From the NCBI GenBank assembly GCA_009778325.1, contig WRJZ01000042.1, positions 1 to 60,537 on the forward strand: 60,537 nt of DNA. The letters are read 5' to 3'. Position numbers and translations under genes: made by a program. This stretch comes from Candidatus Endomicrobium neocapritermitis (lineage in GTDB: Bacteria > Elusimicrobiota > Endomicrobiia > Endomicrobiales > Endomicrobiaceae). The notes below the pieces were generated by a model. The model was given only the letters and a program-made list of their open reading frames with translations. It ran no database searches and was not told the origin of the DNA. Positions 1 to 60,537 of the stretch are shown piece after piece (position 1 is the first letter of the stretch; every line of letters begins with the position of its first letter).

Positions 1-309
1 GTAATAGGAGCGGCGTATTACAGAGAAGAGCTGCCGATAGTAAGGATACCGAAGTTTACGGTAGCGGCGGATTATGAAATGAGAAGCGGGGATGAAGACT
101 TGTTAAAGATAGGAATGGAGAGCAAAGTAATAGAGGGCACGCTGGCGTTGAGAATAGGAGGGTGGAAAGAGCAGATAAATTTCGGGACAGGGTATGAGAT
201 AAAGTTTGGAGAATATGCATTGATAATAGATTATGCGTTCGGACTGCCGCTGGAAGTGCAGGAGTCAACGGGTTCGCATTTCTTGAGTTTGATTTTCAGG
301 TTCCCTTAA
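1..309 (+). CDS. C-terminal part of a PorV/PorQ-like outer-membrane beta-barrel protein (5' end outside window)
   Basis: The frame is open from base 1 and ends at TAA 307-309, giving about 102 residues with no start in view. The visible part has alternating hydrophobic/polar strands (IGGWKEQINFGTGYEIKFG, YALIIDYAFGLPLEVQ) and ends in SLIFRFP, an aromatic-rich last beta-strand as in outer-membrane barrels. The pattern of an 'IDYAF' strand followed by 'GSHFLSLIFRF' resembles PorV/PorQ-family proteins, which are common in bacteria with type IX-like secretion; this is by recollection of the family, not a search. Codon use favours ATA and AGA, like the 3' end of the last gene of the window. A TAA stop runs straight into an AACGGCAATTAAC element end and a strong terminator. 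It could be another barrel family. Confidence 0.6.
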   Translation, partial: VIGAAYYREELPIVRIPKFTVAADYEMRSGDEDLLKIGMESKVIEGTLALRIGGWKEQINFGTGYEIKFGEYALIIDYAFGLPLEVQESTGSHFLSLIFRFP

Positions 310-328
310 ACGGCAATTAACAAATATA

Positions 329-369
329 AGAAAACGGCCGGTAACAAGATTTGTTGCCGGCCGTTTTCT
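329..369 (+). terminator. Strong hairpin, probable transcription terminator after the barrel gene
   Basis: The arms AAAACGGCCGG and CCGGCCGTTTT extend through AACAA/TTGTT to a stem of about 19 bp with one G-T pair and a short loop. The T-run after the stem is short (TTTTC), so it could also act as a processing or bidirectional element. It follows a remnant of the intergenic-element left end (AACGGCAATTAAC at 308-322). Confidence 0.7.
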
Positions 370-399
370 AAAATTTTGAAAGTTGTTTTGTAAAATCAT

Positions 400-428
400 T
401 TGACAAAAAACATGGTATTTTGCAAAAT
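400..428 (+). promoter_or_regulatory. Possible sigma70-type promoter for the envelope gene cluster
   Basis: TTGACA at 400-405 is followed after 17 bases by CAAAAT at 423-428, a poor -10 match. A second TGACAAAA copy lies at 431-438. The site precedes the first gene of the 473-7333 run, in a gap of about 160 bases that otherwise holds the terminator and A/T-rich sequence. Confidence 0.35.
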
Positions 429-472
429 TAACTGACAAAATAATGTTTATTTGGTAAAAAAGAGGTTATGAA

Positions 473-2035
473 ATGCCGGACGCTTTGCCTGCAATTTTTG
501 AAAGGCTCAAAAAAAATGATTTGTCTTTTTACTGTCTTCTTCCGGTTTTAGTTTTGTCTGCCGGCGGAGGTTTTGTATTTTCGGTCACTGTTCAAACACT
601 TATCTCCGTAATACTTGTTTTTTTCTTCTGCTTAAATTTTATTAAAAAATCATTTACCGACAAAAGCGTTTTTATAGTATTGCTTCCTTTGGCGGCGGTA
701 TTTTTTTCGTATTTAGGGGCGGATTTTCAGGTAAATGTCCGTAATGCTTCTTTGGGGCTTGTAAATGCGCTTCTTGCTTTTTTTATTATGCTTTACGCCG
801 GCAAAAAAAGCAAAGAAAATATATTGATTGCAATTGTGTTTATCGGCGTTTGGGTGTCATTTTTTCTTTTTACGCAAATATTTACCGGCGGCGATGATAT
901 AGAGCAGATGGCTTTAAACATCAATATTATTGCCGGGTTTTTGCTTATTGTTTATCCGCTAACATTCGCTTTTGCGCAAAAAAATAAAAATACGGAAGTA
1001 TTTTTGCTTTTGGCTTTTATCATATTCGGAGCGATTGTTTTGACTAAATCCAGAACGGCGATAGCTCTTTCCTATGCGGTGAGCATATTTTATTTTCTGA
1101 AATTAAAAGAACAAAAGTACATCAGAATATTTTTCGCCGTTATTTCCGTAATTGTTCTTGCGGGGCTTGTTTATGCGTTTTATTCAAAAACGGATTGGAA
1201 AAGCTTTTCAGACAGGCTGATTTGGTGGAAAACCGCGTTGCTTATGTTTAAAGACTATCCTTTTTTCGGAGCCGGGTTCGGCAATTACTCCGCTTTATTT
1301 TCTTATTACAGGCCTGAACCCGTGTTGAATACGCTGTTTGCACACAATGTGTTTTTTCAGCTGCTTGCCGAGACGGGAATAGCGGGGATAATGTGTTTTT
1401 TCGCCGCGTTTTATGTAATAGCAAAAAAAGCTTTCAGGTCTTTTAAGCTTAAAAGCATAGACCCGGCATACATGCAGGCTGTTATTGTCAGCATAGTATT
1501 TTTTCTTATATTTAATTTAGCAGAGTACGGCTTTTATTTGCCTGTCTGCATGATGACATTTTTTGTTTTATGCGCATTTTTGTGGGATGCGGACAGCGTG
1601 AAAAGGAAAAATCTCTTTGCTTTGATTATTATTGTTCCGGCTTTGGCAGCCGTATATTTTGCAATTCAGCCGGCAATTGCCGAAAGATATTATGAGAAAG
1701 GAAAGATGTATGCCGCAAAAAAAGATTATGAGGAAGCGCGAAAACAGTACTTAGGCGCCATAAAATATGACGCTAAAAACCCTGAATATTATCATCAGGC
1801 TGCCGACAGCAGTTTCAGACTGTACGCTTTAAACAATCAGGCGGAAGAATCTTTTTTGGATGATACGATAGCGTTTGAGCTTCAATCCGAAAAACTCTAC
1901 AGGCATTCGGCGCAGATAAAAGCAGGGCTTGCAAATCTCTATAATTTAAAAGGCGACGCGGAAAATACCGCGAAATATGCCGAAGCTGCCCATGAAGCGG
2001 ATAAATTTAATCCGCATTACGGAAGCATTCGATGA
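473..2035 (+). CDS. O-antigen ligase/polymerase-like membrane protein with C-terminal TPR
   Basis: A 520-residue polytopic membrane protein with about ten to twelve hydrophobic segments. Residues about 246-300 (RLIWWKTALLMFKDYPFFGAGFGNY, then AHNVFFQLLAETG) match the Wzy_C/O-antigen ligase signature region, in which a large periplasmic loop carries the ligase or polymerase site. A TPR-like helical tail (residues about 403-480) follows the last membrane segments, an arrangement known from ligases of many phyla. The likely role is transfer or polymerisation of undecaprenyl-linked glycans at the outer face of the inner membrane. The start is ATG 473 with AGAGG seven bases upstream. It overlaps the next gene by ATGA. 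The exact glycan substrate cannot be told. Confidence 0.75.
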   Translation: MPDALPAIFERLKKNDLSFYCLLPVLVLSAGGGFVFSVTVQTLISVILVFFFCLNFIKKSFTDKSVFIVLLPLAAVFFSYLGADFQVNVRNASLGLVNALLAFFIMLYAGKKSKENILIAIVFIGVWVSFFLFTQIFTGGDDIEQMALNINIIAGFLLIVYPLTFAFAQKNKNTEVFLLLAFIIFGAIVLTKSRTAIALSYAVSIFYFLKLKEQKYIRIFFAVISVIVLAGLVYAFYSKTDWKSFSDRLIWWKTALLMFKDYPFFGAGFGNYSALFSYYRPEPVLNTLFAHNVFFQLLAETGIAGIMCFFAAFYVIAKKAFRSFKLKSIDPAYMQAVIVSIVFFLIFNLAEYGFYLPVCMMTFFVLCAFLWDADSVKRKNLFALIIIVPALAAVYFAIQPAIAERYYEKGKMYAAKKDYEEARKQYLGAIKYDAKNPEYYHQAADSSFRLYALNNQAEESFLDDTIAFELQSEKLYRHSAQIKAGLANLYNLKGDAENTAKYAEAAHEADKFNPHYGSIR

Positions 2036-2754
2036 AACAAATAACAATTTCTATTTTGGCGGTGCTTATGTTTTTCGGGAATTTACCTGCGCAGATTCCG
2101 TCAAGCGGCAGATCAGAAAGAGTTATTAAAAAAGTTACTCCGAAGCTTGAGACGGAATTTGAAAGCAAAAAACTTAAGCTCGGAAATAATATTTTTATCA
2201 GAATTTTTAAAGAAGAATATGTTTTGCAGGCGTGGGTTAATGACGGAAAAAAGTATACGCTTTTTAAAGAATATCCGATTGCATACTATTCCGGCGGACT
2301 TGGAACAAAAACAAAACTGGGCGATCAAAAAAGTCCGGAAGGATTTTATGCTATTACGCCGAAAAGCCTTAATCCGGCAAGTTCCTATCACCTTTCTTTT
2401 AATATAGGATACCCAAACGCTTATGAACGGCACAGAGGTTACACGGGCAGCCATATAATGGTGCACGGCAGCGATGTTTCAATAGGCTGTTATGCCATGA
2501 CGGATCCTCAAATTGAAGAAATATATACTATTGTGCATAAGGCATTTGAAGGCGGACAGAAAGAAATACGCGTGCACATATTTCCGTTTAAAATGACTCA
2601 GAAAAATATGGAGAAACATAAAGGCGATAAGAATATGCCTTTTTGGAAAGAGCTTGTCGAGGGTTATAATTACTTTGAAAGTACAGAAAATCCTCCGAAA
2701 ATGCGTGTAAATAACAAAGGCAAATATTACGCCGCGAAAGACATAACGCCATAA
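2032..2754 (+). CDS. YafK-type L,D-transpeptidase-fold (YkuD) protein
   Basis: The protein has 240 residues with an N-terminal signal peptide (residues 1-20, ending NLPA). The YkuD catalytic motif is intact: His141, His145, Ser150 and Cys153 in HIMVHGSDVSIGCYAMTD. The 'SIGC-AMTD' form and short length are those of the YafK/DpaA family, whose E. coli member cuts peptidoglycan-lipoprotein cross-links, while other YkuD enzymes form 3-3 cross-links. It would act in the periplasm with Cys153 as nucleophile. The ATG overlaps the ligase stop (ATGA), so the two are translationally coupled and probably belong to one envelope operon. Whether it makes or breaks cross-links cannot be decided from sequence. 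Confidence 0.85.
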   Translation: MKQITISILAVLMFFGNLPAQIPSSGRSERVIKKVTPKLETEFESKKLKLGNNIFIRIFKEEYVLQAWVNDGKKYTLFKEYPIAYYSGGLGTKTKLGDQKSPEGFYAITPKSLNPASSYHLSFNIGYPNAYERHRGYTGSHIMVHGSDVSIGCYAMTDPQIEEIYTIVHKAFEGGQKEIRVHIFPFKMTQKNMEKHKGDKNMPFWKELVEGYNYFESTENPPKMRVNNKGKYYAAKDITP

Positions 2755-2774
2755 TATGGAGGAGTACACCGGGC

Positions 2775-4370
2775 ATGAAAATTATAAATTTTATAAAAAA
2801 TCATAAAACAATATTGTCGTTTTGTTTTTTTCTGGTTCTTATTGCTTTGGTATACGGGCAAAGTTTGAAATACGATTTTATATATCTTGACGATGATATT
2901 TTAATAGTTGATAGAATTGAATATATTTCTAATTATAAAAATGTTCCGCTTTTTTTCACTAAGTCGGTTCATGATACAGAACGTGACCCTTATTACAGAC
3001 CGTTGCTTAATATTTCGTTTTTTACCGACGCTTTTTTTTGGAAGGAAAAACCTTTCGGCTATCATTTGACTAATATATTGCTGCACATTGCGTCCGTGTT
3101 TTTAATTTTTTTATTGTTGAGCAGGCTGAACTTTAATAAAAAAATTGTTTTTGTTTTGGCATTGCTTTTTGCCGCTCATCCGGCATTTGTACAGGCAGTT
3201 GTGTGGATTCCCGGGAGAAATGACACTTTGCTTGCGGTTGCCGTGACGGCGTCTTTGATTTTTATTTTTGACTACTTCAATGAAAACAAGAAAAATATAT
3301 ATAAGTTGTTCCTGTTCGTATTTTTCTTCGTTGCCGCGCTGTTTATAAAAGAGACAGCTGTCGTAATGATTGTTGCGGTTCCGTTATTTGTGCTGCTATT
3401 TTGTCGCAATGCCGGCAGAAAAGACCGGATTGCATTGTTTTTGCTTTTATTTTTATTGTGCTTGGGATTTATTGCTGCGCAAACAAGTGTGGTATTGAAA
3501 GAAAACGCAGTCTCGCTTACAGTAAGCTATGTAATACAAAACATCTTAAAATCGATGCCTATATTTCTTAGTTATATTGAGAAGATAATAATTCCCATAC
3601 GAATAAATATTATTGATGGAAAAATTTATTTTGACTGGCTGACATTCATCGCTTTGTGTTTTTTTCTCACACCGGTAATAGCTTCTTTCTTCTTTAGAAT
3701 CGGCAGGATTAAAATAATTCTTTTCGGATTGTTTTGGTTTGTCATATTTATACTTCCAACATTTGTAATGCCTGCCTTCCTTGTTTCTTGTCACAGATTG
3801 TATGTTCCGGTTATAGGCGTTTTATTGATGTTTGCTGAATTTTTGAGTTCATTTGCAAATAAAATAAAAGTAGGTGAAAAGTATATTGTTGTGTTATTGT
3901 TTATTATAGCTGTGTCTTTTGCATTCATATCTTATATTGATGCCAAGAAATTTCAAAACAGAGCAATATTTATAATCAATGCGTTAAGCGAAGATCCTGT
4001 TCCATATTTGATAAGATGTAAAGCCGCTGAATATTATTTTTCATCCGGAATGCTTACGAAAGCGGAAAATGAAATAAAAAAAATTGAAACTGAGGAATTC
4101 GGTACGTATCATTTAAGGATTTTGGGACACATTTATACATTTAAAAAAGAATACGACAAAGCAATAAATATTTTTGAGACATTAAGCGAAATGAACAGAG
4201 ATGAGATTGCAATAAAAGCGCTTATCGACATATATTTAATTCATGATGAATATGAAAAGGCTTTATTAAACGCTGAAAAACTTTTTAATAAATATCCCGA
4301 TAACGAAAAATATAAAAACATATATATGGATGTCAGACAAAAAATATACGGAACAAACGGCGGTGTATGA
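2775..4370 (+). CDS. GT-C-type membrane glycosyltransferase-like protein with C-terminal TPR (copy 1)
   Basis: A 531-residue polytopic membrane protein. The N-terminal first loop carries an acidic triad (YLDDD, Asp39-41), then a conserved YYRPLLNISFF segment, HLTNILLHI, and HPAFVQAVVWIPGRND. This pattern resembles the TMTC/PMT-like GT-C glycosyltransferases that use a polyprenyl-phosphate sugar donor and act outside the membrane. The last ~110 residues are soluble TPR-like helices. A GGAGGA ribosome-binding site precedes ATG 2775. The stop overlaps the start of a close paralogue (ATGA at 4367), so it is the first member of a tandem duplication. The acceptor is unknown; protein O-glycosylation or surface glycan transfer are possibilities. 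Confidence 0.65.
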   Translation: MKIINFIKNHKTILSFCFFLVLIALVYGQSLKYDFIYLDDDILIVDRIEYISNYKNVPLFFTKSVHDTERDPYYRPLLNISFFTDAFFWKEKPFGYHLTNILLHIASVFLIFLLLSRLNFNKKIVFVLALLFAAHPAFVQAVVWIPGRNDTLLAVAVTASLIFIFDYFNENKKNIYKLFLFVFFFVAALFIKETAVVMIVAVPLFVLLFCRNAGRKDRIALFLLLFLLCLGFIAAQTSVVLKENAVSLTVSYVIQNILKSMPIFLSYIEKIIIPIRINIIDGKIYFDWLTFIALCFFLTPVIASFFFRIGRIKIILFGLFWFVIFILPTFVMPAFLVSCHRLYVPVIGVLLMFAEFLSSFANKIKVGEKYIVVLLFIIAVSFAFISYIDAKKFQNRAIFIINALSEDPVPYLIRCKAAEYYFSSGMLTKAENEIKKIETEEFGTYHLRILGHIYTFKKEYDKAINIFETLSEMNRDEIAIKALIDIYLIHDEYEKALLNAEKLFNKYPDNEKYKNIYMDVRQKIYGTNGGV

Positions 4371-5956
4371 AAGTTATAAATTTTATAAAAAATCATACAA
4401 CAATATTGCCATTTTGTTTTTTTCTGATCCTTATTGTTTTTGTATACGGGCAAAGTTTGAAGTATGATTATACTTATTTGGACGATGATACTCTTGTTCT
4501 GCGCAATTATGATTTTATTTCAAATTATAAAAACATCCCGAGGTTTTTCAGTAAATCAGTCTTTTATTCAAGCGGCGATTCTTTTTACAGACCTATTTTA
4601 ACTCTTTCTTTTTTCGTTGACGCCATGATTGCCGGTAAAAAGCCTTTCATGTACCATCTTTCCGGTATAGTTTTTCATATAATTTCCGTGTTTTTGATTT
4701 TTGTTTTTTTCAGAAAAATGCAATTTGATGAAACTTTAACGTTTTTGTTTGTTTCTTTGTTTGCCGTGCATCCGGCATTACTCAGCGCTGTTGCCTGGAT
4801 ACCTGGAAGAAATGATACCATTCTCACAATTTTTGTCCTTTTATCCGTGATTTTTCTTTTCGATTATTTTGAGAACAATAAAAAAATAATTTCAAAGTTT
4901 ATAATATTTGCGTTTATGTTTTTTGTGGCATTGTTTACAAAAGAAAGCGCTATTGCTATGCTTGTTGTTATTCCGGTCTTTATGTTTTTCTTTTGTAAAA
5001 ATACCTCAAAAAAAGATTATTTTACGGTTTTTCTTACTATGTTTTTTATTGCTTTTATGTATACGGTCGCAAGAACAATTGCTCTTGGCGGAGCTTCTTC
5101 AAATATGGCGTTTGATTTTTTTAAATCGGCAAAATCTATTTTTGTTTATTTGGAATATATTATAATTCCGTCGCGTATATATCTTGTTACTGAAAAATTG
5201 ACGGTTGATTTTTTGACTGTAATATCGTGCGTTATTTTTTTTGTTCCGGTTGTTGCCTCATTATTTTTTAATATAGGACGCAAAAAGATTGTGTTGTTCG
5301 GTTTGCTTTGGTTTGTCGCGTTTCTGGCGCCGTCTTTTATGTCGCCTAATGATAATTTTTTATTGCTTACGCATAGGCTTTATTCCGCTTCCTTGGGTGT
5401 AATGTTTATATTTATAGAATTTTTTACAGCTGTGTCCGTCAAAATAAAACTTTCAAAAAAGTATTTATATTTTATGCTTATAATTTTTATTGTACTGTTT
5501 ACATTTACGTCTTTTATGCAGGTAAAAAAGTTTCAAAATAGAGAAACTTATTTTTTTAATGCCTTGAACGAACAGCCTGATTCCGAAATATTAAGGGCTA
5601 AAGTCGCGGGGTTTTACGCCGAAAAAGGAATGCTTGAAGAAGCAAAGAAAGAGATTTTGAGTATAAAAAGCGAAGACGGCTCCCATAGCGCTGTATACTA
5701 TGGAATGCTGGCATATATTTACTCTCTTGAAGGAAGTTATGACAAAGCAATAGAAATATTTGAACGGTTAATTGCTGTGAACCCGCACGATGAAATTGCA
5801 ATATATAGCGCGGGCGGAATATATTTTTTACAAGGCGAATACGGTAAAGCGTTAGAGTATGCTGAAAGGCTGCTTAATATTCGTCCCGAGCAGTTAATCT
5901 ATCAAGAGAGGTATAACAAATTTAAGGCTGCATATGACGAAAACTTAGGAAAGTAA
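4367..5956 (+). CDS. GT-C-type membrane glycosyltransferase-like protein with C-terminal TPR (copy 2)
   Basis: The protein has 529 residues and is a paralogue of the gene directly upstream, sharing VYGQSLKYD plus the acidic triad Asp39-41, YRPILTLSFFVDA, HPALLSAVAWIPGRND and TPR units at the C-terminus (residues about 420-525). The first ~75 bases of the two genes are almost identical (both start with an INFIKNH-containing leader), whereas later regions have diverged, so the pair arose by tandem duplication. The ATG overlaps the stop of copy 1. As a family-level inference, it would move sugar from a lipid carrier at the outer face of the cytoplasmic membrane; substrates are unknown. Confidence 0.65.
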   Translation: MKVINFIKNHTTILPFCFFLILIVFVYGQSLKYDYTYLDDDTLVLRNYDFISNYKNIPRFFSKSVFYSSGDSFYRPILTLSFFVDAMIAGKKPFMYHLSGIVFHIISVFLIFVFFRKMQFDETLTFLFVSLFAVHPALLSAVAWIPGRNDTILTIFVLLSVIFLFDYFENNKKIISKFIIFAFMFFVALFTKESAIAMLVVIPVFMFFFCKNTSKKDYFTVFLTMFFIAFMYTVARTIALGGASSNMAFDFFKSAKSIFVYLEYIIIPSRIYLVTEKLTVDFLTVISCVIFFVPVVASLFFNIGRKKIVLFGLLWFVAFLAPSFMSPNDNFLLLTHRLYSASLGVMFIFIEFFTAVSVKIKLSKKYLYFMLIIFIVLFTFTSFMQVKKFQNRETYFFNALNEQPDSEILRAKVAGFYAEKGMLEEAKKEILSIKSEDGSHSAVYYGMLAYIYSLEGSYDKAIEIFERLIAVNPHDEIAIYSAGGIYFLQGEYGKALEYAERLLNIRPEQLIYQERYNKFKAAYDENLGK

Positions 5957-5980
5957 GTTTATAAATTATGGAGGCGTATA

Positions 5981-6535
5981 ATGAAACAGGGTTTAATTGT
6001 TTTGGCTGTTCTGTTTTTTGCCGTAATATTCGGTTCAATATCAATCTATAATTCGCTTATAGCATTGAACGAAAATGTATCCGGGAAATGGAGCCAGATT
6101 GATAATCAGCTCCAAAGGAGAAATGACCTTATACCGAATCTTGTAAATACCGTTCAAGGTTATTCTGCGCACGAACAAAAAGCGATACATGACGTTGTCG
6201 TAGCCAGAACAAAACTTGCAGGGGCTTCGGGTCCTGAAGCAAAAGGCGTTGCTTCAGGCGAGCTTGGCGGCGCTATAGGGCGCCTGCTTGCAGTTGTTGA
6301 AAATTATCCTGATTTAAAAGCCGATAAAACTTTTACCGGACTTATGGATGAGCTTTCAGGGACTGAAAACCGCATTGCCGCGGCGCGCAGAGATTATAAT
6401 GATTCCGTACGGATATTTAACACAAAAATCCGTACTTTTCCTTCAAGTATTTTTGCCGATATGCTTCGGTTTACGGCAAAAGAATATTTTAAAGTCGACG
6501 AAAGCGTTAAAGATGTGCCGCAGGTAAGCTTTTAA
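5981..6535 (+). CDS. lemA: LemA family membrane-anchored coiled-coil protein
   Basis: The protein has 184 residues with one N-terminal transmembrane helix (residues 4-24) followed by a helical bundle. LemA hallmarks are visible: NVSGKWSQIDNQLQRRNDLIPNLVNTVQGY (residues 33-62), ENYPDLKA, and the closing IRTFPSSIFADML. The start is ATG 5981 with GGAGG upstream. LemA proteins are widespread and of unclear biochemical role, usually next to TPM-domain proteins, as here. The protein is probably inner-membrane anchored with most of the chain outside or inside depending on topology. Confidence 0.92.
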   Translation: MKQGLIVLAVLFFAVIFGSISIYNSLIALNENVSGKWSQIDNQLQRRNDLIPNLVNTVQGYSAHEQKAIHDVVVARTKLAGASGPEAKGVASGELGGAIGRLLAVVENYPDLKADKTFTGLMDELSGTENRIAAARRDYNDSVRIFNTKIRTFPSSIFADMLRFTAKEYFKVDESVKDVPQVSF

Positions 6536-6559
6536 AGCCGGAAGCTGAAAAGGGTTTTT

Positions 6560-7333
6560 ATGAAAAAATTGATATTTATTATACCGTTTTTATTTATATT
6601 TATTCCGCTTAGCGCCGAAATAAAAATACCTCCTAAACCGTCTGAGAGTATTTATGTTCAGGATCACGCAGGCCTGTTAACCGCGGATATGATAAACAAA
6701 ATAAACGCGGACAGCCAATGGCTTTATAATAATTCAAAAGCACAGATAGTTATAGTGACCGTAAACTCATTAAACGGCGAGTCCATAGAAGATTACGCGT
6801 TGGAAGTTTTAAGGCAGTGGGGCATAGGAGACAAAGATCTTAACAACGGGGTTTTAATTTTAGTTGCCTTAGGAGACAGAGAGTCCAGAATCGAAGTAGG
6901 ATACGGTTTGGAAGGCGCTTTGACAGATGCAAAAACAGGAAGAATTCAGGATGAATACATGCTGCCGTTTTTCAGGCAAGGAAAGTACGGCCAAGGAATA
7001 GTCAGCGGATATAATGCTGTTTTATCGGAAGTATTAAAAGAGTACGGTTTACAATACGATAATTTGAATGAGCTGGTAAGAGCCGATGATGAAAATTCCG
7101 AACCGGGAATGCCTCTTTTTTTAAAAATTTTTATAGCAATATGTGTGCTGCTCTGGCTGTTAGGAGTTATTCATGCTATTAAAACCGGCAAACGCGGCGG
7201 AGGAAAAGGCGGGCATGGCGGCGGAGGTTTCAGAGGCGGAAGCGGTTCTTCTTTTAGAAGCGGCGGAGGCAGCGGAAGAAGCAGTTTCGGCGGAGGAAGC
7301 GGCGGAGGCGGCGGTTCAAGCAGAAGATGGTAA
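6560..7333 (+). CDS. TPM-domain (YgcG family) membrane protein
   Basis: The protein has 257 residues: signal peptide (1-19), a TPM domain (residues about 30-165, with VQDHAGLLT, QIVIVTVNSL, GIGDKDLNNGVLILVAL and YGLEGALTD), one transmembrane helix (about 188-206) and a Gly/Ser-rich tail from residue 213 that contains several GGGS and SGRSS runs. TPM domains have acid-phosphatase-like folds and are typical partners of LemA. It ends at TAA 7333 immediately before an intergenic hairpin element. The low-complexity Gly tail is common in this family. Confidence 0.9.
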   Translation: MKKLIFIIPFLFIFIPLSAEIKIPPKPSESIYVQDHAGLLTADMINKINADSQWLYNNSKAQIVIVTVNSLNGESIEDYALEVLRQWGIGDKDLNNGVLILVALGDRESRIEVGYGLEGALTDAKTGRIQDEYMLPFFRQGKYGQGIVSGYNAVLSEVLKEYGLQYDNLNELVRADDENSEPGMPLFLKIFIAICVLLWLLGVIHAIKTGKRGGGKGGHGGGGFRGGSGSSFRSGGGSGRSSFGGGSGGGGGSSRRW

Positions 7334-7334
7334 T

Positions 7335-7479
7335 AACGGCAGTTAATAGTTAAGAGTTAATAGATAATAGTTGTTGAATTTCGGCGAAGCCGAAATATAT
7401 TCATAGGTTTTCGCTGAGGCTTTGCCTCTGCAAAAACACCGAAACTATTATCTATTAGTTATTAACTATTAACTGTTAG
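7335..7479 (+). repeat. Intergenic long-hairpin element, two-hairpin core type
   Basis: Left end AACGGCAG directly after the stop codon; right end CTGTTAG. Arms are made of GTTAATAGTTAAG-like units that pair with CTATTAACTATTAAC. The core has a first hairpin TTTCGGC-GAA-GCCGAAA (7381-7397 region), an ATAGG linker and a second hairpin whose tip holds an extra GAGGCTTTGCCTC stem. About 145 bp; no coding capacity seen. Confidence 0.85.
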
Positions 7480-7480
7480 T

Positions 7481-7509
7481 TTGACTTTCTTCTCGTAATT
7501 CGATACAAT
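7481..7509 (+). promoter_or_regulatory. Sigma70-type promoter for the isocitrate dehydrogenase gene
   Basis: TTGACT (7481-7486), 17-base spacer, TACAAT (7504-7509), then about 54 bases of A/T-rich leader before the ATG at 7564. Placed just after the hairpin element, so transcription can restart here. Confidence 0.7.
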
Positions 7510-7563
7510 CTCGTTTTAAAATTCATTGAAAAATAAATATATTTTCATTATAGGAGCATAATC

Positions 7564-8616
7564 ATGGCGCGCAAAATTACGCTTATCCCGGGAGACGGGA
7601 CAGGTCCGGAAATTACGGAAGTTACAGTAAAAGTTGTTGAAGCTACCGGAGTTAAAATTGATTGGGAAATAGCCCATGCCGGCATTGATATTATGGAAAA
7701 AGAAGGCACGCCTCTTCCGCAAAGCACATTGGATTCCATAGCAAAAAATAAAATCGCTTTAAAAGGGCCTATTACAACACCGATTGGAACTGGATTTCGT
7801 TCAGTAAATGTAGCTATAAGAAAAGAGCTTGATCTTTATTCATGCCTCAGACCGTGCAAATCTTATGAAGGCGTAAAATCAAAGTATAATAACATAGATT
7901 TGGTTGTAGTAAGAGAAAATACCGAAGATTTATACGCGGGCGTTGAGTATCCGGAAGATACGGAAGAAGCCAAAAAAATAATAGAAATTTCTAAAAATAA
8001 GATAAGGGAACATTCCGCTATATCCATAAAGCCGATATCCGCTTTCGGAACGGAAAGAATAGTTCGTTTTGCTTTTGAATATGCCGTAGAAAATGACAGA
8101 AGAAAAGTTACCGCCGTAACAAAGGCAAATATTATGAAATGCACTGACGGGCTTTTTTATAAAGTTGCCAGGGAAGTGGCTAAAGATTATGAAGGGAAAA
8201 TCGAGTATGAAGAAAGATTGGTCGACAATATGAGCATGCAGCTTGTACAAAAACCCGAGCTGTATGACGTTTTAGTTTTGCCCAATCTTTACGGAGATAT
8301 TATATCCGACCTTTGCGCGGGCCTTGCAGGCGGGCTTGGCGTTGCTCCCGGAGCGAATTTCGGAAAGGATATAGCCGTTTTTGAGGCTGTGCACGGTTCT
8401 GCTCCGAAATATAAAGGGTTGAACAAAGTCAATCCCACGGCTTTGATACTTTCGGCAAAACTTATGCTTGAACATATCGGCGAAGATGGCGCTGCTTTCA
8501 GGCTTGAAAAAGCCGTGTCGGACGTTATAGCCGAGAAAAAGCATGTCACATATGATTTGGGCGGCGTTGCAGGCACAAAAGAAATGGGGCAGGCGATAAT
8601 TAATAAACTTAAGTAA
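7564..8616 (+). CDS. icd: Isocitrate dehydrogenase, short IDH3-like form
   Basis: A 350-residue beta-decarboxylating dehydrogenase. The isocitrate-type substrate motif is visible (Ser80, Asn82, Arg86, Arg96 in [21 protein letters not shown]), with Arg118, Tyr124, Lys187 (TKAN) and metal-ligand aspartates 221, 245 and 249 ([18 protein letters not shown]). Ser80 followed by VNVAIRKE separates it from isopropylmalate dehydrogenase. The cofactor loop reads [15 protein letters not shown]: Lys282-Tyr283 and Lys288-Val289 match the NADP-binding residues of E. coli Icd instead of the Asp-Ile of NAD enzymes, although the overall form is IDH3-like. It would convert isocitrate to 2-oxoglutarate. It has its own promoter and no other TCA gene beside it. 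Homoisocitrate dehydrogenase is a less likely alternative. Confidence 0.85.
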
Positions 8617-8620
8617 AAGC

Positions 8621-8660
8621 CTCTAAGGACCTTAAAGTCCTTAAAGACATTAAGGACTTT
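8621..8660. repeat. Short palindromic spacer made of AAGGACTTTAA units
   Basis: AAGGACCTTAAAGTCCTTAA and AAGGACTTT pair with one another around ACATT. The same word family (CCTTAAAGTC, AAGGACCTTAAGG) recurs at 37570-37613. It fills the gap between icd and ndk. Confidence 0.7.
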
Positions 8661-8664
8661 AATA

Positions 8665-9102
8665 ATGGAAAAAACTTGTGTAATAATTAAACCCGACGGA
8701 GTATGCAAAAAAGTTTCGGGTGACATAATAAAAAAGTTTGACGGCGAAGGTTTAAAACTTGTCGCGATGAGAATGGTCAGGCCTGCAAGACAGGTTATGG
8801 AAAGTTTTTATTCGGTGCACAAAGACAGGGAATTTTTTAAGCCTCTGATTGACTTTGTCTGCTCCGCTCCATTGGTTGTAATGGCTTGGGAAGACGATAA
8901 TGCGGTTTCTAAAGTCAGAGGCATTATAGGTTCTACGAATTCAAAAGAAGCCGCTTCCGGGACCATAAGAAATATGTTCGGTACGGATAACAGAAGAAAC
9001 GTGGTGCACGCTTCCGACAGCGTTGAAAACGCGCAAAAAGAGATTGCTTTTTTCTTCAATCCGGAAGATATTATGGAATATGATTACAACGACTGGCAAT
9101 GA
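8665..9102 (+). CDS. ndk: Nucleoside diphosphate kinase
   Basis: The protein has 145 residues, the usual family length. It carries CVIIKPDGV at the N-terminus, the catalytic histidine His115 in RNVVHASDS, and IGSTNSKEAASGTIR for nucleotide binding. It transfers gamma-phosphate from ATP to NDPs through phospho-His115 in the cytosol. The start codon ATG 8665 has only a weak upstream purine run in the palindromic spacer. It ends 3 bases before the next hairpin element, which separates it from ackA. Confidence 0.97.
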   Translation: MEKTCVIIKPDGVCKKVSGDIIKKFDGEGLKLVAMRMVRPARQVMESFYSVHKDREFFKPLIDFVCSAPLVVMAWEDDNAVSKVRGIIGSTNSKEAASGTIRNMFGTDNRRNVVHASDSVENAQKEIAFFFNPEDIMEYDYNDWQ

Positions 9103-9105
9103 AGT

Positions 9106-9220
9106 AAGGCAGAGTGAAGATTGAAGAGTGAAAAGTGAAGATAAAGAGCGCTTCGCGCGGATATTTAGTGTCGCTGCCGTATCTTCACTCTCAATTCTTC
9201 AATCTTCACTCTGTCGTTAA
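9106..9220 (+). repeat. Intergenic long-hairpin element, GAGTGAAGA arms, unique centre
   Basis: Left end AAGGCAGAGTGAAGATTGAA pairs with TTCAATCTTCACTCTGTCGTT at the right. The centre (about 9140-9184: GAGCGCTTCGCGCGGATATT then TAGTGTCG) is not the usual two-hairpin core. It is nearly the reverse complement of the centre of the element at 30675-30789. The right end abuts the AAAAGGGGAT ribosome-binding site of ackA. Confidence 0.85.
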
Positions 9221-9235
9221 AAAGGGGATGTCATA

Positions 9236-10444
9236 ATGAAAATACTTGTCGTCAACTGCGGTTCGTCATCGGTAAAATATACGCTTTTTAAGATGGATAC
9301 CGAAAAAAAGATTGCCTGGGGAATAATAGAGTGCATAGGGCTTCCCGAAGCTTATTATAAAAGGCAGTCCGTAGGCGCGGAAGAAAAAAAAGATTCCGTT
9401 AAAGTTGCAAACCATATGGGAGCGGTTGAACTTATAATAAAGGAATTGATATCTCCTGAAACCGGCAGCATAAAAAGCATAGAAGAAATAGCCGTCGTAG
9501 GCCATAGGATAGTTCACGGAGGAGATAAATTCTCAAAATCCGTTCTTGTTACGGAAGACGTAAAAGAAGGCTTGAAAGATTGTTTTTCAATAGCTCCTTT
9601 GCATACTCCCGGCCACTATGAAGGTATTTTAGCTGTTGAAAAGATGCTTCCGGGAATTCCTTCCGTTTTAGTTTTTGACACGGCTTTTCACCAGACAATT
9701 CCAGATTATGCATATATGTACGCGCTTCCTTATGAATATTATGAAAACGACCATATCAGAAAATACGGTTTTCACGGAACATCGCACGATTATGTTTCCC
9801 AGAGAGCGGCTGCTATGCTCGGCAAGCCAAGAAATGAATTAAAACTCATTACGGCTCATTTGGGCAACGGCAGCAGTCTTGCCGCGATAGAGTACGGTAA
9901 AGTTATCGATACGTCAATGGGATTTACTCCTTTGCAGGGCGTTATGATGGGCTCAAGATGCGGAGACATAGACCCGGCGATTATTCCGTATCTTATAAAT
10001 GAAAATAAAGATTTTGCAAGCCCGGCGGCGCTAAACGTTTTGATGAATAAAAAAAGCGGCTTGCTCGGAATTTCCGGCCTTTCGACCGATATGAGAACAA
10101 TAGTTAAAGCCGTTGCGGCCGGAAATAAAAAAGCGAAACTTGCTTTTGACATGCTTTGCTACAGCATTAAAAAATATCTAAGTTCGTATTTCGGCATTTT
10201 AAACGGAATTGACGGATTGGTGTTTACCGCGGGAATAGGGGAAAACTCGCCGTCCGTAAGAGAGCTTATATGCGAAAATCTTTCTGCTTTGGGCATAGAA
10301 ATGGATGTTGAAAAAAACAATGAGCCTTCAAGCGCGGAGAGATTTGTTTCTACGGAAAATTCAAAAGTTAAAATTATGATAATACCTACAAATGAAGAAT
10401 TGATGATTGCCCGTGAGTCAAAAAAGGTATTGACAAACGAATAG
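9236..10444 (+). CDS. ackA: Acetate kinase
   Basis: The protein has 402 residues. N-terminal [10 protein letters not shown] (residues 5-14), [11 protein letters not shown], the [10 protein letters not shown] signature, [14 protein letters not shown], and the ASKHA phosphate loop [10 protein letters not shown] are all intact. It makes ATP and acetate from acetyl phosphate, the last step of fermentative acetate production. No phosphotransacetylase gene is adjacent. The start is ATG 9236, with GGGGAT upstream contributed by the junction of the hairpin element. The 3' end of the gene carries a promoter -35 box for the next operon. Confidence 0.97.
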
Positions 10445-10459
10445 CCAACATTTTATAAT
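10430..10459 (+). promoter_or_regulatory. Promoter overlapping the ackA 3' end, driving the DUF177-rpmF-plsX operon
   Basis: TTGACA (10430-10435) lies inside the last codons of ackA, followed after 18 bases by a perfect TATAAT (10454-10459). This places a transcription start just before the hairpin element at 10465, so that element would be in the 5' leader. Confidence 0.75.
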
Positions 10460-10464
10460 GAAAA

Positions 10465-10565
10465 AGGCAGAAGCTTAGAAGTTTGGAAGCTTAGAAGTTT
10501 GGTTACGACAAAGACGAAACAGACACAGCTTCTCCAAACTTCTAAACTTCAAAGCCCTCTAAACA
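10465..10565 (+). repeat. Intergenic hairpin element, GAAGCTTAGAAGTTTGG arms
   Basis: Left AAGGCAGAAGCTTAGAAG with a second near-tandem copy of TTTGGAAGCTTAGAAG; right CTTCTCCAAACTTCTAAAC and a second TTC copy. The centre holds GTTACGACAAAGACGAAAC, also seen at 44660 and 51515. No downstream AAAAGG box; the next gene starts 6 bases later. Confidence 0.75.
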
Positions 10566-10571
10566 TCTATT

Positions 10572-11027
10572 ATGAAGCAGTTAATTTTTAATAATTCGGA
10601 TTTTATCAAATCCGATACGGTTGAAAGAAGAATTGAAAAGTTTGAAGGCGATATCGGTTATTCTTCGGACATTGCGGTTAGTCTTAAAGTAATCAAAATA
10701 TCGGATGATAAAGCATATGTCAGCGGCGCGGTTGAGGGGTACGTTAATATGGAATGCGCGCGCTGTCTTTCTTTATACCGTCATCCGGTAGAGCTTTTTA
10801 TTGAAAGCGAGATGGATTTTTTAAACGGCGAAATCGACATGGATGAAGAGATAAGGCAGCGCATAGTTCTGGATTTGCCGCCAAAACCTTTATGCGACCA
10901 GGATTGTCTTGGCATCTGTCCGGAATGCGGCAAACATAATATCGAGAACGACAAATGCTCATGCAGCAGCAAAAATGACGAAGAATTTATAAAACACAGA
11001 TGGGAAAATTTATTTAAAAAAAAATAA
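10572..11027 (+). CDS. DUF177/YceD family protein
   Basis: The protein has 151 residues. The family's cysteine pattern is present: CARCLSLY, then CDQDCLGICPECG and a terminal CSCSS, suggesting a metal site in the C-terminal half. YceD/DUF177 proteins lie almost always directly upstream of rpmF and plsX, as here, and plant and E. coli members are linked to 23S rRNA processing or accumulation. It starts at ATG 10572 without an obvious ribosome-binding site, because the upstream sequence belongs to a hairpin element. It is cytosolic. Confidence 0.85.
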   Translation: MKQLIFNNSDFIKSDTVERRIEKFEGDIGYSSDIAVSLKVIKISDDKAYVSGAVEGYVNMECARCLSLYRHPVELFIESEMDFLNGEIDMDEEIRQRIVLDLPPKPLCDQDCLGICPECGKHNIENDKCSCSSKNDEEFIKHRWENLFKKK

Positions 11028-11157
11028 AAGGCAGAGAATAGAGTTTAGAGTATAGATATAGAGTTTTTGCTTTGCAAAAACCTGTTAAATAGGTTTCGCC
11101 AAAGGCGAAACACAACATCTATACTCTAATATCTACTATCTATTATCTGTCGTTAAA
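11028..11157 (+). repeat. Intergenic long-hairpin element, two-hairpin core
   Basis: Left AAGGCAGAGAATAGAG and right TATTATCTGTCGTTAAAA. Arms use AGAGTATAGATATAGAG-like units that pair with CTATACTCTAATATCTAC. Core: TTTTTGCTTTGCAAAAA, a CTGTTAAATAGG linker, and TTTCGCCAAAGGCGAAA followed by ACAC. Ends beside the GGAGG of rpmF. Confidence 0.88.
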
Positions 11158-11171
11158 ACGGAGGAAGTAAA

Positions 11172-11399
11172 ATGCCAAATCCAAAAAGAAAACACACCCC
11201 TCACCGCAGGGACTGCAGAAGATCGGCGAATTCCAAACTGGAAAACCCGAATTCGAGCAAATGCCCAAACTGCGGCGCGCCGAAGATGCCGCATAAAGTA
11301 TGTCCTGACTGCGGATTTTATAACGGAAAACTTATAATTCCCAAAAAAGTTAAGAAAAAAGCAGCGGCCCAAGCCCAGGAACAAGAGGCTTCAAAATAA
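11172..11399 (+). CDS. rpmF: Ribosomal protein bL32
   Basis: The protein has 75 residues. It begins MPNPKRKHTPHRRDCRRSAN and has a zinc ribbon with Cys31, Cys34, Cys44 and Cys47 (CPNCG, CPDCG), the zinc-binding form of L32. The C-terminal extension is Lys/Ala/Gln rich (residues 56-75), longer than most. It is a structural protein of the 50S subunit. A GGAGG site lies upstream of ATG 11172. The TAA overlaps the ATG of plsX by one base (TAATG), giving tight coupling between ribosome and lipid genes. Confidence 0.97.
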   Translation: MPNPKRKHTPHRRDCRRSANSKLENPNSSKCPNCGAPKMPHKVCPDCGFYNGKLIIPKKVKKKAAAQAQEQEASK

Positions 11400-12430
11400 T
11401 GATAATTGCGCTTGATGCGATGGGCGGCGATTTTGCGCCCGCTTCAACTGTGGAAGGTGCTATTTTTGCCGCGAAAGAATCAAAGCATAAAGTATTGCTT
11501 GTCGGTCCGGAAAAATTAATAGCCGAAGAACTGCTGAAATACCATAAAAAGTATAATCTGCGGTCTTTGGATATTGAAATCGTTAACGCGACAGAAGTCA
11601 TAAGCATGGGCGAACATCCCGCAAAAGCCGTAAGACAGAAAAAAGATTCTTCACTGTCGGTATGCGCTAAACTTGTTGCGTCCGGCAAAGCCGACGCGTG
11701 CGTTTCCCTGGGAAATTCGGGAGCGGCTATGGCGGCGGCTCTTTTTTACATGAAAAGAATCGAAGGCGTTTTAAGACCCGCGATTTCTTCCGCTTTTCCG
11801 ACAATTGACGGGCACTGCATAATAGCCGACGCCGGGGCAAATATGGACTGTAAGCCCGAACATTTGATGCAGTTCGCAATAATGGCAAGTTTATATTTTG
11901 AAAAAGTTTTTAAAATGGAAAAGCCTAAAGTGGGAGTTGTTTCGGTAGGCGAAGAGCCGACAAAAGGAAACGAGCTTTCTCTTGCGACTTATGAAATGCT
12001 TAAAAAATCAGATTTAAATTTTATCGGAAACATTGAAGGCCGCGATATAACAAAAGGCAAAGCCGACGTAGTCGTTTGCGACGGGTTTGTCGGCAATGTA
12101 ATACTTAAGTTCGGCGAAGGACTTGCAGAGACGATGCTCAGCCTTGTTAAAAAAGGGCTTAAAAAGCATCCGATAGCATGGGCTTCGCTTCCTTTTTTGT
12201 GGGCCGCTTTAAAAGATTTGCGTAAAAAAGTCGATTACAGGGAGCTTGGCGGAGCTCCGCTTCTCGGCGTTGACGGAGTCTGCATAATAGGGCACGGAAG
12301 TTCAAACGGCGTTGCCGTGAAAAATGCAGTTCTTGCCGGGGCGCGCGCCGCCGAGCATGATTTGACTAATGAAATAAAAGACGCAATTGCAAAATACGAA
12401 GCGAAAGTAAATACAGTTTCAAACGGTTAA
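11399..12430 (+). CDS. plsX: Phosphate acyltransferase PlsX
   Basis: The protein has 343 residues. MIIALDAMGGDFAP at the N-terminus, SLGNSGAAMAAALFYMKRI, DAGANMDCKPEHLMQFA and VCDGFVGNVILKFGEG are PlsX signatures. It converts acyl-ACP and phosphate to acyl phosphate for the first acylation of glycerol 3-phosphate, as a membrane-associated cytosolic enzyme. It is coupled to rpmF by start-stop overlap and followed by fabH after 3 bases, in the classical order rpmF-plsX-fabH-fabD-fabG-acpP-fabF-rnc. plsY is not in the window. Confidence 0.97.
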   Translation: MIIALDAMGGDFAPASTVEGAIFAAKESKHKVLLVGPEKLIAEELLKYHKKYNLRSLDIEIVNATEVISMGEHPAKAVRQKKDSSLSVCAKLVASGKADACVSLGNSGAAMAAALFYMKRIEGVLRPAISSAFPTIDGHCIIADAGANMDCKPEHLMQFAIMASLYFEKVFKMEKPKVGVVSVGEEPTKGNELSLATYEMLKKSDLNFIGNIEGRDITKGKADVVVCDGFVGNVILKFGEGLAETMLSLVKKGLKKHPIAWASLPFLWAALKDLRKKVDYRELGGAPLLGVDGVCIIGHGSSNGVAVKNAVLAGARAAEHDLTNEIKDAIAKYEAKVNTVSNG

Positions 12431-12433
12431 AAA

Positions 12434-13423
12434 ATGAATAAAAAAACAGGCGTAAAAATTTTAGGCACAGGCTCTTATTTTCCGAAAAAAGTTCTTACAA
12501 ATGCCGATTTGGAAAAGATAGTTGAGACCTCTAACGAATGGATTACAACCAGAACCGGCATAAAAGAAAGGCATATTGCCGAAAAAGACGAAGTTACTTC
12601 CGACCTTGCGTATCAGGCTTCTATTGATGCTTTAAAGGCCGCGAATATATCCGCCGAGCAAATAGATTTAATTCTTGTGGCTACAATCACTCCCGACATG
12701 TTATTTCCTTCAACGGCATGCATGCTCCAGACTAAGCTTGGGTTGAAAAATACTCCGGCTTTTGACTTGCTTGCCGCATGCAGCGGATTTATATACGGTC
12801 TTTCAATAGCGAAAGCGTATATTGAATCCGGAATGTACAAAAATATTCTTCTTGTAGGCGCTGAAACGCTTTCCAGAATTACTGATTGGGAAGACAGAAA
12901 TACATGCGTATTGTTCGGAGACGGAGCCGGAGCGATGGTCTTGTCGGCATCGGAAGAAAATGATGATGTTTTATCGGTTTGTCTCGGAGCGGACGGGTCA
13001 TACGCTGATTTACTTAAACAGCCGGGGGGCGGCTCCGCCTGCCCTGCCACTGAGGAAAGCGTAAAAGCTAAGATGCATTACGCGAAAATGGAAGGAAAAG
13101 AAGTATTTAAGGTTGCTGTTACAAAAATGGGACAGGCAGCCGAAAAAGCGCTCGAGACGGCAAAAAAGAAAATTGAAGATATAAAATTATATATCCCTCA
13201 TCAGGCAAATATGAGAATTATTGAAGCGGTCGCGAAAAAATTGGATGTTTCTATGGAAAGAGTATTTGTTAACATCCATAAAACCGGAAATATTTCTTCC
13301 GCCACAACAATAACAGCTCTTGACGAGGCTATAAAAACAGGCAAGCTTACAAAAGGCGATTTGGTTGAAATTGTCGCTTTCGGCGGCGGTTTTACCTGGG
13401 GCGCTGCGGTAATACGAATTTAA
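12434..13423 (+). CDS. fabH: Beta-ketoacyl-ACP synthase III
   Basis: The protein has 329 residues. The Cys-His-Asn triad is visible: Cys116 (LLAACSGFIYGL), His256 (IPHQANMRII) and Asn286 (HKTGNISSAT). The closing FGGGFTWGAAVIRI is typical. It condenses acetyl-CoA with malonyl-ACP to start fatty-acid synthesis. It starts 3 bases after plsX. It ends directly at the hairpin element that precedes fabD. Confidence 0.97.
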   Translation: MNKKTGVKILGTGSYFPKKVLTNADLEKIVETSNEWITTRTGIKERHIAEKDEVTSDLAYQASIDALKAANISAEQIDLILVATITPDMLFPSTACMLQTKLGLKNTPAFDLLAACSGFIYGLSIAKAYIESGMYKNILLVGAETLSRITDWEDRNTCVLFGDGAGAMVLSASEENDDVLSVCLGADGSYADLLKQPGGGSACPATEESVKAKMHYAKMEGKEVFKVAVTKMGQAAEKALETAKKKIEDIKLYIPHQANMRIIEAVAKKLDVSMERVFVNIHKTGNISSATTITALDEAIKTGKLTKGDLVEIVAFGGGFTWGAAVIRI

Positions 13424-13553
13424 CAACAGAGTGAAGAGTTAAAAGTGAAGAGTGAAGATGTCGTGTTTCGGCTTTGCCGAAACTGATTAATAGGTTTTCG
13501 CGAAGCGAAAACACATTATCTCCACTCTTCACTCTTCAATCTTCACTCTTTTC
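13424..13553 (+). repeat. Intergenic long-hairpin element, two-hairpin core
   Basis: Begins AACAGAGTGAAGAGTT at the fabH stop. Arms of GAGTGAAGA units pair over about 32 positions with roughly 28 matches. Core: TTTCGGCTTTGCCGAAA, then TGATTAATAGG, then TTTTCGCGAAGCGAAAACAC. Ends TTTTCTAAAGGA, which holds the ribosome-binding site of fabD. Confidence 0.9.
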
Positions 13554-13566
13554 TAAAGGATTTTTT

Positions 13567-14496
13567 ATGAAAATAGCATTAATGTTTCCGGGGCAAGGCT
13601 CTCAAACTGTCGGAATGGGAAAAGAGCTTTATGATAAGTATCCCCAAGCAAAAGAAATTATAGATCAGGCGGGGGATGAACTCAAAAAAATCATATTTGA
13701 AGGGCCAGAAGAAACTTTGAAAATGACAAAATATACCCAGCCTGCTATTTTTACGGTGAGCATGGCTGCTTTTGAAGTTTTAAAAGAAAATATCAATTTT
13801 GCCAAAAATGAATTTGTTGCCGCAGGCCATTCTTTGGGCGAATATTCCGCTCTCTGCGCTGCCGGTTTTTTCAGTTTTAAAGACGGTTTATCCATGGTAA
13901 AAGCCAGAGGCGAATATATACAAAAAGCTTCCGAATCAAACCCCGGCACCATGGCGGCAATAATGGGGCTTGAAGAAGCCGTAGTTAAAGATATATGCAA
14001 ACAAGCATCTATTGTAGGCGTGTGCGAACCGGTTAATTTTAATTCTCCCGGGCAGATTGTTATAGCCGGAACCGTTGATGCGGTAAATAAAGCCGTTGAA
14101 CTTGCCAATGCTGCCGGCGCAATGAAATGCGTTGTTTTAAATGTTTCCGGTCCTTTTCATTCTTCTTTAATGTCTCCGGCAGCCGATATGATGGCCGAAG
14201 AGCTTAAAAAATATGACTTTATAAGTCCCGGGTTCGGCGTTTACACAAACTGCGACGCCGTATTGACAAAAGACTCCGCAATTGTTAAAGATAAATTAGT
14301 AAAACAGATAAAAAGCGCGGTCAGATGGGATCAAAGTATCCAAAATATAATAAATGACGGTTTTGATAAGTTTATCGAAGTAGGCCCGGGCAAAGTTTTG
14401 GCAGGTCTCCTAAAAAGGATTGACAGGTCAAAAAAAGCTTTGAATGTCGAAGATGCCGCATCGCTTGAAAAAACTATACAGGAGTTAGGTAAATGA
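13567..14496 (+). CDS. fabD: Malonyl-CoA:ACP transacylase
   Basis: The protein has 309 residues from ATG 13567. It carries FPGQGSQTVGMG, the nucleophile Ser89 in GHSLGEYSAL, an Arg in KARGEY, and the catalytic His in GPFHSSLM. It loads malonyl groups onto ACP. A longer reading frame begins at a TTG at 13474, but those extra residues would come from the hairpin element, and AAAGGA six bases before 13567 supports the shorter start. The stop overlaps fabG by ATGA. Confidence 0.96.
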   Translation: MKIALMFPGQGSQTVGMGKELYDKYPQAKEIIDQAGDELKKIIFEGPEETLKMTKYTQPAIFTVSMAAFEVLKENINFAKNEFVAAGHSLGEYSALCAAGFFSFKDGLSMVKARGEYIQKASESNPGTMAAIMGLEEAVVKDICKQASIVGVCEPVNFNSPGQIVIAGTVDAVNKAVELANAAGAMKCVVLNVSGPFHSSLMSPAADMMAEELKKYDFISPGFGVYTNCDAVLTKDSAIVKDKLVKQIKSAVRWDQSIQNIINDGFDKFIEVGPGKVLAGLLKRIDRSKKALNVEDAASLEKTIQELGK

Positions 14497-15236
14497 GACT
14501 TAAAGGAAAAACAGCCGTAATAACAGGTTCGGCTCAGGGAATAGGAAAATCCATAGCGGAAACATTCGCGCAGGAAGGCGCAAATCTTGTGATATCGGAT
14601 ATTAATGCGGAATTATCGCAAAAAACCGCCGATGAAATAAAGGCAAAATACGGAGTCGAAACATTGGCAGTCGCCGGAAACGTTGCAAAACTTGATGAGT
14701 GCGAAAGTCTTGTCAAAGCCTCGCTTGACAAATTTTCCAAAATAGATATACTAGTGAACAATGCCGGCATAACAAAGGATAATCTCGTCCTGAGAATGAC
14801 CGAAGCTGAGTGGGACGCTGTTATCGCGGTTAACTTAAAAGGCGTGTTTAATTGCATAAAAGCCGCTTCAAAGCCTATGTTTAAGCAAAGAGAAGGAAGA
14901 ATAATAAATATTGCTTCCGTAGTAGGCGAAATGGGCAATGCGGGACAGATTAATTATTCCGCTTCAAAAGGCGGAGTAATAGCTATGACAAAGACATGCG
15001 CTAAGGAGTTTTCTTCAAGAAATATTCTTGTTAACGCAATAGCTCCGGGATTTATACGCACGGCAATGACAGACGTGTTAAGCGACGATGCAAAAAAAGC
15101 AATGTCGGATATAATACCGCTTAAAAGACTTGGCGAAGCTTCAGACATAGCTAAAGCCGCTTTATTTTTCGCAAGCGATGATTCATCTTATATAACGGGA
15201 CACGTTCTTTCGGTGAACGGCGGAATGTATATGTAA
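14493..15236 (+). CDS. fabG: 3-oxoacyl-ACP reductase
   Basis: A 247-residue short-chain dehydrogenase. The TGSAQGIG cofactor motif (residues 11-18), NNAG, and the catalytic Ser142, Tyr155 and Lys159 (INYSASKGG) are intact. SVNGGMYM at the end is typical of FabG. It reduces beta-ketoacyl-ACP with NADPH. The ATG overlaps fabD. The TAA of the stop is the first three bases of the TAACGGCAG left end of an intergenic element. Confidence 0.95.
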   Translation: MRLKGKTAVITGSAQGIGKSIAETFAQEGANLVISDINAELSQKTADEIKAKYGVETLAVAGNVAKLDECESLVKASLDKFSKIDILVNNAGITKDNLVLRMTEAEWDAVIAVNLKGVFNCIKAASKPMFKQREGRIINIASVVGEMGNAGQINYSASKGGVIAMTKTCAKEFSSRNILVNAIAPGFIRTAMTDVLSDDAKKAMSDIIPLKRLGEASDIAKAALFFASDDSSYITGHVLSVNGGMYM

Positions 15237-15378
15237 CGGCAGTGAATAGTGAGTAGTTAGTAATGAGTAGTAAACGGCAAGTACAAAATATAGTAAAAAA
15301 TAGTTAAGAAGTTATTGGTTTGAGTTTGTGGATGTGTAGTTTACTACTCACTGCTCACTACTAACTACTAACTAACAA
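15237..15378 (+). repeat. Intergenic long-hairpin element, AGTGAGTAGTTAGTA arms
   Basis: Left CGGCAGTGAATAGTGAGTAG continues directly from the fabG TAA. Right GTTTACTACTCACTGC and CTACTAACTACTAACTAAC pair with it. The centre of about 65 bp (AACGGCAAGTACAAAATATA to TTTGTGGATG) differs from the two-hairpin core and itself starts with AACGGCA, as if one element sits in another. Confidence 0.8.
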
Positions 15379-15395
15379 AAGGGAGGAGTAAAAAA

Positions 15396-15638
15396 ATGGC
15401 AGACACAGAAGCGAGGGTAAAAGAAATTATTGTTGAGCAGTTAGGCGTAGATCCGGCGGAAGTAGTGACAGGCGCGTCTTTTGTTAACGACTTAGGCGCC
15501 GATTCATTGGATACCGTTGAACTCGTAATGGCTTTTGAAGAAGAGTTCGGTATTGAAATTCCTGACGAAGAAGCTGAAAAAATTCAGACTGTCGGAAACG
15601 CGGTTGAATATATAAAAGCTCACGCGGCCGGCAAATAA
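15396..15638 (+). CDS. acpP: Acyl carrier protein
   Basis: An 80-residue, strongly acidic protein. The phosphopantetheine attachment site is Ser37 in [10 protein letters not shown]. Helix II reads [20 protein letters not shown], canonical for AcpP. It carries growing acyl chains for FabH/D/G/F encoded around it, and possibly for the ceramide-type genes at 28-32 kb. GGGAGGAG precedes ATG 15396. Confidence 0.98.
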
Positions 15639-15667
15639 TTTTTTCTTAAGGCTAATAAGGCATTACA

Positions 15668-16909
15668 ATGAAAAAAAGAATAGTTATAACAGGCATAGGA
15701 GTAGTTACGCCTATAGGCATAGGTAATGAAGAGTTTATCAAAGGCCTTAAGGAAGGCAGGTCAGGCGCTTCGAATATTGAAACGTTTGACGTAAGCGCTT
15801 ATTCCACGAAATTTGCCGCTTCTGTCAAAAATTTTTCTCCGGAAGAGTTTATTGACAAGAAAAAAGCAAGAAGAATGGCAAGATTTACGCAGCTTGGCAT
15901 GGCTGCGGCGAAAATGGCTATTGAAGATTCAAAACTCGATCTTTCAAAAGAAGACATGTCCAGAATCGGCGTTATCACTGGCACGGGAATCGGCGGGTTG
16001 GACGTAATCGAAGAAGAAGAAAAGACTCTTTTGGAGAAAGGACCCAGAAGAGTAAGTCCTTTTCTTATTCCGATGATTATTACTAACATGCTTCCGGGTG
16101 AGATATCCATTCAGTACGGATTTATGGGCGTCAATTACGCTGTTACAAGCGCCTGTTCATCCGGAAATCATGCTTTGGGAGACGCTTTAAGAGCGCTTCG
16201 CTACGGCGACGCTGACGTTATAATTTCCGGCGGAGCAGAGGGCGCGATTACGCCTTTGGGGCTTGCCGGTTTTTGTTCGATTAAAGCATTATCCCACAGA
16301 AACGACGAACCTCAAAAGGCTTCAAGGCCATTTGACAAAAATCGCGACGGTTTTCTCATGGGAGAAGGTGCGGGTATTATCGTTCTCGAAACTTTGGAGC
16401 ACGCGTTAAACAGAGGCGCGAAAATATATGCCGAGCTTGCCGGGTACGGAGCGTCTAATGACGCGTACCATATGACGGCTCCCGAACCGGAAGGGAAGGG
16501 TGCGGTTTTGGCTATGGAAAACGCTATCGCGGACGCCGGTATTTCAAAGGAAGAAATCGATTATATTAACGCGCACGGCACGTCTACGGAATTTAATGAC
16601 AAAACCGAAACTTTGGCTATAAAGAAAGTTTTCGGAGAAAGAGCGTATAATATTCCGATATCATCGACAAAATCGATGACCGGACATCTTTTAGGCGGAG
16701 CCGCCGCTGTGGAACTTGCGGCAATCGTTCTTTCAATGCAGGAAGGTTTCATCCATCCGACGATAAATTATGAAACGCCGGATCCGGAATGCGACCTTGA
16801 TTATGTTCCGAATACGGTAAGAAACCAACAGATAAACTGCGCTCTTTCAAATTCGCTTGGTTTCGGCGGACATAACGGCGTAATAATTATAAAAAAATAT
16901 GTCAAATAA
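15668..16909 (+). CDS. fabF: Beta-ketoacyl-ACP synthase II
   Basis: The protein has 413 residues. The Cys-His-His triad is Cys163 (TSACSSGNHALGDA), His303 (NAHGTSTEFND) and His340 (SMTGHLLGGAAAVE). It elongates acyl-ACP by condensation with malonyl-ACP. It starts 29 bases after acpP and overlaps rnc by 11 bases, so both are read from one message. Confidence 0.97.
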   Translation: MKKRIVITGIGVVTPIGIGNEEFIKGLKEGRSGASNIETFDVSAYSTKFAASVKNFSPEEFIDKKKARRMARFTQLGMAAAKMAIEDSKLDLSKEDMSRIGVITGTGIGGLDVIEEEEKTLLEKGPRRVSPFLIPMIITNMLPGEISIQYGFMGVNYAVTSACSSGNHALGDALRALRYGDADVIISGGAEGAITPLGLAGFCSIKALSHRNDEPQKASRPFDKNRDGFLMGEGAGIIVLETLEHALNRGAKIYAELAGYGASNDAYHMTAPEPEGKGAVLAMENAIADAGISKEEIDYINAHGTSTEFNDKTETLAIKKVFGERAYNIPISSTKSMTGHLLGGAAAVELAAIVLSMQEGFIHPTINYETPDPECDLDYVPNTVRNQQINCALSNSLGFGGHNGVIIIKKYVK

Positions 16910-17588
16910 AAGTCTTGAAAAACTTCAAAAGGTTATTGAATACCAGTTCAATAACCTTGAAGTTTTAATGATAGCTTTGACTCATAAATCATACGCAGCC
17001 GAGTCTGGAATACAAATATACAATGAGCGGATGGAATTTCTGGGCGACAGCATTCTGTCCGCTATTGTCGCAGAAAGCCTTTACTACAGATACTCTGACG
17101 AAACGGAAGGAAAACTTTCCCAGTTAAAATCCCAAATAGTGTCGTCTCAGAATTTAAGCGTATGGGCAAAAGAAATTAAGCTCGGCGATTTTATTCTGTT
17201 GGGTAAAAGCGAAGACACAAAAGAAGCGAGGCAGAGGGAAGGTTTGCTGTGCGACGCTTTTGAAGCGTTAGTTTGCGCGGTTTATTTGGACGGCGGTTTT
17301 GAAAACGCGAAAAGAATTGTTTTGAAGTTTCTTGACAAGCAGCAGCAAATAGTTATAACGGATTATAAAAGCAGACTGCAGGAAGCCGCGCAGTCCGAAT
17401 ATAAAGTTTTGCCGGAATATAAAATTTTAAGAGAAATGGGGCCCGACCACGATAAGAATTTTGAAGTGGCGGTTTACGTGAAAGATCAGCTTTTAGGCAA
17501 AGGCGCTGGGCATTCAAAAAAAGAAGCCCAGCAGGAAGCAGCGAAGAAAGCTATGAAAAATATAAAAAAAAGAAAGAGTGAAGATTGA
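16899..17588 (+). CDS. rnc: Ribonuclease III
   Basis: The protein has 229 residues. The RNase III signature NERMEFLGDSILS (residues 42-54, metal ligands Glu46 and Asp50) is followed by a second acidic pair in CDAFEALVCA. The dsRNA-binding domain covers about residues 155-225 (YKSRLQEAAQ, GKGAGHSKKEAQQEAAKKAM). It cuts double-stranded RNA in rRNA and mRNA maturation. The final residues (about RKSED) and the stop codon lie inside the AGAGTGAAGATTGAAGAGTG arm of a hairpin element. The message therefore ends in a long predicted dsRNA stem, which is itself a potential RNase III substrate. Confidence 0.96.
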   Translation: MSNKSLEKLQKVIEYQFNNLEVLMIALTHKSYAAESGIQIYNERMEFLGDSILSAIVAESLYYRYSDETEGKLSQLKSQIVSSQNLSVWAKEIKLGDFILLGKSEDTKEARQREGLLCDAFEALVCAVYLDGGFENAKRIVLKFLDKQQQIVITDYKSRLQEAAQSEYKVLPEYKILREMGPDHDKNFEVAVYVKDQLLGKGAGHSKKEAQQEAAKKAMKNIKKRKSED

Positions 17589-17704
17589 AGAGTGTAGAGT
17601 GGAGATGTTGTGTTTCGGCTTCGCCGAAACCTATTATATGTTTTTGCTTCGCAAAAACTCGTTATCTTCACTTTCCACTCTTCACTTTCCACTCTGTAGT
17701 TAAA
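17574..17704 (+). repeat. Intergenic long-hairpin element overlapping the end of rnc
   Basis: Arms AGAGTGAAGATTGAAGAGTG and CACTCTTCACTTTCCACTCT. Core TTTCGGCTTCGCCGAAA, CCTATTATATG linker, TTTTTGCTTCGCAAAAACTC. Ends TGTAGTTAAAAAGGGG, which provides the ribosome-binding site of the acyl-CoA dehydrogenase. The first ~15 bases are coding for RNase III. Confidence 0.9.
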
Positions 17705-17720
17705 AAGGGGAATTTATAAA

Positions 17721-18887
17721 ATGGCTATGGATTACTTTTTGTCGGAAGAAGAACAAATGATGATTGAAACGGCAAGAACTATTGCCCAGGAAAAGATGAA
17801 GCCGGTCAGAGAACATTATGATGAGAAAGAAGAGTTTCCGTGGGAAATAGTAAAAGAATTTGCGCAGGCTGACCTTTGCGGAGTTTACATTCCAGAAGAG
17901 TACGGCGGTTTCGGAAAAGGGATCATGGGATTGGTTTTGGTAGTTGAAGAGCTTTGCAAAGTTGACGGAGCAATAGCTTTGTCGCTTGCGGCAACGGCCC
18001 TCGGAACGCTCCCTATTCTTATAGCTGGAAATGAAGAGCAGAAGAAAAAATATTTGCCGGATATAGCTTCAGGCAAAAAACTTGCCGCTTTCGGTTTAAC
18101 CGAAGCCGAAGCGGGTTCGGACGCGACAGGAATGAGAACAACCGCGGTTAAAGACGGCGATTATTATATTTTAAACGGAACGAAATGCTTTATTACTAAC
18201 GGCGGCGACGCCGAAACTTACACAATTTTTGCGAAAACAAATCCTTCAAGAGGAGCAAGAGGAATTTCATGCTTCATTGTCGAAAAGGGAACGCCCGGTT
18301 TTGAATTCGGCAAAAAAGAAAAAAAGATGGGAATCAAAGCTTCTTCGACAAGAGAATTGATATTCAATAACTGCAAAATTCATAAAGACCAGCTTCTGGG
18401 AAAAGAAGGGCACGGCTTGATGATAGCTCAGGCTACGCTTGATAATTCAAGACCGGGAGTTGCCGCGCAGGCTTTGGGTATTGCGGCGGGAGCATTGGAA
18501 GAAGCCGTAAATTACGCAAGAAAAAGGGTTCAGTTTGGCCAGGCAATAGCTTCATTCCAGGGAATACAGCACATGCTTGCTGACATGGCGACTGAAGTTG
18601 AAGCCGCAAGATGCCTTCTTTACACGGTAGCAAGAAGCATAGATAAAGGTACCGGCGGAAGAACCAGCAAAGAATCAGCCATGGCAAAATTATTTTGCTC
18701 TGAAGTAGCGATGAAAGTTACGACGAATGCCGTTCAGATTTTCGGCGGATACGGATACTGCAGAGAATATCCCGTTGAAAAAATGATGAGAGACGCGAAA
18801 ATCACGACATTGTATGAAGGCACAAGCCAGATTCAGAAAAATGAAATCGCATTGAACTTGATAAAAGAATCAGCGAAAGCGAAATGA
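17721..18887 (+). CDS. Acyl-CoA dehydrogenase (Bcd/CarC-like)
   Basis: The protein has 388 residues. Family motifs: FGLTEAEAGSDATGMRTTA (flavin and substrate contact), GTKCFITNGGDAETY, YARKRVQFGQAI, QIFGGYGYCREYPVEKMMRD and YEGTSQIQ with the catalytic base Glu366. It is the short-chain type that also runs in the enoyl-CoA reducing direction in anaerobes. Directly downstream are etfB and a ferredoxin-fused etfA, the same order as carC-carD-carE of caffeyl-CoA reductase and close to bcd-etfBA of butyrate producers. No crotonase or thiolase is nearby, so the acyl substrate is open. Confidence 0.9.
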   Translation: MAMDYFLSEEEQMMIETARTIAQEKMKPVREHYDEKEEFPWEIVKEFAQADLCGVYIPEEYGGFGKGIMGLVLVVEELCKVDGAIALSLAATALGTLPILIAGNEEQKKKYLPDIASGKKLAAFGLTEAEAGSDATGMRTTAVKDGDYYILNGTKCFITNGGDAETYTIFAKTNPSRGARGISCFIVEKGTPGFEFGKKEKKMGIKASSTRELIFNNCKIHKDQLLGKEGHGLMIAQATLDNSRPGVAAQALGIAAGALEEAVNYARKRVQFGQAIASFQGIQHMLADMATEVEAARCLLYTVARSIDKGTGGRTSKESAMAKLFCSEVAMKVTTNAVQIFGGYGYCREYPVEKMMRDAKITTLYEGTSQIQKNEIALNLIKESAKAK

Positions 18888-18985
18888 CATCCGCAGGATG
18901 TCATCCCCGAGTGTCTTTATCGGGGATCCACGTTAACTGACTAAATAAAAAATGGATACCAGATTACGGATTTTGGGTATGACAA
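18888..18985. repeat. Small inverted-repeat element with TGTCATCCC/GGGTATGACA ends
   Basis: TGTCATCCCCGAG near 18899 and GGGTATGACA ending about 18984 form partial terminal inverted repeats around an internal CCCCGAG...CGGGGAT hairpin (18905-18927) and a GGATCCA...TGGATACC pair. It belongs to a different repeat class from the AACGGCA elements. It fills the acd-etfB gap. Confidence 0.6.
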
Positions 18986-19003
18986 ACACATAAGAGGATG
19001 CAA

Positions 19004-19789
19004 ATGAACATAATAGTATGTATCAAACAAGTTCCTAACACGACAAACGTTCAAATTGACCATGAAACCGGAAGATTAAAAAGGGAAGGCGTTGAATCGA
19101 TAATCAATCCTTTTGACGAATATGCTATAGAAGAAGGCGTAAGACTTAAAGAAAGGACGGGCGGCAAGTGTATCGTTGTAACGATGGGTCCTCCGCAGGC
19201 GGAATCGGCTTTGAGAGAAGCCATTTCAAGAGGAGTTGACGAAGCCGTACTCGTAAGCGACAGAGCTTTCGGCGGAGCGGATACTTTGGCAACATCGTAT
19301 GCTCTTTCTTCGGCGATAAAACAGCTCGGCGATTACAGCGTGATTTTGTGCGGTAAGCAGGCAACCGACGGAGATACTGCTCAGGTAGGTCCCGGAATTG
19401 CGGAAATGCTTAATATTCCTCATATAGCTTACGTTAAAAAAATAGAAGATATTAACGACAAGTCCATGAAAGTTGAAAGAATGATGGAAGACGGATACGA
19501 TTTGATTGAATCTCCGGCGCCGTGTCTTTTAACCGTAGTTAAAGAAATAAACAATCCCAGAGTTCCTTCGCTGAAAGGAAAGATGGCCGCCAAGAAAGCG
19601 GTTATTAAAACTTTTAATGCGCCGTCAATAAACGCAGATGAAAAAAGAATCGGTCTTAACGGTTCTCCCACGCAGGTTATGAAAATTTTTACGCCGCCGC
19701 AGAGAACGGGCGGTGAGAAATTTTCCGGAGACGCTCAGCAGCAGGCAGCAGCTTTGGTTAAAAAAATGTCGGATATTGGAATAATATAA
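19004..19789 (+). CDS. etfB: Electron transfer flavoprotein beta subunit
   Basis: The protein has 261 residues from ATG 19004, chosen over ATG 18998 because GAGG at 18994-18997 touches the earlier one and is six bases from the later. IVCIKQVPNT at the N-terminus, NPFDEYAIEEGVRLKE and CGKQATDGDTAQVGPGIAE (AMP/FAD binding loop) are visible. The DGDTAQVGP form is, as I recall it, part of the sequence pattern described for bifurcating Etf proteins. It works as a dimer with EtfA to pass electrons to or from the adjacent acyl-CoA dehydrogenase. Confidence 0.95.
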   Translation: MNIIVCIKQVPNTTNVQIDHETGRLKREGVESIINPFDEYAIEEGVRLKERTGGKCIVVTMGPPQAESALREAISRGVDEAVLVSDRAFGGADTLATSYALSSAIKQLGDYSVILCGKQATDGDTAQVGPGIAEMLNIPHIAYVKKIEDINDKSMKVERMMEDGYDLIESPAPCLLTVVKEINNPRVPSLKGKMAAKKAVIKTFNAPSINADEKRIGLNGSPTQVMKIFTPPQRTGGEKFSGDAQQQAAALVKKMSDIGII

Positions 19790-19829
19790 ATTGGAAGCTT
19801 CTCTAAACTTCTGAATTCGTGAGGATAAA

Positions 19830-21062
19830 ATGGCAAACCAAATATTAGTATCGGCGGAAAAATGCGTAGGCTGTAAAATTTGCGTCGGAGCATGCAATTT
19901 CGGCGCGATTACGATGCAGGAAAGGCCGGAACATCCTAAAAAACAGCCTATTGCCGTTATAGATTTAAATAAATGCGTATTTTGCGGAGCTTGTGTCGAT
20001 GCCTGCAAATTTAAAGCTATTGAAATGAAAAAAGACGCTCCCAGAGAAGGAGTTGATAAAAGCAAGTACAGAGGCGTTTGGGTTTATGCCGAGCAGAGAC
20101 ACGGCGAAATTTCAAGCGTAGTGTACGAGCTTTTAAACGAAGGCGCAAGGCTTGCCAAGCAGCTGGAAGTTCCTTTGAGCGCGGTATTGATTGGTTCCGA
20201 TATTAAAGCAAAAGCGCAGGATTTAATTGAAAGAGGAGCCGACAAAGTTTATATATTTGACGATCCTGTTTTTATCGAATTTCAGGATGACCCGTACGCA
20301 AGCATACTTACCAGACTTATAGAGCAGGAAAAGCCGGAAATAATACTTATGGGCGCGACAAATATAGGACGTTCTTTCGCGTCAAGGGTTGCCGCAAGAA
20401 TACAAACGGGACTTACCGCGGACTGCACGTCTTTAGACGTTGATTTGCAAAACAGAAACCTTCTCCAGACCCGTCCCGCTTTCGGCGGAAATATCATGGC
20501 GACAATTCTTACGCCTAATCACCGTCCGCAAATGGCGACTGTAAGACACAAAGTATTTAAAGAAGCAAAAGTTGAAAAAGGAAGAAAAGGCGAAGTAATT
20601 GAAAATAAAGTCGATGTTTCAACTTTGGTAAACAGGACGAAATTTTTGGGATTCATAAAAGATTCAAGCGCGCACGTAAATCTTGCCGACGCTGACATAA
20701 TAGTTTCAGGCGGCCGAGGTCTTGGCAAAGCCGAAGGCTTTAAACTTATAGAAGAGTTTGCCGAACTTCTCGGCGGGGCTGTAGGTTCGTCAAGAGCTGC
20801 CGTTGATTCAGATTGGATACCTTATTCTCATCAGGTGGGACAAACCGGAAGAACGGTTGCGCCTAAAGTTTATATAGCTTGCGGGATTTCGGGACAGATT
20901 CAGCATATGGTCGGCATGGGTTCATCCGATACGATTATTGCGATAAATAAAGACGCGACATGCCCAATGATGCAGACTGCGACTTATGCTTTGGAAGGCG
21001 ATTTGTATGAAATTATCCCAAGAATTATAAGTGAAATAAAGAAATCACGCTGCGCCGTTTAA
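19830..21062 (+). CDS. etfA: Electron transfer flavoprotein alpha subunit with N-terminal 2[4Fe-4S] ferredoxin domain
   Basis: The protein has 410 residues. The N-terminus carries two [4Fe-4S] motifs, Cys12-15-18-22 (CVGCKICVGAC) and Cys49-52-55-59 (CVFCGACVDAC), then the EtfA domain (residues about 70-410) with SGGRGLGKAEGF, GAVGSSRAAVDSDW and SGQIQHMVGM that bind FAD. Family knowledge: such ferredoxin-fused EtfA subunits are found in CarE and other complexes that couple acyl-CoA reduction to ferredoxin. The TAA stop is the first part of the TAACGGCAATT left end of a hairpin element. The operon is acd-etfB-etfA. Confidence 0.95.
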   Translation: MANQILVSAEKCVGCKICVGACNFGAITMQERPEHPKKQPIAVIDLNKCVFCGACVDACKFKAIEMKKDAPREGVDKSKYRGVWVYAEQRHGEISSVVYELLNEGARLAKQLEVPLSAVLIGSDIKAKAQDLIERGADKVYIFDDPVFIEFQDDPYASILTRLIEQEKPEIILMGATNIGRSFASRVAARIQTGLTADCTSLDVDLQNRNLLQTRPAFGGNIMATILTPNHRPQMATVRHKVFKEAKVEKGRKGEVIENKVDVSTLVNRTKFLGFIKDSSAHVNLADADIIVSGGRGLGKAEGFKLIEEFAELLGGAVGSSRAAVDSDWIPYSHQVGQTGRTVAPKVYIACGISGQIQHMVGMGSSDTIIAINKDATCPMMQTATYALEGDLYEIIPRIISEIKKSRCAV

Positions 21063-21285
21063 CGGCAATTACGAATTACAAATTACGAATTACGAATCAA
21101 CAGCAACCCCTCACCCTCTTGCTTCGCAAGTCCCAAGTAGTCAAGCTACTTCCGGGGCGCTCACATCTCGCGCCCGCTCGTGACTCGTGCTCCTTACTCG
21201 TCGCACACTCGCCCCGCAAGGGGCGAGGGAAAATACTTTTTTGTCGTTGATTCGTAATTCGTAATTTGTAATTCGTAATTGATTT
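21061..21285. repeat. Large hairpin element with perfect 35-bp terminal arms
   Basis: The arm at 21067-21101, made of AATTACGAATTAC-like units, is the exact reverse complement of 21246-21280. The interior (about 21102-21245) is itself palindrome-rich: TTGCTTCGCAAG, AAGTAGTCAAGCTACTT, CTCGCCCCGCAAGGGGCGAG and a CACCCTC/GGCGAGGG pairing. The same left arm and inner start (ACCTCGTCC, TCTTGCTTCGCAAG) reappear at 60466-60537. No open frame of note inside. Confidence 0.9.
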
Positions 21286-21302
21286 TAGGGGGGGGGAATA
21301 AA

Positions 21303-21653
21303 ATGCACGAACACGGGATAGCCAGAGATTTATGGAAAGTTGTTTTAAGCGAAGCTCAAAAAAATAATTTGAAAAAAATAACAAAAGTTACGGTTGTTTT
21401 GGGAGCAGCTTCTGGAATTGAACAGGATATGTTGAACCATTCTTTTGTCGATCATATATTTCCTGAAAGCGAAATTGCAAAAGATGCGGTCATAGAATAT
21501 GAAGTTATGCCTCTTACGGCGCAATGCAATGTATGTAAAGCGGAGATAAAACCTTCCCAGATGGAAAATATTAAATGTCCTTATTGCGGTTCATGCGACA
21601 TAAAAATTATCTCCGGGTGTGAAGTTTATGTTAAAAATATTGAAGGACAATAA
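21303..21653 (+). CDS. hypA: [NiFe]-hydrogenase nickel incorporation protein HypA
   Basis: The protein has 116 residues from ATG 21303, which gives the family's Met1-His2-Glu3 nickel-binding N-terminus (MHEHGIARDLW). The zinc ribbon is Cys75/Cys78 (CNVC) with Cys92/Cys95 (CPYC). It delivers nickel to the hydrogenase large subunit, normally with the GTPase HypB, which is not present in this window. The G-rich AGGGGGGGGGAATAAA upstream is an unusual but strong ribosome-binding site. An earlier start at 21279 would bury the His2 ligand and is unlikely. Confidence 0.95.
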   Translation: MHEHGIARDLWKVVLSEAQKNNLKKITKVTVVLGAASGIEQDMLNHSFVDHIFPESEIAKDAVIEYEVMPLTAQCNVCKAEIKPSQMENIKCPYCGSCDIKIISGCEVYVKNIEGQ

Positions 21654-21745
21654 CGAACGACAGATAAAAGAGAATAGATAATAGATAAGACAAGGATTGT
21701 CTTTGCAGTATCTTTTCTCTATTCTCTGTTCTCTATACTCTTAGC
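21654..21745 (+). repeat. Intergenic hairpin element, AGATAAAAGAGAATAG arms
   Basis: AACGACAGATAAAAGAG and GATAATAGATAAG pair with TATCTTTTCTCTATTCTCTG. The centre is short (ACAAGGATTGTC palindrome). It starts next to the hypA TAA. Confidence 0.8.
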
Positions 21746-21769
21746 AATTTATAGTTTTGGAGCAGAAAA

Positions 21770-24004
21770 TTGAAAGCAGTATTGATTGAAGTTTCCGGCA
21801 CGGTGCAGGGGCTTGGATTCAGGCCTTTTGTTTATAATCTTGCTGCGGAAAACGGAATATACGGATTTGTCAGAAATACCGGAAACGGCGTACAGATTAT
21901 AGTTGAGGGAAAAAAGTCAGCGGTTTGTAGTTTTATAAAAAAACTGAAAAAATCCGAGTTTGCCGCGAAGTACAGTATAAAAAAAATATCCTGCCGCAAT
22001 TATAAAAACTTCAAAATTTTAAGAAGCAAAAAAACTGAAATTTTTTCTGAGTTTCCTCACGATTTGGCTTTGTGCGGAGAGTGTAAAAAAGAACTTTTCT
22101 CGGAAAACAACAGAAGATATTTTCATCCTTTCATAAACTGCGTTAAATGCGGCCCTCGCTTTTCTATAATAAAAAAACTTCCGTACGACAGAAAAAATAC
22201 TTCGATGTCTGAGTTTGAAATATGCGCCGATTGCCGCAAAGAGTATGGCAATCCGTCAGACAGAAGGTTTCACGCGCAGCCTAACTCATGCCATAAATGC
22301 GGCCCGCGGCTGTCTTTGTTTTCTTCTGAAGAAAAACTTATTTCAGAAAAAAACAAAGCTTTGTCCGATGCGGTTAAGCTTTTAAAAAAAGGAAAAATCA
22401 TAGCCGTTAAAAGCATAGGCGGATACCATCTTTGCTGCGACGCGCTGAATTTAGAAGCAATAAGAAAACTCCGCAAAAGAAAGAGCCGTCCGTCAAAACC
22501 TTTTGCCGTAATGACTGATTTCTGCATGGCGGAAAATTTGTGCCGTATAAGCAAATATGAGAGGGATGAACTACTTTCCGACCGCGCGCCGATAGTTCTT
22601 TTAAAAAAAAGAAAATCAAAAAAATATGAAAATATTTTTAATTCTTTAGCTCCCGACAATTCCGCATTGGGCGTTATGATGCCGTATGCTCCTTTGCATC
22701 ATCTTATTATTAAAGAGATGCCGGCGCTTGTAATGACTTCCGGAAATCAAAGCGATGAACCGATATGCGTAAATGAAAAAGAAGCTTTTAAAAATCTTTC
22801 CAAAATAGCGGATTACTTTTTAACTCATAACAGGGAAATTGAAAACAGACTGGATGATTCGATTGTTAGATTCTTGCCCGGCAGCGGCGAAAAAATAATA
22901 ATCAGAAGAAGCCGCGGATATGTGCCTGCGCCGGTAAAGACAAATATTGAAAAAGACATCTTCGCGGCAGGCGGCGATTTAAAAAATAATTTTTGTTTTG
23001 TCAGAAAAGGCAATGCTTATCTTTCGCAGTTTACGGGGGATTTGCAAGAACACGCGAATTTAAAATTTTACGAAGAAAGCATAAATAAAATGAAATCTTT
23101 TCTGGATATTAATCCTCAATATGCCGTTTGCGACGCCCATCCCGGTTATCATTCTTGCGAATATGCGGCAAGCCGTTTCAAAAAAATAAGCTTTGCTTAC
23201 CATCATTACGCGCATATGGCGTCCGTTATGGCAGAACATAATCTCAGCGGAAATATTATCGGCTTTGTTTTTGACGGAAACGGATACGGAGAAGACGGAA
23301 ACATATGGGGCGGCGAAGTCGTGCTTTACTCAAAGCGGAAATTCGGCAGAATAATGCATTTTGACTATTTCAGCCTTCCAGGAGGAGATTTATGCCAAAA
23401 AGAAGTTTGGCGCACGGCGGTGTCGATTTTACATAAATACAATCTTTTAAACGCAATGCCGAAACATTTGAAAAAATATAAGCATAAAACAATTGTAAAA
23501 ATGATTGAAAACGGCGTTAACTCTCCTTTAACTTCAAGCGCCGGCCGGATGTTTGACGCGGTCGCGGCTATGACCGGGATAAAAGAAATTTCTTCTTTTG
23601 AAGCGGAAGCAGCCGTTGCGCTTGAGTCTGCCGCTGAAGAATATAAAACTTCAGGGCGCTATAAATATAATATTAAAAATAATATAATCGATATGAAGCC
23701 TGCGTTTGTCGGAATCTTATATGATATCTCATGTTCTTTGCCTGCGCCGCTTATAAGCGCGAAGTTTCATAATACGATAGCTGGTCTGATAGTAAAAATT
23801 GTTACGGTAAATACTTCCGCGTTTAAAACGGAAAAAGTTATACTTGGCGGAGGCGTGTTTCAAAATATGCGGCTGCTGAATACTGTTGCTAAAAGGCTAT
23901 TGTCATCAGGGTTTAAGATTTACTACAATAACCAAGTTCCTATAAATGACGGCGGCATATGTCTGGGGCAGTCTTATATCCGGCAATTTACGGATTTAAA
24001 ATAG
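21770..24004 (+). CDS. hypF: Carbamoyltransferase HypF
   Basis: The protein has 744 residues, the normal length. Domains in order: acylphosphatase (1-90, VQGLGFRPFVY), two zinc fingers (about 105-185, CGECKKE, CVKCGPRFS, CADCRKEYG, CHKCGPRLS), YrdC-like (about 200-380, KSIGGYHLCCDA) and Kae1-like (about 400-744, HHYAHMASVMAEH, FDGNGYGEDGNIWGGE, LGGGVFQN). It uses carbamoyl phosphate and ATP to carbamoylate the C-terminal Cys of HypE for cyanide ligand synthesis. It appears to begin at a TTG (21770) with GGAGC seven bases before. It is the second gene of the hyp cluster. Confidence 0.96.
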   Translation: MKAVLIEVSGTVQGLGFRPFVYNLAAENGIYGFVRNTGNGVQIIVEGKKSAVCSFIKKLKKSEFAAKYSIKKISCRNYKNFKILRSKKTEIFSEFPHDLALCGECKKELFSENNRRYFHPFINCVKCGPRFSIIKKLPYDRKNTSMSEFEICADCRKEYGNPSDRRFHAQPNSCHKCGPRLSLFSSEEKLISEKNKALSDAVKLLKKGKIIAVKSIGGYHLCCDALNLEAIRKLRKRKSRPSKPFAVMTDFCMAENLCRISKYERDELLSDRAPIVLLKKRKSKKYENIFNSLAPDNSALGVMMPYAPLHHLIIKEMPALVMTSGNQSDEPICVNEKEAFKNLSKIADYFLTHNREIENRLDDSIVRFLPGSGEKIIIRRSRGYVPAPVKTNIEKDIFAAGGDLKNNFCFVRKGNAYLSQFTGDLQEHANLKFYEESINKMKSFLDINPQYAVCDAHPGYHSCEYAASRFKKISFAYHHYAHMASVMAEHNLSGNIIGFVFDGNGYGEDGNIWGGEVVLYSKRKFGRIMHFDYFSLPGGDLCQKEVWRTAVSILHKYNLLNAMPKHLKKYKHKTIVKMIENGVNSPLTSSAGRMFDAVAAMTGIKEISSFEAEAAVALESAAEEYKTSGRYKYNIKNNIIDMKPAFVGILYDISCSLPAPLISAKFHNTIAGLIVKIVTVNTSAFKTEKVILGGGVFQNMRLLNTVAKRLLSSGFKIYYNNQVPINDGGICLGQSYIRQFTDLK

Positions 24005-24036
24005 TTGCTGAAAAATAAATAACTTTTTGCTATAAT
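24005..24036 (+). promoter_or_regulatory. Extended -10 promoter before the HEAT lipoprotein gene
   Basis: TTGC followed by a perfect TATAAT at 24031-24036, giving a TGC-TATAAT extended -10. The -35 candidate TTGCTG at 24005-24010 is at 20 bases, so the extended -10 probably compensates. Forty bases of A/T-rich leader with GAGGG lead to ATG 24076. Confidence 0.6.
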
Positions 24037-24075
24037 ATTAGAATTAATAATATAACATAAAAGAGGGATATACGT

Positions 24076-25254
24076 ATGAAGGTTAAATTTAATCTTTTGT
24101 CTTTTGCTCTTTGCGGGGCATTGCTTTTGTTTGGCTGCGTTGAAAAAGATACTCATGAAAAAGCAAATGCGCTTTTTAGAGAAGGAAGGTATGACGATGC
24201 CGTAAAAGTGTATAGCGAAATATTGAAAAAAAATCCTAATGACTTGGTTTCTTTAAAAGCTTTGGCTGATATAAAACTTATAAGAAGAGATTTTACAGGA
24301 GCAATGGAAGGATTTAAAAGAGTTATTGAAGCTGATCCGTCAAAAGGCGTCGCAGAACTTGTTTCTATGCTTTCTTTTGAAAAGAATGTCAGAGACAGGG
24401 TTGCCGATACTATCAGAGGGCTAAGTAACGGAAGAACAGAAGTCATTAATGAAATGATGGCCCGTATGGAAGCCGGAAATAATTATTTGAGAATTGATTA
24501 TTTGAATGTTTTGGAAAGAATAGGCCCGGGAGCTTCATTTGCGGCCGACAGGGTGGTCAAGTATCTTGATGATGAACATTTCGGCATAAGAAAAGCAGCT
24601 TTGGAGGCGCTCGGCGCTTTTGACGCGAATAAACTTAAAGAAGTCGGAGCAATTGAAAAAATAGTTAAACGTCTTAAAGACGTAAATGTTCTTGTGGAAG
24701 AAGCGGCGGTGAGAAGTCTCGGGTCGTTAAAATCAGGAGCGAATGAAACTGTTCCCTACCTGATAGAAATGCTTACAAGAACAAATGAAATTAGAGACGC
24801 CGCGAAGCAGGCTATAGCAAATATAGGGCCTGCGGCAAAGAGTACGGTTCCTGCTTTAGTAGCTCTTACTGACGCGAAGAATTCTGAAATTGTGCGAATT
24901 GCGGCAATAGACTCGTTAGCGGCAATGGGCAGCAACGCAAATAATGCCGTTGCCGATTTAATTCCTTTGCTTCAGGACAGCAATAATATAATAAGGACCG
25001 CGGCTGCCAGCGCTTTGACAAAAATAGGAAAAGCTTCAAACGAATCGGTTCCTGATTTAATAAAGCTTCTTAAACATAAAGATATAAACGTAAGATTAAG
25101 AGCCGCCACGGAACTTTCGGAAATGGGAAGAGCCGCAAGCTCGGCTTTGGCGCCTCTTAACGCTATTATCAAAGATACAAGCAAAGACACAACTAATGAA
25201 TTACGCACGGAAGCCAAAAGAGCTTACGATAAAATTTCCGCGGCAAAAAGATAA
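24076..25254 (+). CDS. Lipoprotein with TPR and HEAT repeats
   Basis: The protein has 392 residues. A lipoprotein signal ends at LLLFG-Cys21. Residues about 26-90 form two TPR-like helix pairs (KANALFREGRYDDAVKVYSE, PNDLVSLKALADIKL). From about residue 100 to the end run HEAT/PBS-lyase-type repeats, each with an 'A--ALG-IG--A---VP-L' pattern (for example EEAAVRSLGSLKSGANETVP, QAIANIGPAAKSTVPALVAL, ALTKIGKASNESVPDLIKLL). It is likely a periplasm-facing scaffold. It lies between hypF and hypC, with its own promoter and hypC starting 1 base after it, an unusual guest in a hyp cluster. The partner is unknown. Confidence 0.85.
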   Translation: MKVKFNLLSFALCGALLLFGCVEKDTHEKANALFREGRYDDAVKVYSEILKKNPNDLVSLKALADIKLIRRDFTGAMEGFKRVIEADPSKGVAELVSMLSFEKNVRDRVADTIRGLSNGRTEVINEMMARMEAGNNYLRIDYLNVLERIGPGASFAADRVVKYLDDEHFGIRKAALEALGAFDANKLKEVGAIEKIVKRLKDVNVLVEEAAVRSLGSLKSGANETVPYLIEMLTRTNEIRDAAKQAIANIGPAAKSTVPALVALTDAKNSEIVRIAAIDSLAAMGSNANNAVADLIPLLQDSNNIIRTAAASALTKIGKASNESVPDLIKLLKHKDINVRLRAATELSEMGRAASSALAPLNAIIKDTSKDTTNELRTEAKRAYDKISAAKR

Positions 25255-25255
25255 T

Positions 25256-25474
25256 ATGTGTTTAGCTACAGCCGGAAAGATATCAAAAATAATAGACGGC
25301 AATACTGCGCAAGCCGATTTTGGCGGCATAAAATCAGAAATAAAAATAATGTTGTTAGATAATGTAAAAACCGGCGATTACGTTTTAGTACACGCCGGTT
25401 TTGCGATTAATAAGCTTTCAAAAAAGGATGCCGAAGAAATTATCTCGGCGTCAAAAGAATCGGGGTTAATATAA
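25256..25474 (+). CDS. hypC: Hydrogenase maturation chaperone HypC
   Basis: The protein has 72 residues from ATG 25256. Met1-Cys2-Leu3-Ala4 (MCLATAGKI) supplies the essential N-terminal cysteine that holds the Fe(CN)2CO unit together with HypD. The later VKTGDYVLVHAGFAINKL segment is the family signature. The start lies one base after the HEAT lipoprotein stop. An upstream in-frame start would hide Cys2. It works with HypD encoded at 26078. Confidence 0.95.
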   Translation: MCLATAGKISKIIDGNTAQADFGGIKSEIKIMLLDNVKTGDYVLVHAGFAINKLSKKDAEEIISASKESGLI

Positions 25475-25475
25475 A

Positions 25476-26063
25476 GTGAAAAAAGTCTGCGTGTTTTGCG
25501 GATCCGGTTTGGGCAATGATAAGAAATTCAGAGAAACGGCGTCTGATCTCGGCAAATTAATCGCAAAAGAAAATATGGAGCTGGTTTACGGCGGCGGAAG
25601 CATCGGGCTTATGGGCGTTCTGGCGGACGCCGTTCTTGAAAACGGCGGCAAAGTTACCGGAGTAATACCGGAATATCTCAGAAATCTTGAAGTATGCCAC
25701 AACGGGTTAAGCGAACTTCTGGTTACCGAAAGTATGCACAAACGCAAAAATAAAATGTATGAACTCGCGGACTACTTTTTGGTTCTTCCAGGAGGAATAG
25801 GAACGATTGACGAACTTGCCGAAGTGTTAACGTGGTCCCAGCTGTGCATACACAGAAAGGCCTGCGCCATCATAAATATAAACGGTTATTATGACGATTT
25901 TATAAAATTTTTAAAGAAAAGCGTGGAAGAGAATTTTTTGAAACAGGAACATCTTGATATGCTCATCATTACGGATTCTCTTAAAGAAGCGTTTGAGAAA
26001 TGCCGCTCGTTCGTGCATCCTGAAGGGATACGCAAATGGGTGGAAGAAATCAAAAAAAATTAA
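25476..26063 (+). CDS. LOG family nucleotide phosphoribohydrolase-like protein
   Basis: The protein has 195 residues. CVFCGSGLGNDKKF at the N-terminus and the LOG motif PGGIGTIDELAEV (residues 105-117, catalytic Glu113) with MHKRKNKMYELAD are all present. Family members cleave AMP or cytokinin ribotides to base plus ribose phosphate; older annotations call them lysine decarboxylase-like, which is not supported. It begins at GTG 25476, one base after hypC, and so is translated with the hyp genes. A role in hydrogenase maturation is not implied by any known homologue. Confidence 0.88.
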   Translation: MKKVCVFCGSGLGNDKKFRETASDLGKLIAKENMELVYGGGSIGLMGVLADAVLENGGKVTGVIPEYLRNLEVCHNGLSELLVTESMHKRKNKMYELADYFLVLPGGIGTIDELAEVLTWSQLCIHRKACAIININGYYDDFIKFLKKSVEENFLKQEHLDMLIITDSLKEAFEKCRSFVHPEGIRKWVEEIKKN

Positions 26064-26067
26064 GAAG

Positions 26068-26114
26068 ATAATTACGAATGACGAAAAGACAATTACGAGT
26101 TACGAATTACGAAT
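26068..26114. repeat. Degenerate or half hairpin-element arm at the hypD start
   Basis: ATTACGAATGACG, then ATTACGAGTTACG and AATTACGAATGG are AATTACGAA-family arm units without a matching right arm. They lie across the putative start region of hypD. Confidence 0.65.
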
Positions 26115-27217
26115 GGAGCTTGTCCCCGAGGTTCTCAATCGTGGAAATAAACGACAAAAAGAAATACACTCCTGCAGCAGAAAAAAATGCAAAAACAGGC
26201 GGACCTGCCGGTAAAAATAAACAAATAAAGATAATGGAAGTATGCGGCACGCATACAATGGCTATTGCAAAATACGGTCTTAGGGAGTATTTTGCCGGCG
26301 TTGAGCTTATTTCGGGGCCCGGATGCCCTGTCTGCGTTACTCCTGCCGGACGTTTGGAACAGTGCGTACTGCTTTCAAAAAATAAAAATATTATTATAAC
26401 GGCTTTCGGAGATATGCTCCGCGTTCCGGCCGTCACTTCTTCTTTGGAAAAAGAAATTTCAAACGGAGCCGATATAAGAGTAATATACTCTGCTTACGAT
26501 TCTCTTAAAATTGCGTCGGAAAATCTCAAAAAAGAGATTGTGTTTATGGGCGTCGGGTTTGAAACGACTGTGCCTCTCGCGGCCGCGGTCATTGCGGAAG
26601 CGTATAAAAAAAAGATAAGAAATTTTTCTTTGATGTCTATGTTTAAAAGCGTATTTCCGGCTTTGGACGTATTGGTGAAATCAGAAGATTTTAAAATTGA
26701 CGGATTTATACTTCCTGGAAACGCTGCTTCTATAACCGGCTGCGATGATTTCGGATATATTTCCGAACAATATAACATTCCGTGCGCGGTTGCCGGATTT
26801 TCTAAAGATGATATAATAAAATCCGTTAATTTTTTAATCGAGTCCGTAAAAAAAAACAATGCCGCATTTAAAAATGTTTATACTGCCGCAGTAAGCAAAA
26901 GCGGTAATAAAAAAGCAAAAAAAATGCTGTCTGACGTATTTGATTTGAAAGACGATGTCTGGCGCGGTTTCGGTAAAATAAAAAAAAGCGGTTTCAGACT
27001 TAAAGATAAATATTCGGCTTTTGACGCGGATAAAAAGTTCAAAATTAAACCGGTGAAAGAAAAAAAAGACGCTTGCCGCTGCGGCGACATTATGAAAGGA
27101 AAGATGAATCCGCACGGATGCGCATTATTCGCTAAAAAATGCACTCCTCTAAATCCGTACGGGCCGTGCATGGTTTCTTCAGAGGGCGTTTGCAGCGCGT
27201 ACTATAAATACAGATAA
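26078..27217 (+). CDS. hypD: Hydrogenase maturation factor HypD
   Basis: From ATG 26078 the frame gives 379 residues. HypD signatures: IMEVCGTHTMAIAKYG (the CGTHT cysteine that joins HypC to the iron), GPGCPVCVTPAGR, FGDMLRVPA, FMGVGFETTVPL, and the C-terminal [4Fe-4S] region CRCGDIMKGKMNPHGC, CTPLNPYGPCMVSSEGVC. It carries the Fe(CN)2CO scaffold. The first ~21 residues (for instance RQLRVTNYEWS) would be coded by a hairpin-element arm. An in-frame GTG at 26141 with GAGG nearby leaves 31 residues before MEVCGTHT, closer to family length, and may be the true start. Confidence 0.92.
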   Translation: MTKRQLRVTNYEWSLSPRFSIVEINDKKKYTPAAEKNAKTGGPAGKNKQIKIMEVCGTHTMAIAKYGLREYFAGVELISGPGCPVCVTPAGRLEQCVLLSKNKNIIITAFGDMLRVPAVTSSLEKEISNGADIRVIYSAYDSLKIASENLKKEIVFMGVGFETTVPLAAAVIAEAYKKKIRNFSLMSMFKSVFPALDVLVKSEDFKIDGFILPGNAASITGCDDFGYISEQYNIPCAVAGFSKDDIIKSVNFLIESVKKNNAAFKNVYTAAVSKSGNKKAKKMLSDVFDLKDDVWRGFGKIKKSGFRLKDKYSAFDADKKFKIKPVKEKKDACRCGDIMKGKMNPHGCALFAKKCTPLNPYGPCMVSSEGVCSAYYKYR

Positions 27218-27219
27218 AT

Positions 27220-27346
27220 GAAAAGTGCAAAGTTCAGAGTTCAAAGTTCAAATAATGTGTTTCGCCTTTGGCGAAACTTACTAATAGGTTTTCACAAAGC
27301 AAAAACTCCAAATTTGAACTTTACACTTTGAACTTTGTTGTTAAAA
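27220..27346 (+). repeat. Intergenic long-hairpin element, AAAGTTCAAAGTTCA arms
   Basis: AAAAGTGCAAAGTTCAGAGT pairs with ACTTTACACTTTGAACTTTG. Core TTTCGCCTTTGGCGAAA, TTACTAATAGG linker, TTTTCACAAAGCAAAAACTC. Ends TTGTTAAAAAGG at the hypE ribosome-binding site. Confidence 0.88.
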
Positions 27347-27355
27347 AGGTATATT

Positions 27356-28354
27356 ATGAAAATTACAATGGCTCACGGCGCGGGCGGAAACGCTTCCAAA
27401 GAGCTGATAAACAAACTTTTTAAAAAAAATTTTTCAAATAAAGCTCTAAACCCGATGGATGACGGAGCTGTTTTGAAAATCGGAAATGTGAAGTTAGCAT
27501 TTTCAACGGACACATTTGTAATAAATCCTGTCTTTTTTAAAGGCGGTGATATAGGCAAGCTTGCCGTGTGCGGAACTGTCAACGATATTTCTATGATGGG
27601 CGCAAAACCGGCGGCAATGTCGGCCGCGGCCGTTATTGAAGAAGGATTTTTATTTAAAGAACTTGAAAAAATAACGCTTTCTATGGCAAAACAGGCAAAA
27701 GAAGCGGGAATCAGCATAGTTACCGGAGATACCAAAGTAGTAAAAAAAGGCGAAACCGACGGGATTTTTATTAATACAAGCGCGATAGGAATTATTGACG
27801 CAAAAGTAAATCTTTCCGGAGCAAACGCCAAAGCCGGAGATACAATAATAATAAGCGGAAATATCGCTGAGCACGGCGCTGCAATAATGCTTGCCAGAAA
27901 TAATTTGGGTTTTAAGTCGTCAATTAAAAGCGACTGCGCGTGCCTTAACGTATTAGCGCAGAACGTTTTGAAAACATGTCCGGAAATACACGTGATGAGA
28001 GATCCGACCCGCGGCGGCGTTGCCGCTGCCTTAAATGAAATAGCTGAAAGTTCCAAAGCCGGAGTTATAATTGAACAAAACGAAATACCTGTTGCAAATA
28101 ATGTTTCGGCGTTTTGCAGAATATTGGGGTTAGACCCGTTATATATGCCTAATGAAGGGAAGATGATTTCAATACAAAAAGAAGCCGATACAAAAAAAGT
28201 TCTATCGGCTTATAAAAAACACGCTTTAGGCAAAAATGCGCGCGTTATCGGCAAAATTGTCGCAAATCCAAAAGGAGTTTGGATTAAAACCGTTACGGGA
28301 AATTTGAGAAGAGTTTTAAATATTGATACTGAACAACTGCCGAGAATCTGTTAA
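27356..28354 (+). CDS. hypE: Hydrogenase maturation factor HypE
   Basis: The protein has 332 residues from ATG 27356, which follows AAAAAGGT. MAHGAGGNAS near the N-terminus, DDGAVLKIG, FSTDTFVINPVFFKGGDIG, GDTKVVKKG and RDPTRGGVAAALNEIA are typical. The protein ends ELPRIC-like (EQLPRIC) with the terminal Cys332 that HypF carbamoylates and HypE dehydrates to thiocyanate. The stop TAA is continuous with the CGGCAG left end of the next element. It completes hypAF-C-D-E; hypB is absent from the window. Confidence 0.96.
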   Translation: MKITMAHGAGGNASKELINKLFKKNFSNKALNPMDDGAVLKIGNVKLAFSTDTFVINPVFFKGGDIGKLAVCGTVNDISMMGAKPAAMSAAAVIEEGFLFKELEKITLSMAKQAKEAGISIVTGDTKVVKKGETDGIFINTSAIGIIDAKVNLSGANAKAGDTIIISGNIAEHGAAIMLARNNLGFKSSIKSDCACLNVLAQNVLKTCPEIHVMRDPTRGGVAAALNEIAESSKAGVIIEQNEIPVANNVSAFCRILGLDPLYMPNEGKMISIQKEADTKKVLSAYKKHALGKNARVIGKIVANPKGVWIKTVTGNLRRVLNIDTEQLPRIC

Positions 28355-28474
28355 CGGCAGAGAATAGTTAGTAGTGAGTAGTTAGTAGTTGTTGAATTTC
28401 GGCGAAGCCGAAATCTATTATAGGTTTTCGCTATGCGAAAACACCAAAACTACTCACTACTAACTGTCGTTAAA
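28353..28474 (+). repeat. Intergenic long-hairpin element, AGTTAGTAGTGAGTAG arms
   Basis: AGTTAGTAGTGAGTAG on the left pairs perfectly over 16 or more bases with CTACTCACTACTAACT on the right. Core TTTCGGCGAAGCCGAAA, TCTATTATAGG linker, TTTTCGCTATGCGAAAACAC. It runs from the hypE TAA to TGTCGTTAAAAGGGG before the next gene. Confidence 0.92.
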
Positions 28475-28484
28475 AGGGGTAAAT

Positions 28485-29465
28485 ATGTTAAGAGTTCTAG
28501 TCACCGGCGCCAGCGGTTTTGTCGGAAGTCATATAGTTGAAACTTTGCTTGCCAAAAAGCATCAGGTTACCTGCATTGTAAGGAAAACGTCTGATTTATC
28601 ATGGATAAGCCATTTGCAGGTGTTTTTTAAATACGGCGATTTAAGCGATGAGAAATTTCTTGAAATATGCGTAAAAGAAGCCGATGTCGTGGTTCATTGC
28701 GCGGGAAGCGTAAGAGCATTTAACAGAGACGAGTATTTTAAATCCAATGTTGAAAATACGAAAAATCTTTGTAATGCCGTTATGAAAGCCAATCCCTCGC
28801 TTAAAAAATTTATTTTTATTTCATCGCAGGCCGCAATGGGGCCGAGCAGTTCAAGCGAGCCGAAAAAGCTTAGTGAAGAAGAAACTCCGGTTTCGGATTA
28901 CGGTTTAAGCAAAGTTGTGGCTGAAGAAGCTATAAAGGAAATATTTACGGAAAGAATACCATATACAATTTTAAGGCCGTCATCCGTTTACGGCCCGAGA
29001 GACAAAGATATTTTTATCTTTTTTAATCTCGTAAACAAGCATTTGAGGCCTGTTACCGTTGAAAAAAGAGTTTTACAGTTAGTTTATGTAAAAGATGTTG
29101 CGGAAGCAGTCATCTCTTGTATAGATAACAAAAAAAGTGATAATAAAACATATTACCTTGCAGAAGCAACTCCTTACACTTGGTCTGAAGTAGGCCAGGT
29201 AATATCTAAATCCGTAGGAAGAACGACAATGCCTTTACCGGTGCCCGACTTTGTTTTCAAATTCGCCGGTATGGCGGCGCAGTCATTTTCGTATATAACT
29301 AAAAAGCCGGCAGTGCTGAATAAGCAGAAAATTAATGAAATGCTTCAGGAATATTGGATTGCCGACAACAAGCCTGCCCGCGATGATTTGGGAATAGAGT
29401 TTACCAAGCTTGAAATTGCTTCTAAAATAACATACAATTGGTACTTAAATAATAAGTTTTTTTAG
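28485..29465 (+). CDS. NAD(P)-dependent epimerase/dehydratase-type SDR, CerR-like candidate
   Basis: A 326-residue extended short-chain dehydrogenase. GASGFVGSHIVET (residues 8-20) binds the dinucleotide, the catalytic pair is Tyr139-x3-Lys143 (SDYGLSKVVAEE) with Ser113/114, and LRPSSVYGPRDKDIF is typical of the family. It is followed after 24 bases by a serine palmitoyltransferase-like gene and then a GNAT-like gene. In Caulobacter an SDR of this class (CerR) lies near spt and acts in ceramide formation, so a ketosphinganine or ketoceramide reductase role is inferred here. A sugar-nucleotide or steroid-type SDR role cannot be excluded from the sequence alone. Confidence 0.75.
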   Translation: MLRVLVTGASGFVGSHIVETLLAKKHQVTCIVRKTSDLSWISHLQVFFKYGDLSDEKFLEICVKEADVVVHCAGSVRAFNRDEYFKSNVENTKNLCNAVMKANPSLKKFIFISSQAAMGPSSSSEPKKLSEEETPVSDYGLSKVVAEEAIKEIFTERIPYTILRPSSVYGPRDKDIFIFFNLVNKHLRPVTVEKRVLQLVYVKDVAEAVISCIDNKKSDNKTYYLAEATPYTWSEVGQVISKSVGRTTMPLPVPDFVFKFAGMAAQSFSYITKKPAVLNKQKINEMLQEYWIADNKPARDDLGIEFTKLEIASKITYNWYLNNKFF

Positions 29466-29489
29466 TATAGAAAAAAGGGGTTTAGTTTA

Positions 29490-30674
29490 ATGAGTTCTGA
29501 TATTTTTGAGAAATGTTTTGAGTTCCACGGTGCTAATGACCTTAAAAAAGCCGGTGTTTACCCGTACTTTCACAGGATTGAATCACAGCAGGGTCCGGAA
29601 ACAATAGTAGACGGAAACAAGAAAGTAGTAGTGTGCTCAAATAACTATTTGGGCCTTGCGAGCCATCCTAAGGTAATAGAAGCTTCAATGGAAGCCGCGA
29701 AAAAATACGGAACTTCGGGAACAGGCTCAAGATTCCTTAACGGTACCAGCGATTTACACGAAAAAGTGGAAAATAAATTTGCGAAGTTTGTAAATAAAGA
29801 GGCCGCGGTTCTCTTTACTACCGGGCATCATTCGAATTTGGGCGCCATAGCATGCCTTGTAGGCAAAGGCGAAGTTGTAATTACGGATAAACTTGACCAT
29901 GCTTCAATAATAGACGGCTGCCGCCTTTCCTTTGGTGAAATGGCGAGATTCAGGCATAATGATATGACTGACCTTGAAAGACAGCTTGTAAAACATCAGG
30001 GAAAAGGCATGATGATAGTAGTTGACGGCGTTTTCAGCATGGAAGGAGATATTGCAAACCTCCCTGAAATCGTTAAACTTGCAAAGAAGTACGGCGCAAG
30101 AGTTTATATTGACGAAGCCCATTCAATCGGCGTAATCGGCGAAAACGGCAAAGGAACGGGCTCTCATTTTAATTTGGAAGAAAACATTGATGTTTTGATG
30201 GCAACCGCTTCAAAGTCTCTTGCCTCAATCGGCGGATTTATCGCAAGCAAAGCGGAAGTAATTGATTATGTGAAACATACGGCGAGACCAATGATATTTA
30301 CCGCAAGCCTTCCGCCGGCGTGCGTAGGCGCGATAGACGCTGCGCTGGATTTAATGGTTCAGGAGCCTGAACGAAGAATAAAACTTATGGAAAACGCTAA
30401 CAAAATGAAAGCTGCTTTTCAATCCATGGGTTATAATACAAACCATTCTCAATCGCCGATTATCCCTTTAACCGTAGGAAGCGATTTAGTAGCTTTTAAA
30501 ATGTGGAGAATGCTTTTTGACGAAGGCGTATTCGCGTCTCCTGTCGTAACTCCGGCTGTTCCGGAAGGGCAGGCTATTATACGAACAAGCTATATGGCCA
30601 CTCATACTGACGATCACTTAAATTTTATACTTGATAAATTCTCTAAAGTAGGAAAAGCGCTGGGAGTAATTTAA
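29490..30674 (+). CDS. spt: Serine palmitoyltransferase-like alpha-oxoamine synthase
   Basis: A 394-residue PLP enzyme. The PLP lysine is Lys242 in ATASKSLASIGGF; His137 (DHASIIDG), Asp208 and His211 (YIDEAHS) complete the active site. Features shared with bacterial serine palmitoyltransferases, as I recall the Bacteroides enzyme, are AGVYPYFHRIE near the N-terminus, GSRFLNGTSDLHEK, RLSFGEMARFRHNDM, VVDGVFSMEGDIANLPEIV and the closing TSYMATHTDDHLNF. It would condense serine with an acyl thioester to 3-ketosphinganine. Glycine C-acetyltransferase (Kbl) and KAPA synthase are relatives, but these specific motifs and the neighbours favour sphingoid synthesis. Confidence 0.78.
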   Translation: MSSDIFEKCFEFHGANDLKKAGVYPYFHRIESQQGPETIVDGNKKVVVCSNNYLGLASHPKVIEASMEAAKKYGTSGTGSRFLNGTSDLHEKVENKFAKFVNKEAAVLFTTGHHSNLGAIACLVGKGEVVITDKLDHASIIDGCRLSFGEMARFRHNDMTDLERQLVKHQGKGMMIVVDGVFSMEGDIANLPEIVKLAKKYGARVYIDEAHSIGVIGENGKGTGSHFNLEENIDVLMATASKSLASIGGFIASKAEVIDYVKHTARPMIFTASLPPACVGAIDAALDLMVQEPERRIKLMENANKMKAAFQSMGYNTNHSQSPIIPLTVGSDLVAFKMWRMLFDEGVFASPVVTPAVPEGQAIIRTSYMATHTDDHLNFILDKFSKVGKALGVI

Positions 30675-30789
30675 CCTGCAGAGTTAAGAGTGAAAAGTGG
30701 AGAGTGGAGATACGGCAACGACACTAAATATCCGCGCGAAGCGCTCATTATCTTCACTCTCCACTTTTCACTCTTCACTCTGCCTTTAA
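30675..30789 (+). repeat. Intergenic hairpin element with centre inverted relative to 9106-9220
   Basis: Left arm CTGCAGAGTTAAGAGTGAAA and right arm TTTTCACTCTTCACTCTGCC. The centre (ACACTAAATATCCGCGCGAA, then GCGCTC) is almost the exact reverse complement of the centre of the element between ndk and ackA. Confidence 0.88.
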
Positions 30790-30819
30790 GACTACAAACT
30801 TATTTAATTGGGAATAAAA

Positions 30820-31932
30820 ATGAAAATAGCCAAAGTAGAAACTTCAAAGCAGTTCAGACAATTTATTCGTTTTCCGTGGAAAATATATTCTAAAAGCAGT
30901 CCCTGGGTGCCTCCGCTTATATCCGAAGCGATCTCAATACTTTCCGAAGGCAAAAATCCTTTTTGGCTTCACGCCAAAAAACAGCTTTTTCTCGTTTATG
31001 ACGACAATAACAATATAATCGGCAGGATTGCCGCGATTATCGATTATAACTACATTAATTTTCAGGATGACAAATGCGGTTTTTTCGGTTTTTTTGAATG
31101 TGTTGATGACGCTGTCGCGGCAAAAGCTCTTTTTGACGCCGCGAAAAACTGGCTTAATGAAAACGGCATAAATAAAATGATGGGGCCGATGAATCCTTCC
31201 ACAAACGACGAGCTTGGATTCCTGTCCGAAGGCTTTGATTTGCCGCCAAGCTTTATGATGCCTTATACGCATCAATACTATATTAATCTTGCCGAAAAGT
31301 CAGGCCTTAAAAAAGTTAAGGAATTATACGCATACGACATGGATGTCTTGGGCGATTCCAGAGTCGGAAGACTTGAAAGAATCGTGGAAATGTCAAAAAA
31401 GAAAATGCCGACTTTAAAAGTCCGTTCGCTCGATAAAAATAATTTTAAAGAGGATTTAAAAGCGGCAATATCAATATACAACCGCGCCTGGGAGAAAAAC
31501 TGGGGTTTTGTGCCGTGGAGCGATGAAGAGTTCGCCGATATAGCGGTTAAGCTGAAACCTTTGGTAGACCCTGATATGGTTATTGTCGCGACGGTTGAAG
31601 GAGCTCCCGTCGGAATGCTTATTTCCATGCCTGATTATAATCAGGTTTTGAAAAAGCTTAACGGAAGCCTTTTGCCGTTCGGCTTATTTAAATTTTTATA
31701 TTATAAAAGCAAAATAGATTCTCTGCGGTTAATGGTAATGGGCGTTATAAAAGAGTACAGACACAAAGGAATAGAAGCGGTGATGTATGAAAAAGGTCTG
31801 AAAAACGCGCTAAAAAACGGATATAAACACTGCGAACTTTCATGGGTGCTTGATGATAATGTTATGACGCAGCGCACGGCTGAGATGATGAACGGAAAAG
31901 TATATAAAAAATACAGCATATACGCTTTGTGA
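30820..31932 (+). CDS. GNAT-fold-like protein next to spt, candidate bacterial ceramide synthase
   Basis: The protein has 370 residues from ATG 30820 (GGGA upstream; the frame extends to a TTG at 30808). It starts with VETSKQFRQFIRFPWKIYSK and SPWVPPLISEAISIL, then a GNAT-like core with IIGRIAAIIDYNYI, GFFGFFECVDD and MMGPMNPSTNDELG (residues about 110-125), and ends with VIKEYRHKGIEAVMYEKGLK and YKHCELSWVLDDN. This resembles the YghO-like group of acyltransferases. Bacterial ceramide synthase of Caulobacter is a GNAT-type N-acyltransferase of similar size, so with an spt and an SDR immediately upstream the protein may N-acylate the sphingoid base. The function is inferred from context. Confidence 0.65.
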   Translation: MKIAKVETSKQFRQFIRFPWKIYSKSSPWVPPLISEAISILSEGKNPFWLHAKKQLFLVYDDNNNIIGRIAAIIDYNYINFQDDKCGFFGFFECVDDAVAAKALFDAAKNWLNENGINKMMGPMNPSTNDELGFLSEGFDLPPSFMMPYTHQYYINLAEKSGLKKVKELYAYDMDVLGDSRVGRLERIVEMSKKKMPTLKVRSLDKNNFKEDLKAAISIYNRAWEKNWGFVPWSDEEFADIAVKLKPLVDPDMVIVATVEGAPVGMLISMPDYNQVLKKLNGSLLPFGLFKFLYYKSKIDSLRLMVMGVIKEYRHKGIEAVMYEKGLKNALKNGYKHCELSWVLDDNVMTQRTAEMMNGKVYKKYSIYAL

Positions 31933-31939
31933 AAAAAAA

Positions 31940-31968
31940 TTGATTTTATATTCAAAAGTTTGTAAAAT
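31940..31968 (+). promoter_or_regulatory. Promoter for the Lys-rich protein gene
   Basis: TTGATT (31940-31945), 17-base spacer, TAAAAT (31963-31968). ATG 32003 follows after GGAGGG. One of the cleanest promoters in the window. Confidence 0.75.
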
Positions 31969-32002
31969 TCTTGTATTAAAAAGCTTTTTGGAGGGTAAAA
32001 CA

Positions 32003-32473
32003 ATGGCAACAAAAGTATCAAAAAAGAAAGTTACGGCAGCTGTCTGCGGAAATGCGGAAGCAGCGGAAGTTAAAGAAATTAAAAAGAAAGTTGTCGCAAA
32101 AAAAACAACAGCGAAAAAAAAGGCGGCAGCGCCAAAAAAAACCGTGAAAGCGGAAGCTCCCAAAAAAGAAAAAGCAAAGGCAAAAAAAGTTAACGGCAAT
32201 TATCCGGATGCTTATTTGGTTATAGATTACCCCGTAGAATCCGAAACAATATGCGGAGACCATTATGCCGTAAAAGTCGGCGCTTCGACTGACGGATATG
32301 TCGAGATATCTTTTGATAACGGCGAGTGGCAGCCCTGCAGATTCGGCGGCGGATACTGGTGGTTCGACTGGTCGTATTTTAATAAAGGCGACCACTCTAT
32401 TGCCGTCAGGCTTCTTGACCCCAGCGGTAATGTAATTGTAGAAACACCGTCAAGGAAGTGCGAAATATGCTGA
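32003..32473 (+). CDS. Histone H1-like Lys/Ala-rich protein fused to a small beta-rich domain
   Basis: The protein has 156 residues from ATG 32003 behind GGAGGG (a longer frame from TTG 31940 begins inside the promoter and is rejected). Residues about 3-70 are a Lys/Ala/Thr tail with VSKKKVTAA, KKTTAKKKAAAPKKTVK and KKEKAKAKK units, like eukaryotic H1 or bacterial HctB-type tails. Residues about 73-156 are non-repetitive: AYLVIDYPVESETICGDHYA, DGYVEISFDNGEWQPC, GGGYWWFDWSYFNKGDHSIA, RLLDPSGNV, likely an Ig-like beta sandwich with four cysteines. DNA binding or cell-surface charge roles are guesses. It overlaps the next small gene. Confidence 0.75.
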   Translation: MATKVSKKKVTAAVCGNAEAAEVKEIKKKVVAKKTTAKKKAAAPKKTVKAEAPKKEKAKAKKVNGNYPDAYLVIDYPVESETICGDHYAVKVGASTDGYVEISFDNGEWQPCRFGGGYWWFDWSYFNKGDHSIAVRLLDPSGNVIVETPSRKCEIC

Positions 32474-32655
32474 GAAGAAAGGCCAAAACAGGTATGGATG
32501 AATTTTGCGAAGGCGTGGGTAAACTCTGCGTTTTTGCGGCATTCGCATACTCGGCTTTTGTTCTTATAGCAACTGCTTGCGAAAAAAATAAGGACTCTGA
32601 CTATCAGGAAAGGCTCAGAAAGGCCTATGAGGGACTTTCTCCGGAAGAATATTAA
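32467..32655 (+). CDS. Small single-span membrane protein, unknown function
   Basis: The protein has 62 residues from ATG 32467 (GTG 32458 also possible). A basic, cysteine-containing N-terminus (LRRKAKTGMDEFCEGV) is followed by one hydrophobic span (about residues 19-38, KLCVFAAFAYSAFVLIATAC) and an acidic tail (EKNKDSDYQERLRKAYEGLS). It overlaps the Lys-rich protein gene by 7 bases, suggesting coupled translation and joint function. Confidence 0.65.
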   Translation: MLRRKAKTGMDEFCEGVGKLCVFAAFAYSAFVLIATACEKNKDSDYQERLRKAYEGLSPEEY

Positions 32656-32659
32656 AAAG

Positions 32660-32780
32660 AAAGACAGAGTGAAGAGTGAAAAGTGGAGAGTGGAGATATT
32701 GAATTTCGGCTTCGCCAAAATCTATTAATAGGTTTTCGCGTAGCGAAAACACTTTATCTTCACTCTTCACTCTGCCTTTA
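32660..32780 (+). repeat. Intergenic long-hairpin element, GAGTGAAGA arms
   Basis: CAGAGTGAAGAGTGAAAAGT pairs with TTATCTTCACTCTTCACTCTG. Core TTTCGGCTTCGCCAAAA, TCTATTAATAGG linker, TTTTCGCGTAGCGAAAACAC. Ends TCTGCCTTTAATG. Confidence 0.9.
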
Positions 32781-32802
32781 ATGTTATATATAGGAAAAAA
32801 AG

Positions 32803-35800
32803 ATGTATTTAAAAAAAGTGGAAGTATGCGGTTTTAAATCATTTGCCGACAGGACTCTTTTGGGTTTTGAAAAAGGCATTTCAGGCATTATCGGCCCGAA
32901 CGGATGCGGCAAATCGAATATATCGGACGCGATACGCTGGTGTCTCGGCGAGCAGCGCGCGAAATCTATGAGAAGCTCGCAGATGCAGGAAGTTATTTTC
33001 GGCGGAACGCAGACCAGAGCAACTACCGGTATGGCAGAAGTTTCTCTTACATTTGATAATTCGCAAAATATTTTACCTATAGATTATTCTGAGGTAACAA
33101 TTACAAGAAGGCTTTTCAGAAGCGGCGAAAGCGAATATTTTATTAATAAAACGCAGTGCAGGCTCAAAGATATAAAAGATATGTTTTTGGATACAGGCAT
33201 AGGTTCCGAAGGTTATTCTATTATAGAACAGGGAAAAGTTGATTTTCTTACAACCGCGAAACCAGAAGACAGAAGAGAACTTTTTGAAGAAGCGGCAGGC
33301 GTTGCGAAATATAAAGTAAGAAGAGAAGAGACGTTAAGAAGACTTGAAAAAATAGATAACGATATGGGACGTTTGTCCGACGCTTTGGCTATACACAAGC
33401 AGCAGATAACGGCTTTGGACATAGCCGCAAAAAAGGCAAAACAGTATAAAAAATATCAGGAAGAACTCGCGAAATACGAAGTTGCTGCTTTAGTGCAGCA
33501 CATTACATACGGAAATAATGAAATCGACAGACTCAAAAAAGAGCTTGATCCTAAAATAAAAGAGTTTGAAACGAATAATACAGCCGTAAATCAGCTTGAC
33601 GCCGACATTCAGGACATGCGTTTAACTCTTGATGAAAAAAACGAACAGTACGTAAGCCTTAACAGAGAGTTAAGCGAAATAAAAACGCAGATAGGCATTG
33701 CCGATCAGATAATCCAGCATTCAACGCAGAGAGAAACCGAAATAAGAACCGAGCAGGAAAGGCTTGCCCAGGAAATGGTTATAAACCGGGAAAAAGTCGC
33801 GCAGTATGAAGCGCAGCTTAATTCTATTAATACCGACGACGGTTCTTTAGCCGCGGAAACCGACAACCTTGAACAAATATATAAAGAAAAAGAGCGGCAG
33901 TATAATTCCGTCAAATCAAAGCTTTTCGAGATAGAAGCAAGGGAAACGGCAATACGTTCCAGACTTTCTGACCTTGAAAGCGAAAAAGAGGCGCAGATAA
34001 ATTCCAAAGCCGAATTTTCCGAAACAAAAATACATCTGGACGCTGAAACGGCGTCTTTGCAGAGAATAATCGCAAGACTGGAAAGCGAAATTGAACCGAC
34101 AAATCAGGAAATAGCCGCAATGGAGGCGGACCTCGCCGAGGCCGGCAAATCACTGCTTTCTTTTGAAGCAAAAAAAGAAGAAATAAATAAAACCGTATCC
34201 GAAAATGAGGCAAAGCTTGACGAGCTTGAAAGCAATCTTTCGCAGTTAAAAGAAAATCTTGCTTCAAATGAGTCAAGGATTGCGACGCTGCAGGAGTTTG
34301 ACCAACAGGACCCGATACGTTCTGCAATAAGAGCCGTTTTAAATCTCGGCGCAGCCAGAGGTCCGGTGAGCAGCCTGATAGATTCCGACGATGATAAAGA
34401 TGAGCTTATAGCTTCGGCGCTTGGCGAAAAACTTAATTATCTTGTTTGCGACACGGCGTCAAAAGCAGAAGAAGCGATAAAATTTTTAGAAGATAACGGG
34501 CTTTGCCGGCTTTCTTTTATAGTTGAAGAAAAAATTCCCGACGGACAGTTTTCATCGGCGATGGGACTGCCCATGGGGTTTACCGAACTCATAAAATATA
34601 TACGATATTCTCCGGAAAATGAAAAATTGATAAAGTTTATATGCGCCAATACTATAGTTTCCGGAAGCAAAGTTTACGCAAACGTTATAGTTCAGGGCGG
34701 CGGAAAAACTTCTTTTGAAAAGCCCGTTTTAATTGAAGAGCAGATAAAAAAACTGCAGGAGAAAAGCAATGAAATCAGGCAGTCTGTCGTTTCGGTTCAG
34801 GCTGAAATAGACAATATAAACGAATATCAGGTAAATTCAAGGCTTGAAAAAGAAAGATTCGGTTTTGACGCCGTAAAAATAAAAACGCAGCTTGAAAGCA
34901 AACATGCGCAGATTGAAGAAAAAAGAAATGATATTAAAAATACCGTTGAAGAAATAAATAAGCACAAAGAAGAAATAAATCTTAAAAGTTCGGAGCTCGG
35001 CTCGTTTAATGAAAAAATCGCGGTATTTGACGACCAGCTTGCGAGAATTGACGATGAAGAAAACAGACTTTATGACGAACTTAAAAATATTGAGAATGAT
35101 ATTTTCGCCGTAAGGCAGGAAGAAGAAACCGTCGCTCCGCTTATGATGGACGCCAGAAGCGCGTGGGACAAAAAAGCCAGCGAAATGGAAAATAAGCAGA
35201 AAGGCCAGCAGTATATTTTAGACAATATTGCCAATATAAAACAGCAGATAGAATACGCGACAAACAAAACAGCGGAAAACGAAACAAAACTTTCAGAACT
35301 TTTAACGACCCAGGAAACAGAAACCGTTAAAATACAGCAGCATTATGAAGAGCAGGCCCAGAAAGAAGCTTTGATACAGGTTTCTTTAAATGACAGACAG
35401 AAACTTCAGGATGATATAGACGATAAAACAAACGCATGGCATGAAATGAGAGGGAAAGTTGACGATCTTAACGTCGAAATGAACGCCATGCAGGTTGATT
35501 TAAAGAACTTTGAATACCAGAGAAGCGATTTGGAAAAGCGTCTTACGGAAAGCTGCGGAAAACCGTATGAAGAAATTAAAAATGATTTTGACGGCGTGGA
35601 AGTAAATCACGAAGAAATAAACAGGATTAAAAGAAAAATGGAATCTTTGGGTTCCGTAAATCTTGCGGCTCAGGAAGAGTATGACGCTTTGGAGCAGAGA
35701 TATAATTTTCTTTTGACGCAGCAGCAGGATTTGCTTAAAGCTAAAGACGATCTGCATGAAGTTATAAAGAAAATAAACACTTCGACGATAGAAAATTTTA

Positions 35801-36276
35801 AAAAGACTTTTGATATAGTCAGAGGCAATTTTAAAGAGCTTTATAGAAAGCTTTTCGGCGGCGGCGAAGCGGATCTTATGCTTACCGACGAAAATAATCT
35901 TTTGGAAAGCGGCGTGGATATTTACGCGCAGCCTCCGGGAAAAAAGCTTCAAAATATTTCTCTCTGCTCCGGAGGGGAAAAAGCATTAACGGCCGTAGCT
36001 CTGCTTTTTGCTTTCTTTATGGTAAAACCTTCTCCTTTCTGTATTCTTGACGAAGTTGACGCGCCTTTGGATGACGCTAACGTCGGAAGATATATAGCGA
36101 TGGTAAGAGAGTTTGCGTCTAAATCGCAGTTTCTGGTTGTCACGCATAATAAGCGTACAATGGAAATGGCCGATATTCTTTACGGAGTAACAATGGAAGA
36201 GCAGGGCGTATCCAAAATTATTTCGGTAAGAATGAGCAAACAGGAAGAAGAATTAACGGCAATTAACAATGAATAA
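32803..36276 (+). CDS. smc: Chromosome segregation protein SMC
   Basis: The protein has 1157 residues. Walker A GPNGCGKS (31-38), a long coiled coil, hinge around residues 500-650 (DQQDPIRSAIRAVLNLGAA, VIVQGGGKTSFEKP), second coiled coil, then the ABC signature LCSGGEKALTAVALLFA and Walker B FCILDEVDAPLDD near residues 1045-1090. It forms the condensin-like DNA-loop-extruding dimer with ScpA/ScpB, which are not in the window. The ATG lies at 32803. The last six residues (TAINNE) and the TAA are coded by the AACGGCAATTAACAATGAA left arm of a hairpin element. Confidence 0.97.
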   Translation: MYLKKVEVCGFKSFADRTLLGFEKGISGIIGPNGCGKSNISDAIRWCLGEQRAKSMRSSQMQEVIFGGTQTRATTGMAEVSLTFDNSQNILPIDYSEVTITRRLFRSGESEYFINKTQCRLKDIKDMFLDTGIGSEGYSIIEQGKVDFLTTAKPEDRRELFEEAAGVAKYKVRREETLRRLEKIDNDMGRLSDALAIHKQQITALDIAAKKAKQYKKYQEELAKYEVAALVQHITYGNNEIDRLKKELDPKIKEFETNNTAVNQLDADIQDMRLTLDEKNEQYVSLNRELSEIKTQIGIADQIIQHSTQRETEIRTEQERLAQEMVINREKVAQYEAQLNSINTDDGSLAAETDNLEQIYKEKERQYNSVKSKLFEIEARETAIRSRLSDLESEKEAQINSKAEFSETKIHLDAETASLQRIIARLESEIEPTNQEIAAMEADLAEAGKSLLSFEAKKEEINKTVSENEAKLDELESNLSQLKENLASNESRIATLQEFDQQDPIRSAIRAVLNLGAARGPVSSLIDSDDDKDELIASALGEKLNYLVCDTASKAEEAIKFLEDNGLCRLSFIVEEKIPDGQFSSAMGLPMGFTELIKYIRYSPENEKLIKFICANTIVSGSKVYANVIVQGGGKTSFEKPVLIEEQIKKLQEKSNEIRQSVVSVQAEIDNINEYQVNSRLEKERFGFDAVKIKTQLESKHAQIEEKRNDIKNTVEEINKHKEEINLKSSELGSFNEKIAVFDDQLARIDDEENRLYDELKNIENDIFAVRQEEETVAPLMMDARSAWDKKASEMENKQKGQQYILDNIANIKQQIEYATNKTAENETKLSELLTTQETETVKIQQHYEEQAQKEALIQVSLNDRQKLQDDIDDKTNAWHEMRGKVDDLNVEMNAMQVDLKNFEYQRSDLEKRLTESCGKPYEEIKNDFDGVEVNHEEINRIKRKMESLGSVNLAAQEEYDALEQRYNFLLTQQQDLLKAKDDLHEVIKKINTSTIENFKKTFDIVRGNFKELYRKLFGGGEADLMLTDENNLLESGVDIYAQPPGKKLQNISLCSGGEKALTAVALLFAFFMVKPSPFCILDEVDAPLDDANVGRYIAMVREFASKSQFLVVTHNKRTMEMADILYGVTMEEQGVSKIISVRMSKQEEELTAINNE

Positions 36277-36386
36277 TGAATAATTAATAATTGTGGAGTT
36301 TCGCCTTTGGCGAAACATATTAATAGGTTTTTGCGAAGCAAAAACACAATAATTGTTAATTATTCATTATTCATTGTTAATTGTTT
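36254..36386 (+). repeat. Intergenic long-hairpin element overlapping the smc 3' end
   Basis: AACAATGAATAATGAATAAT on the left pairs perfectly, within a 28-base match, with ATTATTCATTATTCATTGTT on the right. Core TTTCGCCTTTGGCGAAA, CATATTAATAGG linker, TTTTTGCGAAGCAAAAACAC. The first ~20 bases are codons of smc. Confidence 0.93.
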
Positions 36387-36402
36387 TTATCAGGGATAAT
36401 AA

Positions 36403-37527
36403 ATGACTAAAATTAGTTTGCTCAAATGTACAGATTATAATAATGCATGCAGTGCCGTCAAAGAAGCCGTAAATCTTCTGGGCGGCATTTCTTCTTTTGT
36501 TAAACCAGACGAAAAAATACTTATAAAGCCGAATCTTTTAAGCCCGAAAACGCCTGATAAGGCTGTTACCACTCATCCTGAAGTTGTGCGCGCCGTTATA
36601 CAGATGGTCAAAAGCGCCGGCGCTATACCGATTGTAGGCGATAGTCCGGGCGGAGTGCGTTCCGATATGAAAAATCTTTGGGAAGTGACCGGAATGCATC
36701 AGGTTTGCAAAGAAGAAAAAGCCGAGATTGTCAGTTTTGAAGCTGCCGGTTCAAGGGAAATTGACATTAACGACATGAACGTTGAAAAAGTGCTGTTTTC
36801 AAATATTATTCTGGATTGCGACGGTATAATAAATCTTCCCAAGCTTAAAACTCATTCGCTTATGGCTTTTTCCGCGGGCATAAAAAATTTTTACGGATGT
36901 ATTCCAGGCATGAGAAAAATAGAATATCATAAACTAGCTTCGAAAAATGAAGATTTCGGTCATCTATTGGCGAATATTTATTTATTTTTGAAAAATAAGA
37001 TAAGATTTACTTTAATAGACGGCATTTTAGGCATGGAAGGCAACGGACCGAGCGGCGGCAGCGTAAGAAAAATTGATATGATTGCCGCCTCATCCGATAC
37101 GATGATGCTTGATGCTTTTGTTTTGGATATTCTCGGCGGAAACGTATCGAAAAACCATGTTTTGAAAAAATTAAACGCTTTGCCCGATGATTTGAATAAA
37201 CTTTCAATAATAGGCAATTTACCGGCGGATTTCGATTTGTCTAATTTTGTTTTTCCGCAAACGATGAAGCTTGATTTGTTTCCAAAATCGTTTATAAAAA
37301 CGTTGGGAAAATTTTTATGGGTTAAACCGAAAATTAATGTTTCAAAATGCACAGCCTGTATGTTTTGCGCGAAGTCGTGCCCTGCGCTTGCCATTGAGAG
37401 AAAAAAAGGCGAAAAAAAACCTGTTGTTATATACAAAAAGTGCATAAGCTGTTTTTGCTGTCATGAGCTGTGTCCTTACAAAGCCGTGGATTTTAAAAAG
37501 AGCCTGCTAGCTAAACTTTTTATGTAG
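36403..37527 (+). CDS. DUF362 protein with C-terminal 2[4Fe-4S] ferredoxin domain
   Basis: The protein has 374 residues. The DUF362 part (residues about 1-300) shows VSFEAAGSREIDIN, NLPKLKTHSLMAFSAGIKNFYG and GMEGNGPSGGSVRKIDMI. The C-terminus has two four-cysteine clusters (CTACMFCAKSC and CISCFCCHELC). DUF362 proteins are unassigned iron-sulfur proteins of anaerobes; no reaction is given. ATG 36403 follows GGGATAATAA. The next gene is separated by an element of the CTTAAAGTC type. Confidence 0.85.
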   Translation: MTKISLLKCTDYNNACSAVKEAVNLLGGISSFVKPDEKILIKPNLLSPKTPDKAVTTHPEVVRAVIQMVKSAGAIPIVGDSPGGVRSDMKNLWEVTGMHQVCKEEKAEIVSFEAAGSREIDINDMNVEKVLFSNIILDCDGIINLPKLKTHSLMAFSAGIKNFYGCIPGMRKIEYHKLASKNEDFGHLLANIYLFLKNKIRFTLIDGILGMEGNGPSGGSVRKIDMIAASSDTMMLDAFVLDILGGNVSKNHVLKKLNALPDDLNKLSIIGNLPADFDLSNFVFPQTMKLDLFPKSFIKTLGKFLWVKPKINVSKCTACMFCAKSCPALAIERKKGEKKPVVIYKKCISCFCCHELCPYKAVDFKKSLLAKLFM

Positions 37528-37529
37528 AT

Positions 37530-37675
37530 ACAACGGCAATTACAAATTGGGTTTCTCGGCGGGCTTGACCTTAAAGTCATTAGGGTCATTAAAGACTTTA
37601 AGGACCTTAAGGTCAAGCCTGCACAACAAATGAAATGTATGTTTTTAGAGACACAAATTGTTAATTGCCGTTTTG
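37530..37675. repeat. Composite palindromic intergenic element
   Basis: AACGGCAATTACAAATT at the left and ACAAATTGTTAATTGCCGTT at the right are element ends. The interior has GGGTTTCTCG (also at 48875), GGCTTGACCTTAAAGTC and GACTTTAAGGACC/TTAAGGTCAAGCC that pair. Appears to be an older element with an AAGGAC-type palindrome inside. The frame ATG 37630 across it is not considered a gene. Confidence 0.75.
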
Positions 37676-37684
37676 AGGATGAAA

Positions 37685-38599
37685 ATGCCGCAAAGAAGCA
37701 AATTTCAAAACTATCTCGAATATTACGCTTTGAAAACCTCGATGTTTTTTATGTATCTTTTTCCGCTTTCTTTTGCGCAGAAAATCGGACAGTTTATTGC
37801 CGTATTTGCTTATTATTTCATTCCAATCAGAAAAAAACATGTCATCAATATGCTTGCCGTTTCTTTTCCTGAAAAATCAAAAGACGAAATAAAAAATATT
37901 GCTAAAAATACTTATAAGAATTTCATGAAAACCGTTGTTGAGATGGTTTTTTTTCCGGTTCTTTCCGATGATAAGATAACAAACATGATGGTTTATGAAA
38001 ATGAAAATGTTATATCTGACGCCTTGGCAAAAGGCAAGGGAATGATTTTGATGTCGGCTCATTTCGGCAACTGGGAACTGACGGCATTATCTTTTTCAAA
38101 AAAACATCCGATGTCGGTAATGGTAGCGACACAGTCAAACCCGCTGGTTGACGAAATGATAAACGGTATCAGGACAAAGAAAGGATTTAAAGCCATAAAT
38201 AAAGACGATAAAATGGCTTTCAGAAGCATTATAAAAACTTTAAGGGCGAATGAGACAGTCGCTTTCCTCGCGGATCAGGATGCCGGTAAACAAGGCGTTT
38301 TTGTTCCTTTTTTCGGAAGGCTTGCATCTACACCGAAAGGGCCTGCGCTTTTTGCAATAAAAACGGGCTGCCCTATAGTAACAGCTTTCGGCGTAAGGCA
38401 GCCTGACCAAAAATTAAAAGTTACATTAGCTGAAATTCCGCTTCCGAATACCGGAGATGAAGAAGAGGATATAAAAATAATTAATACTATATATTCCAAA
38501 CATCTTGAAGATGCCGTAAGAAAAAATCCCGACCACTGGTTTTGGTTCCACAGAAAGTGGAAGACGAGACCCACTGAAACGACAATTACAAATTACTAA
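37685..38599 (+). CDS. LpxL/HtrB-type lysophospholipid or lipid A acyltransferase
   Basis: The protein has 304 residues from ATG 37685 (GAGG six bases upstream). One hydrophobic segment (about 22-45) precedes the acyltransferase motifs: HFGNWE with His126 and Glu131, FLADQDAGKQGVFVPFFGR, TPKGPALFAIKTGCPIV and the closing HWFWFHRKWKTRP. It is the LpxL/WaaM family that adds secondary acyl chains to lipid A or related lipids at the inner membrane. The final residues TTITNY are coded by the left arm of an AATTAC-type element. Substrate unknown. Confidence 0.9.
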   Translation: MPQRSKFQNYLEYYALKTSMFFMYLFPLSFAQKIGQFIAVFAYYFIPIRKKHVINMLAVSFPEKSKDEIKNIAKNTYKNFMKTVVEMVFFPVLSDDKITNMMVYENENVISDALAKGKGMILMSAHFGNWELTALSFSKKHPMSVMVATQSNPLVDEMINGIRTKKGFKAINKDDKMAFRSIIKTLRANETVAFLADQDAGKQGVFVPFFGRLASTPKGPALFAIKTGCPIVTAFGVRQPDQKLKVTLAEIPLPNTGDEEEDIKIINTIYSKHLEDAVRKNPDHWFWFHRKWKTRPTETTITNY

Positions 38600-38617
38600 T
38601 TACGAATTACGAATCAA
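38583..38617 (+). repeat. Solo left arm of an AATTACGAA-type element
   Basis: A 35-base arm, CAATTACAAATTAC followed by AATTACGAATTACGAATC-type units, that is the reverse complement (33 of 35 bases) of the arm at 40156-40190. It starts inside the acyltransferase gene and is followed by the only minus-strand genes. Confidence 0.85.
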
Positions 38618-38636
38618 CGACAAAAGGCTTGTTAGT

Positions 38637-39062
38637 TTATCCGAGAACTTTCTTTACCGCTGCTGAAATTCTTTTTCCATCGGCTTGTCCATTTACGGCG
38701 GCTATTGCGGCTTTCATGACAGCGCCGAAATTTTTATCGGCTGAAGCGTCCGCAGCTTCTTTGACTTTTGCCAAAAGAGCTTCTTCAGACATTTCCGCAG
38801 GAAGATACTGTTCTACTACTTTAATTTCTTTCTCTTCTTTATCTATAAGATCTTGTCTTGCCGCTTTTTGAAAATTTTCTATGGACTCTTTTCTCTTTTT
38901 TATCTCGCTTCTGAGAACTTTTAAAATTTCTTCGTCATTAATTTCAATATTTTTCATTTCTCTGATATTAATTTCATTTAAAATACCCCTGACTACGTTT
39001 AAGCTTATCATATCTTTTGCGCGCATATAAGTTTTTAAATCTTCTTTAAGTTTTGCAATCAT
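38637..39062 (-). CDS. yqeY: GatB/YqeY domain protein
   Basis: The protein has 141 residues, the normal YqeY length. MIAKLKEDLKTYMRAKDMIS, then NVVRGILNEINIREMKN, IEVVEQYLP-like KVVEQYLPAEMS and GAVMKAAIAAVNGQADGKRI match the family, whose fold resembles the tRNA-binding tail of GatB. It is on the minus strand, followed (in its direction) by nothing and preceded by the DUF192 gene with a 4-base gap, so the two form a small operon opposed to everything else. Confidence 0.92.
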   Translation of the reverse strand: MIAKLKEDLKTYMRAKDMISLNVVRGILNEINIREMKNIEINDEEILKVLRSEIKKRKESIENFQKAARQDLIDKEEKEIKVVEQYLPAEMSEEALLAKVKEAADASADKNFGAVMKAAIAAVNGQADGKRISAAVKKVLG

Positions 39063-39066
39063 TTTT

Positions 39067-39576
39067 TTATTCTCCGTTTATTTTTTTTATTTGAAGTATG
39101 CTTCCGGGAACGATATTTAATTTATCGGATGCGCCAGCTTCAACTTCGACTACAATATCCGCTTTTTCATTTGGACTGTAAGTTTTTAAATCAGTAATTT
39201 TTGTTCCGGGTTCCGGAGCGGGAACATTTTTTTCAATACCTACTACTCTGTCTTCCGCAATCCATATCATATCAATCGGAAAATTCATATCTTTCATCCA
39301 AAATGAAAGAGTTTCAAGCTCGGGAAAGAAGAAAATCATGCCGTCTTCGGGAATTTCTTTTTTATAGGATAATCCTTCGGCTTTTGCTTTTGGCGAGTTT
39401 GCGACTACAAGCTTTAAATCATTGTCCGCAAGCGTAACATTTAAGACCGAGCCGTCTGCAAAGGATTGAGTCTTATTTTTCACGTCATTGCTTTCATGCT
39501 GATTTGCCGTAGTACAAGCCGGCATCATGAAAGCAAAAGCAACACATATAAAAACAGCTTTAAATTTTGATTTCAT
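39067..39576 (-). CDS. DUF192 lipoprotein
   Basis: The protein has 169 residues. A lipoprotein signal ends at MMPA-Cys21. The DUF192 core reads ANSPKAKAEGLSYKKEIPED, MIFFFPELETLSFWMKDMNF, PIDMIWIAEDRVVGIEKNVP and VEVEAGASDKLNIVPGSIL. Family members are exported and of unknown function. Minus strand, upstream of yqeY. Confidence 0.92.
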   Translation of the reverse strand: MKSKFKAVFICVAFAFMMPACTTANQHESNDVKNKTQSFADGSVLNVTLADNDLKLVVANSPKAKAEGLSYKKEIPEDGMIFFFPELETLSFWMKDMNFPIDMIWIAEDRVVGIEKNVPAPEPGTKITDLKTYSPNEKADIVVEVEAGASDKLNIVPGSILQIKKINGE

Positions 39577-39597
39577 ATATACGCCTCTTTTGTTTTT

Positions 39598-39632
39598 TTG
39601 ATTCGTAATTCGTCATTCGTAATTTGTAATTA
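39598..39632 (-). repeat. Solo right arm of an AATTACGAA-type element, between minus-strand genes
   Basis: TTGATTCGTAATTCGTCATT and CGTAATTTGTAATTA. Matches the arm at 40156-40190 at 34 of 35 bases in the same orientation, so the two copies form a direct repeat around the PNPOx-like gene. Confidence 0.88.
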
Positions 39633-39635
39633 CTT

Positions 39636-40070
39636 TTACAAAGCTATCTTTTCCTTAGGATCAAAGTTTGAAGCAAAAGTCCATATAACTGCCGTGCCGT
39701 TTTTCAGCGAAAAAACTTTGATATCTTCGTAAAAATTTTTGAAAGCGCCTTGTTCTTTCATAGTTCTTAAAAATTCTCTTGAAGGGTGTTCAAGTATTTC
39801 GTCTTTGTATTTCGTATTGGCTATTTCTTCAAGTTTTCCGCTGACCCTGACCTGTATGCCTTTTTGCGCGTCAAAAAAGCACATTTCAACATTAGGGTTT
39901 GACTGTATTTGGGCATATAAATCCCTAATAGCGCTCGTGTGAAAAGCAACTCCGTTATCATCGGCTTTATAAAGCATCATTGCGCGGACTCTTGGCTGGG
40001 TTCCTTCGTTTGTTGCAAGATAAAATATCGGATTAGAATTCAACAGTTCAAAAATTTCTTTCTTTTCCAT
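39636..40070 (-). CDS. Pyridoxamine 5'-phosphate oxidase-family flavin-binding protein
   Basis: The protein has 144 residues, starting at the ATG whose complement lies at 40068-40070, with AGGAG upstream in that direction (AGGAGTTTTT). The frame extends further upstream through element sequence and the riboswitch, which is rejected. PNPOx split-barrel features are FYLATNEGTQPRVRAMMLYK and EMCFFDAQKGIQVRVSGKL. It probably binds FMN or F420 as a small redox enzyme. It lies next to the riboflavin cluster but in opposite orientation. Confidence 0.85.
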   Translation of the reverse strand: MEKKEIFELLNSNPIFYLATNEGTQPRVRAMMLYKADDNGVAFHTSAIRDLYAQIQSNPNVEMCFFDAQKGIQVRVSGKLEEIANTKYKDEILEHPSREFLRTMKEQGAFKNFYEDIKVFSLKNGTAVIWTFASNFDPKEKIAL

Positions 40071-40112
40071 AAAAACTCCTTTTGATTTCCGATTTCCGTT
40101 TATTATAGCAAT

Positions 40113-40193
40113 TTTAACGGCAATTACGAATAAAAGACAAAAAAGGCCGTTTGCCGTTGATTCGTAATTCGTCATTCGTAATTTGTAATTGCC
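40113..40193. repeat. Hybrid intergenic element between divergent genes
   Basis: A short left end AACGGCAATTACGAAT (about 40114) faces a full right arm TTGATTCGTAATTCGTCATT-CGTAATTTGTAATTG (40156-40190). The two halves do not match in length, as if joined by recombination. It lies between the PNPOx-like gene and the rib promoter. Confidence 0.75.
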
Positions 40194-40200
40194 TTTCTGT

Positions 40201-40229
40201 TTGACACTTAAAGTAAAAAATTGTTTAAT
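40201..40229 (+). promoter_or_regulatory. Promoter of the riboflavin operon
   Basis: TTGACA (40201-40206), 17-base spacer, TTTAAT (40224-40229), five bases before the FMN riboswitch. Confidence 0.8.
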
Positions 40230-40234
40230 ATTTA

Positions 40235-40416
40235 AGTCTTCGGGGAAGGTGAATGGGGCGGATGCTCCGTATTCCTTACCGGCAGTAATGGAAATGAAGT
40301 CGGATTGCAATGACGAATTCCAAAAGCCTGCGACTCCGCCTGAACTAAGTTTCAAATAAGCGGACTGAATCCGTGAAATTCGGATGCCGACGGTATAGTC
40401 CGGATGAAAGAAGATG
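40235..40416 (+). promoter_or_regulatory. FMN riboswitch (RFN element)
   Basis: Canonical RFN segments in order: GTCTTCGGGGAAGGTGAAT at the 5' side, ACCGGCAGTAATGG, AAGCCTGCGA, GTGAAATTCGGATGCCGACG, GTATAGTCCGGATGAAAGAA and closing GAAGATG. The 5' and 3' ends (GTCTTC/GAAGAT) form stem P1. It is followed by an expression platform hairpin ending in T's just before ribD. Confidence 0.97.
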
Positions 40417-40437
40417 ATTTAAAATAATAGTGTTTAT

Positions 40438-40470
40438 AAACCCCGAAGCCAAAGCTTTGAGGTTTTTTTA
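40438..40470 (+). terminator. Riboswitch-controlled terminator that contains the ribD ribosome-binding site
   Basis: AAACCCCGAAGCCAAAGCTTTGAGGTTTTTTT folds as an AACC-C-GAAGC/GCTTTGAGGTT hairpin with a run of seven T's. The ribD Shine-Dalgarno GAGG (about 40460) is in the 3' arm, about 10 bases before ATG 40474. Both termination and start-site masking are possible. Confidence 0.8.
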
Positions 40471-40473
40471 TTT

Positions 40474-41550
40474 ATGCATAAAAAATACATGGACATGGCA
40501 ATACAGCTTGCTTTGCGGGGAAAGTATAACGTATATCCGAATCCTCAAGTAGGGTGTATTATAGTAAAAAATAATAAAGTTGTCGGAAAAGGCTGGCACG
40601 AATACTTTGGCGGCAATCATGCCGAAATAAACGCCTTGGCTGATGCCGGCGGCAATACCGAAGGAGCAGATTTATATGTTACGCTCGAGCCGTGCAACAG
40701 TTTTGGGAAGCGCCCTCCGTGCACGCAGGCGATAATTAAAGCCGGCATAAAACGGGTGTTTTTTGCGGTAAAAGATCCCAATGTTTCAAAAAGCCGCGAA
40801 ACTCTTAAGAAAAGCGGCATTGAAGTGAAAAGCGGGATTTTACAAAATAAGGCAAAAAAACTCGTAAAAGAATATTTTGCGCACTTAAAAACAAAACCGA
40901 AGGTTTCAGTGAAAGCCGCGATGACCCTTGACGGTAAAATAGCTACGTACGATTATGATTCAAAGTGGATAACTTCGGAACAATCAAGAAACTTTGTCCA
41001 TAAATTAAGAAGCGGCTATGATGCGATTATTGTCGGCACAAACACGGCTTTAAAGGATAATCCGAATCTTACTTCACACGGAAAAGGGCGCAACCCGGTG
41101 AGAGTTGTTATTGACGCGCGGTTAACAATTCCAAAAGACTACAATTTATTTGACGGTTCGGCTCCGACTGTAATTATTTATGACGAAATAATAAAGAACG
41201 TGCCGAAACATTTGCTTAAAGATAACATAATACCTGCTCCGTTAAATATCTTTGCGGCAAAAAAAGATTTTAATGTTATAGTAAATAAGCTTAATACTTT
41301 ATCGTTAAAAACAATTTTAATTGAAGGCGGAAGCGAAATTATATCTTCTGCTTTGTTTTCAAAATCTGTCGATGATATTTATTTTTTTATTGCACCGAAA
41401 ATTATCGGAGGAAAAAACGCGGTATCGGTTACGGGCGGAGCCGGAATAAAAAAAATTAAGGATGCCGTCAAAGTTAAAAGCATGAAAGTAAAAAAAATAG
41501 GACAGGATTTACTTATAACCGGAAAAATAGGAACGGCAAGGAATAAATAA
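40474..41550 (+). CDS. ribD: Bifunctional riboflavin deaminase/reductase RibD
   Basis: The protein has 358 residues. The deaminase domain (1-145) has the zinc site His49-x-Glu51 (NHAEINALAD) and Cys74/Cys83 (PCNSFGKRPPC); the usual His after PC is Asn. The reductase domain (146-358) shows VSVKAAMTLDGKIAT, KWITSEQSRNFVHKLR and LIEGGSEIISS. It converts the GTP-derived diaminopyrimidine to 5-amino-6-ribitylamino-uracil phosphate. It starts the riboswitch-controlled operon ribD-ribE-ribBA. Confidence 0.97.
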   Translation: MHKKYMDMAIQLALRGKYNVYPNPQVGCIIVKNNKVVGKGWHEYFGGNHAEINALADAGGNTEGADLYVTLEPCNSFGKRPPCTQAIIKAGIKRVFFAVKDPNVSKSRETLKKSGIEVKSGILQNKAKKLVKEYFAHLKTKPKVSVKAAMTLDGKIATYDYDSKWITSEQSRNFVHKLRSGYDAIIVGTNTALKDNPNLTSHGKGRNPVRVVIDARLTIPKDYNLFDGSAPTVIIYDEIIKNVPKHLLKDNIIPAPLNIFAAKKDFNVIVNKLNTLSLKTILIEGGSEIISSALFSKSVDDIYFFIAPKIIGGKNAVSVTGGAGIKKIKDAVKVKSMKVKKIGQDLLITGKIGTARNK

Positions 41551-41628
41551 TAAGTAAAAAGTAATAAGTTTAAAGACACTAAATATTTTTTTGTTGCCGT
41601 TACTTATTAACTATTCCTTGTTCCGGAG
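41551..41628. repeat. Short hairpin element between ribD and ribE
   Basis: AATAAGTAAAAAGTAATAAG and TTGCCGTTACTTATTAAC pair partly, around TTTAAAGACACTAAATATTT. The CACTAAATAT word is shared with the centres at 9165 and 30720. Confidence 0.6.
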
Positions 41629-41633
41629 GAACA

Positions 41634-42254
41634 ATGTTTACAGGACTTATTGAAGATTTGGGAACGGTAAAACGCATAACTTCATCGCAAATTACAATAG
41701 CGACAAAGCTTGACGATATTTCCATTGGCGGCAGTATTGCCGTAAACGGCGCATGTCTGACGGCTGTTTCTGTTGGAGACGGCGGTTTTACGGCTGATTA
41801 CAGCCCGCAGACGGATAAAATTACTACGCTTTCATCGCTTAAATCCGGCGAGAAAGTAAATCTTGAAAGAGCTCTGACACTTTCTTCAAGGCTTGGAGGT
41901 CATATTGTAAACGGCCATGTTGAAGGTACCGGGAAAATAGAGAGCATTGAAAAACAGGAACTGTTTTATAAAATAACAATATCTTTAAATAACGAGTCTA
42001 TAAAATACTGCGTGGATAAAGGCTCTGTGACAATAGACGGCATAAGTCTTACAATAGCAAAAACGTCAGGTAAAAATATTGAGATTTTTATAATTCCGGA
42101 GACTTTTGCGAGTACGGTTTTACAGTTCAGAAAAGCCGGAAGCCTTGTGAACGTTGAGACCGACATTTTGGCCAAATATGTTGAAAAATTTACAAAAGAT
42201 AAAAATTCAAACGGCATTTCTTTAGAGATGCTTAAAGGAAACGGTTTTATTTAA
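41634..42254 (+). CDS. ribE: Riboflavin synthase alpha chain
   Basis: The protein has 206 residues in two lumazine-binding repeats (about 1-95 and 96-206). [12 protein letters not shown] opens the first; GAVNGACLT-like VNGACLTAV and [12 protein letters not shown] are conserved, with [10 protein letters not shown]-like [10 protein letters not shown] in the second. It dismutates two 6,7-dimethyl-8-ribityllumazine into riboflavin. ATG 41634 follows GGAGGA. One base separates it from ribBA. Confidence 0.97.
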
Positions 42255-42255
42255 A

Positions 42256-43476
42256 ATGACTAAATTGGATAAGAGAAATTTTGCATCGGTTGAAAGCGCC
42301 ATTAAAGACATAAAAAAGGGAAAGATGGTTATAGTTGTTGACGATCCCGATCGTGAAAATGAAGGCGATTTGATATGCGCATCTGAAAAAATTACGCCTG
42401 AAATTATAAACTTTATGACTAAATATGCGCGCGGGCTTATATGCGTGCCGATGCAAAACAAACAGCTTGAAAACCTTGAAATTCAAAATATGGTTGATAA
42501 TCCTACGGAAAAAAAAGGGTGTTCTTTTACCGTCTCCGTTGATTATAGAATAGGCACTACAACCGGAATTTCAGCTTATGACAGAGCAATGACTGTCCTT
42601 AAACTTATAGACAAAACTTCAAAACCCGAAGATTTCGCAAGACCGGGTCATATATTTCCGCTGCGTTATAAGGAAGGCGGGGTTTTAGTGCGCACGGGAC
42701 ATACGGAAGCCGCCATAGATCTTATGGAGCTTGCAGGGCTTTATCCTGCCGGCGTAATTTGCGAAATAATGAACGATGACGGTACAATGTCCAGAATGCC
42801 CGATCTTGTAAAATTTGCAAAAAAGCATAAACTTAAAATATTGACGATTGAAGAGTTGATAAATTACAGACGACAGACTGAAAAGCTTATAAAAGAAGTT
42901 GTCAGCGTGGATTTGCCTACGAAATACGGGAATTTCAAATCAACGCTTTTTGAGGATACTATAACAAAGGATGTTCATCTTGCTATTGTTAAAGGAAACG
43001 TAAAAGGTAAAAGCAATGTTTTGGTAAGAGTTCATTCTTCATGCGAAACCGGCGATATTTTTCATTCGTTAAGATGTGATTGCGGCGATCAGCTTGAAGC
43101 TGCTCTATGCGCGATAGAAAAAGCCGGGCAGGGAGTGGTTTTATACATGCATCAGGAAGGAAGGGGAATAGGTCTGGCGAATAAACTGAAAGCTTATCAC
43201 CTTCAGGAACAGGGCATGGACACGGTGGAGGCAAATGTCGCTTTAGGATTTGCCCCTGATTTGCGGGATTACGGAATAGGCGCGCAGATTTTATCAGAAC
43301 TCGGCATGAAAAGCATAAAGCTTATGACTAATAATCCGAGAAAGTTTGTCGGTCTTGAAGGTTACGGCCTTAAAATATCAGCGAGAGTGCCGGTTGAAAT
43401 AGCTCCGACACGCTCCAACAAAAGATATTTAAAGACGAAAAAAGAAAAGATGGGACATATATTAAAAGCGGTATAA
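42256..43476 (+). CDS. ribBA: Fused 3,4-dihydroxy-2-butanone 4-phosphate synthase/GTP cyclohydrolase II
   Basis: The protein has 406 residues. RibB half (1-205): [35 protein letters not shown]. RibA half (206-406): zinc site [31 protein letters not shown] and [16 protein letters not shown]. Both halves retain catalytic residues. It supplies the two precursors of riboflavin. The stop is followed by an AAACGGCAA element start. Confidence 0.98.
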
Positions 43477-43605
43477 AACGGCAATGATTAATGGTTAATG
43501 ATAAATGATAAATTATTGTGCGAGGCTTTGCCTCGCTTGTTAATAGGTGCGCAAAGCGCACTCCATAATTAAGCATTTATCATTAACCATTAACCATTAA
43601 AAAAG
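43477..43605 (+). repeat. Intergenic long-hairpin element, GGTTAATGATAAATG arms
   Basis: AATGGTTAATGATAAATG pairs perfectly (18 bases) with CATTTATCATTAACCATT. Core GCGAGGCTTTGCCTCGC, TTGTTAATAGG linker, GTGCGCAAAGCGCACTC: a fully different but still self-complementary version of both core hairpins. Ends TTAAAAAAGGGG at the ribH ribosome-binding site. Confidence 0.92.
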
Positions 43606-43614
43606 GGGAAAAAA

Positions 43615-44082
43615 ATGAAAGTAATTAACGGTCAGTTGAAAGCGGAAGGAAAAAAATTTGCGTTAGTCGTTTCAAGGTTTAATGAGTTCATAACCAACAA
43701 GCTTATCGGCGGCGCGGAAGATATGCTTAAAAGACACGGCGCGGCGGATAATGATATTTCATTATTCTGGGTTCCGGGAGCTTTTGAAATTTCCGCTACG
43801 GCAAAAAAGATTGCGGAAAGCGGAAAAGTTGACGCAGTGATTTGCCTCGGCTGCGTTATCAGAGGGGCGACTCCTCATTTTGATTATGTGTCTGCCGAAG
43901 TTTCAAAAGGCGTGGCTTCCGTGGGAATGCAGAGCAAAGTTCCGGTAATTTTCGGAGTTTTGACAACTGATACTATTGAACAGGCTATTGAAAGAGCCGG
44001 AACAAAATCAGGAAACAAAGGCGCGGATGCCGCAGTTTCAGCTATTGAAATGGTAAGCCTTTATTCGCAAATTAACAATTAA
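43615..44082 (+). CDS. ribH: 6,7-dimethyl-8-ribityllumazine synthase
   Basis: The protein has 155 residues. [40 protein letters not shown] (catalytic His) and [17 protein letters not shown] are canonical. It makes the lumazine substrate of RibE. The last residues (QINN) and the TAA are inside the AATTAACAATTAACAAATAA left arm of a hairpin element. Confidence 0.98.
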
Positions 44083-44194
44083 CAAATAACAATTTACAAT
44101 TATGGAGTTTCGCGAAGCGAAACCTGTTAATAGGTTTCGGCTTTGCCGAAACACCGACATTGTTAATTATTAATTGTTATTTGTTAATTGTCTT
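44069..44194 (+). repeat. Intergenic long-hairpin element overlapping the ribH 3' end
   Basis: CAATTAACAAATAACAATT pairs perfectly with AATTGTTATTTGTTAATTG. Core TTTCGCGAAGCGAAA, CCTGTTAATAGG linker, TTTCGGCTTTGCCGAAACAC. Confidence 0.92.
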
Positions 44195-44210
44195 TTAATT
44201 TTGCTAAAAT
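44181..44210 (+). promoter_or_regulatory. Promoter before gcvH, partly inside the hairpin arm
   Basis: TTGTTA (44181-44186) at the end of the element and TAAAAT (44205-44210) with a TGC just before it, 18-base spacer. Leads to ATG 44247 with GCGAGG. Confidence 0.55.
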
Positions 44211-44246
44211 ACGAAAGTCGTTTTCATTAAAAAAAGCGAGGTTTCT

Positions 44247-44621
44247 ATGAACATTCCGCAGGATTTAAAGTACACAAAAACGCACGAATGGATAAAAATT
44301 GAAGGAAATAAAGTAAGGGTAGGCATTACGGATTTCGCGCAGCATGAGATAACCGATGTTGTTCATGTAGAGCTTCCGGAAAATGGAAAAATCGTAAAAA
44401 AAGCAGCTCCGGCGGTTGTAGTTGAATCGGTTAAATCAGCTTTTGACATATACTCGCCTGTAAGCGGAAAAATCGTAGAGATAAACGAAAATTTGATGTC
44501 CAGCCCTGAGCTTATAAACCAGTCTCCTTATGAAAATGGATGGCTTTTTGTTGTTGAATTCACAAATAACGGCGAATTTTCGGATTTGCTTAGCGCAGAC
44601 GACTACAAAAAAATAATATAA
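44247..44621 (+). CDS. gcvH: Glycine cleavage system H protein
   Basis: The protein has 124 residues. The lipoyl lysine is Lys63 in VVESVKSAFDIYSPVSG; THEWIK at 12-17 is typical. It shuttles the methylamine group between P, T and L proteins. First gene of gcvH-gcvPA-gcvPB; gcvT and lpd are not found here. Confidence 0.97.
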   Translation: MNIPQDLKYTKTHEWIKIEGNKVRVGITDFAQHEITDVVHVELPENGKIVKKAAPAVVVESVKSAFDIYSPVSGKIVEINENLMSSPELINQSPYENGWLFVVEFTNNGEFSDLLSADDYKKII

Positions 44622-44622
44622 A

Positions 44623-44731
44623 GACGGAAGTTTAGCAGCTCGGAAGCTCAGAAGTTCAGTAACGACAACAACAAAGCCTTTGTCTTTGCTGAGCTTCAGA
44701 ACTTCCGAGTTGCTGAGCTTCTAAACAGGTT
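44623..44731 (+). repeat. Intergenic hairpin element, CAGCTCGGAAGCTCAGAAG arms
   Basis: AGCTCGGAAGCTCAGAAGTT pairs with AACTTCCGAGTTGCTGAGCTT. Centre AACGACAACAACAAAGCC and CTTTGTCTTTG resembles the centres at 10505 and 51515. Confidence 0.78.
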
Positions 44732-44740
44732 TCTAAAATT

Positions 44741-46072
44741 ATGGATTACACATCACAAAACCAAAAAGATAAACAGGAGATGCTTAAAGTTCTCGGCATT
44801 AGCAATGCCGAAGAACTTTTTGACGTTGTGCCTGAAAACCTGAAAGCAAAGGAATTAAACATTTCCGGCGGTCAGAGCGAGCAGGAACTTTTAAATACTT
44901 TCAAAAATCTTGCGTCAAAAAATAAACCTCTGATTTCCTTCAGAGGCGCCGGGATTTATGACCATTACATACCTTCTCTTGTAGGAGAAATAACCGGAAG
45001 AAGCGAGTTTTGGACAGCGTACACTCCTTATCAGGCTGAAGCAAGCCAGGGGACGCTTCAGGCGATTTTTGAATACCAAAGCATGATAAGCGCTTTGACA
45101 GCAATGGATACTTCAAACGCTTCTCTTTATGACGGAGCGTCAGCCGCAGCGGAAGCCGCGATGCTTGCGTTAAGGGCGACAGGGAAGAATAAAATACTCG
45201 TCTCGCCGGCTTTGCACCCGGAATATTTGCAGACAATAAAAACATATCTTGAAAATTCAAAAGCAAAAATCGCGATGCTTAATTTATCGGTTAACGGCAA
45301 TATAGAAAAAGGCATGGTTTTAGCGGCATTGGATGACGATACTGCAGCCGTAATAATACAATCGCCGAATTATCTTGGAGTTATTGAGGATATGGATGCG
45401 CTTTCTGCGGCTTCAAAAGAAAGCAATTCTTTATTTGTCGCCGTAGTAAATCCTATTTCTTTAGGCTTCTTTAAAGCTCCCGGCGAATACGGAGCAGACA
45501 TTGTTGCGGGCGAAGGTCAGATTTTGGGATGTCCGATGAGTTTCGGCGGGGCGACTTTCGGTTTTATGGCGGTTAAAAAAGCTTTGGAATGGAAAATGCC
45601 GGGCAGAATTGTGGGGCAGACCGTTGATAAAGACGGCAAAAGAGGCTTTGTTTTGACATTGCAGTCAAGAGAGCAGCATATAAGAAGGGAAAGAGCCACG
45701 TCTAATATATGTACAAACGCGGCGCTTAACGCATTGGCTGGCTGCGTTTACCTTTCAGGATGGGGAAATGACGGCTTGAAAAAACTTGCCCAAACAAATA
45801 TTTCAAAAGCAAGATACGCTTTCAATAAAATAAAGGCCATAGAAGGTTTTAAATCTAAGTTTGAACACTCCGTGTTTTTTAATGAGTTTGTAATAGAAAC
45901 AAAAAAAGATATTAAAAAAATTAACAAAGCGTTGGTAAAAAACGGATTTTTGCCGCCGCTGGATTTGTCATATTTCGGCGGACAGTTCAAAAACTGCCTT
46001 TTGTTTTGCGTTACGGAACAAAGAACAAAGGCTGAAATAGATAAACTTATTGAAATACTGGCAAAGGTTTAA
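44741..46072 (+). CDS. gcvPA: Glycine dehydrogenase (decarboxylating) subunit 1
   Basis: The protein has 443 residues. GAGIYDHYIPSLV, TAYTPYQAEASQGTLQAIFE, NASLYDGASAAAEAAM, SPALHPEY and GFVLTLQSREQHIRRERATS are the GcvPA (N-terminal half of P protein) signatures. With GcvPB it forms the PLP-dependent glycine decarboxylase. The P protein is split into two genes, as in Firmicutes and Thermotogae. The start ATG 44741 has only a weak ribosome-binding site. Confidence 0.97.
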   Translation: MDYTSQNQKDKQEMLKVLGISNAEELFDVVPENLKAKELNISGGQSEQELLNTFKNLASKNKPLISFRGAGIYDHYIPSLVGEITGRSEFWTAYTPYQAEASQGTLQAIFEYQSMISALTAMDTSNASLYDGASAAAEAAMLALRATGKNKILVSPALHPEYLQTIKTYLENSKAKIAMLNLSVNGNIEKGMVLAALDDDTAAVIIQSPNYLGVIEDMDALSAASKESNSLFVAVVNPISLGFFKAPGEYGADIVAGEGQILGCPMSFGGATFGFMAVKKALEWKMPGRIVGQTVDKDGKRGFVLTLQSREQHIRRERATSNICTNAALNALAGCVYLSGWGNDGLKKLAQTNISKARYAFNKIKAIEGFKSKFEHSVFFNEFVIETKKDIKKINKALVKNGFLPPLDLSYFGGQFKNCLLFCVTEQRTKAEIDKLIEILAKV

Positions 46073-46077
46073 TATAA

Positions 46078-46195
46078 GTAGTGTCATTCTGAACTTGTTT
46101 CAGAATCTTGTTGTTGTGTTTTTAATCTTGATAATGTTCTAACTACTATATCCTGAAACAAGTTCCAAGCTAAGCTTGTTCAGGATGACAGCAAA
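46078..46195. repeat. Inverted repeat of the GTCATTCTGAACTTGTTTCAG class
   Basis: GTGTCATTCTGAACTTGTTT (about 46081) and its imperfect complement CCTGAAACAAGTTCC plus AAGCTTGTTCAGGATGAC (ending about 46191). A repeat class distinct from the AACGGCA elements, with GTCAT/ATGAC ends. Confidence 0.75.
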
Positions 46196-46207
46196 AAAGG
46201 TTTAACA

Positions 46208-47641
46208 ATGGAAAAACTTTTAAACGAAATATCATCGGAATGTAAAGCTGCTTTTAATGTTAATTGCGATGTTGAAAGCGATTTGAATATTCCGCAAAAT
46301 TATAAGAGAAATGCTGATTTGGGTCTTCCCTGCGTTGCCGAGAATGATTTACTAAGGCATTTTACAAACCTTTCCCGCAAAAATTACGCGCTCAGCACAA
46401 CTTTTTATCCGCTCGGTTCTTGCACAATGAAATACAATCCTTTGATAAATGAAAAAATTGCCGGATTTGACGGATTTAACTGCATACATCCGTCCCAGCC
46501 CGCGGAAACCATTCAGGGAGCTTTGGAACTCATACACAATCTTGAAAAAGATTTATGCGAAGTTTCCGGTATGGATTATTTTTCACTGCAGCCCGCGGCA
46601 GGAGCCCAGGGGGAATTTGCGGGTCTTCTTATCATAGCTAAATATTTCAAATCAATAAAACAAAAAAGAACAAAAATAATAGTTCCTGATTCGGCGCATG
46701 GCACGAATCCGGCTTCGGCCGCTTATGCCGGTTTTGAAATAATGCCGTTGAAATCGGAATCGGACGGGAGCCTTTCGGCTCAAAAAGTTAAGGAACTTTT
46801 AACGCCTGAAGTTGCTGCTATTATGCTTACCGTGCCTAATACTTTAGGCGTATTTGAAAAAGAGATTTCCGAAATTGCCAAGGCCTCGCATGAAAACGGC
46901 ACTCTTTTGTACTATGACGGAGCGAATCTGAATGCTTTAATGGGCATGGTTCGTCCAGGGGATTTGGGATTTGACGTTATACACATAAATCTTCATAAAA
47001 CATTTTCAACGCCTCACGGCGGCGGCGGGCCAGGAGCAGGTCCTGTCGGCGTTAAGGCGTTTTTGGAACATTTTTTGCCCGTGCCTAGAGTTGAAAATAA
47101 AAATTCAAAATTTGTTTTAAACTATAAAAAATCAAAAAGCATCGGCAAAGTGAGAGCTTTTTTCGGAAATTTTCCGGTGCTTGTAAAAGCTTATGCTTAT
47201 ATCAAAGCTTTGGGCGCAAAAGGCCTGAAAAACGCTTCTGTTCAGGCTGTGCTTAATGCCAATTATATGCTTGCCAAATTTAAAGATAAAATAAATGTGC
47301 CTGCCGGAAGCAGATGTATGCACGAATTTGTTTTATCGCCTAAATCAGTTTTACAAAACGGCGTGAGAACTGTGGACATAGCTAAAAGGCTTTTGGATTA
47401 CGGCTATTACGCCCCTACGGTTTATTTCCCTTTGATAGTTGAAGAAGCAATTATGATAGAACCTACGGAGACAGAGTCAAAAGAAACTTTGGATAAATTT
47501 GTAGAAACGCTCAATAAAATAATATTAGACGAAGCGGTAAACGAGCCGCATAAGGTTAAAGACGCTCCTGTGAATACTCCGGTAAAAAGGCTTAATGAAG
47601 TTGAAGCGGCAAGAAAACCGATACTTAAATGGTCAGGGTGA
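46208..47641 (+). CDS. gcvPB: Glycine dehydrogenase (decarboxylating) subunit 2
   Basis: The protein has 477 residues. PLP lysine Lys264 in INLHKTFSTPHGGGGPG; FYPLGSCTMKYNP, LQPAAGAQGEFAG and DSAHGTNPASAA are typical. It binds PLP and glycine with GcvPA and passes methylamine to lipoyl-GcvH. A gap filled by another repeat class separates it from gcvPA. Confidence 0.97.
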   Translation: MEKLLNEISSECKAAFNVNCDVESDLNIPQNYKRNADLGLPCVAENDLLRHFTNLSRKNYALSTTFYPLGSCTMKYNPLINEKIAGFDGFNCIHPSQPAETIQGALELIHNLEKDLCEVSGMDYFSLQPAAGAQGEFAGLLIIAKYFKSIKQKRTKIIVPDSAHGTNPASAAYAGFEIMPLKSESDGSLSAQKVKELLTPEVAAIMLTVPNTLGVFEKEISEIAKASHENGTLLYYDGANLNALMGMVRPGDLGFDVIHINLHKTFSTPHGGGGPGAGPVGVKAFLEHFLPVPRVENKNSKFVLNYKKSKSIGKVRAFFGNFPVLVKAYAYIKALGAKGLKNASVQAVLNANYMLAKFKDKINVPAGSRCMHEFVLSPKSVLQNGVRTVDIAKRLLDYGYYAPTVYFPLIVEEAIMIEPTETESKETLDKFVETLNKIILDEAVNEPHKVKDAPVNTPVKRLNEVEAARKPILKWSG

Positions 47642-47778
47642 CACGACAAACGCATGAAAACTGAAATGATATATTTTTGTCGTCGTGTTTGTTTTCTTCT
47701 CCCCTTGCGGGAGAAGGGTAGGATGAGGGGTTGCCGTTGCCGAGCCGCTGAGCTTCCGAGCTTCTGAGCTTCTATAAA
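47642..47778. repeat. Composite repeat: CTCCCCTTGCGGGAGAAGGG hairpin plus a right-arm remnant
   Basis: TTCTCCCCTTGCGGGAGAAG palindrome at about 47697-47716, then GGATGAGGGGTTGCCGTTGCC (compare AACAGCAACCCCTCACCC at 21099 in the other orientation), followed by GAGCTTCCGAGCTTCTGAGC arm units and AAAGGGGAAC at the next gene. Confidence 0.7.
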
Positions 47779-47789
47779 GGGGAACTGCT

Positions 47790-48848
47790 ATGTTAAAGAA
47801 AAGCATTATTTTATTTTTTATTTTTGTAATTTCTGCCGGCGATTTGTTTTCTGAAAGTTTCGCCGAAGAACTGGATATAAAAGGTTTTTTTGAAGCCGCA
47901 TGGCAAGGAGACGCGCAAGAGATAAAATCTTATATTGAGAGCGGGATAGATATAAATACGCAAAGGCATTATAAAGATGAGCCGGAGGATGATACCGCTT
48001 TAACGTTAGCTTCGAAAAAAGGGAATAAGGAAATAGTTGAACTGTTGCTTGAGTCCGGAGCAGACCCAAATGTTATAACCGGAATTGCCGGAGATTATAA
48101 TGGCGGTACAGCTTTAAGTTATGCCTTGGAAAAAGGGCATAAGGAAATAGTTGAGCTTCTGTTGAAATCTGGGGCCAACATAAATCTTGAAGAATGTGGA
48201 GATTACGCATTAGCAAGCGCCTCGTACAGTGGGGATAAGGAAATAGTTGAACTGCTGCTTAAATCCGGAGCAGACATAAATCTTCAAGGCGATGACGCAC
48301 TAGTAGCCGCCTCGAGCATAGGGAATAAGGAAATAGTTGAGTTGTTGCTAAAATCCGGAGCAAATCCGAATGCAATAGGTATGCATGGCGATATCGCTTT
48401 AATAAAAGCCTCGTACAGAGGGAATAAGGAAATAGTTGAGCTGTTACTTAAATCCGGAGCAAACATAAACATTATAGGCGGCAATCGGTATGAATATAAC
48501 ACTACCGCACTAATAGCCGCCTCGGAAATAGGGAATAAGGAAATAGTTGAGTTGTTGCTCAAATCTGGAGCAGACGTAAATGTTGATAGTGAACTCGGTA
48601 CCGCATTAATAGAAGCCTCGAGAAGAGGGGATAAGGAAATAGTTGAGCTGCTGCTGAAATCCGGAGCAGATCCAAATATAAAAGATAGTCAGGGCGATAC
48701 CGCTTTAACATTAGCTGCGCAAAACGGATATAAGGAAATAGAAGAAATACTTTTAAAGTCCGGAGCAGACCCAAAAAGTATAAGCGAAAGAGGCTGCAAA
48801 AAACGCGAGAAAAAGAAAGTAAAGATAAGGGAAGAAGAAGGCTGCTAA
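47790..48848 (+). CDS. Exported ankyrin-repeat protein
   Basis: The protein has 352 residues. Signal peptide (1-27, ending FAEE-side), then about nine ankyrin repeats (residues about 30-335), each with a KEIVELLLKSGADIN-type helix-loop, and a basic tail (KKREKKKVKIREEEG). The DNA word for KEIVELLLKSGA is almost identical in successive repeats, at intervals of 30-38 codons, which points to recent repeat amplification. Such proteins bind other proteins; export suggests a periplasmic or secreted role. Binding partner unknown. Confidence 0.9.
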   Translation: MLKKSIILFFIFVISAGDLFSESFAEELDIKGFFEAAWQGDAQEIKSYIESGIDINTQRHYKDEPEDDTALTLASKKGNKEIVELLLESGADPNVITGIAGDYNGGTALSYALEKGHKEIVELLLKSGANINLEECGDYALASASYSGDKEIVELLLKSGADINLQGDDALVAASSIGNKEIVELLLKSGANPNAIGMHGDIALIKASYRGNKEIVELLLKSGANINIIGGNRYEYNTTALIAASEIGNKEIVELLLKSGADVNVDSELGTALIEASRRGDKEIVELLLKSGADPNIKDSQGDTALTLAAQNGYKEIEEILLKSGADPKSISERGCKKREKKKVKIREEEGC

Positions 48849-48856
48849 ACTGTACC

Positions 48857-49205
48857 CTTGACAACAAATAACAATTGGGTTTCTCGAAAAACCCTATTTG
48901 GTAGTGTCATTGCAAGGAAAAACGAAGTCTTGCCGAAGCAATCTAGACATTAAGACTATCTCCGGAAAACTAATGGAAACGACATTTTTATTGTTTGGAT
49001 TGCCGCGCCGCTTTCAGCGTCTCGCAATGACGGCAAAGACGGTTTTTCGAGAAACCCAATAAGTAATAACAATTATTGAATTTCGGCCCCCGATTAAGAC
49101 ATTCGAGGATAAACTCCGCCGAAATCTATTAATAGGTTTTCGCTTCGCGAAAACACCAAAATTATTAATTATTACTTGTTATTTATTAATTGCTGTTTGT
49201 TGACT
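48857..49205. repeat. Nested intergenic elements (three layers)
   Basis: Outer element: ACAACAAATAACAATT (48861) and ATTATTACTTGTTATT with TGTTTGTTG (to about 49203), with a core TTTCGG...GCCGAAA, CTATTAATAGG, TTTTCGCTTCGCGAAAACAC. First guest: a unit bounded by TTGGGTTTCTCGAAAAACCC (48875) and GGTTTTTCGAGAAACCCAA (49051-49069). Inside it is a GTCATTGCAAGG...CTCGCAATGAC inverted repeat (48905-49031). Second guest: CCCCCGATTAAGACATTCGA... in the tip of the first core hairpin (49087-49117), a word also found at 57873. Confidence 0.85.
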
Positions 49206-49286
49206 GACTTTTTTAAATTTGATAAACTTTTGACATTCTTATTGAAATAACAATCAAAAAATAAACTCTCGATATGGAGGAAGTTA

Positions 49287-50585
49287 ATGTTCAAATTAAA
49301 AACGCTTGTCTTGGCGCAGATAACTTTAGCGTTTGCGGTTTGCTTATTTACAGGTTGCGAAACCAAAGAACCCAAACCTAAAGCTGATATTGTTATATGG
49401 CATTGGATGACGGACAGGCAGGCTGCTTTTGAAAGGCTTGCTGATCAGTATTTTAAAGAAACGGGTGTTAGAGTAGTATTTGAAACTTATGCTCCTACCG
49501 ATGTTTATAAAAATAAAATTTCCGCAGCGGCAACTGCTGCGCTCCTTCCGGATATTTTTAATCCTATGGGCGACAGAAGAGAAATTGCCTCCTATATTAA
49601 CGCCGGCTTTATAGCGGATTTAACCGAGGATATGAACAGAGACGGCTGGAAAGATATTTTCTTTGAAAAAGCTTTGGCTCAAAACACATTTGAGCCCGGA
49701 AATGAATGGAATGTTAAACCGGGCATATACGCGGTTCCTCTTGACGTCAATTCGCTGATGATTTACTACAATAAAGATTTATTTACGCAGGCAGGGCTTG
49801 ACCCTGAAAATCCGCCTGCAACCTGGCCTGAATTCATTGAAGCGGGTAAAAAACTCAGAGCGGCAAATATTCAGCCTTTTGTAAGCGGTTTCGGAGAAGG
49901 CTGGCTTATTGGCGCTTTTGCGCAGTCTTACCAGTGGAATTTGTTCGGCAGGCAGGGCGTATTGGATACGATTCAAGGAAAAATTCCTTATACGGATCCG
50001 AGATGGGTAAGAATATTTGAACTTTTTTCTGAAATGAGAGACAACAAACTTTTCGCTTCAGGCATCGTAACAATGGTCAATAAAGACGCTGAAAGAACGT
50101 TTGCCACGGGAAGAGCAGCTATGGCTTTCAACGGTTCATGGGGCGTTAATGTATATCAATCGATGAATCCGAATCTTAATTACGGAGTTATGATGCCGCC
50201 GTCGCTCCCTGAAGCTAAATATCCGCTGCTTCTGTTCGGAGGGGAAGGTTCATCGCTGTTTGTTAACGCGAATTCGCCAAACAGGCAAAAAGCTTCCGAT
50301 TTCCTAAGATGGATGACGCAGAGAGGCCCTCAGGCGCAGCTTGCAAAAGAAACTCTTAACATACCTTCAAACAGGGAAGTTGCCGAGGATTTGCCTCCTA
50401 TATTGAGAATATTTTCGGAAAATATTAAAAATACTTTTGAGCAGCTTCCCGTAATTGAAACCTGGCAGGTTATAAATTTTATAAATATTAACTTACAGTC
50501 TGTCATTATTGGCGAAAGAACGCCCGAACAGGCGGCAAAAGAAGTTCAGGGTGAAAAAGAAAGGCAGATGAAGGTTGCAAAATGA
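49287..50585 (+). CDS. ABC sugar transporter substrate-binding lipoprotein
   Basis: The protein has 432 residues. Lipoprotein signal ending at LFTG-Cys24. The family-1 solute-binding fold is seen in IVIWHWMTDRQAAFERLADQ, GIYAVPLDVNSLMIYYNKDL, AGLDPENPPATWPEFIEAGK, GRAAMAFNGSWGVNVY and PSLPEAKYPLLLFGGEGSSL. It would capture a sugar or oligosaccharide at the outer face of the inner membrane for the two permeases that follow (ATGA overlap with the first). A GGAGG site precedes the ATG. Confidence 0.93.
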   Translation: MFKLKTLVLAQITLAFAVCLFTGCETKEPKPKADIVIWHWMTDRQAAFERLADQYFKETGVRVVFETYAPTDVYKNKISAAATAALLPDIFNPMGDRREIASYINAGFIADLTEDMNRDGWKDIFFEKALAQNTFEPGNEWNVKPGIYAVPLDVNSLMIYYNKDLFTQAGLDPENPPATWPEFIEAGKKLRAANIQPFVSGFGEGWLIGAFAQSYQWNLFGRQGVLDTIQGKIPYTDPRWVRIFELFSEMRDNKLFASGIVTMVNKDAERTFATGRAAMAFNGSWGVNVYQSMNPNLNYGVMMPPSLPEAKYPLLLFGGEGSSLFVNANSPNRQKASDFLRWMTQRGPQAQLAKETLNIPSNREVAEDLPPILRIFSENIKNTFEQLPVIETWQVINFININLQSVIIGERTPEQAAKEVQGEKERQMKVAK

Positions 50586-51472
50586 AAGCTTCCCCAAAGG
50601 AAAAGTCGTTAAACTTTCTGTTTATAGCTCCCGCGCTTACGTTGTTTTTGGTATTCAGTTTTTATCCGATACTAAGAACTTTCCAGCTGAGCGTTTTTCA
50701 ATGGAACGGCATAGACAGAGATATGCTTTTTGTAGGTCTTGCACAGTATAAGCATATTTTATTTCATAACCCTATGTTTTGGAAGTCAATGCTGAATGCC
50801 GGATATGTGACGCTTCTTTCGTTAACGCTTCAAAACGGTCTGGCTTTGCTTTTGGCTTTGCTTGTCAACAGGCAGATAAAAGGCGATAACATATATAGAA
50901 TGATTTTCTTTTTGCCTCCGGTTTTGTCCGGTATAGTCGTAGGGCTTATATGGAAATTTGTTTATGACGGCAATTTCGGAATTTTAAACCATTGGCTTAT
51001 AAGCCTCGGTTTTGTGCAGTTTCAGGATTTCGCGTGGCTTTCGGAGATTAAAACCGCGCTTACATCCGTGGCTGTTGTGCATATGTGGAAAGGTTTCGGG
51101 TACGGGTTCATTATTTTGCTTGCAGGGCTGCAGACAATTTCAGTTGAGCTTTACGAGGCTGCCGAAGTTGACGGCGCAGACGCGTGGCAGCAGTTTAAAA
51201 ATATAACATTCCCTCTTTTAATACCTATTTTTACCATAGTTTCAATTCTTACGATTTTGGGTTCGATGCAGATATTCGATTTGATTTACTCTATGACCAG
51301 AGGCGGCCCTGCCGGCCATACGCATGTGCCGATTACAAAAATTTATGAATACATGAGCAACGGCGAATTCGGATATTCCACGGCAATGGCCGTAATATTC
51401 GGCATGGTGCTGCTGGTTGTTTCTTTCGCTCAGATATTTATTTCAAAAAAGTTGAATTACAATAATAAATAG
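50582..51472 (+). CDS. ABC sugar transporter permease (MalF/UgpA type)
   Basis: The protein has 296 residues with six predicted membrane spans. The EAA loop reads ELYEAAEVDGADAWQQFKNI (about residues 200-219), where the ATPase docks. The ATG overlaps the binding-protein stop. It forms the channel with the 51596 permease. Confidence 0.95.
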   Translation: MKASPKEKSLNFLFIAPALTLFLVFSFYPILRTFQLSVFQWNGIDRDMLFVGLAQYKHILFHNPMFWKSMLNAGYVTLLSLTLQNGLALLLALLVNRQIKGDNIYRMIFFLPPVLSGIVVGLIWKFVYDGNFGILNHWLISLGFVQFQDFAWLSEIKTALTSVAVVHMWKGFGYGFIILLAGLQTISVELYEAAEVDGADAWQQFKNITFPLLIPIFTIVSILTILGSMQIFDLIYSMTRGGPAGHTHVPITKIYEYMSNGEFGYSTAMAVIFGMVLLVVSFAQIFISKKLNYNNK

Positions 51473-51473
51473 A

Positions 51474-51590
51474 TAAAGGCAGAAGCTAAGATGATAGGAA
51501 GTTATGAAGATAGGTAACGGCAAAGACGAAACGAATTTTGTTTCTCTTATCCTCTTATCATCCTGCCCTCTTATCTTCTTCTAAAAAGGA
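51474..51590 (+). repeat. Intergenic hairpin element, GATAGGAAGTTATGAAGATA arms
   Basis: AAGGCAGAAGCTAAGATGAT and GAAGATAGG pair with CTCTTATCATCCTGCC and CTTATCTTCTTC. Centre AACGGCAAAGACGAAACG...TTTTGTTTCTC. It separates two subunits of one transporter. Ends TTCTAAAAAGGA. Confidence 0.75.
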
Positions 51591-51595
51591 TTAAA

Positions 51596-52444
51596 ATGAA
51601 CATTTTTAAAGCAAAAAAAATACTTTTAGATATTGTAACGCACGGAATACTTATCTCGGTCGCATTGACTTGCGTTTTTCCGGTGTTCTGGATGATTTCA
51701 TCTTCTCTTAAAACGCAGGAAGAAGTATTTTCAAGCATGTCTTTGATTCCGCAAACTGGAATAGCCACATGGATAAGCAATTACAGGACAGCTTTTGTAG
51801 AGGCTAATTTCGGCGTATATTTTATGAACAGCGTTTTTTATACTGTTGTAGGAGTGTTCTTTATTATTTTTATAGCTTCGCTTGCTTCTTACGGATTTTC
51901 AAGGCTTCAATTCTGGGGTAAAAGCTTCTTTTTCTATCTTTTAATTTCAACTCTTCTTATTCCTATTCCTGGCGTTTTTGTTCCTCTTTACCTGCTTTTG
52001 AAAAAACTTTCGCTTCTTGATACCAGAACCGGTCTTTTGCTTTGCTATATAAGCAACGGTCTGGCTTTCGGCATATTTTTGTTAAAAGGATTTTTTGACG
52101 AACTTCCGAAAGAAATTGAAGAGGCTGCTCTGATTGACGGCTGTTCGCGGTTCGGCATATACTGGCGGATTGCTCTTCCTCTTGCCAAGCCTGCTTTGGC
52201 AACGCTCGTTATCATGAACTCTTTAACCATTTGGAATGAGTTTCTTTTGGCTTTGGTTGTTCTGCAGGATAAAGCAAAGATGCCCATACAGAGAGGTTTG
52301 ATGGTTTTTCAGGGCACTTTTATTACGGATTATCCGCTTCTGATGGCCGGTCTTACGATAGCAACTATACCTATAGTCATTGTATATCTTCTCATGCAGA
52401 AACATATAGTTAAAGGCATTGCCGCCGGCGCACTAAAAGGATAA
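51596..52444 (+). CDS. ABC sugar transporter permease (MalG/UgpE type)
   Basis: The protein has 282 residues with six spans. EAA loop EIEEAALIDGCSRFGIYWRI (about residues 181-200). Partner of the upstream permease. No ATP-binding subunit is adjacent, so a shared MsmX-like ATPase elsewhere is probable. Confidence 0.95.
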   Translation: MNIFKAKKILLDIVTHGILISVALTCVFPVFWMISSSLKTQEEVFSSMSLIPQTGIATWISNYRTAFVEANFGVYFMNSVFYTVVGVFFIIFIASLASYGFSRLQFWGKSFFFYLLISTLLIPIPGVFVPLYLLLKKLSLLDTRTGLLLCYISNGLAFGIFLLKGFFDELPKEIEEAALIDGCSRFGIYWRIALPLAKPALATLVIMNSLTIWNEFLLALVVLQDKAKMPIQRGLMVFQGTFITDYPLLMAGLTIATIPIVIVYLLMQKHIVKGIAAGALKG

Positions 52445-52446
52445 GA

Positions 52447-52573
52447 ACGGCAATTAACAATTAATAATTAACAAGTAATAATTATTGTGTTTTTGCTTTG
52501 CAAAAACTTATTAATATGTTTCGCTTACGCGAAACTCCTACATTGTTAATTATTAATTATTAATTGTTAATTG
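52447..52573 (+). repeat. Intergenic long-hairpin element, CAATTAACAATTAATAATTAA arms
   Basis: CAATTAACAATTAATAATTA pairs with TAATTATTAATTGTTAATTG. Core TTTTTGCTTTGCAAAAAC, TTATTAATATG linker, TTTCGCTTACGCGAAACTC. The right end AATTGAGG supplies the ribosome-binding site of the next gene. Confidence 0.92.
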
Positions 52574-52580
52574 AGGTTGT

Positions 52581-53186
52581 ATGGAAGTAGTAATATTTGA
52601 TTTGGGGAAAGTTATTTTTGATTTTGACTTAACCAAATTTACCTCTGCGTTTTCTAAAAAAACTTCAAAAAAAGGCGAAGACATAAACAAACTGATTTTT
52701 GAATACTGGGATCTTGCCGCCTCCTACGAAACGGGAAAAATAACATCTTTAGAGTTTTATGAACAGCTTGCAAAACGCACTCATTATCGCGGAAGTTATA
52801 ATGAGTTTTCGGTGATTTGGAATGATATGTTTACTCCTATTGCAGGAACAATAGAAATAATAGCCCAAACCGCCGCGAAACATAAAGTCGCCATGCTTTC
52901 CAATACAAATGAACTTCATTTTGAGTTTCTTAAAGCCGCGTATCCGCAGGTATTTCTTTTATTTTCCGATTTTTATTTGTCATATGAAATGAACGCAAGA
53001 AAACCCGAAGATGAAGTTTATAAAAAAGTCATAAGCCATTACGGCATTGAGCCTGAAAAGTTGTTTTTTACCGATGATTTACAGCAGAATGTAGACGCTG
53101 CCGTCAGGCACGGCATTAAAGCTTATAAGTTTACGTCTCCGGCTGATTTAAAACGGAATTTACAAATTGAAGGGATACAAATATAA
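52581..53186 (+). CDS. HAD-superfamily hydrolase
   Basis: A 201-residue HAD phosphatase-like protein. Motif I variant FDLGKVIFDFDLT, motif II MLSNTNE, Lys in RKPEDEVYKKVI and motif IV FTDDLQQNVDAAVRHG are visible. The first Asp of DxD is replaced in part (FDLGK), a form seen in the YihX group that dephosphorylates sugar phosphates. Substrate unknown. Stop TAATG overlaps the next gene by one base. Confidence 0.85.
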   Translation: MEVVIFDLGKVIFDFDLTKFTSAFSKKTSKKGEDINKLIFEYWDLAASYETGKITSLEFYEQLAKRTHYRGSYNEFSVIWNDMFTPIAGTIEIIAQTAAKHKVAMLSNTNELHFEFLKAAYPQVFLLFSDFYLSYEMNARKPEDEVYKKVISHYGIEPEKLFFTDDLQQNVDAAVRHGIKAYKFTSPADLKRNLQIEGIQI

Positions 53187-53602
53187 TGATAGATTTCGGC
53201 GTAAGCCCGGCAAAACAAAAAGAACTTGAATTGAAATTTACGAAGCTGGACATAAATGAAAGCGACATTGAAGAAAAATTTATAAGATCGCCCGGCAAAG
53301 GCGGTCAAAACGTCAATAAAGTCGCGACTGCCGTTTATTTAAAACATCTGCCTACGGGAATTGAAGTCAAATACCACAGGGAAAGAACGCAGCTTTTAAA
53401 CAGATTTCTTGCAAGACGCCTTCTTGCCGAAAAAATAGAGGAGCGGATACTCGGCATAAAATCGCAAAAACAGCAGGAAATAGAGAAAATAAGAAGGCAA
53501 AAACGCAAGCGCTCCAAAAGAGCCAAAGAAAAGATGCTTGAAGGAAAAAAATTTACTTCGCAAAAAAAACAAAATAGAACAGCAATTACGAATTACGAAT
53601 GA
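53186..53602 (+). CDS. Small GGQ release-factor-like protein (ArfB/RF-H-like domain)
   Basis: The protein has 138 residues. SPGKGGQNVNKVATAVYLKH holds the GGQ motif (39-41) that triggers peptidyl-tRNA hydrolysis. The C-terminus is strongly basic (RRQKRKRSKRAKEKM), like the tail of ArfB that enters the empty mRNA channel of stalled ribosomes. A codon-recognition domain is missing. Likely a ribosome-rescue hydrolase. The final residues (TAITNYE) come from an AATTACGAA arm of an intergenic element. Confidence 0.85.
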   Translation: MIDFGVSPAKQKELELKFTKLDINESDIEEKFIRSPGKGGQNVNKVATAVYLKHLPTGIEVKYHRERTQLLNRFLARRLLAEKIEERILGIKSQKQQEIEKIRRQKRKRSKRAKEKMLEGKKFTSQKKQNRTAITNYE

Positions 53603-53625
53603 CGAATTACGAATCTAACGGCAGT
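53580..53625 (+). repeat. Solo left arm of an AATTACGAA-type element at the GGQ gene 3' end
   Basis: AGCAATTACGAATTACGAAT then GACGAATTACGAATCTAACG without right partner before nadE. Codes the last residues of the upstream protein. Confidence 0.82.
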
Positions 53626-53640
53626 TTTTTGGGAGAATAA

Positions 53641-55173
53641 ATGAAAATAGCAATTGCGCAGATAAATACTATAGCAGGAAATATAAAGTATAATTCGTCT
53701 AAAATTAAAGAGTATGCAGCCTCGGCAAAAGAAAACGGCGCTGATTTAGCCGTGTTTCCGGAGCTGTCTTTGCCGGGAGGTTTTGCCGGAGATTTATATT
53801 TAAGAAAGGATTTTTTGAAAAGCTGCGAGCAAGAGTTAAATCTTCTTGCCAAAGAATTGGAAATTCCCGCGGTTTTGGGAAGTTCTTACATGGGAGAGAA
53901 CGCCGTAATTTATATAGATAAAAAACAGCCGGAGCCTATGTCTTTTAAAACATTGTTCGGAAGGGAAAAAAAGTATTTTAACGGGAATGATTTACAGACG
54001 GGCATTAACGGTTTTTCCTGCTGTATATATTCAGGCGCTAAAGAGCTTGAACAATCTATTAAAAAAGCCGCGGAGCTTGCGGCTGATACGCTTTTGGTTT
54101 TGGCAAATGAGCCGTTTTATATCGGCGTAATCGAAGAGCTTACGGAAGAGATTGCCGAATATGCCAAAAATTTTTCAATAAATATAATTTTTGTAAACGG
54201 AGTAGGCGCGCAGGACGGGCTGGTGTCTTTCGGCTCAAGTTTTGCCGTAAACAAATCTGGATTTGTCGAAGCGTACGCAAAACAGTTTAAAGAAGATTTA
54301 ATATTTGCGGATTTGACTTTGAATACAAAAATGCAAAGAGAAGAGAGCCCAAAGGAAAAACAGGTTTATGACGCTTTGGTTTTGGGGCTGAAAGATTACG
54401 CGGATAAAAACGGGTTTAAAAAATTTGTTCTCGGGATTTCCGGCGGAGCGGATTCCGCTTTAGCCGCCGTAATTGCTAAAGACGCTTTCGGCGCGTCCAA
54501 TGTAACGGGAATTTTTATGCCTTCGGAATTTACTTCCCGGCGTTCGCGCGATGATGCCGGACTTTTGTGTAAAATGAATAATATCAGACTTTTGGATATA
54601 CCTATTAATAATATATTCAAATCTTTTAAAAGCGCTCTTTTAAACACTTTTAAAGGCGTAAAAACGGATGTTACGGAAGAAAATCTTCAGTCGCGCATAC
54701 GCGGCATGCTGCTGATGGCGTATTCAAATAAATTTAACGCTTTGGTTATGACTGCCGGCAACAGATCGGAAATAGCCGCGGGATACTGCACTCTTTACGG
54801 AGACTCGGCTGGAGGATATGCCGTTATCTGCGATTTGCCGAAGTCATACTTGTATACGCTGTGCGGATGGCGCAATTCCATCTCAGAAGTTATACCTGAA
54901 AGTATTTTAGAAAGAGAGCCTACCGCTGAACTAAGGGAAAACCAGAAAGATTCGGATTCTTTGCCGGAGTATGATGTTCTTGACGGAATTATAGATAATT
55001 TTACGGATTCTTTTTCTGGAGAAACGGAAGTTGTTTTAAGCGAGCAGGAAAAGCAGATTTTTAAAATGATAAGCTCTGCGGAATATAAAAGGCGTCAGCT
55101 GCCGCTCGGAACAAAATTATTAAAACATTCTTTCAGAGATATTCGTCTTCCGGTGACAAATGGATATAAATAA
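53641..55173 (+). CDS. nadE: NAD synthetase with N-terminal nitrilase-like glutaminase domain
   Basis: The protein has 510 residues. The N-terminal domain (1-235) is nitrilase-like with FPELSLPGG (Glu) and FGREKKYFN (Lys region). The third residue, usually Cys in an ICED or ICYD motif, is not recognisable: the place reads SCCIYSGAK. The C-terminal domain (about 236-510) has the P-loop GISGGADSALAAVIA, TAGNRSEIAAGYCTLYGD and LPEYDVLDGII. It amidates nicotinate adenine dinucleotide. The glutaminase half may be weakened, so ammonia could be the nitrogen source. Overlaps radC by 14 bases. Confidence 0.92.
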   Translation: MKIAIAQINTIAGNIKYNSSKIKEYAASAKENGADLAVFPELSLPGGFAGDLYLRKDFLKSCEQELNLLAKELEIPAVLGSSYMGENAVIYIDKKQPEPMSFKTLFGREKKYFNGNDLQTGINGFSCCIYSGAKELEQSIKKAAELAADTLLVLANEPFYIGVIEELTEEIAEYAKNFSINIIFVNGVGAQDGLVSFGSSFAVNKSGFVEAYAKQFKEDLIFADLTLNTKMQREESPKEKQVYDALVLGLKDYADKNGFKKFVLGISGGADSALAAVIAKDAFGASNVTGIFMPSEFTSRRSRDDAGLLCKMNNIRLLDIPINNIFKSFKSALLNTFKGVKTDVTEENLQSRIRGMLLMAYSNKFNALVMTAGNRSEIAAGYCTLYGDSAGGYAVICDLPKSYLYTLCGWRNSISEVIPESILEREPTAELRENQKDSDSLPEYDVLDGIIDNFTDSFSGETEVVLSEQEKQIFKMISSAEYKRRQLPLGTKLLKHSFRDIRLPVTNGYK

Positions 55174-55852
55174 CAATTCAAAACCGCATTATTTCGGACA
55201 CAGAAGCCGCATGAAAGACAAATTTCTTGCTTCGGGCTTTGACGGTTTTGCCGATTATGAGATTTTGGAATTCGCTCTTTTCTTTGCGATAGAAAGAATT
55301 GACGTAAAACCTTTGGCAAAAGAGCTTATAAAAAAGTTCGGAAGCGTAAAACAGGTTTTGGATGCGGACTTCGAAGAACTGATGAAATTTCCGGGACTGT
55401 CGCGTCACAGCGCGGTATTTTTGACTTTTTTAAGGGAAATGTCTGGATATTATTCTTATTTGGATATTAAATCGCCTCAATCGCTTGGCTCTCCGGAGGC
55501 AGTTGTCGATTATTTAATTACGGTATTAAGCGGAGAAAAAATTGAAAAATTTTACGTTGTTTTGCTTGACGCCGGCAATAAAGTTATAGAAAGCAAAGAA
55601 ATAGAAAGCGGGACAGTTAATAAGTCGATAGTTATGCCCAGAAAAATAGCCGAGATTGCCCTGACAAACAAAGCGTCAGCCGTAATAATAGCGCACAATC
55701 ATCCGGGCGGCACGATGAAACCAAGCCAGCATGATATTGACGCGACTGCCGCTGTTAAAAAAGCTTTAAAAGCGTTAGACATAAGCCTTTTAGATCATGT
55801 AATAGTGTCAGGAAATAAATATTTGAGTTTTAGAGAGTATAATTTAATATAA
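55160..55852 (+). CDS. radC: RadC/DUF2466 JAB1-type protein
   Basis: The protein has 230 residues. HhH-like N-terminal region (1-105, with LMKFPGLSRHSAVFL) and an Mpr1-like metal-protease fold with IAHNHPGGTMKPSQHDID (His-x-His and Asp ligands). The family name is historical; its biochemical role is unsettled. It overlaps nadE by 14 bases. It ends at TAA just before an element. Confidence 0.93.
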   Translation: MDINNNSKPHYFGHRSRMKDKFLASGFDGFADYEILEFALFFAIERIDVKPLAKELIKKFGSVKQVLDADFEELMKFPGLSRHSAVFLTFLREMSGYYSYLDIKSPQSLGSPEAVVDYLITVLSGEKIEKFYVVLLDAGNKVIESKEIESGTVNKSIVMPRKIAEIALTNKASAVIIAHNHPGGTMKPSQHDIDATAAVKKALKALDISLLDHVIVSGNKYLSFREYNLI

Positions 55853-55854
55853 TA

Positions 55855-55984
55855 TAACGACAATTAACAAATAACAATTAATAATGAACAATGTAGGAGT
55901 TTCGCGAAAGCGAAACCGAATTAATAGATTTTTGCGAAGCAAAAATACAATAATTATTAACTGTTAATTGTTATTTGTTAATTG
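55855..55984 (+). repeat. Intergenic long-hairpin element, CAATTAACAAATAACAATTAA arms
   Basis: CAATTAACAAATAACAATTA pairs with TAATTGTTATTTGTTAATTG. Core TTTCGCGAAAGCGAAA, CCGAATTAATAG linker, TTTTTGCGAAGCAAAAATAC. Ends before GGGAGGG of the next gene. Confidence 0.92.
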
Positions 55985-55998
55985 ATTGGGAGGGTTGT

Positions 55999-57408
55999 AT
56001 GAGCGGCATATTTGGGGTTGTTTCTGCGACAAACTGCGCCGAAGATTTGGTTTACGGCACTGATTACCACACGCACATGGGTACTGAATACGGCGGTATT
56101 GCGGTTTTCGGCAAAGAGTTTAAAAGATATATTCACAAAATGAGCAGCGCTAATTTCAAAACGCGCTTTTTTGAAAATATTAAAGATATTAACGGACAGC
56201 AGGGAATCGGCGTTGTGAGCGATTTTGACGAGCAGCCTATATATTTGAAATCTAAACTCGGCGAATTTTGCATAGTAAGTACGGGTAAAGTCGATAATAT
56301 AAACGCGCTCACTAGGGAAATGCTGGAAGAAGGCATATCTTTCAGCGAAATGAGCAAAAAATCAGTAAATGCTACGGAACTGCTTGCAAGAATAATTGCG
56401 ACAGGCAAAGACATTAAAGAAGGCATTGAAAAAGTATATAAACGCATAATCGGGTCCGCTTCAATTTTGGTTTTAACGAAAGACGGAATTTACGGGGCAA
56501 GAGACAGCTTCGGAAGAAGCGCGCTTATTTTGGGACGCAAGGAAGGCAGCTGGGCAATATGCTCTGAAACAACTTCTTTTTCCAATCTGGATTTTGAACC
56601 GATAAGAGATTTAAATCCGGGCGAAATTGTTTTTATAGACGCGGCAAACTTAGAGTGTAAAGTCATAAGACCCGGAAACGGAAAAAAGCAGGTTTGCGCG
56701 TTTTTGTGGATGTATACGGGATTTCCGGCGTCAAACTATGAAGGGATAAACTCTGAAGTTGTAAGGGAAGAAAGCGGCAAACTTTTGGCAAAACGCGATA
56801 AAGATTTAAAAGCCGACATGGTTGTCGGAATTCCGGATTCCGGAATCGCTCACGCGGTAGGCTATGCGATTGAATCAAAGATACCGCTCAGAAGGCCTTT
56901 GGTAAAATACACTCCGACTTACGGAAGAAGCTATACGCCTCCTTCACAGGGAACAAGAGATATAATTGCGAGAATGAAGCTTATTGCCATTAAAGAGATT
57001 ATACAGAACAATGTTATAATTCTTCTGGAAGATTCAATAGTCAGAGGCACCCAGCTTAAAAATGTTACGGTAGATAAGTTTTGGAAGGCCGGAGCAAAAG
57101 AACTCCACGTGCGCCCTGCAAGTCCTCCGCTCTTATTTCCGTGCCTTTTCAGCGCTTCCACAAGAACAAACAGCGAACTTGTAACACGCAGAGCTATATC
57201 CGCCATTGAAGGCAAGGATATTGAAGACGTAAGCGAATATACAAATCCCAAAACTGAAAAATATGCCAAAATGATTGAGTGGATAAGAAAAGATTTAAAC
57301 GTAACTTCGCTTAAATTTCAGACTGTTGAAGATATGGTAACCGCAATCGGGCTTCCAAGAGAACAATTGTGTCTTCACTGCTGGTTAGGATGCACAGGAT
57401 GCAAGTAA
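55999..57408 (+). CDS. PurF-like protein with degenerate glutaminase domain
   Basis: The protein has 469 residues from ATG 55999 (GGGAGGG upstream). It is colinear with amidophosphoribosyltransferase: N-terminal Ntn domain (1-235) and phosphoribosyltransferase domain with ILLEDSIVRGTQLKNVT. The Ntn nucleophile Cys is replaced: the chain starts MSGIFGVV, not CGIFG. HVRYST and HNGN-type glutamine-binding motifs are also missing (the place reads FCIVSTGKVDN). The end has CLHCWLGCTGC, a possible Fe-S or metal site. It probably uses ammonia or another amine, or has another role. The TAA merges with the TAACGGCAATTAC half element. Confidence 0.82.
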   Translation: MSGIFGVVSATNCAEDLVYGTDYHTHMGTEYGGIAVFGKEFKRYIHKMSSANFKTRFFENIKDINGQQGIGVVSDFDEQPIYLKSKLGEFCIVSTGKVDNINALTREMLEEGISFSEMSKKSVNATELLARIIATGKDIKEGIEKVYKRIIGSASILVLTKDGIYGARDSFGRSALILGRKEGSWAICSETTSFSNLDFEPIRDLNPGEIVFIDAANLECKVIRPGNGKKQVCAFLWMYTGFPASNYEGINSEVVREESGKLLAKRDKDLKADMVVGIPDSGIAHAVGYAIESKIPLRRPLVKYTPTYGRSYTPPSQGTRDIIARMKLIAIKEIIQNNVIILLEDSIVRGTQLKNVTVDKFWKAGAKELHVRPASPPLLFPCLFSASTRTNSELVTRRAISAIEGKDIEDVSEYTNPKTEKYAKMIEWIRKDLNVTSLKFQTVEDMVTAIGLPREQLCLHCWLGCTGCK

Positions 57409-57461
57409 CGGCAATTACAAATTACGAATTACGAATCAACGGCAAAATTTTCGTTAAAAAG
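57406..57461 (+). repeat. Solo left arm of an AATTACGAA-type element
   Basis: TAACGGCAATTACAAATTAC then GAATTACGAATCAACGGC, followed by the right-end signal TTTTCGTTAAAAAGGAG without a right arm. Starts at the stop codon of the PurF-like gene and ends at the glutaredoxin ribosome-binding site. Confidence 0.85.
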
Positions 57462-57470
57462 GAGAATAAA

Positions 57471-57752
57471 ATGGCTGTTAAACATGTTGAAGGTTCGAAT
57501 AAGAAACACAATGTATTTTTGTACGCGCTTAGCACGTGCGTTTGGTGTAAAAAAACAAGAAGCCTTTTGGAAGAAATGGGCGCCTGTTATGATTATGAAT
57601 ATGTAGATTTACTGGTTGGAGAAGAAAGAGACAAGGTTATGCGCGAGGTAGAAATTTTTAATCCAAGCGGCGGATTTCCTACTATTGTTATAAACAAAGA
57701 ACAGGCTATTGTAGGTTTTAAGCCTGAAGAAATAAAAGCGGCTTTGGAATAA
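57471..57752 (+). CDS. Glutaredoxin-like protein
   Basis: The protein has 93 residues. Redox motif Cys23-Val-Trp-Cys26 (STCVWCKKTR) and the cis-Pro GGFPTIVIN with GFKPEEIK. It is a small thiol-disulfide exchange protein of the glutaredoxin/NrdH-like type with a short leader, MAVKHVEGSNKKHN, before the first strand. GGAG lies upstream of ATG 57471. Confidence 0.92.
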   Translation: MAVKHVEGSNKKHNVFLYALSTCVWCKKTRSLLEEMGACYDYEYVDLLVGEERDKVMREVEIFNPSGGFPTIVINKEQAIVGFKPEEIKAALE

Positions 57753-57756
57753 GCAA

Positions 57757-57957
57757 AGAGCCGTATAAAGACAATGATGTGTCCCCGCGGGACATGATGT
57801 ATGTACTACATACACATTAACGACAAGGACACATTACATCATTTTGCCGCAAAGCGGCAAATACATCATTAGTCCCCGATTAAAATATTCGGGGATAAAC
57901 TCTGCGGTATCATTCGCCGAAGGCATACATCATGCCGTTGCTCTGTAAAGGTGACAG
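57757..57957. repeat. Complex repeat in a long gap, AATGATGTGTCC-type arms
   Basis: ACAATGATGTGTCCC...GGGACATGATGT, TACATCATTTTGCCGC-AAAGCGGCAAATACATC, a CCCCGATTAAAATATTCGGG guest like the one at 49087, and GCATACATCATGCCGTTG at the right. Left and right ATGATGT-type arms suggest an element with an internal guest. Part of the 538-base gap 57753-58290. Confidence 0.7.
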
Positions 57958-58117
57958 TCCTCTTGACATTCCGTTTTGGGTTCCCCTCAATTATTGTTTT
58001 CATGAGTAATTTTTTCAAAAAATTCAAAAACCGCCGAAGTCAGGTATAAAACAGGCGGATGCTGCCGTTATCTTTTCCCAAAAATACCTTGAAGTATAAT
58101 AAAAAATGAATTACAGT

Positions 58118-58148
58118 TTTATTATTATTAGTTTAAAATAATAATAAA
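58118..58148 (+). other. Perfect AT-only 12-bp hairpin
   Basis: TTTATTATTATT and AATAATAATAAA flank a short loop. Lies in the untranslated stretch before the glycosidase gene, function unknown; could be a weak terminator or mRNA element. Confidence 0.55.
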
Positions 58149-58159
58149 GCAGATATTAT

Positions 58160-58222
58160 ATGAAGCAGTACGAACAACAGAAATATGCGTTGTTTACAAA
58201 AATAAAATCAGCGAACAATTAA
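58160..58222 (+). CDS. Possible 20-residue leader peptide
   Basis: ATG 58160 to TAA 58222 would code MKQYEQQKYALFTKIKSANN. The stop overlaps the first bases of a terminator hairpin. No good ribosome-binding site is seen. It could be a chance frame. Confidence 0.2.
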   Translation: MKQYEQQKYALFTKIKSANN

Positions 58223-58254
58223 ACCGCTACCATAATGTATAGCGGTTTTTTTTT
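58221..58254 (+). terminator. Intrinsic terminator
   Basis: AAACCGCTA and TAGCGGTTT form a perfect 9-bp stem with a ten-base loop, followed by a run of T's (about nine). It precedes the right-end signal TAATTGCCGTTAAAAAAAGG and the glycosidase gene. Confidence 0.9.
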
Positions 58255-58290
58255 GATTAGTAATTGCCGTTAAAAAAAGGGGAATTTTTC

Positions 58291-60465
58291 ATGAAGATCA
58301 AAGCACAATGGCCGGGGTTACTTTTTTCATTCGCTTTAGCCCTGTTCCTGAGCGTACAATGTTTTGTTTCCGATGCTTATGCGGTTTCATGGCCGAATGA
58401 TCCTGATTTTGTAGTGGGCGTTGCGGCTCATCCTAGCAAGCCAGACTTTGGAGTCACAACCTATACCGGATATGGGGGTAGTGATGCAGATATAGAAAAG
58501 CAGGTTCACTTGTTAGCTGAAATGGGGGGAAAGATTTACCGTGTGGACGGTTCCGGAGCCTCAGATTATAAGCAAAAGCTGATCGACCTTTGTGAAAGAT
58601 ACGGTATTGAAGTTCTGATGATCGTCGGTCCGGGTGACCCCATATACACAATGTATGCAGCGAGAGCATATAAAGGCAAAGTCAAATACTATCAAGTGTA
58701 TAACGAGATGGGCGGCGTAGCTCTTAAAGAATATTCGTTGGATGGAACTGATATAAGCCACTACAAAATGTCAACGGATATACCGCGCCCTCCTGATGAT
58801 AAATGTTTGGACATTGCGGTTAACGGAATTATCAATCACATCAAAATGATTCGCGCGGAAGATCCTGACGCAAAGGTCCTGATCAACGACTTAGGGACAC
58901 ATTACGCTTTCCTTGATTATGCTTTTGCGAGATTCAAAGAAGAGGGTGTTGATGTCGACCTGATCGGCTGGGACTGGTATTCTCAAAGGGAAAATGCCAG
59001 AGACATCCATCCTTCCGTCATAGACGGCTTGAACAGTGTCGCGAAATATATATATGAGAAATACAAGAAGGATATCATAATTTGTGAATACAACATGGAT
59101 ACCAGGTTATTTGATTTACCAACGCTTTCACCGCAGAATATTCCATTTCTTCCGGGAAACGGGAACGGGAAAATTGATCTTTTTGAGGAAGATAACATGG
59201 ATATATTAATGGGCCCCTATCTGGTCAATAATATACAGTATCTGTATAACAACAGAAAAGAAAATCACATCAAAGGAATTATGATTTATGAGCTCATAGA
59301 AGAGCGGGGCCATAGCTTTTGGAGTGAAGCAAAATTAGGCATAACGTACTCCAAAGTGCTCATTCCCGAGCAAAGACACTATCAGATATTGGGACCAAAG
59401 AAAGCGTATTACGATGTCCAAAAACTCCTCGGAGGCGGTTTTGTCCCGATAAAAAGATTGAATCCTTCCGCCGCAATTGCCGAATATACAATAACAGCAT
59501 CTGTTATAGACGTAAACCCGGATGACGCAATTCTGTCCTCGCAAGAAGGCGGTACAGTTACAGGAAGCGGTAAATACAGAGAAAACTCTGTTGTTACTCT
59601 GACCGCCGCCGCCAATCCCGGATACGAATTTTTGGGCTGGTACAGAGGCGGAATCAGAATCAGCAGAAATTCGGTTTATAAATTCACGGCTTATGAGGAC
59701 GCAAACAATGCCGACAGAGACAGTGGTGAAGGAAAGTTTGCGTATGAAGCGAGATATGTTTTCAGGGGCGCGTGCGAAGGTACGATAATAACATTTCCTG
59801 TAATATCAAAAGACGGCACTCAAAATACAGGAATGATGATAATACCTGCAAAAACATTCGGCGCGAATGTAGAAATCGATGTGAAACAGTACAGCAGTTT
59901 GGTCCCGGCGGCAAAATCATACGTAAGAGAGTTAAGTCATACGAGTATAGGCGTAATTATAAAGGCGCAGGGAAATCCGGAAAAGGAAATAGAACTGAGA
60001 CTGCCGTACAATAATTCTGACATAGCGGGAATGAACGAAGACACTTTAGTAATATCAAAGTATGATGCAGAAAAAAATGTCTGGGTGCCGCTAAAGTCAA
60101 AAGTAGATAAAGAAAACAAACAGATAATAGCTTACATAGATAAATTATCATTATATTCCATAATGGGAACGGCAAATGCGTCAAAAGCGTTTGAGAATGT
60201 GAAATATTACCCGAATCCGCTCCAGCCGTCGAAAGGTATGAATTATGCAAAGATGAATTTTTCGAATATGCCTGTAGGCGCTCACATAAAGATATATACA
60301 ATGCTGGGTCAGGTGGTAAGAGAATTGGAAGCAGACGCAAGCGGGATGGCAGTATGGGACGGAAAAAATAATAGTGGCGAAAAAGCGGCCAGCGGAGTAT
60401 ATATAGTGTATATGGAAGACGGAAGCGGAAATAAAAAGAGAATAAAAGTAGCGGTGGAGCGATGA
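58291..60465 (+). CDS. Secreted TIM-barrel glycosidase-like protein with InlB-type repeat and T9SS-like sorting domain
   Basis: The protein has 724 residues from ATG 58291 (AAAAAGGGGAA upstream). Signal peptide 1-31 (AYA). Residues about 38-400 are a GH clan-A-like TIM barrel: acid/base candidate Glu139 in YYQVYNEMGG and nucleophile candidate Glu266 in IIICEYNMDT, with DLIGWDWYSQ between. Residues about 411-505 are a divergent InlB B-repeat domain (EGGTVTGSGKYRENSVVTLT). The C-terminal ~85 residues (YYPNPLQPSKG, then IKIYTMLGQVVRELE, WDGKNNSGEKAASGVYIVYM) match FlgD-Ig/type A sorting domains. Codon use in the barrel half differs from the C-terminal half, as if the barrel had been acquired and joined. 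Polysaccharide target unknown. Confidence 0.85.
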   Translation: MKIKAQWPGLLFSFALALFLSVQCFVSDAYAVSWPNDPDFVVGVAAHPSKPDFGVTTYTGYGGSDADIEKQVHLLAEMGGKIYRVDGSGASDYKQKLIDLCERYGIEVLMIVGPGDPIYTMYAARAYKGKVKYYQVYNEMGGVALKEYSLDGTDISHYKMSTDIPRPPDDKCLDIAVNGIINHIKMIRAEDPDAKVLINDLGTHYAFLDYAFARFKEEGVDVDLIGWDWYSQRENARDIHPSVIDGLNSVAKYIYEKYKKDIIICEYNMDTRLFDLPTLSPQNIPFLPGNGNGKIDLFEEDNMDILMGPYLVNNIQYLYNNRKENHIKGIMIYELIEERGHSFWSEAKLGITYSKVLIPEQRHYQILGPKKAYYDVQKLLGGGFVPIKRLNPSAAIAEYTITASVIDVNPDDAILSSQEGGTVTGSGKYRENSVVTLTAAANPGYEFLGWYRGGIRISRNSVYKFTAYEDANNADRDSGEGKFAYEARYVFRGACEGTIITFPVISKDGTQNTGMMIIPAKTFGANVEIDVKQYSSLVPAAKSYVRELSHTSIGVIIKAQGNPEKEIELRLPYNNSDIAGMNEDTLVISKYDAEKNVWVPLKSKVDKENKQIIAYIDKLSLYSIMGTANASKAFENVKYYPNPLQPSKGMNYAKMNFSNMPVGAHIKIYTMLGQVVRELEADASGMAVWDGKNNSGEKAASGVYIVYMEDGSGNKKRIKVAVER

Positions 60466-60537
60466 ACGGCAATTACGAATTACGAATGACGAATTACGAA
60501 TCAAAGGCAACCTCGTCCTCTCTTGCTTCGCAAGAAG
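60466..60537 (+). repeat. Start of an AATTACGAA-type hairpin element (cut by window end)
   Basis: AACGGCAATTACGAATTACG followed by AATGACGAATTACGAATC, then AGGCAACCTCGTCCTCTC and TTGCTTCGCAAG. Same plan as 21061-21285; the right arm lies beyond the window. Confidence 0.85.

Follow-up and report, generated by a model that had tools for sequence, protein, structure and literature searches.

Intergenic regions of a 60,537-nt contig of Candidatus Endomicrobium neocapritermitis (WRJZ01000042.1, analysed whole and called the window) contain hairpin elements whose arms pair within each copy and belong to unrelated word sets. What are these elements, and how do their arms stay complementary?

Structured elements of the window

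A first-pass annotation described a common plan in at least 13 gaps. Indeed, on reading, the layout arm, hairpin, linker, hairpin, arm was present in 13 of the 13 listed gaps, with irregularities in individual copies: an insert in hairpin 1 (48857), a nested hairpin (7335) and stem mismatches (32660 and 27220). The arms are built of inverted tandem heptads or octads (7- or 8-nt words). The elements, named in the text by their gaps, and the same gaps in relatives (G, genomes; L, loci) are the following.

7335..7479, + strand: element, AGTTAAT-type arms; core with an extra hairpin nested in hairpin 2; gap readable in no relative.
11028..11154, - strand: element, GAGAATA/GAGTTTA arms, reversed hairpin order; GGTAATA-word element in G001, 21 nt in G004, 35 nt in G002.
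13422..13549, + strand: element, GAGTGAA arms; 48 and 52 nt in G001 and G004.
17570..17701, + strand: element, GAGTGAA arms; stop codon of the upstream ORF within the left arm; 8 and 10 nt in G004 and G002.
27221..27342, + strand: element, AAGTTCA arms, stem mismatches; an 11-nt gene overlap in both G004 and G002; GAGTGAA-word element in G001.
28353..28471, + strand: element, AGTTAGT/AGTGAGT arms; gap of 25 nt in G004 and of 26 nt in G002.
32660..32779, + strand: element upstream of an SMC-like gene, GAGTGAA/GAGTGGA arms, stem mismatches; 44 nt in L010.
36255..36384, + strand: element, AATTAAC/AATGAAT arms; the SMC-like ORF ends within the left arm, which provides its final codons and stop codon; 2 nt in L009 and 4 nt in L010.
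43477..43598, + strand: element with GGTTAATG arms and core stems rich in G+C; the gap is 18 nt in G002 and contains 148-175 nt of other sequence in G004 and G001.
44067..44192, + strand: element, AATTAAC arms; 64 nt in G004, core-less GAGAATA-word element in G001.
48861..49201, + strand: element, AATAAC-type arms, the left one interrupted by another repeat; about 30 nt inside hairpin 1; no relative readable.
52446..52573, - strand: element, AATTAAC arms, reversed hairpin order; the gap is 11 nt in G002 and contains 92-99 nt of other sequence in G004 and G001.
55856..55984, + strand: element, AATTAAC/AAATAAC arms; 29 nt in G001.

On reading, at least eight more gaps (9103, 10445, 15237, 21063, 21654, 30675, 44622, 51473) contain such arms and no two-hairpin core. 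Arms-only relatives with coordinates are the following.

9106..9218, no strand: GAGTGAA arms, different centre.
15237..15375, no strand: the same gap in G001 has, by eye, a partly similar interior and arms built of a different word.
21061..21285, no strand: AATTACG arms (41 nt, 95% complementary) enclosing other repeats.
30678..30786, no strand: GAGTGAA arms; by eye, the centre is that of 9106..9218 inverted.
44622..44730, no strand: octad arms; 16 nt in G001 and G004.
51476..51586, no strand: octad arms; 12, 14 and 11 nt in G001, G004 and G002.

The window contains 16 inverted repeats with score at least 16, ten of them listed elements, and 11 with score at least 20, seven of them listed elements. 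Twenty Markov-1 resamples of the window yielded none at either threshold. The elements scoring below 16 (11028, 17574, 48857) have more mismatched or interrupted arms. Terminal inverted repeats are present, and the complementary termini form a long stem; in 48857 the aligned arm adjoining the core is just 12 nt. The perfect runs of 16-28 bases reported initially were too optimistic: the longest runs measured 9-28 nt and reached 16 nt in seven of 13 elements. RNA folding of two elements gave z-scores of -13.4 and -9.5.

The orthologous gap was readable in at least one relative for 11 of the 13 elements, and all 11 sites were empty in at least one relative, an empty site being a gap of at most 64 nt or an overlap of genes. 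Empty sites lack arms and core alike. By this comparison, the window elements are lineage-specific, inserted units. Copies 91-94% similar to the 28353 element occur at four other places of the host genome. The motif A[AC]G[AG]CA ... TG[CT]C[GT]T is frequent at the ends: 41 of 84 arms have it within their outer 40 nt, compared to 6.1% of random 40-mers. No clean target-site duplication was read at the element edges, where the join is blurred because the relatives are too diverged and the edges are A/T-rich.

The core consists of two short palindromes in inverted order, with linker CTATTAATAG, inner tags CTAT/ATAG (tag ATAG) and short tails. A search anchored solely on the inner halves and the linker, covering the window, 400 kb of its genome and the fetched relatives, produced 43 places, and in 34 of them both stems are paired at 7/7 positions. 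The variable positions of stem 1 are GG/CC (23 places), GC/GC (17) or others (3, one of which pairs); those of stem 2 are TCG/CGA (22), TTG/CAA (13) or others (8, one of which pairs). Compensatory variation of the hairpin stems, suggested by the first-pass annotation, is thus observed across the 43 places. On the other hand, the core does not always follow the direction of the flanking genes, as had been believed: among 29 cores between co-directional ORFs, taken from a wider sample of 42 with simple ORF calls, 15 have the same orientation, nine the opposite one, and five are undefined. Within the window, the hairpins are in reversed order in 11028 and 52447. Arm orientation is uninformative, since the arms form a palindrome and the same 5' arm is read on both strands.

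Word families and pairing of the arms

Several word sets were found, each pairing within its own element, as originally proposed. When all families are taken together, own-arm pairing is 18.6 compared to 4.8 (sd 1.35) for random pairs. Within the ATTAAC (n=13) and GAGTGAA (n=10) families, pairing between the two arms of an element is no better than pairing across elements (p=0.47 and p=0.51 respectively), and three sets of 3-4 elements show no same-element excess. The only set with such an excess is the mixed GTTAATA set (n=9, p=0.0005); the test stratified over 42 elements gives p=0.04. The arm covariation is mostly between word families.

As the two largest families show no same-element excess, copy-by-copy compensatory evolution is not supported for the large families of the window, and neither is re-copying of the arms at each insertion for those copies. 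The initial suggestion that structure is either kept or generated by copying is thus borne out for the core stems, which show compensatory pairs, whereas for the arms of the large families such evolution is not shown. Arm copying is supported by relatives carrying a gene for IVP, the protein of 23S rRNA intervening sequences (IVS), rather than by these families.

IVP genes between inverted arms

The IVP genes (S23p, PF05635; match to PDB 2rld, E 5e-31) encode a four-helix-bundle protein and often lie between arms of the same type. In Elusimicrobiota, matched inverted arms flank 33 of 54 IVP genes and three of 81 other genes from the same loci (OR 41, p 6e-14), the score cut being above the 99th percentile of mismatched pairs; 21 IVP genes fall below it. 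In a 460-kb host sample, ten of 381 genes pass the same cut. The plasmid sample consisted of 19 IVP genes (14 from Cyanobacteriota, two from Chloroflexota and one each from Bacteroidota, Spirochaetota and Bacillota). Arms were found at 17 of them, or at 15 of 17 without L155 and L208, which coincide with heptad matches and are not independent, compared to two of 160 control genes. Both plasmid IVP genes without arms are cyanobacterial, and both positive controls sit in one integrase/transposase stretch. Against the mismatched-pair null the plasmid result is weaker (eight of 19 above the 99th percentile), partly because Nostoc loci have words in common. The IVP-flanking arms are inverted in 50 of 73 cases and direct in ten of 73. 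The end motif occurs in 26-nt outer-edge windows of 12 of 74 IVP-element arms compared to 3.3% expected at random. In two cas loci the IVP gene is antiparallel to its neighbours, and thus co-transcription is not general.

The IVP elements have arm words and ends in common with the core elements. In G001, the IVP gene L190 has GAGTGAA arms with the start AACGG, then CAGAGTG, and L189 has GATAATAGAGAATA arms. The same words thus appear on IVP-carrying and core-carrying elements within one genus. The host has only two IVP genes (PF05635), both on contigs other than the window's: L154 lies between tRNA-Arg and tRNA-His with GAGTTTA/GAGTATA arms, this spacer being 55 nt in G004, and L153 has no detectable arms. 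G002 has an IVP gene with arms and no core match, and G004 has one core and no IVP match. Plasmids of cyanobacteria also contain the AATTACG word, which lies next to an IVP gene at no fewer than two sites.

In pairs of loci with at least 60% IVP identity, the median left-right match is 22 within loci and 8.5 between loci, and the between-locus score is the lower one in 51 of 53 pairs, which are not independent of each other. In 13 of the 53 pairs the two loci share related words (between-locus score at least 15), and thus word turnover is not universal. L211 and L209 (88% IVP identity) differ by a 25-nt insert mirrored in both arms.

Known systems and the proposed origin

The first-pass annotation knew of no named family with this plan. 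This is partly right: the core resembles REP dimers or REPINs, and the arms with IVP resemble IVS, but neither of these two definitions covers the elements fully. The 23S rRNA IVS of Coxiella encloses an S23p ORF preceded by tandem heptamers, forms a terminal stem of 28 bp and is excised by RNase III (PMC4990558). As in the 23S rRNA IVS of Coxiella and Leptospira, complementary termini form a long stem and related elements enclose an IVP ORF; as in Coxiella, tandem heptamers lie beside it. Unlike those IVS, the present elements occur in gaps between protein genes and in some tRNA operons rather than in rRNA, and the window copies, too short on reading for an IVP ORF, have the two-hairpin core instead. 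An Rfam search of the window at gathering score found no rRNA, the sole match being an FMN riboswitch. No rRNA was found around the IVP genes in the 60 of 71 fetched loci that were searched; six of these 60 contain tRNA or tmRNA.

In Nostoc, small structured repeats reportedly lie within tandem heptamers, with nested insertions and compensatory changes (Elhai et al., 2008), and the present elements resemble them in these features. The TAACTGA heptamers of Beggiatoaceae are also abundant, intergenic and tandem; they are reported to be direct repeats ahead of start codons, apart from a single indirect case, whereas the present arms are inverted, and the portion of that account consulted has no link to IVP (PMC4679880).

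One possibility is that a RAYT (Y1) transposase mobilizes the core itself, and the arms are mere preferred target palindromes. We consider this unlikely. The core does resemble head-to-head REP dimers and REPINs (PMC3116915) in its two inverted short hairpins, inner tags and tails, intergenic position and tens of copies, and REP dimers inside palindromes are reported in some cases (PMC3733652). The host has three Y1_Tnp genes (L087, L088, L089), and an AATTACG arms-only element lies just upstream of L088. However, other repeats (GTCAAGGGGACG-type) border L087 and L089, the arms at L088 lie on a single side, and on reading none of the three 3.3-kb loci contains the window core, so that, unlike GTAG-type REPINs, it flanks no host RAYT gene among them. 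The tag is ATAG-like, neither GTAG nor CGTC, the tags that define the families (PMC3733652); the arms are tandem words and the interior is exchangeable; arms occur without the core and also with IVP, and empty sites lack both.

Ordinary MITEs, with the arms as terminal inverted repeats of a standard transposon and a transposase in trans, would explain lineage-specific insertions, a conserved end motif and many copies, and the arm-flank test also flags a transposon stretch; but one transposase should leave similar termini, whereas arm sequences vary from family to family and among many related IVPs, and the loci read showed no transposase gene between arms of this kind, making this reading improbable. 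Equally improbable is that slippage and quasi-palindrome correction built the hairpins in place, selected to protect or separate mRNAs with IVP as a passenger: the tandem 7/8-nt words, strong RNA folds and positions between stop codon and ribosome-binding site fit, but whole units are missing from relatives, close copies of 28353 lie at four other host places, and conserved ends and the IVP association in several phyla speak against it.

As the same arm type surrounds IVP genes in several phyla, the window hairpins look like stripped-down relatives of IVS. We propose, with a probability of about 0.6, that they are non-autonomous copies of a mobile hairpin element akin to IVS. The sequences show its inserted unit to be inverted tandem-word arms around an exchangeable interior, which is an IVP gene in the relatives and an inverted REP-like hairpin pair or other short sequence in the window. 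We infer that IVP causes movement, in the following manner. IVP would be the element's own mobility factor, acting in trans on units with folded arms and recognizing shape or ends rather than the word. It has no known catalytic domain and is not known to be a transposase. Matching arms might be restored if one arm served as template for the other in a fold-back intermediate, and slippage would create and replace the 7/8-nt words, so that words turn over and pairing persists. Insertions just after stop codons and between genes or tRNAs may be tolerated since their transcripts would fold into hairpins, possible substrates of RNase III as are the 23S rRNA IVS. The genome has no RVT_1 matches, which makes reverse transcription less likely than a DNA intermediate replicated by the host or a transposase acting in trans.

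A bolder version, which we offer tentatively as somewhat less probable, is that at least six phyla contain one class of mobile DNA: an IVP gene between word arms replaceable wholesale, one arm copied from the other by folding back in each round, so that pairing is inherited and sequence is free, with non-autonomous versions by the dozens in operon gaps, and the 23S rRNA IVS as members that landed in rRNA. The literature searched has no description of such a class. New here are the build of the arms, as inverted tandem heptads or octads, and their presence on either side of IVP genes.

Over 25 years after IVS were discovered, their origin and the role of S23p/IVP are still described as unclear (PMC4990558). 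If IVP genes do lie between word-repeat arms in the intergenic DNA of several phyla, such elements form a single large set for comparison and a mobile system open to experiment, and a shared cause may emerge for the scattered intergenic heptamers reported from cyanobacteria and other groups. They would also offer an example of inverted arms whose pairing outlasts the replacement of their sequence.

Arms, centres and ends of the elements

The host genome comprises 2.38 Mb in 54 contigs, of which the window is one. The SMC-like protein of the window has its closest matches in Endomicrobia MAGs (91% and 87%); Endomicrobia of this kind are termite-gut bacteria, a subject treated in PMC11257099. 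Long hairpins occupy gaps between co-directional genes of the window. The first-pass annotation had described a common plan of arm, hairpin, linker, hairpin and arm for 13 gaps, and this plan, read in all 13, is real and unusual. The perfect arm runs of 16-28 nt ascribed to these elements are reached in seven of them; the longest runs range over 9-28 nt, and the arm alignments are 12-35 nt long. At a score of at least 16 the window contains 16 inverted repeats, ten of which are listed elements, whereas 20 first-order Markov resamples of the window contain none. The predicted folds of two example elements have energies of -59.9 and -51.3 kcal/mol (z -13.4 and -9.5).

The arms are formed by tandem words of 7 nt (GAGTGAA, AATTAAC, AAGTTCA, AGTTAGT, AATTACG, others) or 8 nt (GAAGCTTA-like). 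The repeats vary, and their mirror image lies on the opposite side of the element. The motif A[AC]G[AG]CA occurs within the outer 40 nt of 41 of 84 arms, as opposed to 6.1% of random 40-mers, and at one or both ends of 32 of 42 elements. The centre of the 13 listed elements (the core) consists of two short hairpins in inverted orientation on either side of CTATTAATAG, that is, stem-CTAT-TA-ATAG-stem, a head-to-head arrangement resembling a REP dimer. At least eight further gaps of the window contain arms with other centres, and thus arms and centre are separable.

Two such arms-only elements (9106-9218 and 30678-30786) have, by eye, a common centre AGCGCTTCGCGCGGATATTTAGTGTCG in opposite orientations, which is another exchangeable interior. 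Other repeat families, identified by reading, are located at 48874-49060, 18888-18997, 46073-46207 and 57753-58263. They include repeats with GGGTTTCTC...GAGAAACCC ends, GTGTCATTGC..., CCCCGA...CGGGGA and CATCAT blocks; some are nested in arms, and one such repeat interrupts the 48857 element in its left arm. The sole match in the Rfam gathering search of the window is an FMN riboswitch aptamer at 40232-40419 (76 bits), upstream of an ORF at 40474.

Covariation, insertion and distribution of the core

A set of 42 cores, biased because the script required perfect stems, was used for the arm tests and the stem alignment. A less biased search, anchored on the inner halves only, yielded 43 cores. 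Their stem 1 is GG/CC in 23, GC/GC in 17 and other in three, one of which pairs; stem 2 is TCG/CGA in 22, TTG/CAA in 13 and other in eight, again with one pairing. In the alignment of 29 of the 42 cores, itself ascertained by pairing, 99.6% of cells pair and both sides change at 5 of 16 pairs, with none of 500 shuffles as high. Misaligned cores were left out, namely those rich in G+C, two whose hairpins are alike, and the majority of ATTAAC-type cores with a shorter stem 1; hence the model built on this alignment (R1) and the core counts in 60 genomes under-count these types.

For the arms, the claim of copy-to-copy covariation was over-read: it holds between word families and fails within the large ones. 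The left arms of the 42 elements fit their own right arms far better than random ones (18.6 vs 4.8), and this excess is mostly family membership. Arm covariation was looked for and not found inside the two largest families, ATTAAC (n=13, p=0.47) and GAGTGAA (n=10, p=0.51). The small families gave p=1 (AGTTCA, n=3), p=0.83 (GGTTAATG, n=3) and p=1 (GTTTGG, n=4); the GTTAATA set, with mixed sub-words, gave p=0.0005 (n=9), and the test stratified over all 42 elements p=0.04. Since the big core families have no same-element excess, each copy in them was probably inserted as a complete unit whose arms were not copied anew at every step.

Orthologous gaps were compared in the related genomes G001, G002 and G004 and in two relatives' loci, L009 and L010. 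L010 and G002 have identical gap sequences and were treated as a single genome; L009, too, may be part of one of the related genomes. Eleven of the 13 elements are readable in at least one relative, and each of the 11 is missing from at least one. The 36254 gap is reduced to 2 and 4 nt (L009, L010), the 28353 gap to 25 and 26 nt (G004, G002), and the 17574 gap to 8 and 10 nt (G004, G002). In the gaps 11028, 27220 and 44069, G001 has an element of another word. The elements start at or close to the stop codon of the upstream gene, and at 17574 and 36254 the upstream ORF ends within the arm. Host gap 15237-15395 and its G001 counterpart (L138) have, by eye, partly similar interiors and different arm words; replacement of the word in place is possible.

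The core had also been said always to follow the direction of the flanking genes, which the counts do not support. The flanking ORFs are co-directional for 29 of the 42 cores (15 in the same direction, 9 opposite, 5 undefined), convergent for four and divergent for two, and seven cores lie at a stretch edge; the background is 341 co-directional pairs out of 411 neighbouring ORF pairs. A simple ORF caller supplied the ORFs for these counts and for the flank tests of the next section.

A search of a sample of 60 genomes with model R1 detected the core at E<=1e-4 in eight, which belong to just two genera of the family. The host has at least 91 matches, and the other seven have 90 (G001), 73 (G003), 79 (G031), 60 (G023), 14 (G028), five (G014) and one (G004). 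These are lower bounds, as no more than 91 candidates were scored for each genome, with stricter filters. No match to R1 at this threshold was observed in the other 52 genomes, and the core is thus ruled out as a phylum-wide feature.

Arms around genes of the 23S rRNA intervening sequence protein

A plasmid search with the whole core element gave no match. The AATTACG arm matched nine records, and in cyanobacterial plasmids one place lies under a gene annotated as four helix bundle protein and another just before one. These matches pointed to the gene of the intervening sequence protein (IVP, PF05635), which matches PDB 2rld at 5e-31; we know of no catalytic site in it. This gene is the most informative context of the elements, one that the first-pass annotation had no means of seeing. 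A search of 198 Elusimicrobiota genomes found PF05635 in 56; 14 control genomes gave no match. The host has two matches. One (L154) has GAGTTTA/GAGTATA arms on both sides and lies inside a tRNA-Arg/tRNA-His pair; no arms were detected at the second (L153). The spacer of this tRNA pair is 55 nt in G004 and 163, 162 and 306 nt in G031, G023 and G014, with no IVP there among the matches listed.

The arm score of a gene is that of the best inverted match of its left with its right 200-nt flank; the cut was placed at the 99th percentile for mismatched flanks, 15.2. The cut was reached by 33 of 54 Elusimicrobiota IVP genes vs 3 of 81 other genes of the same loci (genes with flanks <150 nt excluded), and by 10 of 381 genes in a 460-kb host sample. 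The 54 genes come from 30 loci (best per genome), 20 hand-picked stretches, mostly of Endomicrobium relatives, and the host's two; L202 yielded no ORF, and two ORFs with short flanks were dropped. On plasmids, 17 of 19 IVP genes passed. The controls, 160 genes of three plasmids, gave two passes, both in a stretch annotated as integrase/transposase. Two of the IVP loci (L155, L208) are the same places as the heptad matches that led to the IVP; the count is 15 of 17 without them. The 19 genes (14 Cyanobacteriota, 2 Chloroflexota, 1 each Bacteroidota, Spirochaetota, Bacillota) represent 19 of 26 records, H14, H15, H17, H19, H30, H31 and H35 being left out. At the same cut, inverted flanks were observed in 50 of 73 cases vs 10 of 73 for direct ones.

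The arm words vary widely by locus (TTCGTAA, TTCGCAA, GAAGTCG, TTCAAAA, TTTTAGA, GTGATTA, CAGTTAC, others), and the inner edges yield weak k-mers only. Two IVP genes of G001 have words of core elements, GAGTGAA (L190) and GATAATAGAGAATA (L189); the outer end of L190 reads TTTTAACGG and then CAGAGTG. Turnover was assessed in 53 pairs of arm-bearing loci with IVP identity of at least 60%, which are not independent, as loci recur across pairs. Left and right arms of one locus have a median similarity of 22 (taking the lower value of each pair), vs 8.5 for arms of different loci; the latter is lower in 51 pairs, and related words are common to both loci (between-score at least 15) in 13. Compared with L209 (IVP identity 88%), L211 contains a 25-nt insert at mirrored positions in both arms. 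Two independent insertions are unlikely, and the simple reading is that one arm was copied from its partner.

IVP genes occur between neighbouring genes of one system, for example cas2/cas1, on the strand opposite to both, and hsdS/hsdR and DUF1156/Swt1, on the same strand. The opposite-strand cas2-IVP-cas1 order was seen in two Nostocales plasmids (arm scores 29.5 and 12.5). Others lie between co-directional tRNA genes (L154, L161, L165), beside one (L159) or near tmRNA (L196); only L154 and L165 in this group score high enough to reach the arm cut. L161 and L165, from two families of the order, have the gene inside the same tRNA pair (Cys, Val), which reflects either one old insertion inherited by both or a site that is preferred. 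No rRNA was found near IVP genes in the 60 loci searched (of 71).

Possible mechanism and relation to known systems

The elements are inserted units with exchangeable interiors, arms of words and recurrent ends, and similar arms are associated with IVP genes and turn over with pairing kept. Movement may be driven by the IVP, the arms would be recopied by fold-back, and the element transcripts could be trimmed by RNase III. Mobilization by RAYT was considered: such genes exist, yet the repeats beside them are mostly of other kinds. Two RAYT-like genes (L087 on host contig C52, L089 on C44) are bounded by their own inverted GTCAAGGGGACG...-type repeats, which is a separate REP system; a third (L088, contig C47) lies just downstream of an AATTACG arms-only element. 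The absence of an RVT_1 match in the host weighs against a reverse-transcriptase route there.

No description of inverted heptamer arms around IVP genes was found in titles and abstract openings of the open-licence literature, which is not proof of absence. In a 2024 paper on Endomicrobia genomes (PMC11257099), terms for repeats, palindromes and intergenic sequence pointed to nothing beyond methods for CRISPR and insertion sequences and cited references. A parallel is the 23S rRNA intervening sequence (IVS) of Coxiella, for which PMC4990558 describes an S23p ORF, a 28-bp stem and excision by RNase III, with GACAGAT heptamers in tandem preceding the ORF. The same paper reports a toroidal homopentamer for a Xanthomonas S23p and calls the origin and function of the IVS unclear. 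The window copies have neither the rRNA site nor the ORF, so the likeness is one of working and membership is not proven. The window elements are best filed as a variant of the IVS type with a REPIN-like centre.

What the first reader, a model, noticed from the sequence alone, without database searches (positions are those of the whole stretch)
28485..31932. Candidate ceramide (sphingolipid) biosynthesis locus: SDR, serine palmitoyltransferase-like and GNAT-like genes
The middle gene has many motifs of bacterial serine palmitoyltransferase, not just of alpha-oxoamine synthases in general. The flanking SDR and the 370-residue GNAT-like protein correspond in type and size to CerR and bacterial ceramide synthase of Caulobacter. 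The three enzyme classes needed for dihydroceramide are thus in a row. If the organism is an elusimicrobiote, I am not aware of sphingolipids described in that phylum. The nearby LpxL-like acyltransferase adds to an outer-membrane lipid theme.
Basis: partly seen in the sequence, partly recalled or inferred. Interest (0 to 1): 0.75.

Follow-up and report, generated by a model that had tools for sequence, protein, structure and literature searches.

The report
Bacterial ceramide biosynthesis genes in Endomicrobia
Three neighbouring genes in a termite-gut bacterium of the phylum Elusimicrobiota very probably make ceramide, the core of sphingolipids; the set is found across most of its class, including what is very probably a cultured species, so lipid analysis can test it directly.

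Summary
SDR (28485-29465), alpha-oxoamine synthase (29490-30674) and tandem-GNAT protein (30820-31932) lie in a row on the + strand of an Endomicrobiia genome (Elusimicrobiota). The synthase falls in the serine palmitoyltransferase (Spt) clade with crystallised Spts (100/99 support). Grouping with Kbl or BioF is rejected (AU p 2e-5, 4e-4). It carries the Spt alanine where sulfonolipid SulA has lysine. The GNAT belongs to the YghO/bCerS family and shares residues invariant in 30 Spt-linked homologues but not in unlinked ones. The SDR groups with SDRs of Spt clusters. The trio is adjacent in 60 of 96 Endomicrobiia genomes, including a single-contig genome that is almost surely Endomicrobium proavitum, the family's only isolate. 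Spt-GNAT pairs also occur in class Elusimicrobia. So this is a dihydroceramide-type locus: a new member of a known kind, in a phylum for which I found no published link to sphingolipids. No lipid has been measured. New: in a few endosymbionts Spt has decayed to remnants, while in two of them SDR and GNAT stay intact under purifying selection (dN/dS about 0.15-0.17). This makes salvage of host sphingoid bases a testable idea, though why the SDR is kept is unexplained.

The parts
28485..29465 (+). CerR-type SDR (epimerase-fold ketoreductase); GASGFVG Rossmann motif, Y139-xxx-K143 catalytic pair, no obvious signal peptide
   Evidence: groups with SDRs of Spt clusters against sugar epimerases of the same genome (100/99, only two outgroup rows); adjacent to Spt in 67 Endomicrobiia genomes
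29490..30674 (+). Serine palmitoyltransferase (PLP alpha-oxoamine synthase); catalytic Lys242
   Evidence: Spt clade 100/99, AU tests against Kbl and BioF; equivalents of SmSpt N52, S81, H138, S185, D210, H213, T241, S243, K244, A274, R367 all present
30820..31932 (+). Bacterial ceramide synthase-type N-acyltransferase (tandem GNAT, YghO family)
   Evidence: fold: tandem GNATs, FemX, N-myristoyltransferase
30678..30783 (.). Palindromic extragenic repeat lying between Spt and GNAT (long hairpin, -62 kcal/mol, z -11.9); probably not part of the function
   Evidence: Spt-GNAT gap is only 24 nt in the nearest relative L009

Best explanation
The locus encodes the bacterial ceramide pathway. Spt condenses L-serine with a long-chain acyl thioester (probably acyl-ACP from fatty acid synthesis) to 3-ketosphinganine. 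The tandem-GNAT protein N-acylates the long-chain base. The SDR reduces the 3-keto group, before or after N-acylation (the order is disputed even in Caulobacter). The product would be dihydroceramide or a close variant, a membrane lipid anchor with an unknown headgroup, made alongside lipid A. Shown here: homology, phylogeny, residue conservation, synteny, selection. Inferred: the substrates, the product, and that it is a membrane lipid.
For: AOS tree of 49 rows: the 35-row Spt clade, holding the window protein, Sphingobacterium 3a2b and a Sphingomonas Spt that matches crystal structure 2jg2 over full length at 907 bits, is supported 100/99; Kbl, BioF and Elusimicrobiota paralogues lie outside. 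AU rejects Endomicrobiia+Kbl (p 1.9e-5) and +BioF (p 4e-4). The position of SmSpt Ala274 is Ala in all 35 Spt-clade rows and Thr/Ser/Asn in all 14 others; SulA has Lys there (PMC9304779). GNAT: full-length homologues sit near Spt and an SDR in Sphingomonas, Roseomonas, Klebsiella, E. coli (yghO with Spt-ACP-SDR-acyl-AMP ligase), Rubrobacter, Streptomyces and Aureispira; W223 and R302 are invariant in 30/30 Spt-linked rows and absent from 6/6 unlinked ones. Trio adjacent in 60 of 96 class genomes.
Against: No lipidomics or enzyme assay exists. NCBIfam Spt cut-off is not reached (502 of 640 bits). The Spt motif GTFSKS reads ATASKS in the Endomicrobiaceae sampled, so substrate preference (Ser, Ala or Gly; chain length) could differ. 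No dedicated ACP or acyl-AMP ligase adjoins, unlike Proteobacteria. SDR identity to proteobacterial cluster SDRs is only 26-30%, and its assignment leans on linkage. The characterised Caulobacter proteins themselves were not available for comparison.
Confidence: 0.87

Rival explanations
1. The locus makes a sphingolipid-like but non-serine lipid: a 1-deoxyceramide (from alanine or glycine) or a sulfonolipid (from cysteate), through the same three-step logic.
For: Same gene set; the variant ATASKS loop and Thr in place of SmSpt Ala79 could shift amino acid choice; 1-deoxysphingolipids are abundant in anoxic Black Sea water (PMC11334938).
Against: The SulA-diagnostic Lys281 is Ala here; the cysteate acyltransferase 28eh scores 255 bits against 389 for Sphingobacterium Spt; residues that contact L-Ser in SmSpt (Asn52, Ser81, His138, Ser185) are kept.
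Confidence: 0.08
2. Unrelated metabolism: the AOS is a Kbl/BioF-type enzyme, the SDR a sugar-nucleotide enzyme, and the GNAT an ordinary acetyltransferase, neighbours by chance.
For: All three superfamilies are broad; the general Pfam models cannot separate these functions.
Against: Phylogeny, AU tests and class-wide synteny; a separate BioF-like paralogue exists in the same genome (L003); the same three genes recur together in other phyla.
Confidence: 0.02
3. The genes are sound but hardly expressed, or the lipid is a trace product with no envelope role.
For: Several endosymbiont-genus genomes lack the genes, so they can be dispensable in that state.
Against: dN/dS of about 0.04-0.19 for SDR and GNAT among Spt-bearing relatives shows long-lasting purifying selection.
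Confidence: 0.03

Closest known systems
Caulobacter crescentus ceramide genes spt (CC_1162), cerR (CC_1164), cerS/bCerS (CC_1154)
   Same: Same three enzyme classes; the GNAT is of the same full-length family as that of Caulobacter-like operons in Sphingomonas, Roseomonas, Klebsiella and E. coli
   Different: No acpR/aasR next door, no second LptF/G or phosphosphingolipid headgroup genes; cerS sits directly behind spt, whereas in Rhodobacteria it is in a separate operon (PMC11324152). The Caulobacter sequences themselves were not compared.
Rubrobacter radiotolerans plasmid cluster (L045) and Streptomyces sp. NBC_01001 plasmid cluster (L047)
   Same: Spt, GNAT and SDR in one tight row
   Different: Order Spt-GNAT-SDR instead of SDR-Spt-GNAT; 44% and 42% Spt identity, 39% and 37% GNAT identity
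Bacteroidota Spt (Sphingobacterium multivorum, PDB 3a2b/8guh)
   Same: Closest solved structure; catalytic and PLP-binding residues equivalent
   Different: GTFSKS loop is ATASKS; ceramide genes of known Bacteroidota producers are scattered (PMC11334938), here they are clustered
Black Sea 'Spt-like' clade B of 38 phyla (PMC11334938)
   Same: Same gene logic, spt often with cerR and bCerS nearby
   Different: Elusimicrobiota is not named in the main text; it may be in the supplement, which could not be read

Membership tests
Bacterial serine palmitoyltransferase | Phylogenetic placement with characterised Spt, apart from Kbl and BioF | tested here: met
   Clade 100/99; AU p 1.9e-5 and 4e-4 against the alternatives. 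HemA was not in the tree.
Bacterial serine palmitoyltransferase | Catalytic Lys, stacking His, PLP-binding Asp and His, Arg for the substrate carboxylate | tested here: met
   Equivalents of SmSpt K244, H138, D210, H213, R367 present; these are shared with the wider AOS family
Bacterial serine palmitoyltransferase | Ala at the SmSpt 274 position (Lys in SulA) | tested here: met
   Ala in window and all Spt-clade rows, in none of the 14 Kbl/BioF-type rows
Bacterial serine palmitoyltransferase | SPT-characteristic GTFSKS motif | tested here: not met
   ATASKS; T, S and K kept. Also varied (GTCSKS/T, GTFSKT, CTFSKT) in other cluster-linked members and present in one BioF row, so not strictly defining
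Bacterial serine palmitoyltransferase | NCBIfam equivalog cut-off (NF047600) | tested here: not met
   502 bits of 640, best hit nonetheless; a naming threshold, not a biochemical criterion
Bacterial serine palmitoyltransferase | Condensation of serine with a palmitoyl thioester | not testable with these tools
   Needs enzyme assay
Bacterial ceramide synthase (bCerS) | Full-length homology to the GNATs of Spt operons; tandem GNAT fold | tested here: met
   About 31-41% identity over at least 95% of length to Spt-linked GNATs of other phyla; tandem GNAT matches by Foldseek, mean pLDDT 77
Bacterial ceramide synthase (bCerS) | Residues specific to Spt-linked members | tested here: met
   W223, R302, M146, L168 conserved in at least 29/30 linked rows and absent from 6/6 unlinked rows; this set was defined here, not published
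Bacterial ceramide synthase (bCerS) | N-acylation of a long-chain base | not testable with these tools
   Needs enzyme assay
CerR | SDR grouping with SDRs of Spt clusters | tested here: met
   100/99 against two sugar epimerases of the same genome; the outgroup is thin
CerR | Periplasmic location (as reported in Caulobacter) | tested here: inconclusive
   Starts MLRVLVTGASGFVG with no obvious signal peptide; cluster SDRs of Klebsiella and E. coli start alike. Location was not predicted formally.
Sulfonolipid synthase SulA | Lys281 | tested here: not met
   Ala

The most novel reading that the evidence does not exclude
Some endosymbionts of termite gut flagellates (genus g3, probably Endomicrobiellum) have lost de novo sphingoid base synthesis but keep bCerS and CerR to acylate (and reduce) long-chain bases taken from their protist host: a bacterial sphingolipid salvage pathway. 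Genomes G250 and G290 keep intact SDR and GNAT flanking Spt remnants; both genes show dN/dS near 0.15-0.17 between them, and on the G290 branch nonsynonymous changes are fewer than neutral (26 of 58, p under 1e-4).
Probability: 0.25. Interest if true: 0.72.

Novelty: new member of a known kind. Interest (0 to 1): 0.47.

Why it matters
It extends predicted sphingolipid synthesis to a host-associated phylum whose members live in termite guts, ruminants and inside protists, and points to culturable test organisms (a genome matching E. proavitum carries the trio; one matching E. minutum carries Spt-GNAT). The decay of spt with retention of bCerS and CerR in endosymbionts makes the open question of bacterial sphingolipid salvage, raised in PMC11324152, directly testable.

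Tried and rejected
Kbl/BioF identity: rejected by tree and AU test. SulA/sulfonolipid identity: disfavoured by Ala at the SulA Lys281 position. Sphingolipids as a replacement for lost LPS: not supported, since LpxC is present in 65 of 77 family genomes and mostly co-occurs with Spt. LpxL linkage: gene order is shared with the E. proavitum-like genome but unrelated genes lie between; treated as incidental. PDB sequence search for the GNAT gave nothing significant, hence the fold search. A shared inactivating lesion of spt in G250/G269/G290 could not be found, since the deletions differ, so one loss and several cannot be told apart.

Full report
OBSERVATION. The three ORFs are present, intact, on one strand and closely spaced. 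The synthase's best family and structure matches are serine palmitoyltransferases, though it stays below the NCBIfam equivalog cut-off. The GNAT matches only the general GNAT model in Pfam and nothing significant in the PDB by sequence. The window belongs to an Elusimicrobiota genome of class Endomicrobiia: all close named relatives are Endomicrobium/Endomicrobiellum or Elusimicrobiota MAGs, apart from one Bacteroidetes MAG at 49%.

SYNTHASE. I built a maximum-likelihood tree of 49 alpha-oxoamine synthases: window and relatives, Sphingobacterium Spt 3a2b, a Sphingomonas Spt that matches 2jg2 at 907 bits over full length, Spts from clusters on named plasmids, Kbl, BioF and Elusimicrobiota paralogues. 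A 35-row clade with 100/99 support holds all Spts and the window protein. AU tests reject joining Endomicrobiia to Kbl (p 1.9e-5) or BioF (p 4e-4). Residues that hold PLP and L-Ser in the S. multivorum enzyme (PMC10196870) are conserved, and the SulA-diagnostic lysine (PMC9304779) is alanine, as in all 35 Spt-clade rows and none of 14 others. The Spt loop GTFSKS is ATASKS throughout the Endomicrobiaceae sampled, a lineage-specific variant of unknown effect.

GNAT. tblastn against plasmid records found 45 records with homologues, 44 of them over at least 80% of the query. In Rubrobacter and Streptomyces the gene lies in one row with Spt and an SDR, and in Aureispira beside Spt with a divergent SDR; in Sphingomonas, Roseomonas, Klebsiella and E. 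coli (yghO) it lies a few to about 10 kb from Spt in Caulobacter-like sphingolipid regions with an ACP and LptF/G-type genes and, except in the Sphingomonas stretch, an acyl-AMP ligase. In a 36-row tree the window protein lies among Spt-linked proteins; W223 and R302 are invariant in 30 linked rows and replaced in 6 unlinked ones. The root of that tree is unsure, and the place of the Chloroflexota/Bacteroides group is unresolved. AlphaFold2 gave a model of mean pLDDT 77 whose nearest solved structures are tandem GNATs, with FemX and N-myristoyltransferase further down.

SDR. It groups with SDRs of Spt clusters (100/99) against sugar epimerases of the same genome. The outgroup has only two rows, so linkage carries part of this assignment.

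DISTRIBUTION. In 341 Elusimicrobiota genomes, GNAT homologues occur in 242 and AOS homologues in 314; the high-scoring ones (E about 1e-120 or better) are the Spt-like ones as far as sampled in the tree. Of 96 Endomicrobiia genomes, 78 have Spt, 79 GNAT, 79 SDR; all three are adjacent in 60, Spt-GNAT in 70, Spt-SDR in 67. G294, a single contig of 1,588,979 bp, has the trio; its length matches what I recall for E. proavitum, the family's only isolate (PMC11257099). G079 (1,643,562 bp, recalled as E. minutum) has Spt-GNAT without an adjacent SDR. These names are inferred. In three class-Elusimicrobia loci the pair follows a biotin carboxylase and a cytidylyltransferase-like gene.

LOSS IN ENDOSYMBIONTS. 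In genus g3, genomes G250, G269 and G290 lack Spt. Between SDR and GNAT lie colinear Spt remnants in all three, only two short pieces in G290. Their mismatches are spread evenly over codon positions (for example 15/15/20) against 42/19/150 in a functional pair, so decay is not recent. SDR and GNAT are broken in G269 but intact in G250 and G290, with dN/dS 0.15 and 0.17 between those two. G250 and G290 are sisters in the GNAT tree (100/98), where G269 was not included. On the G290 branch since its split from G269, 26 of 58 changes are nonsynonymous, fewer than neutral (p 6e-5 to 4e-8 by assumed expectation), whereas the G269 GNAT shows 55 of 68, consistent with neutrality. The remaining AOS of G290 is BioF-like. 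Caveats: whether Spt was lost once or repeatedly is unknown; part of the conserved history may predate the loss; and salvage of a ready-made sphinganine would not need CerR. Salvage is therefore an idea (probability 0.25), not a conclusion.

MECHANISM. By analogy with Caulobacter (PMC11087976, PMC11324152): Spt makes 3-ketosphinganine, bCerS N-acylates, CerR reduces. The order is disputed. Acyl-ACP is the likely donor, as no dedicated acyl-AMP ligase adjoins (inference). LpxC is present in most of the family, so the lipid would accompany lipid A rather than replace it. The headgroup is unknown.

NOVELTY. [quoted passage not shown] No paper in the held library joins Elusimicrobiota with serine palmitoyltransferase, and the main text of the 2024 Endomicrobia genome study does not mention sphingolipids. 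The phylum may still be listed in unread supplements. I rate the locus a new member of a known kind.

Noticed in passing
30678-30783 (also 13436-13548, 17576-17694, 32667-32692): Palindromic extragenic repeat built on GAGTGAA-like heptads: 13 near matches in the window (0.02 expected) and 13 exact core copies in the genome. The copy between Spt and GNAT folds into a very stable hairpin; the gap there is only 24 nt in the nearest relative, so it looks inserted.
   Followed up: partly
L053 (G290), L054 (G250), L055 (G269), between SDR and GNAT: Spt reduced to colinear remnants while SDR and GNAT remain intact in two of three endosymbiont-genus genomes.
   Followed up: yes
L065, L066, L068: In class Elusimicrobia, Spt-GNAT sits directly behind an AccC-like biotin carboxylase and a PF01467 cytidylyltransferase-like gene, with no adjacent CerR-like SDR.
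   Followed up: partly
L070 4436-6270: Behind Spt-GNAT of G188: LPG_synthase_TM (PF03706) and CDP-alcohol phosphotransferase (PF01066) genes, candidate sphingolipid headgroup enzymes.
   Followed up: no
L084 6007-7221: Priestia megaterium plasmid synthase lies inside the Spt clade but has no GNAT or SDR neighbour.
   Followed up: no
G290:C1:882867-883329: LpxC is fragmented in G290, suggesting a lost or altered lipid A pathway in that endosymbiont.
   Followed up: no
31940-32473: Lys/Ala-rich protein without Pfam match, between GNAT and SMC; a similar short Lys-rich ORF is in the same place in L056 (E. proavitum-like).
   Followed up: no
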